NCBI GenBank assembly: GCA_026645735.1
Contig: JAPKMT010000020.1
Coordinates: forward strand, 1 to 49,840
From: Flexilinea sp.
GTDB taxonomy: Bacteria; Chloroflexota; Anaerolineae; Anaerolineales; Anaerolineaceae
DNA: 49,840 bases
Direction of reading: 5' to 3'
Both the position numbers and the translations under genes were made by a program. Below the pieces are notes generated by a model that was not told the DNA's origin, made no database searches, and was given only the letters and a program-made list of their open reading frames with translations. How positions within the stretch are numbered: position 1 is the first letter of the stretch; each line of letters opens with the position of its first letter. This document shows, piece by piece, positions 1 through 49,840 of the stretch.

Positions 1-20
1 TTTTTTGTTGGGGAAACCCT

Positions 21-202
21 GCGGTTGCTCGATTTCGATATGGTTTGTCATGATTCATTTTGGGCAGGGGGTAGAGGCAACCCTTGTGGTTGCCAATATC
101 GATATGGTTCGACATGATTCATTCTGGGCAGGGACAACTTGCGGTTGCCCGATATCGATATGGTTCGGCATAATTCATCCTGGGCAGGGGCAAGCCCTGC
201 CC
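21..202. repeat. Three direct copies of a ~50-bp repeat ending in a GGGCAGGG palindrome
   Basis: Three head-to-tail copies begin near 21, 86 and 141. Each reads roughly GCGGTTGCCCGATATCGATA, then TGGTTCGNCATGATTCAT, then TNTGGGCAGGG. Spacing is irregular (65 and 55 bp) and the copies differ by several substitutions, so this is a decayed dispersed repeat, not a CRISPR array. The last copy runs into an 8-bp inverted repeat, GGGCAGGG (182-189) with CCCTGCCC (195-202), a common form of intergenic palindrome. A fourth copy in the same orientation lies at 1584-1648, beyond the nuclease gene. Confidence 0.75.
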
Positions 203-468
203 CTACGATGCAATTGGATCATCGATTTTTTGTTGTTCGGCCATTTCGCAATCATCCACAAGCATGTCAATTTTTGCAAGATGGGTGGGAAGGCATCACT
301 ACCAAGAAAGTGACCATAGAGGCGAATGCCTACAACACACCGGCGGTACTCCAATTAACAGGAGAATTTATTCGTTCTAATGCCCATGCATATCGATGGT
401 TGGTAGATAATCACGGGGAAGCCCATAGCTTCCCCGTGAACCTTTCTGATGAAACTCCGGATTCGTGG
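203..468. other. Gene-free stretch left of the nuclease gene
   Basis: An open frame crosses this stretch on the + strand but starts inside the direct repeats, has no ribosome binding site and matches no family I recognise. A short inverted repeat (GGGGAAGC at 415-422, GCTTCCCC at 429-436) could end transcription of the leftward nuclease gene, although no T-run follows on either strand. Confidence 0.4.
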
Positions 469-1491
469 TTAGAAATAATAGAGTTCTTGATACCAGCGTA
501 CCCATTCAGATAAAGCCGGCTCATTTATCTCTTTGGCTCGGTTTATCAATTTTTCCGATGAAAACGCAAAGAACCGGTCGTTGTACCCAATCAATTTTTG
601 AAATTCATTGATGGATGGCTGTAAGGAATCATTCCGAGGATGATATACCACTGAAAAATCGACTTTCTTGTAAGGCCACTTGGGTGAGGGCGATGATTCA
701 AGGCTTGTGGCAAGTAATTGATTTCGCCACAATTGATTCATGCCACCTTTGAATGGGCATTCGTCATATTCTCTAATACGGTCGACATGAAATGGTGAAG
801 TATCTTGTACTGTAATATCCCAATAACGAAATTTACATTTACTGTGGTAATAACAAAGATTTTTATTATCCAGAATCGCGGATGCTGGTCTGCAAGTATG
901 TGAGGGAGTGCGTCCCGGGCTCTTGAAACCTCCGCATGTTGTAAACTCCATTTCCGTCAGTTTATGTTCAATCATCCATAGGTTGAGATTACCCAGATCG
1001 TCATGGTATGCAATAGCAATATCTGCGTCGGTACCACTCACATTCGTATGATCATTTAACATATTGTCAGGTTCATCCCAAAACTCGATCCGAAAACCTC
1101 TGTCAAGATGATCCGTAGCAATCGACTTCAAGTCAGCTTTTACAGCACTTAAAACCATGGCAGCGATCAGTGGGTCTTCGAGGAGAGGCAGGAATAAATT
1201 AGCACAGGCAGCTTGCGAACTTGCCATATGTCCAAGAAACTTATGGGATTTGAAGGGGAATTGTTTCTGATGTTCCAGGAAACGCTCTTTGATTGGGCGA
1301 TACAGCGGATAGCCCTGTGATTTCAATTCGTCCGGTAGCAATGCATCATAAGGAGCATTCTTGAAAAATCCCGGTTCCTGAGTGAGATGAGCCCATTTCC
1401 AGTTTATTAAGTGAATGTACATTTGGAACTGAAAATCGGTAAGCTCATTGGGTAGCCGATATTTTTTTCCATCGATATCATAAATTTTCAT
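469..1491 (-). CDS. Putative PD-(D/E)XK restriction endonuclease-like protein (PGN_0703-like)
   Basis: This 340-residue protein has the core of a PD-(D/E)XK nuclease: GTDADIAI (Asp155, Asp157) followed by a hydrophobic strand and E-H-K (Glu175, Lys177). The preceding SSQAACANLFLPLL segment (residues 91-104) resembles, from memory, the PGN_0703 family of putative restriction endonucleases. Just after the catalytic strand come Cys186, Cys200, Cys213, His216 and Cys219, spaced like a zinc or iron-sulfur site. No methyltransferase or specificity gene is adjacent, so it is not a standard restriction-modification pair in this window. It stands alone between copies of one repeat, with no operon partner, which suggests acquisition as a single unit. 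DNA cleavage is inferred from the fold motif only. Confidence 0.6.
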   Translation of the reverse strand: MKIYDIDGKKYRLPNELTDFQFQMYIHLINWKWAHLTQEPGFFKNAPYDALLPDELKSQGYPLYRPIKERFLEHQKQFPFKSHKFLGHMASSQAACANLFLPLLEDPLIAAMVLSAVKADLKSIATDHLDRGFRIEFWDEPDNMLNDHTNVSGTDADIAIAYHDDLGNLNLWMIEHKLTEMEFTTCGGFKSPGRTPSHTCRPASAILDNKNLCYYHSKCKFRYWDITVQDTSPFHVDRIREYDECPFKGGMNQLWRNQLLATSLESSPSPKWPYKKVDFSVVYHPRNDSLQPSINEFQKLIGYNDRFFAFSSEKLINRAKEINEPALSEWVRWYQELYYF

Positions 1492-1583
1492 AACAGTATC
1501 CGGCTTTCGTTTTGTGGCGGATGCAAAAAGGGCTACTTTATTTTACATGCGAATGGATGATCGATTTTTTGTAGAGGCAACCG

Positions 1584-1648
1584 GCAGGTCGCCCGGTAGC
1601 CCGATATCGATTTGGTTCGTCAGGATTAATTTTTGTGCAGGGGCATGC
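1584..1648. repeat. Fourth, diverged copy of the left-end direct repeat
   Basis: The core GCCCGATATCGATTTGGTTC and the trailing GCAGGGGCATGCCC match the repeats at 21-202 in the same orientation. The shared ATCGATTTTTTGT occurs both near 223 and near 1561. The copies therefore bracket the nuclease gene. The rest of 1492-1768 holds no gene that I can support. Confidence 0.55.
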
Positions 1649-1768
1649 CCTTCTAAAACATGAAATACGCTTTTGCTCTGGCAGGAAAAAGTAAACAAGC
1701 ATATTTAAAACCGGATTATAAATTGTATATCTGATGAAATAACTCGACACTCATCCGCTAAAATAAAA

Positions 1769-1797
1769 ACGATCTCATTTTTAGAGATCGTTTTTTG
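1769..1797 (-). terminator. Intrinsic terminator after tRNA-Leu (possibly bidirectional)
   Basis: ACGATCTC (1769-1776) pairs with GAGATCGT (1784-1791) around a 7-nt loop. A T6 run follows on the + strand and an AT-rich tract with short T runs follows on the - strand. It lies immediately 3' of the leftward tRNA gene. Confidence 0.75.
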
Positions 1798-1881
1798 TAG
1801 CGCGAGTGGGGGTCGAACCCACATGATGTTACCACCGACAGATTTTAAGTCTGTTGCGTCTGCCTATTCCGCCATCGCGCC
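1798..1881 (-). tRNA. tRNA-Leu (anticodon TAA)
   Basis: Read on the - strand, acceptor GGCGCGA pairs with TCGCGCT (G-U first pair) and discriminator A follows. TGGCGGAAT then the D-arm is typical of leucine tRNAs. The anticodon loop CTTAAAA gives TAA. A long variable arm (class II) precedes a GTGGG/CCCAC T-stem with loop TTCGACC. CCA is not encoded. Length is 84 nt. Confidence 0.95.
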
Positions 1882-1906
1882 AACATCTCCGTTGAGGAGT
1901 CTCTTT

Positions 1907-1934
1907 ATTTTAATCCACCCTAACATTAAGTCAA
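1907..1934 (-). promoter_or_regulatory. Promoter of tRNA-Leu
   Basis: On the - strand TTGACT (1929-1934) is followed after 16 bp by TAAAAT (1907-1912). Transcription would start about 20 bp before the tRNA. Confidence 0.7.
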
Positions 1935-1962
1935 GGTATTTCGCGAAATCACAGACATATCC

Positions 1963-1998
1963 AGCGATTCGAAACACATATTCATATTTCGAAACGCT
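1963..1998. repeat. Relic of the palindromic element (outer ends only)
   Basis: AGCGATTCGAAACA and TATTTCGAAACGCT are near-inverted copies separated by a few bases. They match the outer ends of the elements at 27.5-49.5 kb, but the central hairpin is absent. The remainder of 1882-2188 holds the tRNA and tpi promoters and no gene. Confidence 0.5.
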
Positions 1999-2046
1999 GA
2001 GACATGTCCATCCTGGATGGAAATTTACAAAAAACAATAAACTTCA

Positions 2047-2075
2047 TTGCCAGGAAAGCTGTATCTCTGTATAAT
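2047..2075 (+). promoter_or_regulatory. Promoter of the tpi-yjbQ-isomerase operon
   Basis: TTGCCA (2047-2052), a 17-bp spacer, then TATAAT (2070-2075), which is a perfect -10. The start would be near 2082, leaving a leader of roughly 107 nt before the first gene. Confidence 0.75.
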
Positions 2076-2125
2076 ACAGGTATATCAGGCTGATTCTTTT
2101 CAGTTTTATTTGTGTTGCTTTTTAT

Positions 2126-2142
2126 TGGTATATTCGATACCA
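2126..2142. promoter_or_regulatory. Candidate operator palindrome in the tpi leader
   Basis: TGGTAT and ATACCA (6-bp arms, 5-bp spacer ATTCG) lie about 45 bp downstream of the inferred transcription start. This is where a repressor such as the DeoR protein of the same locus (17079-17861) could block elongation. No second copy was found by eye, so the assignment is tentative. Confidence 0.3.
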
Positions 2143-2188
2143 CAGACGTATTTCTCTCATACTCAGAGACGGAAGGCAGCAAGAAAAT

Positions 2189-2923
2189 ATGAAAAGGGTC
2201 CTGAATCCACCTTTTTTCGAAATCGGTATCAAAAATTATTTATTTGGTGATGACGTGTTGGAATTAGCACGGACAGCAGATCATGTTGCCTGCCGCCTGG
2301 ATGTTGATGTGTTGCTTATTACTCCCTATACAGAGATAAGACGCGTCGCAGAAAATACAGAACGGTTAATTGTTTTGGCACCCTATATGGATCTGCTGCG
2401 GCCGGGACGCGGTATGGCTGATATATTGCCTGAAGCATTGAAAGCAGCCGGTGCAGAAGGTGTAGTCATCAACCATTGTGAAAAACCATTATCTTTGAAT
2501 GCGATCAAACGAACGATCGAAAGGGCAAATGAACTTGAAATGCTCTCCTTTGTTTGTACGGAAAGCATCGCCGAATCCTGCGCAGTTGCTTTTTTTCATC
2601 CTGATATTATCAATCCTGAACCAACTGAATTGATCGGTTCAGGAAGTGTGAGCAGCCTGGATTTTGTCCGGAAATCTATTGATGAGATCAAGAAAATCGA
2701 TCCGGCAATTCTTATTGAACAAGCTGCCGGAATCACGAATGGGGCACAAGTTTATGATTTTATTATGGCGGGGGCCGAAGCTGTCGGAGCGGCTTCCGGA
2801 ATCTGTACTGCTAAGAATCCATTTGCAAAAGCTGAAGAGTTGATTGACGCTGTAGCTCGTGCTCGCAATGACCTGCAAAAAACGGTAATTAGGAGAAAAT
2901 ATGGAACTGAAAATACTGCGTGA
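2189..2923 (+). CDS. Triose-phosphate isomerase-like protein, archaeal type
   Basis: The 244-residue protein is close to the length of archaeal triose-phosphate isomerases (about 225) and shares their motifs. Lys15 lies in the first loop (EIGIKNY), His96 in INHCEKP (the archaeal NHSEN position), and Glu144 in the sixth-strand motif EPTELIGSG, followed by the phosphate-loop segments AAGITNG and AAS. It should interconvert an aldose phosphate and a ketose phosphate through an enediolate: either dihydroxyacetone phosphate and glyceraldehyde 3-phosphate, or a tetrulose phosphate as in the EryH/DerI relatives of erythritol catabolism. It is the first gene of a sugar operon and its end overlaps the next gene by 23 nt, so it is probably a pathway-dedicated enzyme rather than the glycolytic copy. 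Which substrate it uses cannot be read from the sequence. Confidence 0.8.
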   Translation: MKRVLNPPFFEIGIKNYLFGDDVLELARTADHVACRLDVDVLLITPYTEIRRVAENTERLIVLAPYMDLLRPGRGMADILPEALKAAGAEGVVINHCEKPLSLNAIKRTIERANELEMLSFVCTESIAESCAVAFFHPDIINPEPTELIGSGSVSSLDFVRKSIDEIKKIDPAILIEQAAGITNGAQVYDFIMAGAEAVGAASGICTAKNPFAKAEELIDAVARARNDLQKTVIRRKYGTENTA

Positions 2924-3404
2924 ATCAATTCATGCTGATTCGACGGGAATGCGTCCGACATTCCATCAAATAACGGCTAAAGTACAAAATATTGTAGTGA
3001 AATCAGAAGTTATGACAGGTATTTGTGTTGTTTCGACACATCACACGACCTGTTCCGTGTTGACACAAGAGTGTTCTTTTGATAAGACGTATACCGGATT
3101 AGAGTATTTGCAGCAGGATCTGGTGGATGTTTTGGAAAAAATAATTCCAACGTGCCGCAAGGAAGGACAATATATGCATCCTGGTCCGGAGCTTACTCAG
3201 TTTTCTTATGAGCATGGTGAGGATAAACCCGAGACATTGAATACCGATGCGCATTTACGTTCATCGATTATCGGTCGTAGTGTTACGATCCAGATTGTGG
3301 ATGGAATGCTGGATATGGGATCGTTCGGTCATATTTATTTTGTGGATTTTGATCAAACCCGCCCACGAACGCGTCAAATCGATGTGATGGTGCTGGGGGC
3401 ATAG
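2901..3404 (+). CDS. YjbQ/UPF0047 family protein with HPGP insertion (copy 1)
   Basis: The 167-residue protein carries the YjbQ-family signatures: a His-Thr-Thr motif (STHHTTCSV, His47/His48), a helix with DLVDVLEKIIP, the NTDAHLRSS motif (Asp116, His118) and the end motif GHIYFVDFDQTRPR. The usual family length is about 140. The extra residues form an insertion between the helix and NTDAHL that contains YMHPGPE (HPGP 93-96). The second copy (17877-18374) has the same insertion. E. coli YjbQ has weak thiamine-phosphate synthase activity, but the true role of the family is unsettled. Here it is embedded by a 23-nt overlap in a sugar operon, with no TPP riboswitch seen, so a carbohydrate step is more likely. 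ATG at 2901 follows AGGAGAA. Confidence 0.85.
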   Translation: MELKILRESIHADSTGMRPTFHQITAKVQNIVVKSEVMTGICVVSTHHTTCSVLTQECSFDKTYTGLEYLQQDLVDVLEKIIPTCRKEGQYMHPGPELTQFSYEHGEDKPETLNTDAHLRSSIIGRSVTIQIVDGMLDMGSFGHIYFVDFDQTRPRTRQIDVMVLGA

Positions 3405-3472
3405 TATTGGGCATGAGATGTATATGGTAATACTGTTGATTTATCAATTAGAGAGAAATAAGGAATTATGCT

Positions 3473-4870
3473 ATGGAGATTAGAAAACCGAAAATTGGAC
3501 TTTTAGGCTTAATGACGGATGGTTATGAAGCAACTTTTCCGGGATTTATTGAGCGGCAAACGAAATATGCTGAGGAGCTAGTTAAAACTTTGACTCCGGT
3601 AGCAGATGTTACATTTGCCGGAATCGGTCTTAACCGTGCCAGCATCGAAGAAATTGTAGCTCGATACAACCGGGAATCTTTGGATGGTATCTTGATCGTT
3701 CTTCTTGCATATTCTCAGGGTGCTTATCTGGTTCGAGCGTTGGAATTGAATCGCTTACCGATAGCCCTGGCAGTTGTACAACCGGATCAAGAAGTTCTGG
3801 ACGATTGGGAAGAATTGGACTTGACTTTAAATCAGGGAGTTCATGGCGCTCAGGATAACTCCAATGTGATTAATCGCTGCGGTTATCCCTGTGAGTTTTT
3901 TGCCGGAAACCGAACGGAAAAACCATTTTTGGATTTTGTTGAAGATTTTGCTAAGGCATGTTATACACGAACGCGCTTGAAAGCTATGAAAGTTGGTGTC
4001 TTCTCACGTATGTGCGGCATGGGTGATATTTTATCGGATGACCTGGCATTCTTCCATAAAATTGGTCCTGAAATTTGCCATGATACGATCGGTTCTGTCG
4101 TTTCACGTATGGAAAAAGTGTCTGACAGAGATATTGAAGCACAAATTAAATTGGATTATGAACGTTTTGATGTGGATCCGAAACTCAGTCACGAATCACA
4201 TGCGATTGCTGTGCGTGAGTATTTTGGATTCAAGCATTATCTGGAAGAAAAAGGATATCAGGCTTTTACCGCTCATTTCGACCAGTTCGCTGATGACGGT
4301 CGCTGGCGCCAGCTCCCGCTTTATGCTGCTTCCAATTTGATGGCTGAAGGGTATGGATATGCGGCAGAGGGTGATTTTATGTGTGCTTCGATGGTTTCTG
4401 CAGCGCACGCTATTGGTAATAATGATGCAAATTTCACTGAGATGTACACCATGGATTTTGTTAAGAAGGCTATTTGCTTCTGCCACGCCGGGGAAGGCAA
4501 TTGGGCTACACATCGCAAGGACATGAAAGTGCGCCTCATTGATCGCTATTTAGGAGAAGGTGGATTGGAAAATCCTCCAACCCATATATTCACTCCTGAA
4601 GTCGGTCCTGCCACGTTGACCTCATTAGCTTCGATTAATGGAAACCAATTCCGCTTTGTATTGGCTACAGGTGAAATTCTGCCGAAATCAGACCTGCGCT
4701 GCTGTGAAATGCCTTATATTTTCTGGCGTCCGGATTGCGGTGTAGCAGCGTGTGTTGAGGGCTGGATCCGGAATGCCGGTACACATCATGAGGTTATTAA
4801 CATCGGCAATGTTGCACGAAGATGGCAGTTCTTAACCCGCATGTTAAATATTGAGTATCAACGATTGTAA
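3473..4870 (+). CDS. L-arabinose/L-fucose isomerase-family sugar isomerase
   Basis: The 465-residue protein has the three-domain architecture of the AraA/FucI superfamily: an N-terminal Rossmann-like domain (KIGLLGLMTDGYEATFPGF), a central domain (LKAMKVGVFSRMCGMGDIL) and a C-terminal domain with YGYAAEGDFMCASMVSA, which matches the glutamate-containing metal-site segment of arabinose isomerases. It should convert an aldose to a ketose using a divalent metal. It is shorter than canonical AraA (about 500) and differs enough that the sugar cannot be assigned. AAGGA lies 8-9 nt upstream of ATG 3473; an out-of-frame ATG sits 5 nt earlier. It is the third gene of the tpi operon and is followed by a strong terminator. 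Confidence 0.8.
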   Translation: MEIRKPKIGLLGLMTDGYEATFPGFIERQTKYAEELVKTLTPVADVTFAGIGLNRASIEEIVARYNRESLDGILIVLLAYSQGAYLVRALELNRLPIALAVVQPDQEVLDDWEELDLTLNQGVHGAQDNSNVINRCGYPCEFFAGNRTEKPFLDFVEDFAKACYTRTRLKAMKVGVFSRMCGMGDILSDDLAFFHKIGPEICHDTIGSVVSRMEKVSDRDIEAQIKLDYERFDVDPKLSHESHAIAVREYFGFKHYLEEKGYQAFTAHFDQFADDGRWRQLPLYAASNLMAEGYGYAAEGDFMCASMVSAAHAIGNNDANFTEMYTMDFVKKAICFCHAGEGNWATHRKDMKVRLIDRYLGEGGLENPPTHIFTPEVGPATLTSLASINGNQFRFVLATGEILPKSDLRCCEMPYIFWRPDCGVAACVEGWIRNAGTHHEVINIGNVARRWQFLTRMLNIEYQRL

Positions 4871-4885
4871 AATAACATCGATCAA

Positions 4886-4920
4886 AAGAAGGATCATTGA
4901 TGAAATGGTCCTTCTTTTTT
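4886..4920 (+). terminator. Intrinsic terminator between isomerase and epimerase genes
   Basis: A 12-bp stem, AAGAAGGATCAT (4886-4897) with ATGGTCCTTCTT (4905-4916), has one G-U pair, a 7-nt loop and a following T run. The next gene begins only 19 nt beyond it, so partial read-through may set the level of the epimerase-like protein. Confidence 0.85.
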
Positions 4921-4938
4921 AAGGAATTTAGGAGGAAT

Positions 4939-5952
4939 ATGGGAAAAAATATGGCAGAATTGCTGCGGTATACCGGCAATATGGCACAGATCAGCGGAAT
5001 TCGTGAAATGACCATTGAAAACGGGCGTGCTCGTGGTATGCGCTTATACCATGTATATACAGGATGTGGACTTGAATTTGACTTACTGCCGGATAAAGCG
5101 TTGGATATTGCCCGTGTTACTTTTAAAGGAGTGAATATCAATTGGCAAGCCAAAACCGGATTCGCTTCACCGGTCTATGCACATCCTGTTTTAAACGAAT
5201 TCGATCGTTATTTTAGCGGTGGTATGCTGACTACCTGTGGATTTAAGAATACCGGTCCCGATTATGTGGATCATCAGGGACGTTTTCAGGCTTTACATGG
5301 ACGTATAGGAATTACTCCCTGTGAACAATCGTGGTATCGTTGCCATTTCGAGAACGATGACTATATATTGGAAGCTGGTGGTGTTGTGCGGGATGCAATG
5401 CTCTGTTCGCACAATCTGACTTTGACAAGAACTGTAAAAGCTTGTCTCTCTAAACCAGAAATTGAAATAGAAGATATATTGGAAAATCAGGAACCGACTG
5501 CGACGGATTATGTCATTTTGTATCATTTTAATTTTGGTTTCCCTTTTGTCAGCCCAGATCTGAATATCGATATTCCCCAAGGCAACATACCTGTCAAACC
5601 GCGTACTGAATGGGCAGAAAAAGGACTGGATTCCTGGATGAAGATGGAAGCCCCAGAAGATACGTTTGAAGAACGTTGTTATTTCCATGAACCGAAAGCA
5701 AATAATGGCATCTGCAGCATAGGTTTGGAGAACAAGAACGTAGGTATTAAAGCTGTATTGTCTTATGAGAATGAAAATCTTCCGATATTAACCGAATGGA
5801 AATCAATTCAGGCCGGTGAATATGTTTTGGGGATTGAACCTGGCAACTCATATATCCGCGGTATGGATACCGAACGACAAAATGGGCGTGTGGATACTAT
5901 TGAAGGCTTTGAGAAGAAGGTATTCCGCCTGAAACTGGCTTTTTCGGTTTAA
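4939..5952 (+). CDS. DUF4432 / aldose-1-epimerase-like protein
   Basis: This 337-residue protein belongs to the galactose-mutarotase-like fold group as DUF4432: the N-terminal GCGLEFDLLPDKALDIA, a middle GGMLTTCGFKN...DHQGRFQALHGRIG, and the C-terminal IEPGNSYIRG are typical. Members are presumed to interconvert anomers of a sugar, or to act on a related lactone or ketose. The start is ATG 4939 because GGAGGA stands directly before it. An in-frame upstream ATG (4897) lies inside the terminator hairpin and is rejected. It follows the isomerase gene and would supply the correct anomer to it. Convergent with the GHMP kinase gene. Confidence 0.8.
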   Translation: MGKNMAELLRYTGNMAQISGIREMTIENGRARGMRLYHVYTGCGLEFDLLPDKALDIARVTFKGVNINWQAKTGFASPVYAHPVLNEFDRYFSGGMLTTCGFKNTGPDYVDHQGRFQALHGRIGITPCEQSWYRCHFENDDYILEAGGVVRDAMLCSHNLTLTRTVKACLSKPEIEIEDILENQEPTATDYVILYHFNFGFPFVSPDLNIDIPQGNIPVKPRTEWAEKGLDSWMKMEAPEDTFEERCYFHEPKANNGICSIGLENKNVGIKAVLSYENENLPILTEWKSIQAGEYVLGIEPGNSYIRGMDTERQNGRVDTIEGFEKKVFRLKLAFSV

Positions 5953-5973
5953 ACGGATTGCAGTCATATAAAT

Positions 5974-6008
5974 GACAGGTGTCTCAAAATAAATTTGGGG
6001 CACCTGTC
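5974..6008. terminator. Shared hairpin between convergent epimerase and kinase genes
   Basis: GACAGGTGTCTC (5974-5985) pairs with GGGGCACCTGTC (5997-6008) through 12 bp including two G-U pairs. No long T-run follows on either strand, so it may act mainly as a 3'-end stabiliser for both transcripts. Confidence 0.55.
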
Positions 6009-6038
6009 TGCCTTAATTCTGGAAAATCGTTTTTTAAT

Positions 6039-7475
6039 TTAATCAAGCGTGTATATTCCGAATGCATCAGCGCCTTGCGTTGAACCCTCGAATAACCATG
6101 GCTGGTTACCGGTTTCTTCACGGTATGTATCGAAAACTCGTTCGATAGCTTCCTGCGCACGAAGTGAATCTCTGCCAAGAATCGCAACGGTGCCGCCTGC
6201 CCCTCCTCCGGTTATCTTTGCACCGAAAAGATCATTCTGACGTTCGTTTTTGACCATTCCCACAAGCTGGTCAGTTTCCGCACATCCAAGGCCACAGTCG
6301 GTATATCCCAGATGAGCTCCATGCATAAGTTCGGCCAAAATTGCTAAACCCAGGTCATCTGGATTGTCTGGCAAAAGGCTCATAATTTGGTAGAAGAGCG
6401 TTGCTCGGTTGTTTTCTTCTACTGCATAGCGAGTGGCTTTGCGGATAGCGTAGCTGATATCATCCAAAATCCGGGTGTATGGATCAAAATGAATGGAATG
6501 TGTTCGCAGGAATTCTTTTCCTTTCATCTTTTCTGGAAGCAGCGGTTCGTATTTGGATCGGAACTCAGTTGGTGTGATGCGTGCAAGATAACCCTCAAAT
6601 TTTGGATCAGTAAACCTGACCAATGGTCCCTGATTTTCCGAATGTACCTGTAGTTTTTCAATTTCCGTGATGAGCTGATATCCCATAAAGCAAGCTGCCC
6701 GGGCAGCTTCATATGCCGTACCACCGACAGAATGCCGAACCCCGGAGTCAATGCCCCATATTTTTATTCCAGCTGGAAGCTTTACAACGGGCAGTTCGAT
6801 ACAGGGTTGACAGATCATCGGTGTAAAGTAATTCTCTTGACCCTTAACTACTGCATACTGATCCATAATACCTGCCGCAGCGCCGGAAATCTCACACTCT
6901 ACCCATTGCGTGGCTAAAGCTAATCGAATACCATTGATTTCCACTCCATAGGCTGCAGCACATGCTTTCAGCGCGGATGTCTCAAGAGCGGCAGAAGAGC
7001 TGACGCCTTTCCCCAGGGGAATGGTTGAATCCAGATACATATTCAGTCCATGCCGTACTTTCTCCGGATACTCTTTAACGAGATAACAAAGTCCTCCAAC
7101 GATATAAGTGAACCAACTTTTCCTCTCATCGGAGTTTATAAAATGGCGGATTTCGGTAATATCTCTTAAATTCCCGCCTTGCATGATGTCCTGTAATGAG
7201 AAATGGATCGTCTCTGTCCAACCCCATTGTTCAACAGAAGGATTTTTTAAGTAGAAATCGGTGTCCTCTCGCTCCTGGGCTCCAAAGATCGTGGTTTCTT
7301 GAATCGTTGTTTCAAATACCAGACCTCCGGTGTAGTCATCGTTACCTCCCATCAGATCGAGGCGACCGGGACAGCGATTTATGTGTATTTTTTTATCAAA
7401 GGAGAAATAATTTCCACGGAGCGATTCAATAGTGGAGAGAAATACATCCAGATCCCGGTATTGTGTTTGTTCCAT
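6039..7475 (-). CDS. GHMP sugar-1-kinase, similar to plant L-arabinokinase domain
   Basis: The 478-residue protein has the three GHMP kinase motifs: CPGRLDLMGGNDDY (35-48), PLGKGVSSSAALE (153-165) and a C-terminal GAKITGGGAGGTVAILG. Beyond the general galactokinase pattern it shares features recalled from the kinase domain of plant L-arabinokinase: GRLDLMGG in place of GRVNLIGEH, KGVSSSA, and CQPCIELP followed by IWGIDSGVRHSVGG (near 222-252). It probably phosphorylates the anomeric hydroxyl of arabinose or galactose with ATP. It is also longer than bacterial GalK (about 380-390). A galactokinase role remains possible. AAGGAGTCC precedes ATG 7475. It is transcribed away from the transporter operon out of a shared 304-bp AT-rich gap, so joint control with that operon is plausible. 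Confidence 0.75.
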   Translation of the reverse strand: MEQTQYRDLDVFLSTIESLRGNYFSFDKKIHINRCPGRLDLMGGNDDYTGGLVFETTIQETTIFGAQEREDTDFYLKNPSVEQWGWTETIHFSLQDIMQGGNLRDITEIRHFINSDERKSWFTYIVGGLCYLVKEYPEKVRHGLNMYLDSTIPLGKGVSSSAALETSALKACAAAYGVEINGIRLALATQWVECEISGAAAGIMDQYAVVKGQENYFTPMICQPCIELPVVKLPAGIKIWGIDSGVRHSVGGTAYEAARAACFMGYQLITEIEKLQVHSENQGPLVRFTDPKFEGYLARITPTEFRSKYEPLLPEKMKGKEFLRTHSIHFDPYTRILDDISYAIRKATRYAVEENNRATLFYQIMSLLPDNPDDLGLAILAELMHGAHLGYTDCGLGCAETDQLVGMVKNERQNDLFGAKITGGGAGGTVAILGRDSLRAQEAIERVFDTYREETGNQPWLFEGSTQGADAFGIYTLD

Positions 7476-7779
7476 AAAGGACTCCTTATAAAATGTGTGC
7501 TAATATGTTGTGAAATTTATTTTACTTTATTTTGAAATTTTCAATAAACAAAACATTATTGTTTGATAAATCATGTATTAAGTAATAATTTGTTTGTGTC
7601 ATTAAGCTAAATCTTAATAATTATGAGTAGCTTCTTTGAAAAGCGCATTGGATTTTTATCTGCATCATGGTAAAATGCCAATATAAGTGTTGAAAAATTA
7701 CACAAACAAAACAAAAAAACAAATAAAAACAGCACAAAAACATTAATATAAATTTCTTATTCAACATGCCGGGGGATTG
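7476..7779. other. Divergent AT-rich control region between kinase and transporter operon
   Basis: There is no gene here. The stretch contains several short TTGTTTG and CAAACAA words, for example around 7543-7565 (an imperfect inverted repeat, CAAAACATTATTGTTTG), near 7590, and CACAAACAAAACAAA near 7700. These could be binding sites for the DeoR regulator of the locus. The transporter promoter (7648-7676) lies within it. Confidence 0.35.
7648..7676 (+). promoter_or_regulatory. Promoter of the ABC transporter operon
   Basis: TTGGAT (7648-7653), a 17-bp spacer, then TAAAAT (7671-7676) preceded by TGG, i.e. an extended -10. The leader is about 97 nt. Confidence 0.65.
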
Positions 7780-8649
7780 ATGGCAAAATATAGGCGTGAA
7801 CAAAAAAAGAATTTTTTGAAAAAAATTGTTGGCTTATTTCCATTTATTATTTTCTGTTTGGCATTTGAGTTCGTCCCAATCTTTATACTGGTTCGTGATA
7901 GCTTTTCGCTAAAATCCGGGGATTTGACACTGCAACATTATCAATCTGCTTTTGAACCCACCTACCTGAAAGGGTTCTGGAACAGTATAAAGCTTTCCGG
8001 AGTCACAGCGTTAATTGGTACGTTCCTCGGCGCAGGAATCGGATATCAGATTTTTAAATGGCCGAATAAAAAAATTCAAAGTACTTTAATTACACTTTCT
8101 GATGTTACAACGAACTTTGCCGGAGCTCCGCTTGCTTTTGGATTCATTATCATTTTAGGTTCGGCGGGTGTGGTGACGAAATTCTTGTTGAATACTTTTC
8201 ACTGGAAGATATATCCAGATTTTAGTATTTATTCTTTTACCGGTCTGATTTTGACTTATGTATATTTTCAACTGCCGTTGATGGTATTGCTCATTATCCC
8301 GGCATTTTCTGGCTTGCGACAGGATTGGCGGGAAGCTGCACAGAATCTGGGCGCCAACAAAATGGAATATTGGCGCAATGTGGGTATTCCAATCCTGATG
8401 CCATCCATGATTGCAGGATATATGTTGTTGTTTGCGAACGCCTTTGGGGCATATGCTACGGCTTTCACTTTAACGGGTTTGCGCTTGCCGCTGATCACGA
8501 TGCAGATTGGATCCGCAATCTCCGGTGAAGTTATGCGTGAACAGGGGCATGGGCAGGCTCTGGCTGTCATTTCATTGTTGATTATGGGTGCTTGTATTGC
8601 CATATACCAAATGGGAACGAATAAAGCCCGAAAATGGTCCGGGCATTGA
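7780..8649 (+). CDS. ABC transporter permease 1a (Fe/thiamine/phosphonate/AfuB-like family)
   Basis: The 289-residue inner-membrane protein has about six transmembrane segments and the permease EAA loop (EAAQNLGANKMEYWRNVGIPIL, residues about 186-207), which contacts the ATPase. It is of the FbpB/ThiP/PotB type rather than the classical MalF sugar type. The start is ATG 7780 after GGGGG; a TTG one codon upstream is less likely. It pairs with the next gene to form the channel of an importer whose ATPase is encoded at 9513-10562. Paralogous to 12596-13453, with shared DVTTNF.GAPLAF and ANAFGAYATA-like stretches. Confidence 0.85.
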   Translation: MAKYRREQKKNFLKKIVGLFPFIIFCLAFEFVPIFILVRDSFSLKSGDLTLQHYQSAFEPTYLKGFWNSIKLSGVTALIGTFLGAGIGYQIFKWPNKKIQSTLITLSDVTTNFAGAPLAFGFIIILGSAGVVTKFLLNTFHWKIYPDFSIYSFTGLILTYVYFQLPLMVLLIIPAFSGLRQDWREAAQNLGANKMEYWRNVGIPILMPSMIAGYMLLFANAFGAYATAFTLTGLRLPLITMQIGSAISGEVMREQGHGQALAVISLLIMGACIAIYQMGTNKARKWSGH

Positions 8650-8663
8650 CAGGAAAAGATGAA

Positions 8664-9497
8664 ATGAAAACTCCAACAAAAGGACCTGTGTTTCTTCGTT
8701 TTCTGATCGTGTCATTATTCGTCTTCTATATGCTTTTACCGATCGTGGCGACATATCTCTTCTCATTGGCTACCCGCTGGGATCGCTCGATTATGCCTGA
8801 GGGTTACACCTGGGAAGCTTATCAGACAGCTTTTAACCTTTCTTATTTTCGAATAACTCTGAAAAACTCCTTAATACTTTCCATCGCATCCTGTCTGGTA
8901 AGTTTCATCATTATTGTTCCAACCGTTTATTTAACACAGATAAATTTTCGGAAGTTTCGACCGCTGCTTGACCTTCTCATGATTATTCCTTTCGCGATTC
9001 CGACTGTCGTTTTGGCACTGTCCTATGTGAGAGTTTATACATTTCAGCCAATTACCCGTTCCCCGTTTTTGTTGATAATGGCTACAGTAGTCTACACAAT
9101 GCCGTTTATGTATCGCTCCGTATCCAATAGCGTCGATGCGGTGGACATAAGCGTACTGACAGAGGCATCACAGAGCCTGGGCGGTGACTTGTGGAATACG
9201 CTGACGAAAGTAATCATGCCAAATATTTATCCAGGAATTTTGAGTGGTATGCTGCTGGTGTTTGCTACAGTATTTGCGGATTTCACTTTAGCCAAACTTA
9301 TTACAGGCGCTCATTTTAAAACTTTTCCTATGTTGTTGGTGGAACAGACGCAGATTGATGGGAATGTTGCTGCCGCATTGTCGGTTATTTCATTCACGCT
9401 CGCATGGGGAATCTCAATGGTATTGTTGTGGTTTAGTTCCAAAGCCAGCAAAAGTAAAAAAGCACAGCCTTCTGATAAGGCTTATATCGGAAAATGA
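8664..9497 (+). CDS. ABC transporter permease 1b
   Basis: The 277-residue second permease subunit has six predicted membrane helices and an EAA loop around EASQSLGGDLWNTLTKVIMP. ATG 8664 is preceded by AGGAAAAG, so the upstream in-frame ATG at 8634, which lies inside the previous gene, is rejected. The gene is 14 bp downstream of permease 1a and 15 bp upstream of the ATPase. Paralogous to 13457-14275. Confidence 0.85.
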   Translation: MKTPTKGPVFLRFLIVSLFVFYMLLPIVATYLFSLATRWDRSIMPEGYTWEAYQTAFNLSYFRITLKNSLILSIASCLVSFIIIVPTVYLTQINFRKFRPLLDLLMIIPFAIPTVVLALSYVRVYTFQPITRSPFLLIMATVVYTMPFMYRSVSNSVDAVDISVLTEASQSLGGDLWNTLTKVIMPNIYPGILSGMLLVFATVFADFTLAKLITGAHFKTFPMLLVEQTQIDGNVAAALSVISFTLAWGISMVLLWFSSKASKSKKAQPSDKAYIGK

Positions 9498-9512
9498 CAA
9501 AGGACTTTCACT

Positions 9513-10562
9513 ATGGCTTATTTGACTCTTGCAGATATCTCGAAGAATTTCAATAAAAACCCGGCTGTTGAGCACTTTAATCTGGATGTTGAAAAAGGGA
9601 AGTTGGTTTCATTTCTGGGACCATCTGGATGCGGGAAAACCACAACTTTAAGGATGATTGCCGGATTTGAAACGCCTGATTCGGGTGTTATTGAACTGGA
9701 CGGAGAGGATATTTCAAACATTCCTCCGAACAAGAGAAACATCGGGATGGTTTTTCAGTCCTATGCACTTTTCCCGAACATGACGGTTCTCGATAATATC
9801 TGTTTTGGTTTACGCATGCATAAAATGCTGAAAAATCAAATTGTTCCAAAGGCGCGTGAAGTTTTGGATCTTGTCCGATTATCTGACACTGCCAACCGTT
9901 ATCCGAATCAGCTATCAGGCGGACAACAACAGCGAATTGCATTAGCCCGTGCGCTGGCAATTGAGCCGCGTGTTTTGCTTTTGGATGAACCATTATCCGC
10001 ACTGGACGCTGAAGTGCGAGTCGTATTGCGCGGCGAAATCCGTCGTATACAGACGAATCTGAAAATTACTACAATTTATGTTACGCACGACCAGGAAGAA
10101 GCCCTGTCCATTTCTGATCGTGTGGTTGTTATGAATAAGGCACATATTGAACAAGTTGGTACACCCCAGGAAATTTATCGTGAACCAAAAACAAAATTTG
10201 TTGCGACTTTCATTGGTACAGCCAATGAATTTCATGGCTCAGTTTGCGGCAAAGATTCCGTGAAATCTGCCGAATTTCTTATTAAAACCAATAATGCATC
10301 GCTTTTTGCTGATGGGGATGAAGTCTTTGCTTTAGTTCGCCCAGAGAAAATTGATGTTTATTCATATAAGCCCGAAAATATTGATGGAAATGTATTGGAA
10401 GGGTTGGTCGATACAATTACTTTCCGCGGAGCTGAGACTCGTTTGGGAATTGATATTGGGGAGAAAGTCATTACTGCGGATGTCCCGGGTAAGGACGTTT
10501 TTTCATACGGGCAAAGAGTATGGGTAGCATTTGACTCAAACGCATGTCAGGTATTGAAATAG
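9513..10562 (+). CDS. ABC transporter ATPase (PotA/FbpC/AfuC type), sole ATPase of the locus
   Basis: The 349-residue ATP-binding subunit has Walker A GPSGCGKTT (residues 36-44), a Q-loop in GMVFQSYALFPNMTV, signature LSGGQQQR, Walker B VLLLDEP, a switch His in THDQEEAL, and a C-terminal TOBE-type regulatory domain (about 240-349). It should drive the permease pair before it. Because the second permease pair and binding protein (12596-15372) bring no ATPase, this protein probably serves both, as MsmK-type shared ATPases do. Start ATG 9513 follows AAAGGA. Confidence 0.9.
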   Translation: MAYLTLADISKNFNKNPAVEHFNLDVEKGKLVSFLGPSGCGKTTTLRMIAGFETPDSGVIELDGEDISNIPPNKRNIGMVFQSYALFPNMTVLDNICFGLRMHKMLKNQIVPKAREVLDLVRLSDTANRYPNQLSGGQQQRIALARALAIEPRVLLLDEPLSALDAEVRVVLRGEIRRIQTNLKITTIYVTHDQEEALSISDRVVVMNKAHIEQVGTPQEIYREPKTKFVATFIGTANEFHGSVCGKDSVKSAEFLIKTNNASLFADGDEVFALVRPEKIDVYSYKPENIDGNVLEGLVDTITFRGAETRLGIDIGEKVITADVPGKDVFSYGQRVWVAFDSNACQVLK

Positions 10563-10569
10563 AAAACTT

Positions 10570-10590
10570 GAGAGAATCTGCAGATCTCTC
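10570..10590 (+). promoter_or_regulatory. Intercistronic hairpin before binding protein 1
   Basis: GAGAGA (10570-10575) pairs with TCTCTC (10585-10590), and the loop holds CTGCAG. No T-run follows. Such hairpins often protect the binding-protein segment of ABC-operon mRNA; that role is inferred. Confidence 0.35.
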
Positions 10591-10645
10591 TTGAAGCTGT
10601 GTCTGCCATTTGGGAAGGCGCAGAACCAAAAAATATGGAGGAAGA

Positions 10646-11686
10646 ATGAACAAGAAAGTGTTGTTTGCTGTATTGGCAGCGTTGTTGGTCATCGCGATAA
10701 CTGTCCCGGTTTTTGCTGTAGATGATGCTCTGGTTGCTGCTGCAAAAGAAGAAGGTACACTCGTATCCTATGGACTTCCGGACAGTTGGGCAAACTATGG
10801 CGGTATATGGAAGATCTACCAGGAATTGTATGGCATTGAAAGAATGGATACCGATATGGGTTCCGGAGAAATTATCCAGTCTCTGCGTGCTGAAGCTGGT
10901 GCTCCGGTGGCTGATATCACCGATTTGGGTTTGAATTATGCCAAAGTGGTTGAGGATGACAATTTGTCACAGCCGTATAAGCATAGTTATTGGGATGAAC
11001 TTCCGGATTATGCAAAATCCGGAGAGGGTTTGTGGTCAGCAGGTTTCTGGGGTGCAGTGGCTATTACTGTGAATAAAGACTTGGTTAAGAATGCCCCGAC
11101 TTCTTTTGCTGATCTCACGTCAGAAGAATATTATGATTCTATCTGTATTCGTGACCCGCGTGAATCTGCAACTGGCATCATGGCAGTGATGGCGATGGCT
11201 TTTGCAAATGGAGGGTCTGAGCAGGATCCTGAACCGGGAATCGAGTTTTTCGGCCAGCTGCAAAAAAGCGGAAACCTTCGCTACATTAAACCGAATCTTT
11301 CCAATATTCAAAAAGGCGAATGCCCGATTTCCATTCATTGGGATTTTGATGGTCTCTCCATTAAGGAAGAGTTGAGCGATATGAATATTGAGGTTGTCAT
11401 CCCATCAGACGGTTCGTTCGGGGGCATGTATGTTCAGTTCATTACTGCCGGTGCACCCCACGCTGATGCAGCCAAGCTGATGATCGAGACCATGTATTCT
11501 GATGAAGGTCAGATGGAATATGCAAAAGGTTTTTGTCATCCTATCCGTAAAATCGAACTTCCTGCAGAATTGAAAGCAAAATTCCCCTCTGACGAGGCCT
11601 ATAAAGCAGTTAACTTCCCGAAGAATTATTTAGACTTAGCTGCGGCTAGTGACAAAATAGTGGAGGGCGTAGCGAAATTCTTCTAA
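10646..11686 (+). CDS. Extracellular substrate-binding protein 1 (AfuA/FbpA-like)
   Basis: The 346-residue protein begins with a signal peptide (MNKK, hydrophobic core, cleavage likely after VFA near residue 24) and has no lipobox cysteine. The mature part follows the class of iron/thiamine/phosphonate/AfuA binding proteins: AKEEGTLVSYGLPDSWANY, TDLG, GFWGAVAITVNKDLVKN. It shares a QKGECPISI...DFDG segment with binding protein 2. AfuA of Actinobacillus, once thought to bind iron, binds sugar phosphates, and the catabolic genes here likewise favour a sugar or sugar-phosphate ligand. Start ATG 10646 follows GGAGGAAGA; the earlier in-frame start (10610) lacks a site and would spoil the signal peptide. 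Confidence 0.85.
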   Translation: MNKKVLFAVLAALLVIAITVPVFAVDDALVAAAKEEGTLVSYGLPDSWANYGGIWKIYQELYGIERMDTDMGSGEIIQSLRAEAGAPVADITDLGLNYAKVVEDDNLSQPYKHSYWDELPDYAKSGEGLWSAGFWGAVAITVNKDLVKNAPTSFADLTSEEYYDSICIRDPRESATGIMAVMAMAFANGGSEQDPEPGIEFFGQLQKSGNLRYIKPNLSNIQKGECPISIHWDFDGLSIKEELSDMNIEVVIPSDGSFGGMYVQFITAGAPHADAAKLMIETMYSDEGQMEYAKGFCHPIRKIELPAELKAKFPSDEAYKAVNFPKNYLDLAAASDKIVEGVAKFF

Positions 11687-11719
11687 ACCACAATAAAAAA
11701 AGAATAGCCTGATATGCAA

Positions 11720-11748
11720 CCGGGGTATCCTTTTACGGGATGCCCCGG
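11720..11748 (+). terminator. Strong hairpin after binding protein 1
   Basis: CCGGGGTATCC (11720-11730) pairs with GGGATGCCCCGG (11737-11748) with one G-U pair. No immediate T-run follows (ACTTTTT comes about ten bases later), so it is an attenuator or mRNA-end stabiliser between the two transporter halves. Confidence 0.55.
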
Positions 11749-11838
11749 CGAAGAAAACTTTTTGATAATTTCATGGATATTTCTCAAATCAGAATTTGGG
11801 CAATAGCCATGAAAATGTCAAAGTTGAAAGGAGTAACA

Positions 11839-12594
11839 ATGCAACTGACATTTCTGGGAACCGGGACAGCAGCACCTTTGTTTGGACGCAGACCTTCTTC
11901 AATTTTATTGAAGAATGGGGATTTTACAGGGCTGTTGGACATCGGTTCTGGAGCAGTACACAGCCTGGCCGCGACCAATGTAGATCCAATTAACTTAAAT
12001 GCACTTTTTATTTCACATTTCCATTCGGATCATTCAGCAGATATGATCATGTTGTTGCATTCCAATGGCGCGACTCCAGGGAAAATACGGACTGCTCCTT
12101 TAAAAATCTATGGACCGCAAGGTTTGAGAACTTTTATTGATGGGATTCTAAAACTTTTTCCAGAAACTGAACCTGAAACTTATTCTTTGGATCTGAAAGA
12201 GAATCCACAAAATGAAAAAATCATTTCAAACATGAAAGTAGACTGCTTCCGGACTGAGCATACGGTAAACAGCATCGGATATCGTTTTCGAATTAATGAT
12301 TTCGAATTTGTGTATACCGGTGATTGTTCATTCAGCATGGAATTGATTCACAGTTGTACCGGTGCAGACATGATGATAACCGAATGTTCATTCGCAGATA
12401 GAAAAGAAACGGCAGATCACCTGACGCCGGCTTATGCCGCGGAACTGGCAAAAGAGGCTGGTGTCAAGGATCTCATCATCATCCATCGATATCCTCAGAC
12501 ACTGAAGGAAGGTGTGGAACATGAGATTTCCTCCGTATATTCTGGAAGATTGTTTTTCCCGCAGGATGGTCAGATGATTTCATTTGGAGAATAG
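11839..12594 (+). CDS. Metallo-beta-lactamase-fold hydrolase (RNase Z/PhnP-like phosphodiesterase)
   Basis: The 251-residue cytoplasmic enzyme has the full dinuclear metal set of RNase Z/PhnP-type phosphodiesterases: HFHSDH (His60, His62, Asp64, His65), His141 in TEHTVNS, Asp162 in YTGDC, and His216 in IIHRYP, plus His194 in ADHLTP. The first strand reads LTFLGTGTAAPL. The C-terminal His motif and small size fit a phosphodiesterase acting on a small molecule better than tRNA maturation, because RNase Z has an added exosite arm not seen here. It lies between binding protein 1 and the second permease pair, and the next start codon follows its stop by one base. A role in cleaving an imported phosphodiester or cyclic phosphate sugar is inferred. 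AAAGGAG precedes ATG 11839. Confidence 0.75.
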   Translation: MQLTFLGTGTAAPLFGRRPSSILLKNGDFTGLLDIGSGAVHSLAATNVDPINLNALFISHFHSDHSADMIMLLHSNGATPGKIRTAPLKIYGPQGLRTFIDGILKLFPETEPETYSLDLKENPQNEKIISNMKVDCFRTEHTVNSIGYRFRINDFEFVYTGDCSFSMELIHSCTGADMMITECSFADRKETADHLTPAYAAELAKEAGVKDLIIIHRYPQTLKEGVEHEISSVYSGRLFFPQDGQMISFGE

Positions 12595-12595
12595 T

Positions 12596-13453
12596 ATGCG
12601 CAATCAAAATGCAGGAATAACCAGAAAAAGCTGGCTTTTATGGATTCCATTACTGCCAACGATCTTGTTCTGCCTTGGATTCCAAATAATTCCTGTGATC
12701 AATTTACTGAAGTCAAGCCTGTTATCGGAAGGAAATTTAACTTTTAAGTTCTTTACCCAGGTACTTACCTCTCCAGGAATTATTGATTCTTTTAAAAATA
12801 CATTTACGCTGTCGCTTGGTACAGCATCCTTAGGTGTGATTTTTGGTTTTCTGGTGGCTTTTGCTATTATTTCCTCCCCTGATAAAACGGTGCGAAATGC
12901 ATTGACCGCTTTGGCAGATGTAACAACGAACTTCGGAGGAGCACCGCTGGCTTTTGCGTTTATTGTTGTTCTGGGATCGACTGGAGTAGTAACTTTATTA
13001 TTAAAAGAAATTGGTATTGCGCTTTATCCGAACTTTCGTATTTATTCTTTGAAAGGGCTGATCATATCTTATCTTTATTTTCAAATACCGCTGATGATTT
13101 TGTTAATCATTCCATCTATCATGGGGCTCAAGAAAGAATGGTGGGAGGGAGCCATCAATTTGGGTGCCACTACCGGAAGATTCTGGATTGAGATTGCCAT
13201 TCCATATCTGGCACCGGCGTTATTTGGCAGTTTCCTGTTGCTGTTTGCCAATTCTTTTGGAGCCTATGCCACTGCCTGGACATTAACCGGATCGGATGTA
13301 AATCTGGTGACGATTCAGATTGGTTCACTTATTCGCGGAGAAGTTCAGGTGGAACCTGAACTGGCAAATGCCATTGCGGCAGTCGGTTTGTTGATTATGG
13401 GAATTAGTGTCGGTGGATATATCTGGCTTGGAACGAAGTCGAAAGCGAGATAA
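12596..13453 (+). CDS. ABC transporter permease 2a
   Basis: The 285-residue integral membrane protein is a paralogue of permease 1a: both share DVTTNF, GAPLAF, FRIYSLKGLI/FSIYSFTGLI and ANSFGAYATAWTLTG-like segments in the same order. Its EAA loop reads EGAINLGATTGRFWIEIAIP. ATG 12596 is preceded by GGAG seven bases upstream, at the very end of the hydrolase gene, so translation is coupled. An in-frame TTG at 12584 is rejected. Confidence 0.85.
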   Translation: MRNQNAGITRKSWLLWIPLLPTILFCLGFQIIPVINLLKSSLLSEGNLTFKFFTQVLTSPGIIDSFKNTFTLSLGTASLGVIFGFLVAFAIISSPDKTVRNALTALADVTTNFGGAPLAFAFIVVLGSTGVVTLLLKEIGIALYPNFRIYSLKGLIISYLYFQIPLMILLIIPSIMGLKKEWWEGAINLGATTGRFWIEIAIPYLAPALFGSFLLLFANSFGAYATAWTLTGSDVNLVTIQIGSLIRGEVQVEPELANAIAAVGLLIMGISVGGYIWLGTKSKAR

Positions 13454-13456
13454 GCG

Positions 13457-14275
13457 ATGAGACTAAACAGCGTTTGGCGTAAACTGATCATTCTCAGCTT
13501 CCTGCTTTTCATGGTGGTTCCTGTATTGGCTACTTTGATTTTCTCATTTTCCACATTATGGTACAAGACTATCTGGCCGGAAAACTATACGCTGGAATGG
13601 TGGCAGAAAGTTCTGACTAACCGCAACTTTTCTCGTACACTGATGCGATCCTTGCATCTATCGCTGATTACATCCGGAATTCTGACTGTAATGGTTACTC
13701 CCAGTGTATATTGGGTGAATACCAAACTTCCAAAAGCCAAAACACTTTTTGAGTTTATGACTGCCTTATCCTTTGGTATCCCGAGCGTTATCTTAGCATT
13801 GACCTTAATCCGTTTTTATTCGCAGGTACCATGGATACCCGTCATCAATTCTCCGCGCATTCTTGTGTGCGGCTTGATGGTGATGTGTTTTCCATTTATG
13901 TATCGTCCAGTGGCTAATGCTTTAGATAGCATCGATGTGAAAACATTGACAGAGGCCGCGGAAAGCCTGGGAGCTGGTTGGTGGTCTACGCTGTACCGGG
14001 TTATTATCCCCAACATGTTCAGTGGCATTATCAATGGATTTTTATTGACATTTTCAACCGTGTTTTCGGAGTTTGCTCTGACGAATATGCTGGTTGGTTC
14101 ACGTTACAAAACTTTCCCGTTGTTTATCGTGGAGTTTACTCGTTTTGACAGCCGTCAGGCTTCTGCATTGGCTGTCATCAGTTTTGCAGTAGCCTGGTTG
14201 ATTTCATTGCTGATACTTGTTTTGACCACTCGTCATGGTCTTTCCAGCAGCAATAAAGTGATTGGCGGGCATTAA
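13457..14275 (+). CDS. ABC transporter permease 2b
   Basis: The 272-residue partner permease has six predicted helices and EAA loop EAAESLGAGWWSTLYRVIIP. Paralogue of permease 1b (shared FPFMYRPVANALDSIDV and MPFMYRSVSNSVDAVDI). The start is 3 bp after the stop of 2a. No ATPase gene follows; the next gene is the binding protein. Confidence 0.85.
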   Translation: MRLNSVWRKLIILSFLLFMVVPVLATLIFSFSTLWYKTIWPENYTLEWWQKVLTNRNFSRTLMRSLHLSLITSGILTVMVTPSVYWVNTKLPKAKTLFEFMTALSFGIPSVILALTLIRFYSQVPWIPVINSPRILVCGLMVMCFPFMYRPVANALDSIDVKTLTEAAESLGAGWWSTLYRVIIPNMFSGIINGFLLTFSTVFSEFALTNMLVGSRYKTFPLFIVEFTRFDSRQASALAVISFAVAWLISLLILVLTTRHGLSSSNKVIGGH

Positions 14276-14331
14276 TTGCCTGTGAACCGGCGGAGGTCCC
14301 TCTCGACGGAAAATTTGTAAAGGAGAAAGAA

Positions 14332-15372
14332 ATGAAGAAGAGAAAGCTGTTAATTGTATTGTTCGTTTTGTGTGTTTTAAGTCTGAGTGCATTTCAGGTA
14401 ATGACACCGGATCCCGATCTCGCGAAAAAAGAAGGTGAGCTGTATAGCTACGGTATGTCGGATGATTGGGTGAATTTGGGAAACATCTTTGCCGATTTTG
14501 AAGACATGTATGGGGTAGTTCATACCGATACGGATATGACTAGCGCTGAACAGATCGTTCACCTGCTGGCAGAGAAGGATGCACCCGTTATGGATGTGGC
14601 TGATATCGGTTATGATGCACTGGGCCGTTTACTGGATGAAAACCTGGCCATGGTTTATCGTAACACTTCATGGGACAGCATCCCTGAAAATTTCAAAGAT
14701 CCGGATGGCCGTTGGTCCGTTGCTTATTGGGGCGCAATTTCTTTCCTCATCAACACTGATTTGGTTAAAAATATCCCTCACACCTGGAATGACCTTCTGA
14801 AGGAAGAGTATCATGATATGATCTGTTCCCGTGACCCGCGTGCTTCTTCTTATGCAACAGCTTCCGTTTTGGCTGCGGCTTATGCGAATGGAGGGGATGA
14901 AGATAATGTGCAGCCTGGACTTGATCTTTTTGCACAACTGCGTAAATCAGGAAACATCCGCGATGGTGTCGTTCTCAATGTGGCTTCAGTCCAAAAAGGC
15001 GAATGCCCGATTTCCATTGTCTATGATTTTGATGGATTTAATAAGCGTGATGCTACAGGTCTGCCGTTAGAAGTTGTGATCCCGGAAGATGCCACTGTTG
15101 GTATGCTTTTTGCTCAATATATCAGCTCTGTGGCTCCACATCCGAATGCCGCGATGTTATGGAATGATTTCATTCTGTCGGATAAAGGACAGATGATGCT
15201 GGCTGATGGTTATGCCCATCCCGCTCGCGATATCGAATTACCGCAAGAAATCTCTGCGAAAATGTTGTCAAAAGATTCTTATCCGAATCTTCATTTTCCA
15301 ACTAACCTGGAGAATTTTTCTGCTGCAATAGCAGAAATCGTTGCTGGTTGGACCAAAGTTCTCGGCGAGTAA
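14332..15372 (+). CDS. Extracellular substrate-binding protein 2
   Basis: The 346-residue protein is the same length as binding protein 1 and clearly paralogous (YSYGMSDDWVNLG, TDMTSAEQI, YWGAISFLINTDLVKN, CSRDPRAS, QKGECPISI, and the PHP/ARDIELP end region). It has a signal peptide (MKKRKLLIVLFVLCVLSLSA); the Cys in the core does not form a lipobox. Divergence in the ligand-pocket regions suggests a related but different substrate from protein 1. AAAGGAGAAAGAA precedes the ATG. Confidence 0.85.
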   Translation: MKKRKLLIVLFVLCVLSLSAFQVMTPDPDLAKKEGELYSYGMSDDWVNLGNIFADFEDMYGVVHTDTDMTSAEQIVHLLAEKDAPVMDVADIGYDALGRLLDENLAMVYRNTSWDSIPENFKDPDGRWSVAYWGAISFLINTDLVKNIPHTWNDLLKEEYHDMICSRDPRASSYATASVLAAAYANGGDEDNVQPGLDLFAQLRKSGNIRDGVVLNVASVQKGECPISIVYDFDGFNKRDATGLPLEVVIPEDATVGMLFAQYISSVAPHPNAAMLWNDFILSDKGQMMLADGYAHPARDIELPQEISAKMLSKDSYPNLHFPTNLENFSAAIAEIVAGWTKVLGE

Positions 15373-15387
15373 TTCGTTCCATCTATT

Positions 15388-15428
15388 TTCTCCGGTTTTC
15401 TCGGTCATTTTCCGGGAAAACCGGAGAA
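15388..15428 (+). promoter_or_regulatory. Long intercistronic hairpin before FGGY kinase
   Basis: TTCTCCGGTTTTCTC (15388-15402) pairs with GGGAAAACCGGAGAA (15414-15428), 15 bp with one G-U pair and an 11-nt loop. No T-run follows. It may reduce read-through or stabilise the binding-protein mRNA. Confidence 0.5.
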
Positions 15429-15457
15429 GTACACATGATAAGGAGTTTTTTCGGACT

Positions 15458-16975
15458 ATGAATAGAAAAATGCTCTCACTGGATTTAGGCACAACATCCG
15501 TTAAAGCCGGTTTGTTTACAGAAAATGGAGAAATGTTAGCAACGGCTCTGGAAGAGTACCAATTGCTGACTCCTTTTGCGAATGAGGCTGAACTGGATGC
15601 GGAAATCTACTGGAACGCTTCAGTGAAAACGATCCGTACTGTAATTGAAAAAGTGAATGCGGATGCAACCCAGATTTGCGGCATTGCGATTTCCAGCCAG
15701 GGTGAGACATTGATAGCTGTGGATAAAGATGGAAAACCGCTTCGCAATGCTATCGTTTGGATTGATAATCGGGCAGATGAAGAAGCGGAAATTCTTAAAA
15801 ATGCTCTGCACCATGTTTATGAGGTTACCGGGATTCCTGACGTATTGCCAACTTGGCCGGGCTGTAAAATTATGTGGATGCGAAAACATGAGCCTGATTT
15901 TTTCAGTAGAACATTTAAATTTTTATTCGTACAGGATTTCATTGTCTATCGGTTGTGTGGAAAATTTGTTACCAATCCTTCAATCTGCTGCACTTCTCTG
16001 TATTTTGATATCACTAAGGATGGATGGTGGAATGATGCGCTGGATGCTATTGGAATAAAGGAAAATGTGCTTCCTGTCATAACCCCCAGTGGCACGGTTG
16101 TCGGAGAGACAACTGATGAAGTGAATGCGATGTTGGGACTAAGTCAGCCAATTGCTGTAATTGGTGGTGGTATGGATCAGTCAGTATGTGCAATTGGTGC
16201 GGGAACAATTACGGGTGGCATAGTATCTGAAACTACTGGCTCAGCACTCTGTATACAGATGGTTGCAGACCGACCTGATCTGGATACACAAAAACTCATT
16301 CCAGTATATTCCCATAGTATTCCCGGCAAGTATTTATTTGTTCCTGTCTGTCCTACAGCGGGGATGTCATATAAGTGGTTCCGCGATAATTTTGCATCGG
16401 AAGAAATTGAAAATGCGAATTTATCTGGTAAGGATATTTATGAGGTTTTGAATGGTATGGCAGCCTCTGTTCCGGCCGGATCCGATGGTTTGAGGATGTT
16501 GCCGCATTTGATGGGGGCTTTTTGTCCGTTCAGTAATCCTTCCGCACGCGGTTCATTTACCGGTTTTACGTTACATCATACAAAGTCACATTTTATACGA
16601 GCTATCTTGGAATCAGTAGCATATCTGTTGCGCAGAAATCTGGAAGTCATGATTCAAAATGGTGCGGAATTTAGCGAGGTAAGAGCTACAGGTGGTGGAG
16701 CCAAGAGTCCTCTATGGAATCAGATCAAGGCAAATGTATGTAATCTTCCGGTAGTTACTCTGCAAACTGAAGATACAGGACTTATTGGAGATGCTATTTT
16801 AGTAGGTTTAGCGACTGGAATCTATAAAGATGTCTCAGAAGGCTGCGAAAAGTTCGTTCACATCCGTTCAAAAATTCTCCCGGACCAAGATGTGGAAATA
16901 TACAACAGGGAGTATGCCAATTATTGTTTGCTGGATGACACGTTGGGAGCGTATTTCCGCAATCTGAAGCAATAA
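15458..16975 (+). CDS. FGGY-family carbohydrate kinase (xylulokinase-like)
   Basis: The 505-residue ATP-dependent kinase has N-terminal LDLGTTSVKAGLF, substrate-loop GIAISSQGETLIAVD with IVWIDNRA, ATP-site GGGMDQSVCAIGAG, and C-terminal ATGGGAKSPLWNQIKANV followed by TEDTGLIGDAILVGLATG. This is the length and order of xylulokinases and gluconokinases. It should phosphorylate the ketose made by the isomerase at 3473-4870, but whether on C1 or C5 is not evident. ATG 15458 follows AAGGAG with a rather long 12-nt gap; the upstream in-frame ATG (15341) lies within the previous gene and is rejected. Confidence 0.85.
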   Translation: MNRKMLSLDLGTTSVKAGLFTENGEMLATALEEYQLLTPFANEAELDAEIYWNASVKTIRTVIEKVNADATQICGIAISSQGETLIAVDKDGKPLRNAIVWIDNRADEEAEILKNALHHVYEVTGIPDVLPTWPGCKIMWMRKHEPDFFSRTFKFLFVQDFIVYRLCGKFVTNPSICCTSLYFDITKDGWWNDALDAIGIKENVLPVITPSGTVVGETTDEVNAMLGLSQPIAVIGGGMDQSVCAIGAGTITGGIVSETTGSALCIQMVADRPDLDTQKLIPVYSHSIPGKYLFVPVCPTAGMSYKWFRDNFASEEIENANLSGKDIYEVLNGMAASVPAGSDGLRMLPHLMGAFCPFSNPSARGSFTGFTLHHTKSHFIRAILESVAYLLRRNLEVMIQNGAEFSEVRATGGGAKSPLWNQIKANVCNLPVVTLQTEDTGLIGDAILVGLATGIYKDVSEGCEKFVHIRSKILPDQDVEIYNREYANYCLLDDTLGAYFRNLKQ

Positions 16976-17020
16976 TCATTCAGTAACTTAAATGATAAAC
17001 ATGTTTTGCAGATTCAATGT

Positions 17021-17049
17021 TTGCACTTTATTCGGATTGCTTGTAAAAT
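17021..17049 (+). promoter_or_regulatory. Promoter of deoR-yjbQ2
   Basis: TTGCAC (17021-17026), 17 bp, TAAAAT (17044-17049). The start codon of the regulator is 30 bp further on, so the regulator and the second YjbQ can be transcribed separately from the transporter genes. Confidence 0.7.
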
Positions 17050-17078
17050 TTCGTAGAAATAAGTAACTGGAGCTGAAA

Positions 17079-17861
17079 ATGACAGAAATTAGTGCAGCCA
17101 AGCGCAGAGAAGAAATCGCACAACAAGCGATGGAAAAAGGGGAAGTGATCTTGGTGGATTTGGTGAATAAGTACCAAATTACCGAAACATCGATTCGCCG
17201 TGATCTTACATTGCTGGAAGAACAAGGAGTCTTGAAACGAGTAAGAAGGGGCGCTGTGCCGTATCTGCGTGATAAAAGAAATCAGATTTTTTCAGAAAAA
17301 ATGAACCTCAACCTCTTTGCTAAGCAGCGCATTGGGAAATTTGCTGCTTCCATGATCAAAGAGGGCGATATAGCAATCATGGATTCCGGTACGACTACGA
17401 TTCAAATTATCAGGCATCTTCCCTATTCTCTTAAACAAGTTGGATCTGTAACCATCATGACCAATTCTCTCCCTATTGCACAAGAATTCTCCGGATTTAA
17501 TACAGCCAACTTAATTCTGCTTGGCGGTATTTATATTCCGGAACATCAGGCTACTGTCGGTCCTCAAACGCTGCAACAGCTAAATGAGTTAACTGCTGAT
17601 TATGTTTTTCTTGGCGCTGACGGTATTTCTGTTGAAAAGGGGGTCACTACAGCACATATTCTTATGGCAGAAGTGGATCGTTGTATGGCGGAACGTGCGC
17701 GCAAAAAGGTCCTGGTTATTGATAGCAGTAAATTTACTCATGTTGGTTTTGTCCCCGTAAAACCAATTAATAATTTTGATTTGATTATTACTGACAATGA
17801 GGCTCCTGAAGAAATTGTAAGCGTAATTCGAGCCATGGGAGTTGAAGTTGTCATTGTATAA
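17079..17861 (+). CDS. DeoR/GlpR-family transcriptional regulator
   Basis: The 260-residue protein has an N-terminal DeoR helix-turn-helix (residues about 5-60: VDLVNKYQITETSIRRDLTLLEEQG) and a C-terminal sugar-phosphate sensor with DSGTTTIQIIRHLP, TNSLPIAQEF, LGG and FLGADGIS...GVTT. These proteins usually repress sugar genes until a phosphorylated intermediate binds. Its position between the FGGY kinase and yjbQ2 makes it the likely regulator of the whole locus, possibly through TGGTAT/ATACCA at 2126-2142 or the TTGTTTG words at 7476-7779. Confidence 0.85.
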   Translation: MTEISAAKRREEIAQQAMEKGEVILVDLVNKYQITETSIRRDLTLLEEQGVLKRVRRGAVPYLRDKRNQIFSEKMNLNLFAKQRIGKFAASMIKEGDIAIMDSGTTTIQIIRHLPYSLKQVGSVTIMTNSLPIAQEFSGFNTANLILLGGIYIPEHQATVGPQTLQQLNELTADYVFLGADGISVEKGVTTAHILMAEVDRCMAERARKKVLVIDSSKFTHVGFVPVKPINNFDLIITDNEAPEEIVSVIRAMGVEVVIV

Positions 17862-17876
17862 AAGGAGAAACAAAAG

Positions 17877-18374
17877 ATGTCAGTCTTTCATGACAGTTTT
17901 TCAGTTAAATCCGATACACGGCCGACTTTTGATAATGTTACAGAGCAAGTCAAAGCATGTGTGAAGAAATCGAATATTCGAGATGGTATTGTGCTGGTAT
18001 ATTCACAGCATACGACCTGTTCAGTTCTCATTCAGGAAGCTTCCGATGATTTGAATTACTACGGTACTGATTATCTGATGGAAGATTTAGTGGATGTACT
18101 GGAGAAAATCGTACCGCGATGTCACACAGAAAATCAATACCACCATCCCGGTCCCAAGCATATTGAAGCAGCCAGGAGTCGCAACGAAGAACCCTGTTGG
18201 TCATTAAATACCGATGCCCATCTGCGTTCGGTTATCATGGGGCGTTCTCAATCAATTCCGCTGATCAATGGCGAATTGGTGTTGGGAGAATTCGGCGTAA
18301 TTTATTTCGCAGATTTTGATCAGGTTCGTGCGCGGGAGCGCACGATTCATGTTCAAATTGTTGGCGATTGTTGA
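17877..18374 (+). CDS. YjbQ/UPF0047 family protein with HPGP insertion (copy 2)
   Basis: This 165-residue protein is a close relative of copy 1 (2901-3404): SQHTTCSVLIQE (His45), EDLVDVLEKIVPRC, then the same insertion with QYHHPGPK (HPGP 90-93), then NTDAHLRS (111-118) and GVIYFADFDQVRARERT. The insertion makes both longer than typical YjbQ (about 140) and defines a subgroup. The start follows AAAGGAGAAACAAAAG and is 15 bp after the regulator gene, so the two are co-transcribed. Keeping two diverged copies near opposite ends of one locus suggests either two related reactions or a mixed oligomer. The reaction is unknown. Confidence 0.85.
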   Translation: MSVFHDSFSVKSDTRPTFDNVTEQVKACVKKSNIRDGIVLVYSQHTTCSVLIQEASDDLNYYGTDYLMEDLVDVLEKIVPRCHTENQYHHPGPKHIEAARSRNEEPCWSLNTDAHLRSVIMGRSQSIPLINGELVLGEFGVIYFADFDQVRARERTIHVQIVGDC

Positions 18375-18395
18375 AAATTATAAAATTTCATACTG

Positions 18396-18427
18396 AAGAG
18401 GCTGTCTTTATTTTAGGACGGCCTCTT
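18396..18427 (+). terminator. Terminator closing the sugar locus
   Basis: AAGAGGCTGTC (18396-18406) pairs with GACGGCCTCTT (18417-18427), 11 bp with one G-U pair. The following T-run is weak. On the opposite strand it could also serve the leftward PHP gene. Confidence 0.65.
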
Positions 18428-18454
18428 ATGTTTCTGCTGGCACTGATGATCATA

Positions 18455-19108
18455 TCATTTGAGGTGTAATTTTTTCAAAAGGACGGCTTTACGGGAATAA
18501 TATCGTACCAGCAGTGAAGATTCTACACCGAAGACGATTGCTTCACGGATTGCCAGCCGCATTTCGTCTGCAGTATGGAAATCCGGCAGTTCCAATCCCA
18601 TTTTCCCTAACTCATGCACGGCATGTCCGTCTGATCCGGCAGTCACTGCCAGGCCAAGTGCATTTGCGAAATCAGCCGCTTTTTGATTCATTTTGGATGT
18701 ATTTCTTCCGTTGGCTGTTTCAATAGCATCCAAATAGGGCTGATATCGCAACATTTCCGCTTCTGACCACCCCATTCGCGAAAAAGCATAAGGATGAGAA
18801 AGGGAGATAAGTGCATTTTGGGCTTTTAATCGTTGAAATGCCTCTTCCGGCTCCAGATAAGGCGGGATTTCCTCCTTAACAAAGTACGCCAAAATTTCTC
18901 CGCACGTTGTTTGAATTTCTTCCCCGACAATCACAAAATCCGGATATCGTTTCTGCAGGATCACAGCGCCTGCTATGGTGTTATGGTCGGTGATGATCAG
19001 CTTGCCGAGTCCAATTTTTCGTGCTTGATCGATCAGGTCTTCAATTGGAGAAATGGAGTCTGGAGAATATTCTGTGTGCAGATGACAATCAATTCTGATC
19101 GTTTTCAT
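18455..19108 (-). CDS. PHP-domain phosphoesterase-like protein
   Basis: The 217-residue protein has PHP metal motifs: DCHLHTEYSPDS at residues 7-18, TDHNT, GEEI, SHPYAF and AGSDGHAVHELG near the C-terminus. It is probably a metal-dependent phosphoesterase acting on a small phosphorylated molecule (YciV/TrpH-like); no polymerase domain is attached. Its start overlaps the stop of the upstream TPT-repeat gene by 4 nt, so the two are translationally coupled and may belong to one envelope-related unit, although the functional link is unclear. Confidence 0.8.
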   Translation of the reverse strand: MKTIRIDCHLHTEYSPDSISPIEDLIDQARKIGLGKLIITDHNTIAGAVILQKRYPDFVIVGEEIQTTCGEILAYFVKEEIPPYLEPEEAFQRLKAQNALISLSHPYAFSRMGWSEAEMLRYQPYLDAIETANGRNTSKMNQKAADFANALGLAVTAGSDGHAVHELGKMGLELPDFHTADEMRLAIREAIVFGVESSLLVRYYSRKAVLLKKLHLK

Positions 19109-20304
19109 GGTTCATTCGTCAATGTCGGGCGCGATGTGTCCGTTGGGCGCAAGGTTTTTGTCGGCCATATTGTAGCCGTGTTGGTTAAGGTGATTGTCGG
19201 TATGCGTGTATCTGTCGGCCGCAGCGTCCGGGTGGCAGTTTTTGTCGGCGTCATTGTAATTGTATAGGTTTGTGTGGGCGTTTTCGATGGGGTCAATGTC
19301 AGTGTGGATGTTCGTGTATTGGTTGGAGAAACAGTTCTGGATGGAGTCCAGGTCAGACTCGGTGTCCGTGTAATGGTCGGTGTACGGGTGACAGTCGGGG
19401 TTCTGGTGACTGTAGCTGTTGCAGTAGCCGTCGCCGTGAAGGTTGCAGAGGCAGTCTGTGTATAGGTTTTTGTCGGAGATGGACTGATCGTAAACGTTGG
19501 TGTAATGGTTGGTGTTTTGGTCAACGGCATCCCGCTGATTTGAAAACGACCGGAAGTGTACCATTGATTTCCGGCAAAGATTTGGAGTTCATATTCACCT
19601 GGCAGCCAAATGTCCGTATCTTCCGGCGCACAGATTGCTGATGCATATCCCCCTGTACTGATTCCTTCTGTCGTAGCAGAAGTGCAAACCACCATCCAAT
19701 CATCCACACGATACCAGATGAAAAAGAACTGTCCTCCGGGAATCATCTGGTCAAAACTGAAGAACCCGATGATCTGACGAATCGGATTTTCAAAACTTTC
19801 CAGCGTTTCCACAGGCATTCCATCTTCACCCAATTCACGCGTGAATTGGATTGGACTGAAAATCAGAGCCTCGCCAGGCGATGTTTCAGAAGTGCTCAGT
19901 GGTTTTAAAATTTCCGGGAATGCGGGTGTTTCCGTGATGGATGGTGTATTGGTAATCGTTGGTGTCGTTGATACTGTCGGTGATAAAGTAATTGTCGAGG
20001 TTAGCGTAACTGTCGGCGTATTTGTAATTGTGGGAGAAGGTGGAAAAATACTGTAGATTGCCGATTCTCCAAAGTTATTAAGGATAAAAGCGGCTCCGGC
20101 AAGCAGCATGGAAACTAAAATCAGGCGCCATCCTCTTGAGACCATCGCCTGTCGTTTTCGGAAGTAGACAATGCGATTTCCTTTTCTGATGGCATTTACC
20201 CCCAGCAGAAATGCCAGTACAGCACCGCCTAAAGCCAGCAGAAAAGCAGTTCCGATTCCTGCTGTAATATCCAGATTCAATTTGAAGCGGTTGAAAAAAC
20301 TCAT
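19105..20304 (-). CDS. Membrane-anchored protein with Thr-Pro-rich repeat stalks
   Basis: The 399-residue protein starts with two transmembrane helices (residues about 12-36 and 58-78). Then come a first short Thr/Pro tract (about 88-128, TITNTPTVTLT), a folded globular domain (about 130-255, with FFSFDQMIPGGQFFFIWYRVDDWMVV and PGEYELQIFAGNQWYTSGRF) and a long Thr-Pro/Thr-Ala tract (about 263-399) of T-x-T-x-T-P units. Such TPT stalks are frequent in Anaerolineae surface proteins and are presumably O-glycosylated. The middle domain looks like a small beta-sandwich carried outside the cell. The repetitive coding DNA opens long shadow frames on both strands. No start signal stands out; ATG 20304 gives the complete first helix. 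Confidence 0.8.
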   Translation of the reverse strand: MSFFNRFKLNLDITAGIGTAFLLALGGAVLAFLLGVNAIRKGNRIVYFRKRQAMVSRGWRLILVSMLLAGAAFILNNFGESAIYSIFPPSPTITNTPTVTLTSTITLSPTVSTTPTITNTPSITETPAFPEILKPLSTSETSPGEALIFSPIQFTRELGEDGMPVETLESFENPIRQIIGFFSFDQMIPGGQFFFIWYRVDDWMVVCTSATTEGISTGGYASAICAPEDTDIWLPGEYELQIFAGNQWYTSGRFQISGMPLTKTPTITPTFTISPSPTKTYTQTASATFTATATATATVTRTPTVTRTPTITRTPSLTWTPSRTVSPTNTRTSTLTLTPSKTPTQTYTITMTPTKTATRTLRPTDTRIPTITLTNTATIWPTKTLRPTDTSRPTLTNEP

Positions 20305-20406
20305 GATTGGGATTATATCATGTGGAAAGTGGAATGAACGCGAACCATCCTCCTCATAATTTTTATTGTTGAAAATTATCTGAAGAGCTGGAAAAATCTG
20401 GAAGAA

Positions 20407-21477
20407 TCAGTTTGCAGAAGGATTTCGATTTTTCTTCTTAAGGAATTCTAAAAATTTTGGCAATGTCTTGATAAATAATTGATAAACAGGCTTGTTAATC
20501 GGATAATCCCAGGCGCCTGGAGTGATGACTTCGTATCCTCCCAGCCCTTTTTTAAATTGATACACACCCCACATACGGTCGTTCTCATCAAAATGGTCAG
20601 GAGCGCCCCATAGATCGTAGATTGCAGCTCCGGCTTTTTTCGCAGTCTTGATCGCTTCCCACTGAAGCAGATAATTAGGCATTTTTTCACGATGGAGATC
20701 GCGCGACATCCCATAAATATACCATGCTTTTTGCGCATAGATAAAAAGCATCAATCCTGCAACCGCTTTTCCTTCCACTTCCGCGATCAATGGTTTCAAA
20801 ACTCCGGATTCGAAAAATCGGTTCCATACATCCAGATAATAGCTCTTTTCACGGATAATAAAATGATCGCGATCTGAAGTTTCCGCATACATGGAAAAAA
20901 TTTCTTCAAAATCCGAAGGAGTTCCGATGCGAACAGTCACTCCTTTTTTCTCTGCCAACCGGACTTTGTATCGGGTGCGTTGTTTCATTGCAGCCAGCAA
21001 ATCTTCTTCAGACTGTTGCAGATCAATCCAGACGCTGTTTGCAAATTGGATTTGTTGATTGGAAAAATACCATCCTTCCTTTTTATACATCCCCGATAAT
21101 GCGTTGCCGGCATAAATTGGCTGGTACGTGTCCGATTCCGGTATACCAAAACCAACAGGTACATCCGGATCGATCTTAATAAAAATGGCATGCTCTTCTT
21201 TTGCTTTTCGGAGAATATCCTTGATGACCCGGTCACGCAGTGCCAGATTATTCCAGTCCAGCAGCGGCCCACGCGGAATATACCAGAATGATCTGCCCAA
21301 TCCCAGCGGCTTTTCCAGGATCATTGCTGCAGCTTCGATATTTCCAACTTTATTTTTCCATTGCTGGAACGAAGGTTTCCAGCCGACGTTGCTTTTAATT
21401 TCTGCCCATTCGGAAGTTTGCAGAATGGAAGCGCCCGGCAGCTCAGCAATTAATTGGTTCCAGGAGATGTCTTTCAT
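20407..21477 (-). CDS. FemXAB-family peptidyltransferase / lipid II aminoacyltransferase (copy 1)
   Basis: The 356-residue protein has the two GNAT-like halves of FemABX enzymes, which add amino acids from aminoacyl-tRNA to the peptidoglycan stem peptide. Visible hallmarks are ASILQTSEWAEIKSNVGW, FWYIPRGPLLDW, the mid-protein MKQRTRYKVRLAEKKGV, GLMLFIYAQKAWYIYGMS and PNYLLQWEAIKTAKKAGA followed by YDLWGAPDHF. The last is the conserved C-terminal motif. No coiled-coil arm of the staphylococcal Fem type is apparent. It overlaps copy 2 by 4 nt (ATGA). Possession of two suggests a two-residue or branched bridge, or glycolipid modification. Confidence 0.85.
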   Translation of the reverse strand: MKDISWNQLIAELPGASILQTSEWAEIKSNVGWKPSFQQWKNKVGNIEAAAMILEKPLGLGRSFWYIPRGPLLDWNNLALRDRVIKDILRKAKEEHAIFIKIDPDVPVGFGIPESDTYQPIYAGNALSGMYKKEGWYFSNQQIQFANSVWIDLQQSEEDLLAAMKQRTRYKVRLAEKKGVTVRIGTPSDFEEIFSMYAETSDRDHFIIREKSYYLDVWNRFFESGVLKPLIAEVEGKAVAGLMLFIYAQKAWYIYGMSRDLHREKMPNYLLQWEAIKTAKKAGAAIYDLWGAPDHFDENDRMWGVYQFKKGLGGYEVITPGAWDYPINKPVYQLFIKTLPKFLEFLKKKNRNPSAN

Positions 21478-22493
21478 GGATGTTTTTCCCTTTTGGCAGC
21501 CGCAGCGATTACTCGATAGAACAGAGGCATGTAAGCAAAATCCAGTGTTCCGATTGTACGCCGGATTTCTCCGCCGAATCCGCGTTTAAAACGATAAACA
21601 CGCCAGAGTCCGTCCTGTCGATTCTGAAATTGCGATTCAAGCGTTTCCTCGTTTTCGTCTGGTATTCCCCACAGATCATACTCCGTACAGCCATGTTCTG
21701 CGCAAATTTTCATGGCAGTCCACTGCAGCAGATGGTTCGGCATCCGGTTGCGTTCCTCACTGGAAGAAGCTCCATATAAATAATAACCGCGCTTCCCGCG
21801 GATAAAAAGCATCAATGCGGAGAGCAGTTTCCCATCGAAGGATGCCATCAAAAGGTGCACTGTCCCTTCGGGTTTAAAAATGTCATAACATTTTTGATAG
21901 TAAGTCGGAGTGTGAACGCCAAAATCATCCCGGTCTCCGGTTTGTTCCATAAGGCGCGAAAAAGCAGCAATCTGATCCGATTCTCCGACCAAAAGATCTT
22001 TCTTTTGAGAAAGACGGATGTTGTAACGCGTTTTTTGATTCATGCGGCTGAGCCATTCTTCTTCCGTACCTGTCAGGGGAATGACCATTGTACTGGGAGG
22101 TTGTATGGTCGCAAAACCGGGTTGAAATCCGTCCATACTTTTCAGCAACGTTTCGGCTTCAGGAGTATTTTGCCATTCATCCGGTTCTACCCGCAAGAAA
22201 ATGGCATGCCGTTTACCGCATATCTGATGGATTTCCTGCCAAAGGCACTTATAATCCGGTCTTTCTTTTGAGAACGCAACGGGGCCGCGCGGAATATAGG
22301 CGATGGTAAACCATGGAATATGATGTGGCAGCTTTCGGAAAAGGATCAAGGCTCCCGCATTTTCGTTTGCGACAAAAACCGGTTCCCATCCAAAAGCGGA
22401 TTTTAATTTTCCCCATTCGGCAGTCTGTAAAATCGACGCATCCGGATTTTTTGCAAGCATAGCCTGCCATTGCTGAGCATTTATCTGTGTCAT
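21474..22493 (-). CDS. FemXAB-family peptidyltransferase (copy 2)
   Basis: The 339-residue paralogue of copy 1 matches it in order: ASILQTAEWGKLKSAFGWEP, YIPRGPVAFSK, MNQKTRYNIRLSQKKDL, LSALMLFIRGKRGYYLYGAS, PNHLLQWTAMKICAEHG and YDLWGIPDE. It comes first in the pair and starts 18 bp after the dehydratase gene, so it belongs to the surface-polysaccharide operon. It would act in the cytoplasm on lipid-linked precursors. The two copies are diverged throughout, so the duplication is old. Confidence 0.85.
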   Translation of the reverse strand: MTQINAQQWQAMLAKNPDASILQTAEWGKLKSAFGWEPVFVANENAGALILFRKLPHHIPWFTIAYIPRGPVAFSKERPDYKCLWQEIHQICGKRHAIFLRVEPDEWQNTPEAETLLKSMDGFQPGFATIQPPSTMVIPLTGTEEEWLSRMNQKTRYNIRLSQKKDLLVGESDQIAAFSRLMEQTGDRDDFGVHTPTYYQKCYDIFKPEGTVHLLMASFDGKLLSALMLFIRGKRGYYLYGASSSEERNRMPNHLLQWTAMKICAEHGCTEYDLWGIPDENEETLESQFQNRQDGLWRVYRFKRGFGGEIRRTIGTLDFAYMPLFYRVIAAAAKREKHP

Positions 22494-22511
22494 AAGTCAG
22501 ATTGAAGTGAT

Positions 22512-24404
22512 TTAAACAGTGAACATGTCGGTTGTCTGCATGCTGATCAGATTTGCATCCGGAATTACTTCATTGAGGTATTGCCGGATTTCGTTATCTT
22601 TCCCTTCTTTTGCGAAAGCAGCCAATTTCTTGATTACTTCAGTAAGTTCAATGTCACTCAGGAGATCGTCTCTGTTTAATTTGAAAATGTCCGGATGAAT
22701 GGTCGGTTCCAGTGATTGTCCTTCATTCCAAAGATCTTCGCTTAACTTTTCTCCTGCGCGTATTCCAGTAAATTTTATTTCAATATCACGTCCTGGTTCC
22801 AATCCGGAGAGTCGAATTAAATCTTCCGCCAGATCGAGAATCCGAATTTGTTTTCCCATGTTTAAGACGAATGTTTCGTCATTAGAGCCAAGTCCGGCCG
22901 CTTCCAGTACCAGATAGACCGCTTCCGGGATCGTCATGAAATAACGCTGCATTTCCGGATGCGTGATGGTAACAGGACCGCCTTTTTTGATTTGATTTTT
23001 GAAGATGGGAACTACACTGCCACGGCTGCCTAAAACATTTCCAAACCGGACGACCGTAAACTTTGTCTCTGATTTTTTGGATTCGTTTAAAACAGCATTT
23101 TCCGCAAGCCGTTTGGAAGCTCCCATGATGTTTACCGGCCGCACCGCCTTGTCTGTTGATATCATCACAAATCGTTCTGCATGATATTTGCTGGCGGTGA
23201 CTGCCATGTTCCAAGTTCCCTGGATGTTGTTGGTTACGGCCTCTTCAGCATTGACTTCCATCAGCGGAACGTGTTTGTGAGCGGCTGCATGAAAAACAAT
23301 ATTTGGTTTTCGTTGTTCAAAGATTTCTTCCAGCCTGGTCAGATTGCGTATATCGGCAATCTCCGGAGAAATCGGTAAATCGGGATAGTTTTCCCGCATC
23401 TCAAATAATGTTTCAAAAATGCTGTTTTCACCATGACCGAGAATGATGATCTGTACCGGATTCCAGCGTGCAATTTGGCGGCATAATTCTCTGCCGATTG
23501 AACCACCGGCACCGCTTACGAGGACGGTTTTCCCGGTTAAAATCGATCCGATATTATCCTGATTCAGTTTAACAGGATCACGCCGCAGTAAATCGGTAAT
23601 TTCAACTTCACGCAGTTTACTGAAGGAAATTTTTCCGCCCAATAACTCATAGATTCCTGGCATAGTCTGAAACGGAATCCCTTTTTCTCTGCAGGCATCC
23701 GAAGCCAGACGGACTGCTCGACCGGGAGCGCTCGGGATGGCAAAGAAACAGATTGTTACATGATGGCGGTCGATTTGACGGCTCAAGTCGGTTAGATTTC
23801 CAAGAACTCGGACTCCATAGATTTCCTGGTTCAGTTTTTTCGGATTATCATCGATGAATCCAACCGGATTCACATTTAATTGGGGATTTTTTTGGATTTC
23901 GCGGCAAACTAAAGCGCCTGCATCACCTGCTCCGATGATAAAAGCTCTTTTAACATTACTACGCACTTTTGAGCCAGTAATGTTTTCCATTTCAGCCAGA
24001 TACCGCAGAGAAAAACGGACGCCGCCTACCGCGATCAGCGACAACATCCAGTCAATGATCAGTACAAGTCTTGGAAATCCGACAAATACTTTAAATGCTG
24101 CCAGAATAATCAACACTGTTGAAACCACAGCAGATGCGCAAGTTACAGAAATGATGATTCCTTTTAACTCGTTAATGCTTGCATAATTCCATAAGCGGCG
24201 ATACATCCCGAAAAGGAAATAAACTACCGGTTTAATTAAAACTGATACTGCAACCATCCACAATGTGGAGGGCATATATTTCTGGAATGTTGATCCAAGT
24301 TCAAATCGCAGGAAGTAGCTTCCAAAAACACAAATTATGATGAACATAACATCAATCAGGAAGATATAACGATTTCGCAGATTTTTCCTTAAATGGAGCG
24401 ACAT
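22512..24404 (-). CDS. Membrane nucleotide-sugar 4,6-dehydratase (PglF/WbpM/CapD family)
   Basis: The 630-residue protein has four N-terminal transmembrane helices (residues about 12-125), a first Rossmann domain (RAFIIGAGDAGALVCREIQ, about 148-260) and an extended SDR domain (about 275-590) with NAD motif VSGAGGSIGRELCRQI. The catalytic region reads STDKAVRPVNIMGASKRLAE, i.e. Met replaces the usual Tyr (MxxxK), as in long-form PglF/WbpM dehydratases. It probably converts UDP-GlcNAc to the 4-keto-6-deoxy sugar at the inner membrane, the entry to bacillosamine or QuiNAc-type sugars. It is 9 bp downstream of the sugar-phosphate transferase that would use such a product. Confidence 0.9.
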   Translation of the reverse strand: MSLHLRKNLRNRYIFLIDVMFIIICVFGSYFLRFELGSTFQKYMPSTLWMVAVSVLIKPVVYFLFGMYRRLWNYASINELKGIIISVTCASAVVSTVLIILAAFKVFVGFPRLVLIIDWMLSLIAVGGVRFSLRYLAEMENITGSKVRSNVKRAFIIGAGDAGALVCREIQKNPQLNVNPVGFIDDNPKKLNQEIYGVRVLGNLTDLSRQIDRHHVTICFFAIPSAPGRAVRLASDACREKGIPFQTMPGIYELLGGKISFSKLREVEITDLLRRDPVKLNQDNIGSILTGKTVLVSGAGGSIGRELCRQIARWNPVQIIILGHGENSIFETLFEMRENYPDLPISPEIADIRNLTRLEEIFEQRKPNIVFHAAAHKHVPLMEVNAEEAVTNNIQGTWNMAVTASKYHAERFVMISTDKAVRPVNIMGASKRLAENAVLNESKKSETKFTVVRFGNVLGSRGSVVPIFKNQIKKGGPVTITHPEMQRYFMTIPEAVYLVLEAAGLGSNDETFVLNMGKQIRILDLAEDLIRLSGLEPGRDIEIKFTGIRAGEKLSEDLWNEGQSLEPTIHPDIFKLNRDDLLSDIELTEVIKKLAAFAKEGKDNEIRQYLNEVIPDANLISMQTTDMFTV

Positions 24405-24413
24405 AAATAAATT

Positions 24414-25838
24414 TTATCTTCCTTTCAATCCAAAAATCGTACTGAATGTCCTTAAGAGAATTGAAAAATCCAGAAACAGATTCCGGTGTTTAATGTAATA
24501 TAGATCATATTCCAGTTTGGTTGCGTTTTGCTCGGCTCCGGAAGCATATCCGTAATTTATCTGAGCCCACCCGGTGATTCCAGGACGCACAAGCAGTCTC
24601 CCACGGTAGAAAGGAATTTCTTTCTGCAAATCAATAATAATGTCCGGACGTTCAGCACGAGGACCGACCAGGCTTAAATCACCACGCAGCACATTAATAA
24701 ATTGCGGTGTTTCGTCCAAATGGCTTTTCCGTAAAAGCTTTCCGATACGTGTTATTCGTTTATCATGAGCGGATGCAGGCCTTGCGATTCCATCTGCTTC
24801 AGCATTTTGAATCATAGTTCTAAATTTCAGGATTCGAAAAGGTGTCCCGCGCAAACCCAGGCGTTCCTGTGTGTAGAAAATTGGTCTGCCGGAATCGATC
24901 AGGATCAACAAAGAGACTAACGGGAAGAGAATGATGAAGAAAATTGTCCCCAAAAAACCAAATATGATATCCAACAACCGTTTCGAAAGTTCCTGCAATG
25001 CGCTGGAATGTGCCTGGTCGTAAAAACTGCGTACCATCCAGTCAGTGCCCAGCAGATAAACAGGCAATCGTTTTAAGATTTCTTCATACACGGTTGGCAT
25101 AGTGGTGACAATCAGCCCTTTTTCTTCGGCCATGGTCAGTGATTCAAATAGATATGGATTCATACGGTTGCTGATCGCCATGATTACCTGGGTGATCTGA
25201 TGTTTTTCTACAATTTCAAAAAAGGAATTTGAGTCGCCTAAAACCGGATAAGAAGCAATGGTTTGTCCAATTTTTCCCGGATCATCATCTAAAAATCCGA
25301 TTACTTTAAATGGAGTAGGCTTTGTAGTATTAATAATTTCAGCAATTCTGGAACCGGCTTTCCCTGCTCCAACAATCAGCGTATTCAACAGACTTTCCGG
25401 TAAGGTAAAAATGCGGATATATAGGAGTCTCCACAGTATGGAGAGGATTGGTGCAAAAATTAGAAAGACAGCGACACCGCGGCGGGGAAGAGCTTTAGGG
25501 GGTGAAACAAAAAAGAGAATCAGATAAGATCCGAATGCGAGTAAACTGGCAATAAAAATAAAACTGAGTGTATAGGATATGGATCCGGATCGTTTGGAAT
25601 CATATAAGGGAGCCATGAAAAGGAGCCAGATAAATGGCAGAATATAAAACCAGTTTTCCGGGCGTTCTGCAAAAAATTGTGGTGATAAACCAAGCCAATC
25701 ATCACCATGTGCCCATGTGATCAATGCGATCAGTAAAGCAATGATGGTTACAAGGAAATCTCCAAAAAAAAGGATAATTTTCCGTTCTCGTAAATTGAAG
25801 CGTGATTGTATGGGGCTTCGAAAATTATATTCAGCCAT
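24414..25838 (-). CDS. Polyprenyl-phosphate sugar-phosphotransferase (WbaP/WcaJ/PssY type)
   Basis: This is the initiating enzyme of exopolysaccharide or glycan assembly: it transfers a sugar-1-phosphate from UDP-sugar to undecaprenyl phosphate. The 474 residues include four to five N-terminal membrane helices, a Rossmann-like middle domain (NTLIVGAGKAGSRIAEII, about 155-260), one further hydrophobic hairpin (about 285-315) and the catalytic domain with FRTM, DETPQFINVLRGDLSLVGPR, RPGITGWAQINYGYASG and LEYDLYYIKHR. All catalytic motifs are intact. A downstream 4,6-dehydratase suggests that the first sugar may be a modified HexNAc. Confidence 0.9.
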   Translation of the reverse strand: MAEYNFRSPIQSRFNLRERKIILFFGDFLVTIIALLIALITWAHGDDWLGLSPQFFAERPENWFYILPFIWLLFMAPLYDSKRSGSISYTLSFIFIASLLAFGSYLILFFVSPPKALPRRGVAVFLIFAPILSILWRLLYIRIFTLPESLLNTLIVGAGKAGSRIAEIINTTKPTPFKVIGFLDDDPGKIGQTIASYPVLGDSNSFFEIVEKHQITQVIMAISNRMNPYLFESLTMAEEKGLIVTTMPTVYEEILKRLPVYLLGTDWMVRSFYDQAHSSALQELSKRLLDIIFGFLGTIFFIILFPLVSLLILIDSGRPIFYTQERLGLRGTPFRILKFRTMIQNAEADGIARPASAHDKRITRIGKLLRKSHLDETPQFINVLRGDLSLVGPRAERPDIIIDLQKEIPFYRGRLLVRPGITGWAQINYGYASGAEQNATKLEYDLYYIKHRNLFLDFSILLRTFSTIFGLKGR

Positions 25839-25982
25839 TTTTTTTCTTATTAATCAGTTTCGTTTCTTTAATATTTGAGTCGATTGTAATGAAAAACGAA
25901 TGACCTTACATTTCGCGTCAATACAATTTTTATTAAGAGTCATCGTTTTGATTTTCAATATCAACCAAAACCAGCCTTTTGT

Positions 25983-26984
25983 TCAGGATTGCCGTTTTCT
26001 GCCGAGTGACATTAAGCTCCAAAGGAATCCACTGCCCCAGCAGAAATGCATGACCAGGATCGCAGCCGGCATTCCCCAAAACAGGGCAAGATCGTCATGA
26101 TCTCCGGCAGATCGAATCGCGATAAATACCAATCCCATGATATACGCAATTATTTCCAATGATATCACAGTTGCGAAAAATGGATGGATCAGCTGCCCGA
26201 TCAGAAGGAGCGGGATACTCAACACGAACAACGGCGGTATCATCTGACGCAAGCGTAAACTTTTCGGATCCTTCTGTAACATCCTCATTTTCCAGAAACC
26301 GTAACGCCAATATTGTTTTGCCAGATCCAACAACGAGGATCGTGCAAAATACGTGCAGCGTATTTTGGGATCAAACCAGATTTTTCCGCCATTTCTCCGG
26401 ATACGCACGTTCAGATCATAATCTTCATTCGTCAGGAGCGATTCGTCAAATCCTCCCAGATCCAGGAGTGTGGCTTTGCGGTAAGCTCCAAAAGGAACCG
26501 TATCCACATAAGATGCTTGTTCACTGTAACGATACTTCGCATCACCGACACCAAACGGGGAACTGGCAGCTTTTGCAATGGCGCGGGCAATTCCCCTCTT
26601 GCTGCCGGGTTGAATGTCCCAGCGTCCACCCACGTTGGTTCCTTTTTCTGCAAGCAGTGCATCGATGGAAAGTTCCACATAATTTTCTGCAGGAATACAA
26701 TGAGCATCCAGACGAATAATAAATTCACCCGCTGCATGCTGAATCGCAAGATTCAATCCGGCCGGGATTATTCGTTTAGGATTATCGATGATTTGAATCT
26801 GCAGATCGGGATGTCCTTTTTGCCATTCTAGAATTTTTTCAACAGAGCGATCATTGGAATTTCCGTTAGCCAGGACGATCTCCATTTTTGATGCGGGATA
26901 AGTCTGACCATACACGGCATCCAACAATAATTCGATCGTTTTTTCTTCATTGTAAAAAGGAACGATAATCGAGCCAATTACCAT
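25983..26984 (-). CDS. Family 2 glycosyltransferase (ExoA-like)
   Basis: The 333-residue protein has GT-A motifs: GSIIVPFYNEEKTIELLLDA, an acidic segment IIRLDAHCIP (Asp-x-His metal-site variant), NEDYDLNVRIRRNGGKIW and two C-terminal membrane segments (about 245-315). The pattern resembles ExoA of succinoglycan synthesis. It would extend the lipid-linked sugar on the cytoplasmic face. It starts 4 bp after the ridA stop, so the two are co-transcribed; 144 bp separate it from the next polysaccharide gene. Confidence 0.85.
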   Translation of the reverse strand: MVIGSIIVPFYNEEKTIELLLDAVYGQTYPASKMEIVLANGNSNDRSVEKILEWQKGHPDLQIQIIDNPKRIIPAGLNLAIQHAAGEFIIRLDAHCIPAENYVELSIDALLAEKGTNVGGRWDIQPGSKRGIARAIAKAASSPFGVGDAKYRYSEQASYVDTVPFGAYRKATLLDLGGFDESLLTNEDYDLNVRIRRNGGKIWFDPKIRCTYFARSSLLDLAKQYWRYGFWKMRMLQKDPKSLRLRQMIPPLFVLSIPLLLIGQLIHPFFATVISLEIIAYIMGLVFIAIRSAGDHDDLALFWGMPAAILVMHFCWGSGFLWSLMSLGRKRQS

Positions 26985-26988
26985 ATAC

Positions 26989-27375
26989 TTATGGAATCAG
27001 AGCAATCGCTTCAATTTCGACAGCCAACCCTTTGGGAAGTTTGGCTACCTGAACTGCTGATCGTGCCGGGCAATCTGAAGTAAAAAATTCAGCATATACT
27101 TCATTCATGGCAGCAAAGTCGTTCATGTCACGCAAAAAAACAGTAGTTTTTACTACATTTTTTAATTCTGTGCCAGCTGCTTCTAAAATTGCTGAAATGT
27201 TCAAAAGCGATTGACGGGTTTGTCCTTTTATTTCATCGGAAGCCGGTTCACCGGTTTCCGGGTAAATTCCCAATTGCCCTGCTGTAAAAATAAGATTTCC
27301 TGCGACAACACCTGCAGAATATGGCCCCAGCGCTTTGGGAGCTTTGTTGGTGGAAATAATTTTCTTTTGCGTCAT
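26989..27375 (-). CDS. ridA: RidA-family 2-iminobutanoate/2-iminopropanoate deaminase
   Basis: The 128-residue protein has the RidA pattern: APKALGPYSAGVVAGNLIFT, GQTRQSLLNISAILEAAG, VVKTTVFLRDMNDF and, at the end, PARSAVQVAKLPKGLAVEIE, where the Arg is the substrate-binding residue. It hydrolyses reactive enamines and imines formed by PLP enzymes. AAAGGAGAAAC precedes ATG. It is the first gene of the leftward polysaccharide run, an unusual location that probably reflects chance promoter sharing. Confidence 0.9.
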   Translation of the reverse strand: MTQKKIISTNKAPKALGPYSAGVVAGNLIFTAGQLGIYPETGEPASDEIKGQTRQSLLNISAILEAAGTELKNVVKTTVFLRDMNDFAAMNEVYAEFFTSDCPARSAVQVAKLPKGLAVEIEAIALIP

Positions 27376-27513
27376 CTTAGTTTCTCCTTTTTTATCATCA
27401 TACTATCAATCAGGATTTCATTCCGAGAAATTAATTTCTCCTGCTTTGGAAATATGAATTTTACTTCAGAAATCGATCCTGTTACAGAAAGGATCTGAAT
27501 CAACAGTAATAGG

Positions 27514-27642
27514 AAATTTGAACGTGAAAAAGCCTTTTGAGAAAAAAAGAAATCTTGTAGTTGTGTTGTTTTTGCGCGAAGCGCAAAAACAACACAACTA
27601 CAAGATTTTCTCTCTATATTTGAAAAGCATATCCATATTTCG
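27514..27642. mobile_element. Palindromic element, copy A (perfect 28-bp hairpin)
   Basis: The central arms 27550-27577 and 27581-27608 are perfectly complementary (28 bp) around the triloop GAA within GCGAAGC, a sequence known for exceptionally stable DNA mini-hairpins. The right end carries ATATCCATATTTCGAATT, shared with the other copies. The left end is less clear. No gene is encoded. The rest of 27376-27745 holds the HAD promoter. Confidence 0.75.
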
Positions 27643-27660
27643 AATTGTGAGATTCCCTCG

Positions 27661-27689
27661 TTGCGGTTCGATGACAGAGTGGTTATAAT
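27661..27689 (+). promoter_or_regulatory. Promoter of the HAD gene
   Basis: TTGCGG (27661-27666), 17 bp, TATAAT (27684-27689). It lies directly beyond the right end of palindromic copy A. Confidence 0.65.
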
Positions 27690-27745
27690 GAATTCTCAAT
27701 CCATGAATCGGGGACTTCTGTACGAAGAGATAGGTGATTTTTTGA

Positions 27746-28534
27746 ATGATAAAAGCTATTTTTTTTGATATTGATGGAACGTTAATCAGCTTTAAAACGC
27801 AGAAAATACCGGAATCTGCAAAAAAAGCTTTGCTGACTTTGCATCAAAAAGGTGTCTTGCTTTTTCTGGCGTCCGGACGGCCTCCGAAAAATATCCAATA
27901 CGTACAGGAAATGATGGATTTTGAATTCGATGGCTTCATTACGATGAATGGTCAATATTGTTATAACAGCAGGGGATTGGTCTATGAAAGCTGGATTCCA
28001 AAGGAAGACCTCCGTTCATTAACCCCTTTTCTTGAAAAGGAACAAATCGGCTGTACTTTTATGGAGCTGGATTACAGTTACAACAATTTTATCAATGATC
28101 GGATCATAAATTTGTATCAGACGATCGGTCAAACCCAAAAAATGGATCCGGTCGATGATGTCAGACGCATTGAGACACATAAAGTATATCAATTAAACAT
28201 CTTTGTTCAGGAATCTGAAGAATTTCGGCTGAAAAATTTCCTCCCTGCATGCAAATTCCTGCGCTGGTTTCCAAATTATGTGGATGTGATTTCTGCAGAT
28301 GGCGGTAAACCAGTCGGTATTGATAAAATGCTGGAAGCATATCACCTCGATCGGCAAGAAACTGCTGCATTCGGTGATGGTGGAAATGATATCGATATGC
28401 TTAAACATGTTGGAACCGGTATCGCGATGGGGAATGCAACTGAAAAAGTAAAGGCTGTTGCTGACTTTGTCACATTAGATGCTGATCAAGATGGGATCCT
28501 TCATGCGCTTCGCGAGTTGGGTCTTCTGTTCTGA
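27746..28534 (+). CDS. HAD-superfamily Cof-type sugar-phosphatase
   Basis: The 262-residue protein has motif I FFDIDGTLIS (nucleophile Asp in DxDGT), motif II in FLASGRPP, a C2-type cap (about 85-185), the Lys of motif III in GGKPVGIDKML and motif IV FGDGGNDIDMLKHVGTGIAMGNA. Cof-type HADs dephosphorylate sugar phosphates, flavin mononucleotide or related compounds; the substrate cannot be told. Stands alone. Confidence 0.85.
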   Translation: MIKAIFFDIDGTLISFKTQKIPESAKKALLTLHQKGVLLFLASGRPPKNIQYVQEMMDFEFDGFITMNGQYCYNSRGLVYESWIPKEDLRSLTPFLEKEQIGCTFMELDYSYNNFINDRIINLYQTIGQTQKMDPVDDVRRIETHKVYQLNIFVQESEEFRLKNFLPACKFLRWFPNYVDVISADGGKPVGIDKMLEAYHLDRQETAAFGDGGNDIDMLKHVGTGIAMGNATEKVKAVADFVTLDADQDGILHALRELGLLF

Positions 28535-28599
28535 CAGCGCTTTTTATCCTGTTGATTAAGTTTATTAAATTTTCTTACTGTTTTTTCCTTCAAAAAAAC

Positions 28600-28652
28600 G
28601 ACCGGCAAACATCGTTTCTCTTGACACGAAAGAAAAACTTTGCTTGTCGGCC
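28600..28652. terminator. Imperfect hairpin between convergent HAD and sortase-like genes
   Basis: GACCGGCAAACATCGTTTCTC (as two blocks within 28600-28620) pairs imperfectly with the complement at 28628-28652. The stem has several mismatches and no clear T-run, so bidirectional termination is tentative. Confidence 0.35.
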
Positions 28653-28702
28653 TAAATCCAAATCAGAAATCGGAAAAAATTAACAGTACTTTTAAGCCAT
28701 AA

Positions 28703-31588
28703 TTATGAAATGGGTTGTGCGTACACAATTCTTCTGTATTGATACCCGCCTTCCTGCAGCTCCTGTTCACAGGTGATCAGTACAAGAGAACCGGGGATTG
28801 TATTCTGATATACGGCATCGACATCATCCGGTTTCACAAGGTTATTGGCATAAACGCTGTATCCGAGAATTTGACCTTCTGCTGTGTGAACAAAGATACG
28901 GTCATTTTCCTGTAAGTTCAGTAGAAAAGCAAAAGGTCCGGCATTTCCTAGATCAACGTGATTATGACCTGCGATCACCGATGTGCCTTCACCGGGCAGA
29001 GCCGTTCCATCAAGGAGTCCGGCGCGGTCTCCCAGCCACTCCACTGAGAATTTTGTTTCATCATCCTGTGGAACAACGACCAATTCAGCATAGCTGTCGA
29101 TGACTGGAATTTCGATAGAAAACCCACTCAGATTACGATAAGCAAGCGCAGCCGGTTGTGCGGGCAATACTGTACGTTTTCCTGAAGGGAATCCTGTTCC
29201 AGGTAATGCTTCTGGTTTTCTGCCGTATCGATTCCAGTAAGTGTCCGGCAAAAAATCTCCATTTTGTCCAGGTGTATTAGTTTTCAGTGTGCCGGTTACA
29301 TTTTGAGAACCGGTTCCAGTAAGAAAGATCCAGGATAACTGCCCGTTGTTTAATGCTTCTGCGGTTAGAAGCGTTGCAGTAATTACCCCTTGTTCACCAG
29401 GATTCAACTGATATCGCTGACCTTGAACCAGCGCCGTAACTGCTTTTGCGGATGAACCAATGGATACCTGCCCTGTGTATGCAGCAGAAGTCTCGTGGAA
29501 CAAAATATTGGTTGGGACAAACCATGCATCTGATTCCCCCTTATTGAGGATGGTTAAGGAAATCGTCGCATTGGTTCCCTGAAATTGATAGGTTCCTGAA
29601 ATCGCACTGAAATTTAATGCAGCATCACAGTAGTTATGACTTTGCGTTGCTGTGAGTGTCGGAATGGAAAAATTCGGATCGGTGGAAGATCTGCCTGCAA
29701 ATGCAAAAGTCTCAGAGAGAATTCGCGATCCGGTATCCAATTCTGATGTAACTGTGACAGATGCTCCTGCCGGAATCAAAACAGATTCCGGATTGCAAAG
29801 ATTTGAATTCGAAAGTGAACAAGTGAGACTCGTTACTTCCTCACCATAGGTAAAAGTCGCAGATTCTTTGTAATAGTAGACTTCTGTCAGGTCGATCATG
29901 ATCGATCCTGTTCCGTTGTTAGTCAACGAATAATTGACGTGGACGATTCCGTCATCCGTGTCACAGGTGTCATATTCGCTGTTGTCGGCAGTCAGTTCCA
30001 AATCTGCTGTGGAATCGCATGCATCCGATATCCATCCCAAACTCATAGTCGGTGAAGCAGCAGTGAGCTCATTGTCTGAAGTATATCGAAAGGATGTTTT
30101 CACCTGCATCTGATCCGCAGTCAGCGGGGCAGATGCAGTCGCTGTCGCTGTCAATTCAACTGTTTCATCCTGGGCGATCAACATGCACTGATAATTGCCG
30201 CAATTTTGAATTCTTGAAAGGCAGTCTGAAATTTCTCCATCGGTACAACCTGTATAAGTAAAAGATGGATAAGTTCCGGTCTGGTTGAGAATCTGGATTG
30301 TGGCCGGCAATTCGACCAGAACCTGTCCCTGGTTATAATGATTGGTTATTGAAAATTGCAGGGAAATATCCGTACTTCCGACTGAAGCATTCAAACATTG
30401 TGTGTCGCTGGAAATATACCCTGCTGCGACTGCAGTGCCTTCAACTGGAAGATTATTAATTAGAAGTGAAATTGGAAGAGCGTCATTGGCTGCAGAGGTT
30501 TCATCGACCGAATAGGAGCCATAAGCGACGATTCTTTCTCCTGAATCGAGTGAAACAGGAGAAGCAGGAGCTGTCCATGTGATCTGAGCCTGTTTTGCAT
30601 ATCCGCTGTCATAATTCAAAATGGATGGCAGATCGATTGACAGCGTTTCTGTACCGTAATTATAGAGTTCCAACTGAAGAACTCCATCCTGGCCTGTGAT
30701 GTAATCATACACGGCGTAGCGTATGGTTCCCAATTGACAGTTCTCTGTGTTGGATGCATCATAATGAAGCTGTCCCTCAATCAGAATGGGCGTTGTTCCT
30801 AATACAAATGACAGGTCAATTTCCGGATCCGGTTGGTTTCCGGCAAATTGGCTGAAATCGGATGCAATGATTCGGAACAGGTAGCAGCCAGGTGTGTCGC
30901 TTTCAAATCCATCAGCAGGGACTTGTATCCATTCCGCATCCGTTAATGCAGCGGAAAACGTCTCGTCGTTTGCCAGGTCAGTCAGGTCAATTTCAGAATA
31001 ATGGATTGGTCCAATCGCAACAGCATCATATGTATCATTGATTCGAATTCCGGCTTGCGAAAAGTCGATAAAAGATTCACCATCATTGTAGTAAACAAAA
31101 TAAAATTCAGCTTTTGCCAGACATTGCGGAAAAGTACCATATACATAGCGGCCGTCATCTCCTATCGCCGCAAACTCTCCCGTTCGATAAGCTGTACCAG
31201 TGACATCGACAGCGTTTACCAGGAGCGAAATGCCTAGCGATGCATTGTCAGCAGCTATTAACTCATCGACTTCAAAAGAACCATGGATATAGGGAATATC
31301 CGGAGGAGATCCCCAAGCCGGCAGGTTATAGGGTGATCCTATTTCTGAATAATCCCAGTTAACTGGAACTGGACCTGATGGATTCAATGTCAGAGTTTCC
31401 GGAAGTGATAACAAAACCGGATCCGGATTGGGATTCGAAATTTCCAGCGTGACCTTACCATCCAAACCAGTAATATAGTAGGATGCAGAAGAAATTTCGG
31501 TTTCTACATCAGCAGCCCGAACCGGAATCGTGAACAGACACAGCATGAAAAAGGTCATGACCAGTTTCGCGAGGTTAGACTTCTTCAT
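28703..31588 (-). CDS. Large secreted protein with C-terminal sortase-fold domain
   Basis: The 961-residue protein has an N-terminal signal peptide (residues about 1-25, ending VRA), about 780 residues of beta-rich repeated domains, and a C-terminal sortase domain (about 815-961). The sortase triad is present: His875 in VIAGHNH, Cys940 in LVLITCE and Arg952/953 in YQYRR. Two tandem domains are plainly related, with YYITGLDGKVTLEISN and YDYITGQDGVLQLELYN, each followed by GSFEVDE or GSYSVDE and then ISLLVNAVDVTGTA or ISLLINNLPVEGTA. Many paired cysteines fit an exported protein. No C-terminal anchor is seen. ATG 31588 is chosen because GGAGGA stands 4 nt upstream; an earlier in-frame ATG (31606) has no such site. 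Whether it transpeptidates, and on what, is unknown. Confidence 0.8.
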   Translation of the reverse strand: MKKSNLAKLVMTFFMLCLFTIPVRAADVETEISSASYYITGLDGKVTLEISNPNPDPVLLSLPETLTLNPSGPVPVNWDYSEIGSPYNLPAWGSPPDIPYIHGSFEVDELIAADNASLGISLLVNAVDVTGTAYRTGEFAAIGDDGRYVYGTFPQCLAKAEFYFVYYNDGESFIDFSQAGIRINDTYDAVAIGPIHYSEIDLTDLANDETFSAALTDAEWIQVPADGFESDTPGCYLFRIIASDFSQFAGNQPDPEIDLSFVLGTTPILIEGQLHYDASNTENCQLGTIRYAVYDYITGQDGVLQLELYNYGTETLSIDLPSILNYDSGYAKQAQITWTAPASPVSLDSGERIVAYGSYSVDETSAANDALPISLLINNLPVEGTAVAAGYISSDTQCLNASVGSTDISLQFSITNHYNQGQVLVELPATIQILNQTGTYPSFTYTGCTDGEISDCLSRIQNCGNYQCMLIAQDETVELTATATASAPLTADQMQVKTSFRYTSDNELTAASPTMSLGWISDACDSTADLELTADNSEYDTCDTDDGIVHVNYSLTNNGTGSIMIDLTEVYYYKESATFTYGEEVTSLTCSLSNSNLCNPESVLIPAGASVTVTSELDTGSRILSETFAFAGRSSTDPNFSIPTLTATQSHNYCDAALNFSAISGTYQFQGTNATISLTILNKGESDAWFVPTNILFHETSAAYTGQVSIGSSAKAVTALVQGQRYQLNPGEQGVITATLLTAEALNNGQLSWIFLTGTGSQNVTGTLKTNTPGQNGDFLPDTYWNRYGRKPEALPGTGFPSGKRTVLPAQPAALAYRNLSGFSIEIPVIDSYAELVVVPQDDETKFSVEWLGDRAGLLDGTALPGEGTSVIAGHNHVDLGNAGPFAFLLNLQENDRIFVHTAEGQILGYSVYANNLVKPDDVDAVYQNTIPGSLVLITCEQELQEGGYQYRRIVYAQPIS

Positions 31589-31797
31589 TCGTTCCTCCAT
31601 ATTCAATTTTTAATATTTTCCAACCGTTGCAATTGTATTTTTCTTACAGTATCCGGTAGGACACTATCAGAAGATATGTCTTCCGGGAAATTCGTGTAAT
31701 TTACAGAAATAACCACAATATTGAATCAATACGATTGATTATCGATGATTTTCGTGTTGTTTATTTATAAAAATTATACTACTTCAAGCGCTGCCGG

Positions 31798-31896
31798 CGA
31801 TTCGAAATATAGGGAGAATTGTTTTTTATTGTGTTGTTTTTGCGCGAAGCGCATAAACAACACAATAACATTTATTTTTTCCCATATTTCGAATCG
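31798..31896. mobile_element. Palindromic element, copy B (clear outer inverted repeats)
   Basis: The outer ends are CGATTCGAAATATAGGGA (31798-31815) and TCCCATATTTCGAATCG (31880-31896), an inverted pair with one inserted base. The inner arms 31826-31845 and 31849-31868 pair with one mismatch around loop GAA. Element size is 99 bp with no obvious target duplication. The rest of 31589-31951 holds AT-rich sequence and a TATAAT (31917-31922) that probably serves the next small gene. Confidence 0.75.
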
Positions 31897-31951
31897 GTGT
31901 TCCAAATTCCACATGTTATAATTTTTTTATCAATGTGGAAAGGGTAATCCG

Positions 31952-32242
31952 ATGTGTTTTTTTCATAGATCTTATCCATCTCAATATAAAAAAGAGGTTG
32001 CAGCATTAACCCAGGAAATAATCCAAATTGGATTGAAAGAGGATTATCTGTCTGAAAGATCCGGTGGCCTGTTTGATCGTAATTGTCGCCATGCTCGGGC
32101 TCGAGAAATCGGAGAACGTTTTTTTATAATCGGCGGAATTCCATTAATGGAAGAAGTAATCAAAAAAATCTCAAAAAAATGCGGAAAAGACAGTGCTTCT
32201 CATTTGGAAGCTTGCTGGCGCTCGGTCGGCGGAGTTTTTTGA
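31952..32242 (+). CDS. Small conserved-looking protein of unknown function
   Basis: The 96-residue soluble protein begins MCFFHRSYPSQYKKEV and is mostly helical and basic, with RNCRHARAREIGERFF in the middle and a Trp-containing end. It has no signal peptide or known motif. A TATAAT lies 30 bp upstream and AAAGGG precedes the ATG, which supports a real gene. The CxRHxRAR and IGERF segments look like a binding surface; a role cannot be given. Confidence 0.6.
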   Translation: MCFFHRSYPSQYKKEVAALTQEIIQIGLKEDYLSERSGGLFDRNCRHARAREIGERFFIIGGIPLMEEVIKKISKKCGKDSASHLEACWRSVGGVF

Positions 32243-32296
32243 TTCACTTGTTCTGTGTACAATGCCAGGTGTAAATTCCCTAAAAACATTTTTTCC

Positions 32297-32325
32297 TTGA
32301 CAGGCTGGGAATAACCGACTAAAAT
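32297..32325 (+). promoter_or_regulatory. Promoter of tRNA-Phe
   Basis: Consensus TTGACA (32297-32302), exactly 17 bp, TAAAAT (32320-32325), about 28 bp before the tRNA. A G-rich, stable-RNA-like initiation region follows. Confidence 0.8.
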
Positions 32326-32353
32326 AGGGGACGTCATTAATCAATGATGGTTA

Positions 32354-32426
32354 GCCGAGATAGCTCAGTTGGTAGAGCATACGACTGAAAATTGTAGTGT
32401 CCACAGTTCGATTCTGTGTCTCGGCA
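32354..32426 (+). tRNA. tRNA-Phe (anticodon GAA)
   Basis: Acceptor GCCGAGA pairs with TCTCGGC, discriminator A. The D-arm GCTCAGTTGGTAGAGC is canonical. Anticodon stem TACGA/TTGTA with loop CTGAAAA gives GAA. T-stem CACAG/CTGTG encloses TTCGATT. CCA is not encoded. Confidence 0.95.
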
Positions 32427-32429
32427 CTG

Positions 32430-32455
32430 AAGACCCGGTTTTGGGTCTTTTTTTT
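32430..32455 (+). terminator. Terminator of tRNA-Phe
   Basis: AAGACCC (32430-32436) pairs with GGGTCTT (32443-32449), and an 8-T run overlaps and follows. Confidence 0.85.
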
Positions 32456-32490
32456 ATTCATATTCTCTGTTAAAACGGTAAAATTCCTTT

Positions 32491-33879
32491 ATGAAGAAAC
32501 GAATCTGGTTTGTATTACTGGGTTTCTGTCTGATTTTTACCGGGAGTATGCTCTACCTGACAAATTCTCCGCGCAGAATTCAGCTTTTGGTAGACGGAGT
32601 ACCGATGAAAATTAGGACACGAAAAATTCGAACGGACGCAATTCTAAAAGAGGCAGGAATTCCTTACTCCAATGCCGACAGGATCTTTCCGGGTTTAAAT
32701 TATTGGATGACAGAAAATTATTTGTTGCGCGTTGATCATTCATCAATGATTGACCTGATGAGAGATGGAAATCAAATTGCTTTTTTGAGTTACGAACATA
32801 TCGCTGGCAACGTTTTACTCTCTGGGGGAATAAAATTATTTCCCGGAGATCAAATTCTCTGGAATCAGATGGAAATTCAGGCGGATTCACTGATCAGTAA
32901 AGAGCCCGAAGTCCAACTATCCATCGTATCGCAGGACTTTTTTACACTGATTCATGATTCATCAGATGCTCCAAAAATTATCTATACACGCGCTGCAACG
33001 GTTGGAGAGGCGCTACAGCAGTTTGACGCAAGGTTCTCGCAGGAAGCTTTGGTATTTCCTGACCGAAATACCGTATTTCAAAATGGCATGACGATTCAAG
33101 TTTCTGAACCGAAGATACTGACCATCACATCCAATGGCATGGAATCACAAATCACTGGAAGTGGTAAAACAGTTGGTGAAGCGCTGGCCAGGGCTGGTAT
33201 TTCGTTACAAGGTCTGGACTACAGTATCCCTTCTGAAGACAATCCGATTCCGGCGGATGGACGAATTTCTGTTTTTCATGTGCGGGAAGATGTGTCGCTT
33301 AGCGCTTACGCCTTGACATTTGATATCGAATGGATACCTGATGATACCCGGCCAATTGATACCGTATCTGTCATCCAGGAAGGACATGAAGGACTAAAAG
33401 GAATTCTGAAGAAAACCCGCTATCAGGATGATATTGCCATTTCCGATGTAACAGAGCCGGAAACTGTCCTTGTTGAACCGGTGAAAGCTGTCCATACCTA
33501 TGGGACACAAATTCAGATTCAGACGATCACAACTGCGGACGGGACATTTGAGTATTGGCGTTCTATTCCGGTAAAGGCTACTTCCTATTCGCCATGCAGA
33601 AGCGGAGTAGATGCATGTCTCAATGGAACGTCTTCTGGTGCAAAGGTGGAAAAAGGTATTATCGCAGTAAGTTATGACTGGTATTTGTCATTGGGCGGTC
33701 AACCGGTTTATATACCCGGATATGGACCTGGAATAATTGGGGATGTGGGGAAATCTCCTACGAATGATAATCGTTGGGTTGATTTAGCCTATTCGGATCA
33801 TGATTATGTTGGCTGGAGTGAGAATACGACATTATATTTTTTGACTCCGGTTCCAACGGAAATTCGATGGATATTATAA
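32491..33879 (+). CDS. YabE-like secreted protein: DUF348 repeats, G5 domain and 3D domain
   Basis: The 462-residue exported cell-wall protein has one N-terminal hydrophobic segment (residues 5-25) and then three DUF348-like units: RIQLLVDGVPMKIRTRK with ILKEAGI, a middle one with TVGEALQQFD, and LTITSNGMESQI with TVGEALARAGI. A G5 domain follows (about 300-350, GLKGILKKTRYQ...VLVEPVKAVHTYG), then a C-terminal 3D domain (about 365-455) with VKATSYSPC, TSSGAKVEKGIIAVS, YIPGYGPGIIGDVG and WVDLAYSDHD. 3D-domain proteins of the Rpf/YabE/YocH type cleave peptidoglycan glycan strands. The last 13 nt overlap rsmA; yabE next to ksgA/rsmA is also the order in Bacillus, which supports the name. Confidence 0.85.
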   Translation: MKKRIWFVLLGFCLIFTGSMLYLTNSPRRIQLLVDGVPMKIRTRKIRTDAILKEAGIPYSNADRIFPGLNYWMTENYLLRVDHSSMIDLMRDGNQIAFLSYEHIAGNVLLSGGIKLFPGDQILWNQMEIQADSLISKEPEVQLSIVSQDFFTLIHDSSDAPKIIYTRAATVGEALQQFDARFSQEALVFPDRNTVFQNGMTIQVSEPKILTITSNGMESQITGSGKTVGEALARAGISLQGLDYSIPSEDNPIPADGRISVFHVREDVSLSAYALTFDIEWIPDDTRPIDTVSVIQEGHEGLKGILKKTRYQDDIAISDVTEPETVLVEPVKAVHTYGTQIQIQTITTADGTFEYWRSIPVKATSYSPCRSGVDACLNGTSSGAKVEKGIIAVSYDWYLSLGGQPVYIPGYGPGIIGDVGKSPTNDNRWVDLAYSDHDYVGWSENTTLYFLTPVPTEIRWIL

Positions 33880-34709
33880 TGAACGGATCAGAAACGCTTT
33901 CAATACAAAAAATTCTAAAACAGTATGGACTTAAACCTCATAAAGGCCTGGGACAAAATTTCCTGTCGGATGATGGAATCCTGGAAAAAATTATCGATGC
34001 TGCAGAAATTTCTGCTGATGCAGCAGTGCTGGAGATTGGACCCGGATTAGGAAGTTTGACCCGCCATCTCGCGCGGCGCGCTGAAAAGGTAGTTGCAGTC
34101 GAACTGGATAAGGATTTGATTTTGCCGTTGCAAGAATTATTATCACCCTTTCCAAATATTACATTGATCCAGGGTGATATTTTAGATTTTCAACCGGCAG
34201 ATGCCTTTCAGGAACGATATTCTGTAATCGCCAATATTCCGTATTACATCACTTCTGCAGTGATTCGTCATTTGCTGGAGTCAGCAATAAAACCGGAGAA
34301 AATGGTGTTGACAGTTCAAAAAGAAGTCGCTGAAAGAATATGTGCAAGACCCGGAAAGCTCAGTTTATTGGCGCTGAGCGTTCAGATTTATGGAGAAACG
34401 GATATGCCGCTCATAATTCCTGCGACATCGTTTTTCCCGGAACCCAATGTCGACTCGGCTGTCGTACGAATCCGATTGTACAAAGAACCTCGAATTGAAC
34501 CCGATCGTATTTCCATGTTTTTCAGGTTGGTAAAAGCTGGATTTGGACAAAAACGAAAAACACTGCGCAATTCAATCTCAGCGAACTTTCCTCTTGGGAT
34601 AACAGATGTGACTGAAAAATTGCAGAAAGCCGGGATTGATCCAATGCGCAGGGCGGAAACCCTGATCATTGAGGAATGGAATTCGTTGTTGAATGAATTT
34701 ATTTCTTAA
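33867..34709 (+). CDS. rsmA: 16S rRNA (adenine1518-N6/adenine1519-N6) dimethyltransferase
   Basis: The 280-residue KsgA/RsmA enzyme dimethylates the two adjacent adenines in the helix-45 loop of 16S rRNA using S-adenosylmethionine. It shows KPHKGLGQNFLSDDGILEKI, SAM motif I VLEIGPGLGSLTRHLA, motif II VAVELD, QGDILDF, the catalytic NIPYYITS and a C-terminal helical part with FGQKRKTLRNS. It overlaps the upstream gene by 13 nt; a second in-frame ATG at 33879 is an equally possible start. Followed by a strong terminator. Confidence 0.95.
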   Translation: MDIIMNGSETLSIQKILKQYGLKPHKGLGQNFLSDDGILEKIIDAAEISADAAVLEIGPGLGSLTRHLARRAEKVVAVELDKDLILPLQELLSPFPNITLIQGDILDFQPADAFQERYSVIANIPYYITSAVIRHLLESAIKPEKMVLTVQKEVAERICARPGKLSLLALSVQIYGETDMPLIIPATSFFPEPNVDSAVVRIRLYKEPRIEPDRISMFFRLVKAGFGQKRKTLRNSISANFPLGITDVTEKLQKAGIDPMRRAETLIIEEWNSLLNEFIS

Positions 34710-34730
34710 AGTATCACTTTTTAAAAATAA

Positions 34731-34766
34731 AAAGCGGTTGAAATTTTCAACCGCTTTCGTTTTTTT
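34731..34766 (+). terminator. Terminator after rsmA
   Basis: AAAGCGGTTGAAA (34731-34743) is complementary to TTTCAACCGCTTT (34745-34757), then CG and a T7 run. On the other strand a matching A/T tract could also stop csp transcription. Confidence 0.85.
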
Positions 34767-34827
34767 AATACCTTGGTACAGATTTGAAATTGTATAACTT
34801 CATTTCCCTAAGGTTTTTTCTCTAAAA

Positions 34828-35037
34828 TTAGAGAAGAACGACGTTACTGGCCTGAAGACCTTTGGGACCGTGTTCAATCACAAATTCAACCTCTGCGCCT
34901 TCTTTCAAAGTGCGGAAACCATTACCCTGAATGGCGGTATAGTGAACGAAAATATCTTCACCTTCCGGCTGAGAAAGAAAACCATAACCTTTTGATTCAT
35001 TGAACCACTTGACTGTACCTTTTACTGTGTCACTCAT
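34828..35037 (-). CDS. Cold-shock domain protein (CspA family)
   Basis: The 69-residue single OB-fold protein has [18 protein letters not shown] (RNP1 in KGYGFL) and DIFVHYTAI (RNP2), followed by the [20 protein letters not shown] pattern of CspA homologues. It binds single-stranded nucleic acid and acts as an RNA chaperone. AGGAGAGTTTC precedes ATG. A well-formed promoter lies about 180 bp upstream, leaving a long leader as in cold-inducible csp mRNAs. Confidence 0.95.
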
Positions 35038-35243
35038 TATGAAACTCTCCTAAAAAAACTTTCCCTCGGGATTACCGAGCTTACAAAATATCGAAATGGC
35101 TTTAAGGCCAAATCGTTTCGAACTGATGATGTGGATTTTGTTTATAAAAAAACCACTCCCCCTGATAATTGAGGAAAGCGGTCCTGTTACACAATCTCCT
35201 TAACCACAGGTACATTTATATCATTCTTTCAGAAAAAAAGCAA
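35038..35243 (-). promoter_or_regulatory. Promoter and long 5' leader of the csp gene
   Basis: On the - strand TTGCTT (35238-35243), 17 bp, then TATAAA (35215-35220). The start near 35207 gives a leader of about 170 nt. The leader holds CCTGT...ACAGG, GGCC...GGCC-type and CTCGG/CCGAG (35065-35079) stems, the last close to the ribosome binding site. A thermosensitive leader like that of E. coli cspA is inferred. Confidence 0.55.
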
Positions 35244-35264
35244 GATATGTGACAAAATATCAGT

Positions 35265-35379
35265 AATTCGAATTATGAGAGGGATAATTCGTTGTAGTGT
35301 TGTTTTTGCGCGGAGCGCAAAAACAACACTACAACAATCTTTCTCTTTTTTCTCATAAGGTTTTATCATATTTCGAATT
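35265..35379. mobile_element. Palindromic element, copy C
   Basis: The outer ends are AATTCGAATTATGAGA and TCATATTTCGAATT. The inner arms 35291-35311 and 35315-35335 are perfectly complementary (21 bp) with loop GGA. Arm sequence resembles copies A and B (GTGTTGTTTTTGCGC). Within the 411-bp gap 35038-35448 it and the csp control region are the only recognisable content. Confidence 0.75.
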
Positions 35380-35448
35380 GCCGGGTAATATCAAACGAAC
35401 ATGCGACAAAAGAAAAAAGAATTATACTGATTAGAAAAAGTGCAAAAA

Positions 35449-36063
35449 ATGAAAGAAATGAACGACTTTTCAAAAAAGAATCCTTCATACCGGGAAATTG
35501 AGGCGAAATTTCCGATTCACGATGCAGTTGAGTGGATTGCCAGATTGGATGCGTTAAGTCTGATTTGTGAACAAAAGAACAGTCATGAGATGAATATCCG
35601 TTTTGACACGGCAGAACGGATATTGTCTGCAACTCATCGGGTGTTGCGCCTGCGAACTGAAAATGGCACTGCGACATTGACTTATAAATGTGCAGAAAAG
35701 GCACAAGATGGGATTGCTTACCGTGAGGAAATTGAAACGCATGTTTCTGATGAAAAACACATGCAACAGATTCTCGAAAGGCTTGGTTTCGAGGTGTATT
35801 TTATATATGAAAAATATCGCAGCGTTTTTCGATTTGATGATGTTCTGCTGATGGTGGATCATACTCCGATCGGCGATTATCTGGAAATCGAAGGGCCGGA
35901 TGAGAAAACGATCCGCGACCACGCGGACAAACTTGGTCTGGACTGGAAAACAAGCACTGCAAAAAGTTATCAACGTTTATTTAAAGAATGGGCTGTTAAA
36001 GTTCATTTTTCCGGGAGAGATATGCTGTTTAAAGATATTCAGGAATTTCAGCGAACCTACTGA
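35449..36063 (+). CDS. CYTH-domain protein (class IV adenylate cyclase / triphosphatase-like)
   Basis: The 204-residue protein has the N-terminal ExExK signature in YREIEAKFPI and alternating charged strands lining the tunnel (RVLRLRTENGTATLTYKC, YREEIET, YEKYRSVFRF, GDYLEIEGP). CYTH proteins bind a triphosphate with divalent metal and hydrolyse inorganic or organic triphosphates, or cyclise ATP. The YLEIEGP segment is typical of the CyaB/thiamine-triphosphatase-like branch. An in-frame GTG start 9 nt upstream (35440) is possible. No clear ribosome binding site. Its 3' end overlaps the convergent MATE gene by 7 nt. Confidence 0.85.
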   Translation: MKEMNDFSKKNPSYREIEAKFPIHDAVEWIARLDALSLICEQKNSHEMNIRFDTAERILSATHRVLRLRTENGTATLTYKCAEKAQDGIAYREEIETHVSDEKHMQQILERLGFEVYFIYEKYRSVFRFDDVLLMVDHTPIGDYLEIEGPDEKTIRDHADKLGLDWKTSTAKSYQRLFKEWAVKVHFSGRDMLFKDIQEFQRTY

Positions 36064-37433
36064 TAGACAATATCTTCCATGACGAGGTTGTTCATCCATT
36101 TTCTGGAGACGAACCTCGAAAAGACGATCACACTTTTTAAGATTTCTTCCATCATAACGCCAAAATAAACGATCGAAATTGGCTGATGAAAAATTCTCGC
36201 CAATATAAAAGCAATTGGAATTCCGATAAACCAGGAGCAACCGGAATCCACAATCAGACAGAATCGGACATCCCCTCCGGCACGCAAAACGCCGATAATC
36301 AATGTATAGGATGTTGTTCGTGCCCACAGACAGGCTGCCATGATTGCCAGAATATGAGATGCATAATCGGTAGCTTCCGGTGACAGCGAATAGATGCTGA
36401 GGATCTTCTTTCGGGCTAGGAAAACGCTGAAACCGATCGTAATTGCAAGCATAAAGGACAATGAAATTGACCGTTTACTGTAATCATAAGCTTTTTCCTT
36501 CTCATTGGATCCCAGCAGATTGCCTGTCATAATACCGCAGGCATCTCCGACTCCCAGAAAAATGGTAAACATAAGATTGTCGATCGGACTGACTGCGCCG
36601 ACGGCAGCAATGGAGGCAGTAGAGATATTCGCATAGATAGAAGAGTAAACATTCGTACCCAGCCCCCATATACCTTCGTTGATCATTACGGGGAGAATAT
36701 TTCTTATTGCGGCAGTTGTTATCCTTTTTTGGAAATCAAACATATTCTTGAATGTCGCTGCTACAGGATATTTTTTTAAGTAGGTGAGCGACAAAAGCAG
36801 AATAAACTCGCCGGATCGGGCGATTAACGTTCCAATAGCAGCTCCTTTAACTCCCATAACCGGAAAACCGAAATGACCAAAAATCAAAATCCAACTGATA
36901 ATTACCTTGGTTATCAGGGAAATACCTGTGGTGAACATCGGCACTCTGGTGTTACCGGTACAACGATGGGCGCTGGCATACATATTGGTGATTGGGAACA
37001 GAAGGTAACTGATGGATAAGGTTGAGAGATACATTGCGCCGGTTTGGATTACTGCCGGATCTTTGGAATAAAGGGAAAGGATCTGTTTCGGCAGGATTGC
37101 TGTCAATGAAAAAAATGTAATTCCAACCATTGCGCAGCCGATCAACTGGATTCCCATGACGCGATGGATATTCTGCGTTTCTTTTGCGCCCCAGTACTGG
37201 GCATTGAGAATGGCACCGCCTCCAACCAAGCCAAAAATGATGGTATTGAACAGGAAGAAATAGAATTGGTTGCAGATATTGACTGATCCAAGCGCAACAT
37301 CACCCAATGAACCGATCATCAGGCTGTCAATCAGGTTGATGGAGGCATTGATGGCGTTTTGGAGAATCAACGGAATCGCAAGATTCCAAATTTTTCGGTA
37401 ATACTCTTTATCAGAAAACAAGAAATGAAACAT
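36057..37433 (-). CDS. MATE-family efflux transporter
   Basis: The 458-residue protein has 12 predicted membrane helices in two similar halves: IWNLAIPLILQNAINASINLIDSLMIGSLG in the first and ILPVMINEGIWGLGTNVYSSIYA in the second, with GVGDACGIMTGNLLG. It would export cationic drugs or metabolites using Na+ or H+. GAGGA precedes ATG. Convergent with the CYTH gene; the overlap of coding ends leaves no room for a terminator between them. Confidence 0.85.
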   Translation of the reverse strand: MFHFLFSDKEYYRKIWNLAIPLILQNAINASINLIDSLMIGSLGDVALGSVNICNQFYFFLFNTIIFGLVGGGAILNAQYWGAKETQNIHRVMGIQLIGCAMVGITFFSLTAILPKQILSLYSKDPAVIQTGAMYLSTLSISYLLFPITNMYASAHRCTGNTRVPMFTTGISLITKVIISWILIFGHFGFPVMGVKGAAIGTLIARSGEFILLLSLTYLKKYPVAATFKNMFDFQKRITTAAIRNILPVMINEGIWGLGTNVYSSIYANISTASIAAVGAVSPIDNLMFTIFLGVGDACGIMTGNLLGSNEKEKAYDYSKRSISLSFMLAITIGFSVFLARKKILSIYSLSPEATDYASHILAIMAACLWARTTSYTLIIGVLRAGGDVRFCLIVDSGCSWFIGIPIAFILARIFHQPISIVYFGVMMEEILKSVIVFSRFVSRKWMNNLVMEDIVYQ

Positions 37434-37497
37434 TCAGAGTCCTCAACGGCTCAACTTTACCACAGAAATACAAATTTATTCGGACTTTGTATCAGTG

Positions 37498-37611
37498 ATT
37501 CAAAATATGGAAAGAAATATTTGTTGTTATGTAATGTTTGCGCTTTGCGCATACATTACATAACAACAAGTTTTCTCTTTTTATTCGAAACGCAAATCCA
37601 TATTTTGAAAT
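37498..37611. mobile_element. Palindromic element, copy D
   Basis: The outer ends are ATTCAAAATATGGAAAG and ATCCATATTTTGAAAT. The inner arms 37521-37543 and 37547-37569 (23 bp, one mismatch) enclose TTT; read on the other strand the loop is AAA. The arm text (TTATGTAATGTTTGCGC) differs from copies A-C. Right end conserved with A and F. Confidence 0.75.
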
Positions 37612-37725
37612 GCTGACTTTGTATGGATTTTGATGGAATGGACATACGCAGAAACAGAAAACCTTAAAAAAATGAGATCATTGCTGAAAAAATTGAAAGG
37701 AAGATGCATTTCTGATAAAAAAAAA

Positions 37726-38721
37726 TTATCCAGGGGGCAAACTTAAACGATTGATAAAACTTTCTGCTTTCTCATAATTCGGGAATTTTTTTTCCAGTTT
37801 CCGAAATTTTGTTGTGTGAGCGATCCGACGGTCCCCATTTTGATCGTATCCCAATGCCTTGTGCAGCATCTCATGGTACATGACGAATTCAATCACATAA
37901 TCAGGGGTATTTCTTTGATCCAAAGCCTTGTTGATCATGATGGTATCGGTTTGATAATTGTATGTTCCCATTCTGCATTTATTAGGTCGAGCAGACCACC
38001 TAATAACCGGCTGCTGCAGGGTATTGTTGAAAAAAACATTGTTGATTTTGTGAAAGATTTCAGCTAAATCGAAGAATTTGCCATCAGTTTTAGCCACGTT
38101 GCTTTTGACAGGCAGATTTTCATAAAAAAAATCGGTAATTTTCTCCGTTTGAGGCTGCTGTTGAATGGTCTTGCAGATTCGATTCAGATGATCCTTTTTA
38201 TGCGAAGAAATTGCATGTGCGAGATCTCTGATCTGTGAATCCGCAAGTCCAATGACTGTTTCCTGCATCTGTATTGAAATCAGTTTTCTTGATTCCTGGT
38301 ATTTCAGGAAAACAGAGAACGGGTAAATCTGTATGTCAAATAATGGCTGAAAAAGTCCGTGGTTTTCATTAAGACCCTTAAGAAATTTTTGCAGGAAAAA
38401 TATATGCAGCCGATATTGTTTGTCCCAATGGAGAAACTTTATCCACCGGTTGTAAATTGTATAACTGCGACTGGTTTCAACGATCCCTTTGGTTTCCAAA
38501 TTCGTTGCGGCAATTTTTGCAGTCTCCATTAAACTCCAAATATGCTCATCATCCGATTGGGTGTATACCGGTTTTTGAGCAGATTCTAAAAATGTTTTCT
38601 GCAGAAATTTCATTTGGGCTGTTATGGAAAGTTCTGAAAAGTTGTCTCGATGTGCCAAAGAACCTCTTCTCTCTTTATTCAGTATGTTGATCCATAATTG
38701 ATTTCTTGACTTGGAATACAC
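37726..38721 (-). CDS. SprT-like zinc metalloprotease-fold protein
   Basis: The 331-residue protein has in its C-terminal third an SprT-like domain (about 215-325): FHKINNVFFNNTLQQPVIRWS, then HEMLH (His283, Glu284, His287) in VMYHEMLHKALGYD, and a likely third ligand His302 in IAHTTKFRKLEKKFPNY. SprT-like proteins include the DNA-protein-crosslink protease family; function in bacteria is mostly unknown. The N-terminal two-thirds (about 1-210) is helical and unrecognised. The start is a GTG with no clear ribosome binding site, so the N-terminus is uncertain. Confidence 0.7.
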   Translation of the reverse strand: MYSKSRNQLWINILNKERRGSLAHRDNFSELSITAQMKFLQKTFLESAQKPVYTQSDDEHIWSLMETAKIAATNLETKGIVETSRSYTIYNRWIKFLHWDKQYRLHIFFLQKFLKGLNENHGLFQPLFDIQIYPFSVFLKYQESRKLISIQMQETVIGLADSQIRDLAHAISSHKKDHLNRICKTIQQQPQTEKITDFFYENLPVKSNVAKTDGKFFDLAEIFHKINNVFFNNTLQQPVIRWSARPNKCRMGTYNYQTDTIMINKALDQRNTPDYVIEFVMYHEMLHKALGYDQNGDRRIAHTTKFRKLEKKFPNYEKAESFINRLSLPPG

Positions 38722-38796
38722 AAAAAAATTTCAGTCTTATCGGTTCTTATTTAACATTACCTCAGTTTATCAGCCAGATGCAGCGGTACAAAATTT

Positions 38797-39429
38797 TTAT
38801 TGAATTTGGCAACGTAATACGGTGCGCATTTTCTCGGGTGCGGTTTTTCGCGGATCCGACAAATAGATTTCCCGATGGGTGTGAGAAATCCTTGCCAGTC
38901 CCCGTTCAGCAATAAACTGTTCCATCTGTCGGAAACTTCCGGCTTCACTGTCATAAGGTCCCATGTGCATCATCTGGACGCATAAACCTTCCTGGAAGGG
39001 TTCAAATCTTGTTTCTTCCAGTTTCGGATTTGGCTTTTTCTTCTTGACGATTTCGAGAATTTCCCTGGCAAAGGACTCGGTAACAAAATCCGGCTGCCGA
39101 ATCATTAAAGTATAAACAAATCGGTTTTTATCCAATTTCGAAAAGTCACTGCTCTCATCGACCTGTTCCAAATCCCAGATGCCCTCCAGCGGATAAACCG
39201 TGTATTCCTGGTACTGCTCTGGCGCCTTACCAGATTTGGGTGACATTTTTATGGTATAGGACAATGAATAAAGTGCCTGAACCGCTTCCGAAAAGGACTC
39301 ACTGGTATTAGGATCACCTTTGCCCGAAATCATGAAGAATTTCATTTCAGGAATGGTGATCAAACCCGGTTGATTTGCAGGAAGATAAAATTCTTTTTCA
39401 TCCTTTTTATAATCAATTTTTCCAGCCAT
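38797..39429 (-). CDS. GyrI-like small-molecule-binding domain protein
   Basis: The 210-residue protein has GyrI-like features: MKFFMISGKGDPNTSESFSEAVQALYSLSY, YPLEGIWD, and the second half EPFQEGLCVQMMHMGPYDSEAGSF...HREIYLSDPRKTAPEKMRTVLR. This matches the widely distributed YdeE/GyrI-like group that ends in an EIYLSDPR motif. It likely binds hydrophobic or drug-like ligands and may hydrolyse some. GGAGGGAAC precedes ATG 39429; the longer in-frame start at 39486 is rejected. Confidence 0.85.
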   Translation of the reverse strand: MAGKIDYKKDEKEFYLPANQPGLITIPEMKFFMISGKGDPNTSESFSEAVQALYSLSYTIKMSPKSGKAPEQYQEYTVYPLEGIWDLEQVDESSDFSKLDKNRFVYTLMIRQPDFVTESFAREILEIVKKKKPNPKLEETRFEPFQEGLCVQMMHMGPYDSEAGSFRQMEQFIAERGLARISHTHREIYLSDPRKTAPEKMRTVLRCQIQ

Positions 39430-39584
39430 GTTCCCTCCAGCTTTATTACAGGAAAACAAATTTCGATATTTACCGACTGGCGGCAACCAAAATTTCTGTC
39501 AAATAACCCGAAACAGGATCGAAGTTGTACTGAATGAATCCGCAGTTCAATTCCTGTCCGGCAGATGCTTTGTTCTTCGCATCT

Positions 39585-41816
39585 TCATTCAATAAATTCT
39601 ATCTCGATATCAAATCTGCGACGCCAATCCATAATCGTTTTCATGAGTAATAACGAATTCTTTATAGCAGGAAGTGGATTGCGGTTGGTATAAGCCTCAA
39701 ATTCTTTTTCGGAAGGCATTTCAAGGATGGAGTACGTTCTTGTATACCAGTGAAAAAGTGTCAAATCCCATTCCGTGATTTCGCTGTTCATGCTCGCCAG
39801 AAAGAAAGAGTGAAAATTACTGCCGGTTTGCATCGCAGTGATCGTCCCGGAATTCTCCTGACTGCGAATCTCCGCTATCTTATTCCCCGAGAAAAGACTG
39901 AAGATGCTGCAGTTGCCGGTTTGGGTTCCCAGGATACAGATTTCTCCTGGCAGGATATCCAGAATTAAGAGAATCCGGTCATCGATTTCGGGTGCTGTAC
40001 TTTCAATCAATGTTTTTTGGCTCATCAGGTTCCAGCAGGATATACGATTGCTGCCGGATCCACAGGTTACCAATCCTTTCTGATGATTCTGTCCGAGGAT
40101 GACATTGTCCGGTGCTGTTATAAAAGACGACACGATCTGGCTTTTTTGCGGATCAAAATAGGTTAATTTCCCGTTATGACTTAATAAGATCAATCGACTG
40201 TTCTCTGAATCGAATGAGGCTCGCAAAATATCAGGCGTCTGGCAATTGAATTCGCGGATCAATGTGCCATGCGGAAATCCCCAAATAGTACCAAAACCGG
40301 CTTGATCTACTGTGTAAAACCGTTTGTTGTCCTGATTGACAAACAATCCGATCAGCGGTCTTTTGTGTGAAGGAATGGACTTAATCATTTTGCCTGACGG
40401 AATTTGAAAGATCTGAATACTGTTGTCGCGAGTGGCGGCAAGCAGATGGGACCCATCCTGAGAGAAGCTCATTGATCTGAAACTGCTGCTTCCGCCGCTT
40501 AGAGAGACAGGCGGAATACGCCGATCCCGGATATTCCAGATTTGGATTTCATCGTTCAGAAAAGATGCTGCCAGGTGGTCAGACTCCTGACTCACTCGAA
40601 GCTGTATCGGATGCTTTTTTTGTGAATAGTAACGATAAACCAGCGGAACCGGAATGGTTTGCGGCAGTATTTTCAGCAGATTCCCGATTTGAGTAAAAAA
40701 AGCTTTCTCTTCGGTATTCGATGGAATAAAAGCTGCGGATTCCAGCATCTTATAGAGCATCGATGTGAAACAGAACGGCGCGATTGGAAGCAGGTCCCAA
40801 ATTTTTTGATTTCTTCTGCTTTCGTGCAGTGTCTTGAGTAATTCGAACCATTGAGATAGGGAAAGCGTTTTGGATTGTGCTTCGAATTGTACGGAAGCAT
40901 CAAAATCTCTGAGCCATGCGGTATTACCGGTTTTACGGCTGGTCAAAATCAGTCTTTGTTTAAAAAGCTCATCCGAATCCATAAATGCTTTTCGGATCTT
41001 GCGGTACTCAAAATCGGACTGGTTGTAAAAATCCCATTGCTCTGTCAGGAAGTAGTACACAGCATGTTGTTCCATATCCTGCGGACGAAGCTGAGCATTC
41101 ATACAAGCCTGATAACTGACCGGATCACCATATCGAAGGAAAAGATCCGCGATGAATGAACTATAGGCCGCAAATGACGTTGAAATCGTTTCAACAAAGA
41201 GCAGTTTCTCGTTATCCGAAAAGGATCTGTACGCTTCGATTATCAGCTTCGTATCTGGTTTTCCTTCGGATATCGATTGGAAAAAGGCGGCCATTTTAAT
41301 CCAGTTGGGTTGGAAGCCTTTTCCTGCAAGCAGCAGCTTGTTTTGGATGGCTGGAGAAGATCTGAGAAAAAAGCTGGTCAGATAATGTAAATCCGGATCG
41401 ATTTTCTTCAAATCCTCGCGATTGTGCAGCATCCAGTATTTCACACTGTTCTGTTCCGGAGCAGGAAGCTGGAAATCGTATCGTTCCATCGCTTCGAGCG
41501 CCAACGGGTTCTGATCCTGAACAGCCAGATCAAAAACTGCCTGAAGTGCATCGGAATCCTTCTTCTGGCAATAATGGACCAGCACAGCAAATGCTCTTGT
41601 CTGCAAATCATTCGAAACAGCATTTCTGACTGCTGTTCTTAAGACTTGAATGATCTCCTGTTTATCTTCCTGAGAAGATGTTTCCACTGTTTCAGATAGA
41701 ATTGAAATTGCACCTGTACTGGCAGATTGGTACAGCAATTCCAAAGGAAAATTTTGCGGTATGACCGGGGTGGTTAGAAGAGCAAGCAGGTGTTTCAGAT
41801 ACGGATTTTGCTTCAT
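39585..41816 (-). CDS. Helical-repeat plus WD40-like beta-propeller protein
   Basis: The 743-residue protein has no signal peptide. Residues about 1-395 are helical with repeat-like spacing (LQTRAFAVLVHYCQKK, LALEAMERYDFQ). From about 405 to 700 come beta-propeller blades such as ASFLNDEIQIWNIRDRR, SMSFSQDGSHLLAATRDNSIQIFQIPSGK, FYTVDQAGFGTIWGFPHG, ISCWNLMSQKTL and ITEWDLTLFHW. A short helical tail ends in the acidic DIEIEFIE. WD40 propellers are protein-interaction platforms. It overlaps the DUF1257 gene by 4 nt (ATGA), which places it firmly in the AAA ATPase operon, probably as scaffold or sensor. Confidence 0.75.
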   Translation of the reverse strand: MKQNPYLKHLLALLTTPVIPQNFPLELLYQSASTGAISILSETVETSSQEDKQEIIQVLRTAVRNAVSNDLQTRAFAVLVHYCQKKDSDALQAVFDLAVQDQNPLALEAMERYDFQLPAPEQNSVKYWMLHNREDLKKIDPDLHYLTSFFLRSSPAIQNKLLLAGKGFQPNWIKMAAFFQSISEGKPDTKLIIEAYRSFSDNEKLLFVETISTSFAAYSSFIADLFLRYGDPVSYQACMNAQLRPQDMEQHAVYYFLTEQWDFYNQSDFEYRKIRKAFMDSDELFKQRLILTSRKTGNTAWLRDFDASVQFEAQSKTLSLSQWFELLKTLHESRRNQKIWDLLPIAPFCFTSMLYKMLESAAFIPSNTEEKAFFTQIGNLLKILPQTIPVPLVYRYYSQKKHPIQLRVSQESDHLAASFLNDEIQIWNIRDRRIPPVSLSGGSSSFRSMSFSQDGSHLLAATRDNSIQIFQIPSGKMIKSIPSHKRPLIGLFVNQDNKRFYTVDQAGFGTIWGFPHGTLIREFNCQTPDILRASFDSENSRLILLSHNGKLTYFDPQKSQIVSSFITAPDNVILGQNHQKGLVTCGSGSNRISCWNLMSQKTLIESTAPEIDDRILLILDILPGEICILGTQTGNCSIFSLFSGNKIAEIRSQENSGTITAMQTGSNFHSFFLASMNSEITEWDLTLFHWYTRTYSILEMPSEKEFEAYTNRNPLPAIKNSLLLMKTIMDWRRRFDIEIEFIE

Positions 41817-42202
41817 GGTTCATTCATTCGTCTCAGCATCAGATGAATCTGATTTTTTTCATCCTTTTCTTCCCGGGCAATTTGAAAACCCTGCTCAGAA
41901 AGGGCTTTAAGGACTGAGATATAAGCATATTGCTGCAGCACCTGTTGTTTGAATTTGGTCGGATCCTGTTGAACCAGAAACCAGTCCGCCACAATTTTGT
42001 AACCGTTTTTGCTTTTCCGAAAACCAATCGGAGCTGAAAAGGGAATCTCTACCAGAAAATCGACTTTCATGGTCCGATTCATACTGCGTATCTCCCGATT
42101 CTCTTCTTGATTCACAAGATAACCTAGCTGCGACAGTGTTTCAAGCAGGATGTCGCGGTCCATGAGCCGTGTTTGAACGATCGAAATATGGGACATGAGC
42201 AT
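41813..42202 (-). CDS. Ycf35/DUF1257 family protein
   Basis: The 129-residue protein fits DUF1257, known from plastid genomes and cyanobacteria as Ycf35: MSHISIVQTRLMDRDILLETLSQLGYLV, an internal strand MKVDFLVEIP, and KIVADWFLVQQDPTKFKQQVLQQYAY. Function is unknown; it is often encoded beside a Ycf46-like ATPase. ATG 42202 directly follows the stop of the ATPase gene (TAAATG); the internal ATG at 42196, giving the usual MSH- start, is an alternative. Confidence 0.8.
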   Translation of the reverse strand: MLMSHISIVQTRLMDRDILLETLSQLGYLVNQEENREIRSMNRTMKVDFLVEIPFSAPIGFRKSKNGYKIVADWFLVQQDPTKFKQQVLQQYAYISVLKALSEQGFQIAREEKDEKNQIHLMLRRMNEP

Positions 42203-43744
42203 TTACCCGGAGGTTGTTTTAATTTCGATCTGAATGGGAACAAACTGGCTTTCTGCCACCGACGAATCCCGGAACGACGCGGATTGAGCCCGTCCCTCCC
42301 GCAGCCAGTCTCGCAGTTTTTCAATATTTTCACGCTGAGAAATTGAAATCGGGACTTGTTTTTGCAGCGCTGCCAGGATGTCCTCTGTGGTAAATTCTCT
42401 GCGGTTGTCATTAAAACCGATATACATCGCGTCAATTACGGCCTGTTCGATTTCTGATCCCACATAGCCGCGGGATGCCTGAGCCAGCCGCTGCAGGTCA
42501 TATGCATCCGGTAATCGTCTTCGTTTAAGAATGTGGACTTCGAAAATTTCTTTGCGCTCGGATTCTGTCGGAAGGTCGAGGAAAAAAACCTCATCAAAAC
42601 GTCCACGCCGCAATAATTCCGGCGGCAATGCAGTGATGTCATTGGCTGTCGCGACAACAAAAACCGGAGCCGTTTTTTCCTGCATCCAGGTTAATAGGGA
42701 TCCAAACACGCGGGTGCTGGTTCCGGCATCCAAACCACCATGGGAAAGTGCCTTTTCCAGTTCATCAATCCAGAGAATGCAGGGAGCGATGATTTCAACA
42801 ATGGAAAGTGCCCGGCGAACCCGCTCTTCGGATTCTCCGACCAGACTGCCGAACAACGCGCCAACATCCAGGCGTAGCAGCGGTAAATGCCACAGCCGGC
42901 TGATCATTTTCGCCGTGAGGCTTTTTCCGGTGCCTGGTATTCCGATCAGTGCAACTCCTTTTGGCGCCGGCAGCCCATATGCGGCCGCTTCATGCCCAAA
43001 TGCCTGTTCGCGCAGGTTGAGCCACTGTTTTAATTCTCCCAGTCCTCCGACATCTGCGGGTGTCTCATCGGAATCCGTGTATTCCAATGCTTCGATTTCA
43101 CGGATAATCTGCTTCTTTTCCTGACTGACAAAATCGATATCCGCCTCACTCAAAAATCCCCGGTTGACAATTGATTTTGCAAAGACACGCTGAGCCTGTG
43201 AAGCGGTCAATCCCAACGCGGCTTGCAGCAGTTTCTCTTTCCCTGAAGGGCTGAGTCGGATTTCAACACCGGGAGTCAATTGCAATTTATCCAGTACATC
43301 CTCTAGCTGCCGGATATTGGGAAGCGGATAATCCAGAATGATGCTTTCATTGATCAACTCCGCGGGGACATCTGCGGCAGCAGCAGTGATGATGACCGAC
43401 TTTTTTGAATATTTCAGTGTCTCAGCCAGTGTTCGTAATTTTCGTTTGATGCTGGGATTGTTCCAAAATTCGTGAAAATCTTTGAGGATAAAAAGACAGG
43501 GCTCCTGCGGATCCGCTTTTTCGATTTGTTCCAGAACGGTCAGAGCATCGCGGCCGCCTTTGGGAGCAACCGATCCGCTGATCGATTGAAATCCATCGGC
43601 GATGTCCCATGCGATACAGGATCGTCCGGTGTTCTGGCACAGCATTTTTAACGCATCGATGATGCGTTCTTCTTCAGGAGAAAGTACCAGCATTAACGTT
43701 GCTTTTGAACGTAAATATAAGTCAACTTCCGTAATAAAATCCAT
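42203..43744 (-). CDS. Ycf46-like AAA+ ATPase
   Basis: The 513-residue protein has a degenerate N-terminal nucleotide-binding-like domain (about 1-190; ATLMLVLSPEEERIIDAL, CLFILKDFHEF) and a complete FtsH/katanin-type AAA domain (about 225-450): GVALIGIPGTGKSLTAKMIS (Walker A), CILWIDELEKAL (Walker B), VFVVATANDITALPPELLRRGRFDEVF (sensor 1 and arginine finger). This matches Ycf46 of cyanobacteria and algae. It is probably a remodelling ATPase acting with the next two genes. In-frame GTG at 43750 is possible, but ATG 43744 fits the -10 position (43751-43756) for a leaderless mRNA. Confidence 0.85.
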   Translation of the reverse strand: MDFITEVDLYLRSKATLMLVLSPEEERIIDALKMLCQNTGRSCIAWDIADGFQSISGSVAPKGGRDALTVLEQIEKADPQEPCLFILKDFHEFWNNPSIKRKLRTLAETLKYSKKSVIITAAAADVPAELINESIILDYPLPNIRQLEDVLDKLQLTPGVEIRLSPSGKEKLLQAALGLTASQAQRVFAKSIVNRGFLSEADIDFVSQEKKQIIREIEALEYTDSDETPADVGGLGELKQWLNLREQAFGHEAAAYGLPAPKGVALIGIPGTGKSLTAKMISRLWHLPLLRLDVGALFGSLVGESEERVRRALSIVEIIAPCILWIDELEKALSHGGLDAGTSTRVFGSLLTWMQEKTAPVFVVATANDITALPPELLRRGRFDEVFFLDLPTESERKEIFEVHILKRRRLPDAYDLQRLAQASRGYVGSEIEQAVIDAMYIGFNDNRREFTTEDILAALQKQVPISISQRENIEKLRDWLREGRAQSASFRDSSVAESQFVPIQIEIKTTSG

Positions 43745-43750
43745 GGCCAC

Positions 43751-43756
43751 ATTATA
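43751..43756 (-). promoter_or_regulatory. -10 box of the Ycf46 operon, placed for a leaderless mRNA
   Basis: TATAAT on the - strand ends 7 bp before the A of the ATG at 43744, so the expected start of transcription coincides with the start codon. No convincing -35 was seen and there is no ribosome binding site. Confidence 0.5.
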
Positions 43757-43787
43757 CTATAGCTGGCTTGCTTCGTACGCTGGAACA

Positions 43788-43942
43788 GCGATTTTAAAAA
43801 AATTTTCTTTGTTGTTCTTATGGTTTTGCGCTCTGCGCAAAACCATAAGAACAACATATATTTCATCTCATAATTCGAACAGCAGATGAAAGAAATTGCA
43901 CATCCGATAATGAAAATTGAATTCTATTTTCATAGGAATCGC
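43788..43942. mobile_element. Palindromic element, copy E, with 70-bp right extension shared with copy F
   Basis: The inner arms 43810-43831 and 43835-43856 are perfectly complementary (22 bp) around TCT (AGA on the other strand). The left outer end is degraded (GCGATTTTAAAAAAATTTTC) and the right end reads CATAATTCGAAC. From 43873 to 43942 the sequence matches 49512-49581 beside copy F with about six differences. Located between two divergent operons. Confidence 0.75.
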
Positions 43943-43976
43943 AGCGGCTAAACCCGCACGTCCGGAGAAAATCAAT

Positions 43977-43982
43977 TACAAT
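43977..43982 (+). promoter_or_regulatory. -10 box of the metal ABC operon
   Basis: TACAAT ends 7 bp before the ATG at 43990, so transcription would begin at or one base before the start codon, again a leaderless arrangement. No clear -35. Confidence 0.4.
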
Positions 43983-43989
43983 ACAGCAT

Positions 43990-44736
43990 ATGAATAATGA
44001 TCTTCATTCAACCCCGATGATTCACCTTGAAAATGCCTGTCTGGGTTATCGAAATGATCGGGAACTGGTACTAAAAAATATCACAATCGATTTTTTTCCT
44101 GGAGACGAGGTCGCTGTCATTGGTCCGAATGGGGCTGGCAAATCCACTTTGTTTAAAACGATTGTGGGTTTGATTCCACTGATGCAGGGCGAAGTGACCG
44201 TGCATGGCGGCCGGAGCGGCAATCATAAGGATTGTGTTTCCTACATTCCGCAAAAAGAAGCGATTGACTGGAATTATCCGATCACAGTTCGGGAAGTAGT
44301 CATGATGGGACGATTCGGAAAAATCTCTTTTTATCGAAAACCGGGCAAAAAAGATGTGGAGATTGTCGATTCTGCGATGCAGCGGATGGACGTTGCGGAA
44401 CTCGCAGATCGTAAAATCAGAGATTGTTCCGGCGGCCAGCAGCAACGCGTTTTTTTGGCGAGATCTCTGGCTCAGCACCCGCACATTCTGTTGATGGATG
44501 AACCTTTCAGTGCAGTCGATGTTGCCACGGAACAGGTGATTTTGGATAACCTGCGTCAGCTTCGAGAATTTAAAGTGACAACACTGGTTGCCACGCATGA
44601 TCTGGGACTTGTCTACGAAAATTTTGAACGGACGCTCATTCTCAACCATCGCATCGTAGCATATGGTCTGACTAAAGAAGTGATGACTCCTGAGAACCTT
44701 CAGGAAGCCTTCGGCAAAAAGGCTGTTTATGTGTGA
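43990..44736 (+). CDS. Manganese/zinc-type ABC transporter ATPase
   Basis: The 248-residue ATPase belongs to the metal-chelate/ZnuC-MntB type: Walker A IGPNGAGKST, Q-loop in YIPQKEAIDWNYPITVREVVMMGR (the PQ..AIDW.FP pattern is typical of Mn/Zn systems), signature DCSGGQQQRV, Walker B ILLMDEP and switch His in ATHDLG. It pairs with the permease that begins 9 bp after its stop. No binding protein or metal regulator gene adjoins it in the window. Confidence 0.85.
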   Translation: MNNDLHSTPMIHLENACLGYRNDRELVLKNITIDFFPGDEVAVIGPNGAGKSTLFKTIVGLIPLMQGEVTVHGGRSGNHKDCVSYIPQKEAIDWNYPITVREVVMMGRFGKISFYRKPGKKDVEIVDSAMQRMDVAELADRKIRDCSGGQQQRVFLARSLAQHPHILLMDEPFSAVDVATEQVILDNLRQLREFKVTTLVATHDLGLVYENFERTLILNHRIVAYGLTKEVMTPENLQEAFGKKAVYV

Positions 44737-44745
44737 GGAACCGAA

Positions 44746-45585
44746 ATGAACCTGCTTTTTGAACCATTCCAATATGATTTCCTGCTGCGCAGTTTCGCCG
44801 CTGCGATCATGGTGGGTATCGTATGTTCCATTGTGGGTTGTTATATTGTGGTTCAATCAATGGCTTTTCTGGGGGATGCGCTTTCTCACGCGGTGCTTCC
44901 CGGCGTCGCAATTGCCTATCTGACCGGCGGATCCCTGACCTTTGGAGCTTTGGTTGCGGCGGTCATTGTAGCGCTTGGAATCTCTTTCTTAAGTGATGAG
45001 GAAGAAATTAAAGAGGACACAGCAATCGGCATTTTTTTTACGGCTGCGCTGGCATTGGGAGTGGCATTAATCAGTACGATTCAAACCTACGCTATCGATC
45101 TGACGCATATCCTGTTTGGCAATGTGCTGGGCGTGACGGTTGCGGATTTACAGTTTATCGTCGGAGTCGGTTTACTGGTGCTCCTGGCAGTGTTCTTCTT
45201 TTATCGCTTCTTCCTGGTGGTTACTTTTGATCCGGTGATGGCAAAAACACTGAAATGGAATGTTCGCTTGATTCGATCGATGCTGCTGGTCCTGATCGCC
45301 TGTACGATCACCATTTCCATTAATACAGTGGGCGCCAGTCTGGTCACGGCCATGCTGATCACGCCGGCTGCGACAGCGTTGATGCTGACCAAAAAGCTGT
45401 GGCAGACCATGCTGACTGCCGCTGTTTTTGGCGCGTTGTCCGGATTCTTCGGTTTGTATCTCAGCTACTTTGCCGATATCAGCTCCGGCGCTTCTATCGT
45501 TTTGGTCTCAACGCTGTTTTTCATTGTTGTCTATCTGAGGAAAAAGTTTTTCAATGGAAGATCAGGACTGACAAAAAGAGGTTGA
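44746..45585 (+). CDS. Manganese/zinc-type ABC transporter permease
   Basis: The 279-residue ABC-3 family integral membrane protein has about eight helices: FAAAIMVGIVCSIVGCYIVVQSMAFLGDALSHAVLPGVA at the start (the GDALSHAVLPG motif is diagnostic), then AIGIFFTAALALGVALIS, DLTHILFGNVLGVT and VGASLVTAMLITPAATALML. Forms the channel for Mn2+, Zn2+ or Fe2+. GAGGAACCGAA precedes the ATG. Confidence 0.9.
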   Translation: MNLLFEPFQYDFLLRSFAAAIMVGIVCSIVGCYIVVQSMAFLGDALSHAVLPGVAIAYLTGGSLTFGALVAAVIVALGISFLSDEEEIKEDTAIGIFFTAALALGVALISTIQTYAIDLTHILFGNVLGVTVADLQFIVGVGLLVLLAVFFFYRFFLVVTFDPVMAKTLKWNVRLIRSMLLVLIACTITISINTVGASLVTAMLITPAATALMLTKKLWQTMLTAAVFGALSGFFGLYLSYFADISSGASIVLVSTLFFIVVYLRKKFFNGRSGLTKRG

Positions 45586-45893
45586 CGGGAAATAATAATT
45601 TTGATCCTGAAAGAGAAATTTTCACTCCCTTTTTTTGATTTGTTCCTGTTTGAAAGAACAGTTTCATTTTCATATTTTCATTATTGACTTTCTCTAATTA
45701 AAGTGTGGCAAAGCAGCGATTCTCTTTAACCGATCTCATAATAGATTGCGTATGATTATCCTTTTCTAAATTTTCAAATGTTTTGTTTTTTTTGAAATTT
45801 AATTTCACAAGGATGATCACTTAATTATTTATCGATTATTTAATTATGTGCTGATTCTTTTCAATCTTTAGGCTTTTACCAGAAATCTTTTTT
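45586..45893. other. AT-rich gap between convergent genes
   Basis: Nothing coding is visible. A small stem (CTGTT/AACAG near 45646-45660) followed by TTTCATTTTC may terminate the permease transcript. The rest is very AT-rich like the gene to its right. Confidence 0.4.
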
Positions 45894-47789
45894 TTAACGC
45901 CAGTTTTCTAAGTGTTCAAGCAGAATTTCATCTTTTGTTTTGACAACTCGATAAAGAGAATAACTTTGAATTGAATCTGGGTCCTTAAATAACCTTTCGT
46001 AGTAATGAATATATTTTTCATCGATTTTGTGAATATAGACATAAGAGTATTCAGACATTAATACATTTGCAAAATCTTTGGGAGTAACGATATGTGTAAC
46101 TTCACCGGTTTCCTTATTTACTTCAATAATGTCCCGTGTAAAAAAATTCTGGGTTTGAATCGGTGTTGCATTAAATTGGTCAACCAACTGGAAATCTGCT
46201 TTGGAAGGAATGTTTATGATGAATACTTTATCTTTTTGGGGATCCATAAAATCGGGAAAATGAACCGAATCGGAGCATTCTAATCGCATATCTATTGTTG
46301 ATTTGGCTTCTGCGCTGGCGAGAATGGGTAAAAATCTCGCAACTTCATAATATGGAACAAATAGAGTCGAAATTGAAAAGGATGTTAAAAGGATAAGGAA
46401 GAAATTTTTTGGATAAATTTGTTCTACTCTTGTTAACAGGAATGTAATGGAAAAAATGAACCACCCCAAAAGAAAACTATTAAGATATCGGAAAAATGAT
46501 GCACCAGTGGTCCCTTCTGATTCAGGAAAAATGATGCAATACAAAACAAATATTAACCCGATGTAAAGAATAAATCCACATAGCAAAATTGAAAAAAGGA
46601 GTTTGATTCGTTTTTTCGCAGTCTCTTTTTTTTCAATGTGTGATATTAATATGCTAAGGAGGATAAAGAATCCAATCCATGTGAAACTCGACATCTTGAT
46701 TGCATGGTTCCCTTGAAAATCAAAAAACATACTCGTTATTAATTGAAATGCAGCTTTATGAGAATCATTCGTTTTGGATGTGATCAGTCCAAAAATTTCC
46801 GAAAAATTAATGGCTGAAAAATTCCAATCATGTGGAGTGTCAGTTAGTCTAAGAAATATATTCCAGGATAATTTTGTAAATAAAATTGATATTGTTGTAA
46901 TTATTGCGCAAGAAAACATAATTTTCAATTGAGAAAGATTTTTCTGGAATCGTTTTTGGATGAATAAAAAGTCGATATAAATGGTCAAATTTGCAATTAG
47001 CGCAAATATGATTCCGGAATCTTTAATCAATATAATTACTGCCGAAGCAAGTGAAATGTTAATAATATTGAAAATTGATAAGGTATCATTTGAAAAATAT
47101 GAAAAAAGCAAATAAGCGAAAATAACTCCAAGAATTGCATCAACGTAAAGTAAATGGTAAAAATCTGGATAAAAAACCATCGGAGATGAGAAAATTATCA
47201 GTGTAATCAATGAATAGACATGAAATTTTTTTCTTGAGATAAAGTGAAAGATCGGCATGAAAGTCGATATCGCAAGCATATCCAATGCCATATACATACT
47301 TGATTCATGGAATCCGGTTCTGATTCGGATGAAGAAATATTGCAGGATAGACAATCCAGGAGGATAACTGGGAAACATGGTCGTAGATCCATGAAAATCT
47401 CCAAACTTGTCGAAAATGACCATGTTTTTTACTACCAATCCCCAATGAGAGAATTCATCATTACGAGTCATCAACAATCCTCTTGTCCCAATATGGGTGA
47501 TCACTACAAGAAACATAAAAATTAGAAAACCAGGCGTAAAAAGCAATCTTAAATAAGTGGATGTTTTTTTAATTATCGAAAAAAATAAGAAAACCAGACT
47601 GCTACAGGATGCAAGAATTAAAATAATTGAAATTCCATTTTTAAGGTTCCCCAATAGTCCAAAAAAATAAATAATGAGAATAAGAATAAAAAATGAACAC
47701 GGAATAACTTCTTCAAAAGACTTCTTAAAAATCATAGTTAATGAAGAAGTAAGTCCAACAATAATTAGTATTGCAAAAAAAGTATTCAT
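45894..47789 (-). CDS. Polytopic membrane protein, possible GT-C glycosyltransferase
   Basis: The 631-residue protein has a dozen or so membrane helices and a C-terminal soluble part (about 520-631). The first large external loop reads RNDEFSHWGLVVKNM and then FPSYPPGLSILQYFF. An acidic pair there followed by a YPPG motif is the pattern of GT-C enzymes that use polyprenyl-phosphate sugars. The coding DNA is visibly more AT-rich than its neighbours, rich in Ile/Phe/Lys codons, which suggests horizontal acquisition. The start is ATG 47789; a longer frame would run through the glpK gene and is rejected. Product and acceptor unknown. Confidence 0.6.
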   Translation of the reverse strand: MNTFFAILIIVGLTSSLTMIFKKSFEEVIPCSFFILILIIYFFGLLGNLKNGISIILILASCSSLVFLFFSIIKKTSTYLRLLFTPGFLIFMFLVVITHIGTRGLLMTRNDEFSHWGLVVKNMVIFDKFGDFHGSTTMFPSYPPGLSILQYFFIRIRTGFHESSMYMALDMLAISTFMPIFHFISRKKFHVYSLITLIIFSSPMVFYPDFYHLLYVDAILGVIFAYLLFSYFSNDTLSIFNIINISLASAVIILIKDSGIIFALIANLTIYIDFLFIQKRFQKNLSQLKIMFSCAIITTISILFTKLSWNIFLRLTDTPHDWNFSAINFSEIFGLITSKTNDSHKAAFQLITSMFFDFQGNHAIKMSSFTWIGFFILLSILISHIEKKETAKKRIKLLFSILLCGFILYIGLIFVLYCIIFPESEGTTGASFFRYLNSFLLGWFIFSITFLLTRVEQIYPKNFFLILLTSFSISTLFVPYYEVARFLPILASAEAKSTIDMRLECSDSVHFPDFMDPQKDKVFIINIPSKADFQLVDQFNATPIQTQNFFTRDIIEVNKETGEVTHIVTPKDFANVLMSEYSYVYIHKIDEKYIHYYERLFKDPDSIQSYSLYRVVKTKDEILLEHLENWR

Positions 47790-47805
47790 TTTCAATTTCT
47801 TCTCT

Positions 47806-49302
47806 CTACACCCAATCAAAGGATTTGGCCACGGCTTTTTTCCAGCGGGCGCAAAGCCGGATTCGCTGATCCGTATCCATCTGCGGGATCCAGGTCTTAT
47901 CGATCGCCCAATTGTCGCGCAGCTCCGAAAGGTTTTTCCAGTATCCGATAGCAAGGCCGGCGGCATACGCAGCGCCCAGTGCAGTCGTCTCAGCGACTTG
48001 CGGGCGTACAATTGGCACCCCTAAAATGTCCGACTGAAATTGCATTAACAGCTCGTTGACGACCATCCCGCCATCTACTTTCATCATACGGATGTTCACA
48101 CCGGAATCCTTTTCCATGGCTTCGAGAACTTCCTGCGTCTGAAAAGCGGTGGCTTCCAGCACAGCGCGGGCGATATGTCCGCGATTGGCAAACCTTGTCA
48201 ACCCGACGATGATGCCCCGGGCATCACTGCGCCAATAGGGTGCGAAGAGTCCGGAGAATGCCGGCACAACATACACATCCCCGTTATCAGGGACTTCCCG
48301 CGCCAGTGATTCGATCTCCGAGGAAGAAGTGATCAGCTTCAGATTATCCCGCAGCCATTGCACCAACGCTCCGGTGACTGCGATCGATCCTTCCAGACAG
48401 TAGACCGGCGGCAGGCTGCCGATTTGATAGCCGATAGTGGTAATCAGTCCGTTTTTGCTTTGAACCGGTACAGAACCGGTGTTCAGCAGCATAAAACAAC
48501 CGGTACCATAGGTATTTTTCACCTCTCCGGCTGTAAAGCAGGTCTGCCCAAAAAGCGCCGCCTGCTGATCTCCCAAAACGCCGGTGATCGGGATTTCGGC
48601 TTGGTCGATCCGGCAGTGACCGAATTCTGCAGCAGATGGCAGGATGCGCGGAAGAATGGCAGTTGGAATGTCCAGCTCATCCAGAATTTCCTGATCCCAG
48701 GATAGCGTTTTCAGATTCATCAGCATCGTTCGCGATGCATTCGTCACATCGGTGCAATGCATGCCATGATCCGGACCTCCGGTGAGGTTCCAGATCAGCC
48801 AGGAATCGACGGTCCCGAAAAGCAGATTCCCTTTGACAGCTTCGTCATACAGCCCTTCTACGTGATCAAATAACCAGCGCAGTTTGATACCCGAAAAATA
48901 GACGGAAATGGGAAGACCGGTCTTTGCCCGAAAGCGATCCTGACCTCCGTGCCTCCGGGCTAAAAGCTCGCACAACTCCGCTGTGCGTGTGTCCTGCCAG
49001 ACGACTGCATTTTGATAAGGCAGTCCGGTATACCGGTTCCACACAATGGTGGTTTCCCGCTGGTTGGTGATGCCGATGGATGCTATATCCTTTGAGGTCA
49101 GATCAGCCTTCTGTAAAACATTTCGCAGTACGGAATATGTATTTTCGATAATTTCTATCGGATTATGTTCAACCCAGCCGGGCTTGGAAAAAATTTGCGT
49201 ATGTTCGATCTGGTCTGAGGCGACGATCTTTCCATCATGTCCGAACAGGATGCAGCGCGTACTGGTTGTACCCTGATCAATTGCAGCGATATATTGCGTC
49301 AT
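47806..49302 (-). CDS. glpK: Glycerol kinase
   Basis: The 498-residue FGGY kinase has the glycerol kinase signatures: [117 protein letters not shown] and [21 protein letters not shown]. It converts glycerol to glycerol 3-phosphate with ATP. GGAG lies nine bases before ATG 49302; a longer frame to 49422 has no site and runs through the promoter. No glpF or glpD adjoins. The stop is 16 bp before the next gene. Confidence 0.97.
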
Positions 49303-49336
49303 ATTTGTCTCCGGAATTTTTGGATTGATACTTGAA

Positions 49337-49342
49337 ATTATA
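49337..49342 (-). promoter_or_regulatory. -10 box upstream of glpK
   Basis: TATAAT on the - strand, 35 bp before the ATG. The -35 is weak. The rest of 49303-49685 contains palindromic copy F, the shared extension and the outer inverted repeat of the transposase end; no gene. Confidence 0.45.
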
Positions 49343-49406
49343 TGCTGAAAATGGTGTAAATGCAGTAATTCGAAATATTGATCAGCAATTTGAAATTTGC
49401 ATTGAC

Positions 49407-49581
49407 ATTTCGAATCAATCAAGAAAATCTGTAGTTCTTATGGTTTTACGCGAAGCGCCAAACCATAAGAACTACAAAGAATTTTTTCTTTATTCGAAGA
49501 GTTTATCCATATTTCGAACAGCAGGTGAAAGAAATCACACATCCGATAATGAAAATTGAATTCTATTTTTATAGGAATTGC
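49407..49581. mobile_element. Palindromic element, copy F, with 70-bp right extension
   Basis: The outer ends are ATTTCGAATCAATCAAG and TATCCATATTTCGAA. The inner arms 49430-49451 and 49455-49476 (22 bp, two mismatches) enclose GAA in GCGAAGC. Arm text GTTCTTATGGTTTT is the same as copy E. The right extension (49512-49581) matches that of copy E. Further ATTCGAAATATT-like words at 49367-49378 suggest a second, decayed end. Confidence 0.75.
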
Positions 49582-49645
49582 TATAAGGAACCTGTCATTG
49601 CGAGCCCCGAAGACCAGCGATATTAAGTCAAGCCACAAAATAAAT

Positions 49646-49695
49646 CTGTGGATAATGTGGACAAAGAAAAAACGCTTTGCCCACATTATCCACAG
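49646..49695. repeat. Inverted repeat with two opposed TTATCCACA sites at the transposase 3' end
   Basis: CTGTGGATAATGTGG (49646-49660) is the exact complement of CCACATTATCCACAG (49681-49695). An inner CAAAG (49662-49666) pairs with CTTTG (49675-49679) after a single mismatch. The transposase stop codon (49686-49688) falls in the right arm, so it is most likely a terminator or end structure of the insertion sequence, though both arms contain a perfect DnaA-box consensus. Confidence 0.6.
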
Positions 49696-49840
49696 CAATT
49701 ACTACGAATAGGCGCTCCTCCTAATTGTGCCAGATCCACCACATACGCTTTATTTGTTTTAAGAATTGAATAGATTACTCTTGTCAGCTTCAAAGCGCAA
49801 GCACATACAGCCGATCTGTGTGATTTCCCCTCACTCCGTT
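49686..49840 (-). CDS. IS110-family transposase, C-terminal fragment cut by the window edge
   Basis: Read on the - strand from 49838, the frame gives about 50 residues ending at TAA: RSEGKSHRSAVCACALKL, then TRVIYSILKTNKAYVVD and a short Cys-rich tail. The GK.H..AV.A.A.KL...IYSILK pattern is the C-terminal end of the IS110/IS116/IS902 (transposase_20) domain. IS110 transposases are DEDD-type recombinases that use a bridge RNA encoded in the element's non-coding end. The rest lies outside the window, so its intactness cannot be judged. Confidence 0.6.
   Translation of the reverse strand, partial: RSEGKSHRSAVCACALKLTRVIYSILKTNKAYVVDLAQLGGAPIRSNCCG

Follow-up and report, generated by a model that had tools for sequence, protein, structure and literature searches.

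The window analyzed here, 49,840 nucleotides of DNA from Flexilinea sp., represents an entire contig, so that nothing to the left of its first base is visible. It harbors a sugar-type locus at positions 2189–18374, which starts 2.2 kb from the first base of the contig. With the aid of the open reading frame (ORF) list and profile searches, all the genes that an earlier, sequence-only reading had named there (TIM-like, two HPGP-type YjbQ, AraA-like, DUF4432, GHMP kinase, FGGY kinase, DeoR, metallo-beta-lactamase (MBL) enzyme and a double transporter) were confirmed. The locus is organized as follows:

2189..2923, plus strand: TIM-like isomerase, clade 'TIMb' (matches to Pfam TIM and NCBIfam PRK04302)
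2901..3404, plus strand: YjbQ-A, HPGP subtype (PF01894, TIGR00149)
3473..4870, plus strand: AraA-like aldose-ketose isomerase, subfamily II (profile match)
4939..5952, plus strand: DUF4432 (ATG start at 4939)
6039..7475, minus strand: GHMP kinase, galactokinase-like, scoring under the galactokinase cut-offs (profile match)
7777..11686, plus strand: first ABC transporter, with two permeases, an ATPase and a binding protein (clustering and inspection by eye)
11740..12594, plus strand: metallo-beta-lactamase-fold hydrolase, RNase Z/cyclic-nucleotide phosphodiesterase-like, below the cut-offs
12584..15372, plus strand: second transporter set, with two permeases and a binding protein (clustering)
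15458..16975, plus strand: FGGY carbohydrate kinase, XylB-like (profile match)
17079..17861, plus strand: DeoR-type regulator (profile match)
17877..18374, plus strand: YjbQ-B, HPGP subtype, of another clade than YjbQ-A (PF01894, TIGR00149)

The YjbQ-A gene shares 23 bases with the 3' end of the TIM-like gene, while the FGGY kinase gene likely starts at the ATG at 15458 rather than at the TTG at 15341 of the listed ORF. The binding protein of the first ABC transporter is PhnS/PotD-like, and both transporter sets together encode a single ATPase. DUF4432 is presumably aldose-1-epimerase-like. Neither the AraA-like isomerase (140.8 bits) nor the FGGY kinase (334.5 bits) reached the respective equivalog cut-offs for L-arabinose isomerase (622) and XylB (380.25). 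The closest relative of the AraA-like protein, with 79% identity, was found in a locus from Bacillota (L058), and residues E299, E323, H338 and H438 of the window protein, which we take to be the Glu and His pairs that form the AraA metal site, were kept in 39–40 of 40 rows. GC content within the locus (0.41–0.44) was not distinct from that across most of the remaining window (0.40–0.48) and is of no help for the idea of an accessory island. No shared operator was seen among the inverted repeats of the regions 1882–2190 and 7476–7780.

The genomic context of HPGP-type YjbQ was surveyed in 99 loci, comprising the window, the best 80 of 370 relatives from a contig search, 13 loci from genome searches (whose remaining matches were members of the 80 or the window) and five picked by hand from 160 plasmid records before their neighbors were seen. 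These loci extended up to 8–12 kb per side, many of them less, and neighbors were labeled by tblastn (E 1e-8) against cluster members rather than by full annotation. As controls, we used 20 loci of ordinary YjbQ, all from one phylum, with about 8 kb per side and several shorter; some of these carried transporter, SDR, ADH or LacI labels. Recurrent linkage, on which the sequence-only reading had staked its proposal, was strongly supported: TIM-like genes were present in 82 of 99 HPGP loci versus none of the 20 controls, and AraA-like genes in 45 of 99 versus none, while a gene for an FGGY kinase accompanied 62 of 86 HPGP loci and two controls. Furthermore, the TIM-like gene lay within 200 bp of a YjbQ gene in 63 of 86 loci. 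Among the 17 loci without a TIM-like gene, 12 had less than 7 kb on one side, which was not the case for the other five (L072, L085, L092, L012 and L013). Genes for RbsD, a sugar mutarotase family, and DUF4432 occurred in some HPGP loci.

With regard to the TIM-like protein of the window, it matched Pfam TIM (E 2.4e-11) and exceeded the PRK04302 cut-off (160.5 versus 132 bits), but remained under that of TIGR00419 (73.6 versus 130.6). Like archaeal-type triosephosphate isomerase, it retains the catalytic Lys15, His96 and Glu144, loop 6 and the phosphate-loop glycines; it differs, however, in having Gly13 in place of the Asn normally found two residues before the Lys, and in being additional to a canonical host TpiA, encoded on another contig, which keeps this Asn. 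In view of this separately encoded TpiA, the TIM-like protein was discarded as a candidate for the cell's glycolytic TIM. Across the surveyed loci, Lys and His were invariant (80/80 each), as was Glu (81/81), whereas the Asn position was occupied by Gly in 71 of 80 proteins, Asn in eight and Ser in one. This residue co-varied with locus type, Asn being retained only in the eight loci where a class II aldolase is encoded as well. Given the loss of the Asn and the normal TpiA of the host, it is unlikely that the pathway ends in a triose at the TIM-like enzyme, as had been proposed from the sequence.

The two window YjbQ proteins, 49% identical to each other, scored above the cut-off of PF01894 (96.1 and 104.3 bits versus 27) and above that of TIGR00149 (75.1 and 93.7 versus 67.75). 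The HPGP insertion of about 20 residues marks a subtype, and neither protein fits the description of the ordinary one, which lacks the insertion and has Trp-Gln before the last strands. We compared 110 HPGP-type proteins with 20 YjbQ proteins of the ordinary type, taken from the same phylum. Cys48 was invariant in the former (110/110), in contrast to Ala (17/20) or Cys (3/20) in the latter; similarly, Phe139 (99/110) and Gly140 (108/110) replaced Trp (20/20) and Gln (17/20), and Pro91 and Gly92 were present in 109 and 105 HPGP-type proteins, respectively. The family core is nevertheless common to both groups: Asp70, Asn111, His115, Asp148 and Arg153 were found in 110/110 HPGP-type and 19–20/20 ordinary proteins, His45 in 110/110 and 18/20, Tyr88 in 110/110 and 17/20, and His90 in 100/110 and 20/20. 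HPGP-type YjbQ resembles YjbQ/UPF0047 in fold and core residues, but is set apart by its insertion, Cys48, Phe-Gly and sugar loci. In the YjbQ tree, two-YjbQ loci had one copy in each of two groups (15/15), with support for the branch parting B from A copies of 0.94 in a first tree and 0.90 in a re-run with 110 proteins, from which the A copy of L066 had been dropped by length. An AF2 model of YjbQ-B (pLDDT 92.9) gave 17 Foldseek matches at E ≤ 0.001, every one from the YjbQ family, for which structures of nine distinct sequences are solved; since YjbQ structures are similar only to one another, the fold gives no mechanistic hint.

A third component accompanied 64 of the 99 loci: an aldolase of either the DhnA type or class II, an isomerase of the SIS/HxlB kind, or another YjbQ from a different clade. 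These counts include a 28-residue aldolase stub (L060) and an 88-residue HxlB piece (L050); the window belongs to the two-YjbQ type. These four components hardly overlapped: two overlaps were observed in 99 loci versus a mean of 15.4 in 5000 shuffles, none of which was as low, and one versus 11.0 in the 54 loci complete to 7 kb on both sides, kinship being ignored in both comparisons. None of the four was present in 35 of the 99 loci and 15 of the 54 complete ones (11 XylIso-type, four others). In particular, the 45 AraA-like loci contained a DhnA-type aldolase in 26 cases and a second YjbQ in ten, never both (P = 2.9e-5, uncorrected for kinship or incomplete loci). The label TIMa went with the DhnA aldolase in 27 loci (TIMb in none), and TIMb with two YjbQ in 14 (TIMa in none). 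An example is locus L065 of Paenibacillus macquariensis, with genes for a transporter, GH4, YjbQ, FGGY kinase, AraA-like isomerase, TIMb and YjbQ. Lineage is a confounder of this mutual exclusion: the AraA tree shows five switches behind it, two of them forced by well-supported branches. The count omits eight of the 40 AraA rows, which had neither state, and the tree leaves out L049 altogether.

In the window itself, no aldolase family matched among the 22 proteins scanned with Pfam, the remaining ORFs being judged by eye. No relative of the DhnA-type aldolase was found in the host genome (estimated to be about 92% complete), and no close copy in any of the 15 two-YjbQ genomes searched (14 plus the host), five of which yielded a distant match (E 1e-16 to 1e-21, 30–34% identity) and ten none. 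For comparison, the same search gave E values of 2e-132 and 6e-55 in the aldolase-type genomes G315 and G317 (G316 being trivial, as the query's own genome). Many related loci do carry an aldolase, and the pathway is therefore not aldolase-free in general. L-fucose and L-rhamnose type pathways proceed by isomerase, kinase and aldolase; the related loci resemble them in the AraA/FucI-fold isomerase, the FGGY kinase and, in many, the aldolase, whereas the window differs by its TIM-like and YjbQ proteins with no aldolase found.

The exclusion between DhnA aldolase and second YjbQ fits with one YjbQ substituting for the aldolase step, and it is plausible that the second YjbQ takes the place of the aldolase. 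To this extent, the earlier proposal that YjbQ performs a missing step was partly supported; this step might be a cleavage, an epimerization, an isomerization or a dephosphorylation. The idea that YjbQ alone provides the aldolase activity in every such locus was rejected: a class II aldolase adjoins TIM and YjbQ in eight loci, so that YjbQ is not simply the aldolase everywhere. A more specific version, in which YjbQ-A would be an aldolase that, with TIMb, replaces the DhnA aldolase and TIMa in converting a ketose phosphate to triose phosphate, is rather unlikely. It agrees with the exclusion, with the lack of close DhnA copies in the two-YjbQ genomes and with the AraA tree, where L031 (two YjbQ) falls within the Chloroflexota aldolase-type subfamily and L055 (aldolase) adjoins two-YjbQ loci. 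However, the YjbQ proteins of the class II aldolase loci all group with the A copies in the YjbQ tree (8/8), and XylIso-type loci combine TIM and YjbQ with no aldolase, second YjbQ or SIS in 15 of 17 cases. Moreover, HxlB loci would not require cleavage. All three of the HxlB proteins adjoining YjbQ that were tested exceeded the 6-phospho-3-hexuloisomerase cut-off, suggesting 3-keto sugar phosphates as intermediates. While HxlB is shared with the RuMP pathway (HxlA/HxlB), its partner in the two loci tested (L110 and L012) was an Rpe-family protein and not hexulose-phosphate synthase, and TIM-like and/or YjbQ genes are part of the gene run.

The reading that we tentatively prefer, as a possible if not yet probable one, is that of an accessory sugar-catabolic locus in which the TIM-like and HPGP-type YjbQ proteins act in series on a ketose phosphate, as isomerases. 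The reactions and their order, as we infer them, would be as follows. After import, the sugar would be converted by the AraA-like enzyme to a ketose and by the FGGY kinase to a ketose phosphate, as their families suggest, on which the YjbQ and TIM-like proteins would then work serially. As Lys, His, Glu and the phosphate-loop glycines are kept and the Asn is lost, the TIM-like enzyme most likely shifts the carbonyl next to the phosphate in a ketose that exceeds dihydroxyacetone phosphate in size. The next isomerization would most likely fall to YjbQ, as a carbonyl shift or an epimerization on the same chain. Where a third component is present, it may finish the conversion, and in the window this enzyme would be the second YjbQ of the different clade. 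An aldolase in third position is no simple consequence of a carbonyl shift.

An extended form of this preferred reading, which we consider quite unlikely as it stands, is a 'carbonyl walk' starting from a 2-ketose 1-phosphate, in which the carbonyl would be moved from C2 to C3 by the TIM-like enzyme, to C4 by YjbQ and finally to C5 by a third enzyme, either HxlB/SIS or a second YjbQ, yielding a 2-ketose 6-phosphate or, for pentuloses, a 2-ketose 5-phosphate after two steps. A walk towards the phosphate would instead hand a 2-ketose 1-phosphate to an aldolase.

In a rival reading, YjbQ carries out no pathway step but serves as a partner without catalytic function or with a role in repair (mutarotase-like, in anomer or phosphate housekeeping, or a subunit of the TIM-like enzyme). 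YjbQ is a small, trimeric protein, which, like the tight pairing with TIM-like genes and the occasional RbsD and DUF4432 neighbors, would suit such a role. On the other hand, two diverged, core-bearing copies in one locus point to catalysis, as does the finding that a second YjbQ and genes for an aldolase or isomerase almost never share a locus, and we regard a mere partner as fairly unlikely.

Tetritol pathways employ a TIM-like isomerase (EryH/LerI) after the kinase, followed by the RpiB-type EryI. The YjbQ loci share the TIM-like isomerase after the kinase, but have YjbQ, often with a third component, instead of RpiB. In a corresponding tetrulose route, the kinase would form erythrulose 1-phosphate, the TIM-like enzyme, acting as EryH/LerI, erythrulose 4-phosphate, and YjbQ, replacing EryI, erythrose 4-phosphate. 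Such a route would follow the known order of chemistry and explain TIM plus YjbQ alone in XylIso/SDR loci; yet it requires no third component, although 64 of 99 loci have one, and longer sugars are suggested by the presence of AraA-like isomerases and of transporters of the RbsABC type. We regard it as distinctly improbable. That YjbQ is a thiamine-phosphate synthase placed beside sugar genes by chance is highly improbable and was rejected, as its database name, the lack of a ThiE-family protein in the host and a weak match of a binding protein to a thiamine-binding model are outweighed by three negative results: the window showed no TPP riboswitch, the host genome no ThiC and the identified neighbor clusters no thiamine family.

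YjbQ occurs in bacteria and archaea, as seen in the control genomes, and has weak ThiE activity; to our knowledge, it has no settled role or chemistry. E. coli DNA searched with the Pluralibacter version gave no match. Overexpressed yjbQ is reported to relieve a pdxB mutant, no reaction being assigned (PMC7954711). In the open-licence literature, no paper was found on YjbQ together with triosephosphate isomerase, UPF0047 and 'secondary thiamine-phosphate synthase' led only to papers judged unrelated from titles and abstract openings, and the erythrulose and PTS matches listed held nothing on YjbQ.

The pairing of HPGP-type YjbQ with a modified TIM-like isomerase in sugar clusters points to an undescribed enzymatic step. 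Since the subtype keeps the family core and is found with recurrent partners, YjbQ chemistry becomes testable with purified enzymes and few substrates, and in a TIM-like enzyme whose active-site change tracks locus type, enzyme specificity can be studied as a natural experiment. If the second YjbQ replaces the aldolase or isomerase, a new sugar-catabolic route would exist in Chloroflexota, Bacillota, Spirochaetota and others. Were the carbonyl walk true, all stereocenters would be rewritten, so that one short module could channel a wide range of rare ketoses to central metabolism. YjbQ would then found a class of sugar-phosphate isomerases unrelated to the known ones, and its family would gain a first chemistry.

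The sequence-only reading had described a sugar locus with two YjbQ genes, and its gene set was borne out, with all genes found at their positions; the TIM-like gene (2189-2923) and the first YjbQ gene (YjbQ-A, 2901-3404) overlap by 23 bases. In order to find relatives, genome contigs were searched with a profile of 12 aligned HPGP proteins, which retrieved 370 relatives; the best 80 of these loci, judging from record titles, came from Chloroflexota, Bacillota, Spirochaetota, Actinomycetota, Lentisphaerae/Kiritimatiellae and others. Together with the window, 5 plasmid loci and 13 further genome loci they make up the 99 loci compared here, whose neighbouring genes were labelled by tblastn. A TIM-like gene was present in 82 of the 99 and, among the first 86, lay within 200 bp of a YjbQ in 63, while 62 of those 86 carried an FGGY kinase. 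In the neighbourhoods of 20 ordinary YjbQ genes of the same phylum, with somewhat shorter flanks, no TIM-like, AraA-like or either aldolase label was observed, and the FGGY label appeared twice. With regard to plasmids, 152 of the 160 records matched by HPGP-YjbQ were from Enterococcus, and plasmids from Lacticaseibacillus paracasei and Enterococcus faecium carried HPGP-YjbQ operons with PTS genes (L012, L013, L014).

In sequence, the HPGP-type YjbQ proteins form a defined subtype. When 110 of them were set against 20 ordinary YjbQ proteins of the same phylum, the two sets shared a core (His45, Asp70, Tyr88, His90, Asn111, His115, Asp148 and Arg153), the subtype being marked by an insertion after Tyr88-x-His90, by Cys48 and by Phe139-Gly140. 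The AlphaFold model of YjbQ-B, the second window copy (pLDDT 92.9), matched, at E 0.001 or better, no structures other than those of YjbQ proteins. The subtype is rare: in the phylum to which Mediterraneibacter massiliensis (G302, genome of L037) belongs, 12 genomes out of 398 gave a match at E 1e-25.

The window spans one whole contig of the host assembly (G000:C12), in which its two YjbQ genes are the only ones and the canonical TpiA is encoded on a different contig (308 bits). In a 301-genome phylum sample, YjbQ-B was matched at E 1e-20 in six genomes, host counted, and in none of one same-genus and five same-family genomes; the locus therefore looks accessory. It is not distinct in GC content within the window. 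Immediately to its left lie tRNA-Leu(taa) (1797-1881) and a REase-ARP / PD-(D/E)XK nuclease gene (469-1491), a neighbourhood that fits accessory-island insertion. The contig end (1-300) holds imperfect repeats with ISIWF..HFGQG-like translated units, and a strong 17-bp inverted repeat without a T run (15388-15428) separates the second binding protein from the FGGY kinase. Since neither ThiC nor a ThiE/TenI-family protein was found in the host genome, which is only 92% complete, the host is apparently auxotrophic for thiamine.

The loci fell into several architectures, in which TIMa and TIMb denote two groups of TIM-like proteins.

Gene architectures of HPGP-YjbQ loci
1: transporter, DhnA-type aldolase, FGGY, AraA-like, often DeoR, TIMa, YjbQ
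2: AraA-like, FGGY, TIMb, two YjbQ, without DhnA-type aldolase (window, L031, L056, L064, L065, L068, L069; also L066, no TIM seen, and L070, no FGGY seen)
3: XylIso-like gene, TIMa (TIMb in some), YjbQ, often with SDR and FGGY
4: SIS isomerase, TIMb or TIMa, YjbQ, FGGY, partly with creatininase-like, NagB-like and amidohydrolase genes
5: FGGY, amidohydrolase, TIMb, two YjbQ (L037, L044, L049, L071)
6: class II aldolase, TIMb, YjbQ; PTS labels in 5 of 8
7: TIMb, YjbQ, HxlB, Rpe (L110-L112; run at L110:7250-14094)
L012, L013: PTS, YjbQ, Rpe, HxlB, without TIM

The DhnA-type aldolase falls in one family with LsrF and archaeal FBP aldolase; its Schiff-base Lys is present in all 25 full-length rows. 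In L110, a PTS IIB-IIC protein and an HPr-Enzyme I fusion adjoin the run. In 12 loci (L017:1481-2971 and 11 more), the transporter part of an aldolase-type locus includes or adjoins a gene for a protein of about 490 residues; it matched no Pfam or NCBIfam family, its L051 copy giving a weak, sub-threshold GH127 hint. A DRL-type oxidoreductase, presumably of the branched polyol phosphate family, adjoins a TIM-YjbQ-class II aldolase locus (L120:8591-9931, minus strand). NagB-like and amidohydrolase genes recur in the SIS-TIMb-YjbQ loci L062, L063, L078 and L082, the first two also having creatininase-family genes; this branch perhaps uses an amide or lactone substrate.

Four third components were recognized: DhnA-type aldolase (28 of the 99 loci), class II aldolase (8), a second YjbQ (15) and SIS/HxlB isomerase (15). 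With kinship ignored, they overlapped in two loci (L050, L068) versus a shuffled mean of 15.4, a value never that low in 5000 shuffles, and, in the 54 loci flanked by 7 kb on either side, once versus 11.0. The AraA tree offers no basis for testing this exclusivity, because the switch between aldolase and two YjbQ takes only five changes, two of them forced by well-supported branches. None of the four was present in 35 loci; of the 15 complete ones, 11 were XylIso-type and L072, L085, L089 and L092 fit no explanation.

The YjbQ tree contains two groups, between which the two copies of every two-YjbQ locus are split (15 of 15). In a re-run tree of 110 proteins, without the too-short L066 A copy, a branch parted all 15 B copies from every A copy (support 0.90, as against 0.94 in the first tree), and the A side took in the YjbQ from L110-L113 and from the eight loci with a class II aldolase. 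TIMa went with DhnA-aldolase and most XylIso loci, TIMb with loci that have two YjbQ or a class II aldolase. Across 82 TIM-like proteins, every scorable case retained the catalytic Lys and His (80 of 80) and Glu (81 of 81); at the Asn position, 71 proteins had Gly, 8 Asn, 1 Ser and 2 a gap. The eight with Asn were exactly those of the class II aldolase loci; because this residue tracks locus type, it speaks for different substrates, and since these loci are related a single event may explain it. The AraA-like proteins form two distant subfamilies (window versus L017, 24% identity), the window copy in the mainly Bacillota/Spirochaetota one, while its kinase and DeoR, by cluster label, and YjbQ-B group with Chloroflexota-type loci. 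The window locus looks like a mosaic.

The best explanation is that YjbQ and the TIM-like enzyme act in series on a ketose phosphate. Its main rival is an aldolase activity of YjbQ-A. A DhnA-type aldolase had no match in the host genome; of the 14 other two-YjbQ genomes, nine had no relative and the remaining five a remote one (30-34% identity, E 1e-16 to 1e-21), and of three XylIso-type genomes one gave a remote match and two gave none. In the same search, the aldolase-type genomes G315 and G317 gave 2e-132 and 6e-55, G316 being the query's own genome. With regard to the serial action of YjbQ and the TIM-like enzyme, TIM chemistry is the basis for what is expected of an Asn-less enzyme: with its acid-base residues intact, it should, by analogy, act on a carbonyl that adjoins the carbon bearing the phosphate and carries a larger group. 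HxlB from the three loci tested scored above the curated 6-phospho-3-hexuloisomerase cut-off, so these pathways may well pass through 3-keto sugar phosphates. In a more specific and rather unlikely version, a carbonyl walk, the TIM-like enzyme would turn a 2-ketose 1-phosphate into the 3-ketose and YjbQ would turn this into the 4-ketose, which, numbered from the other end, would be 3-hexulose 6-phosphate, the HxlB substrate. If true, this walk would account for the aldolases only if it can go towards the phosphate, and for HxlB, the second YjbQ and, with shorter sugars, the missing third component. The literature searches turned up no paper linking YjbQ to a TIM or such a sugar pathway; the components are known families, and their combination and the role of YjbQ within it appear undescribed so far.
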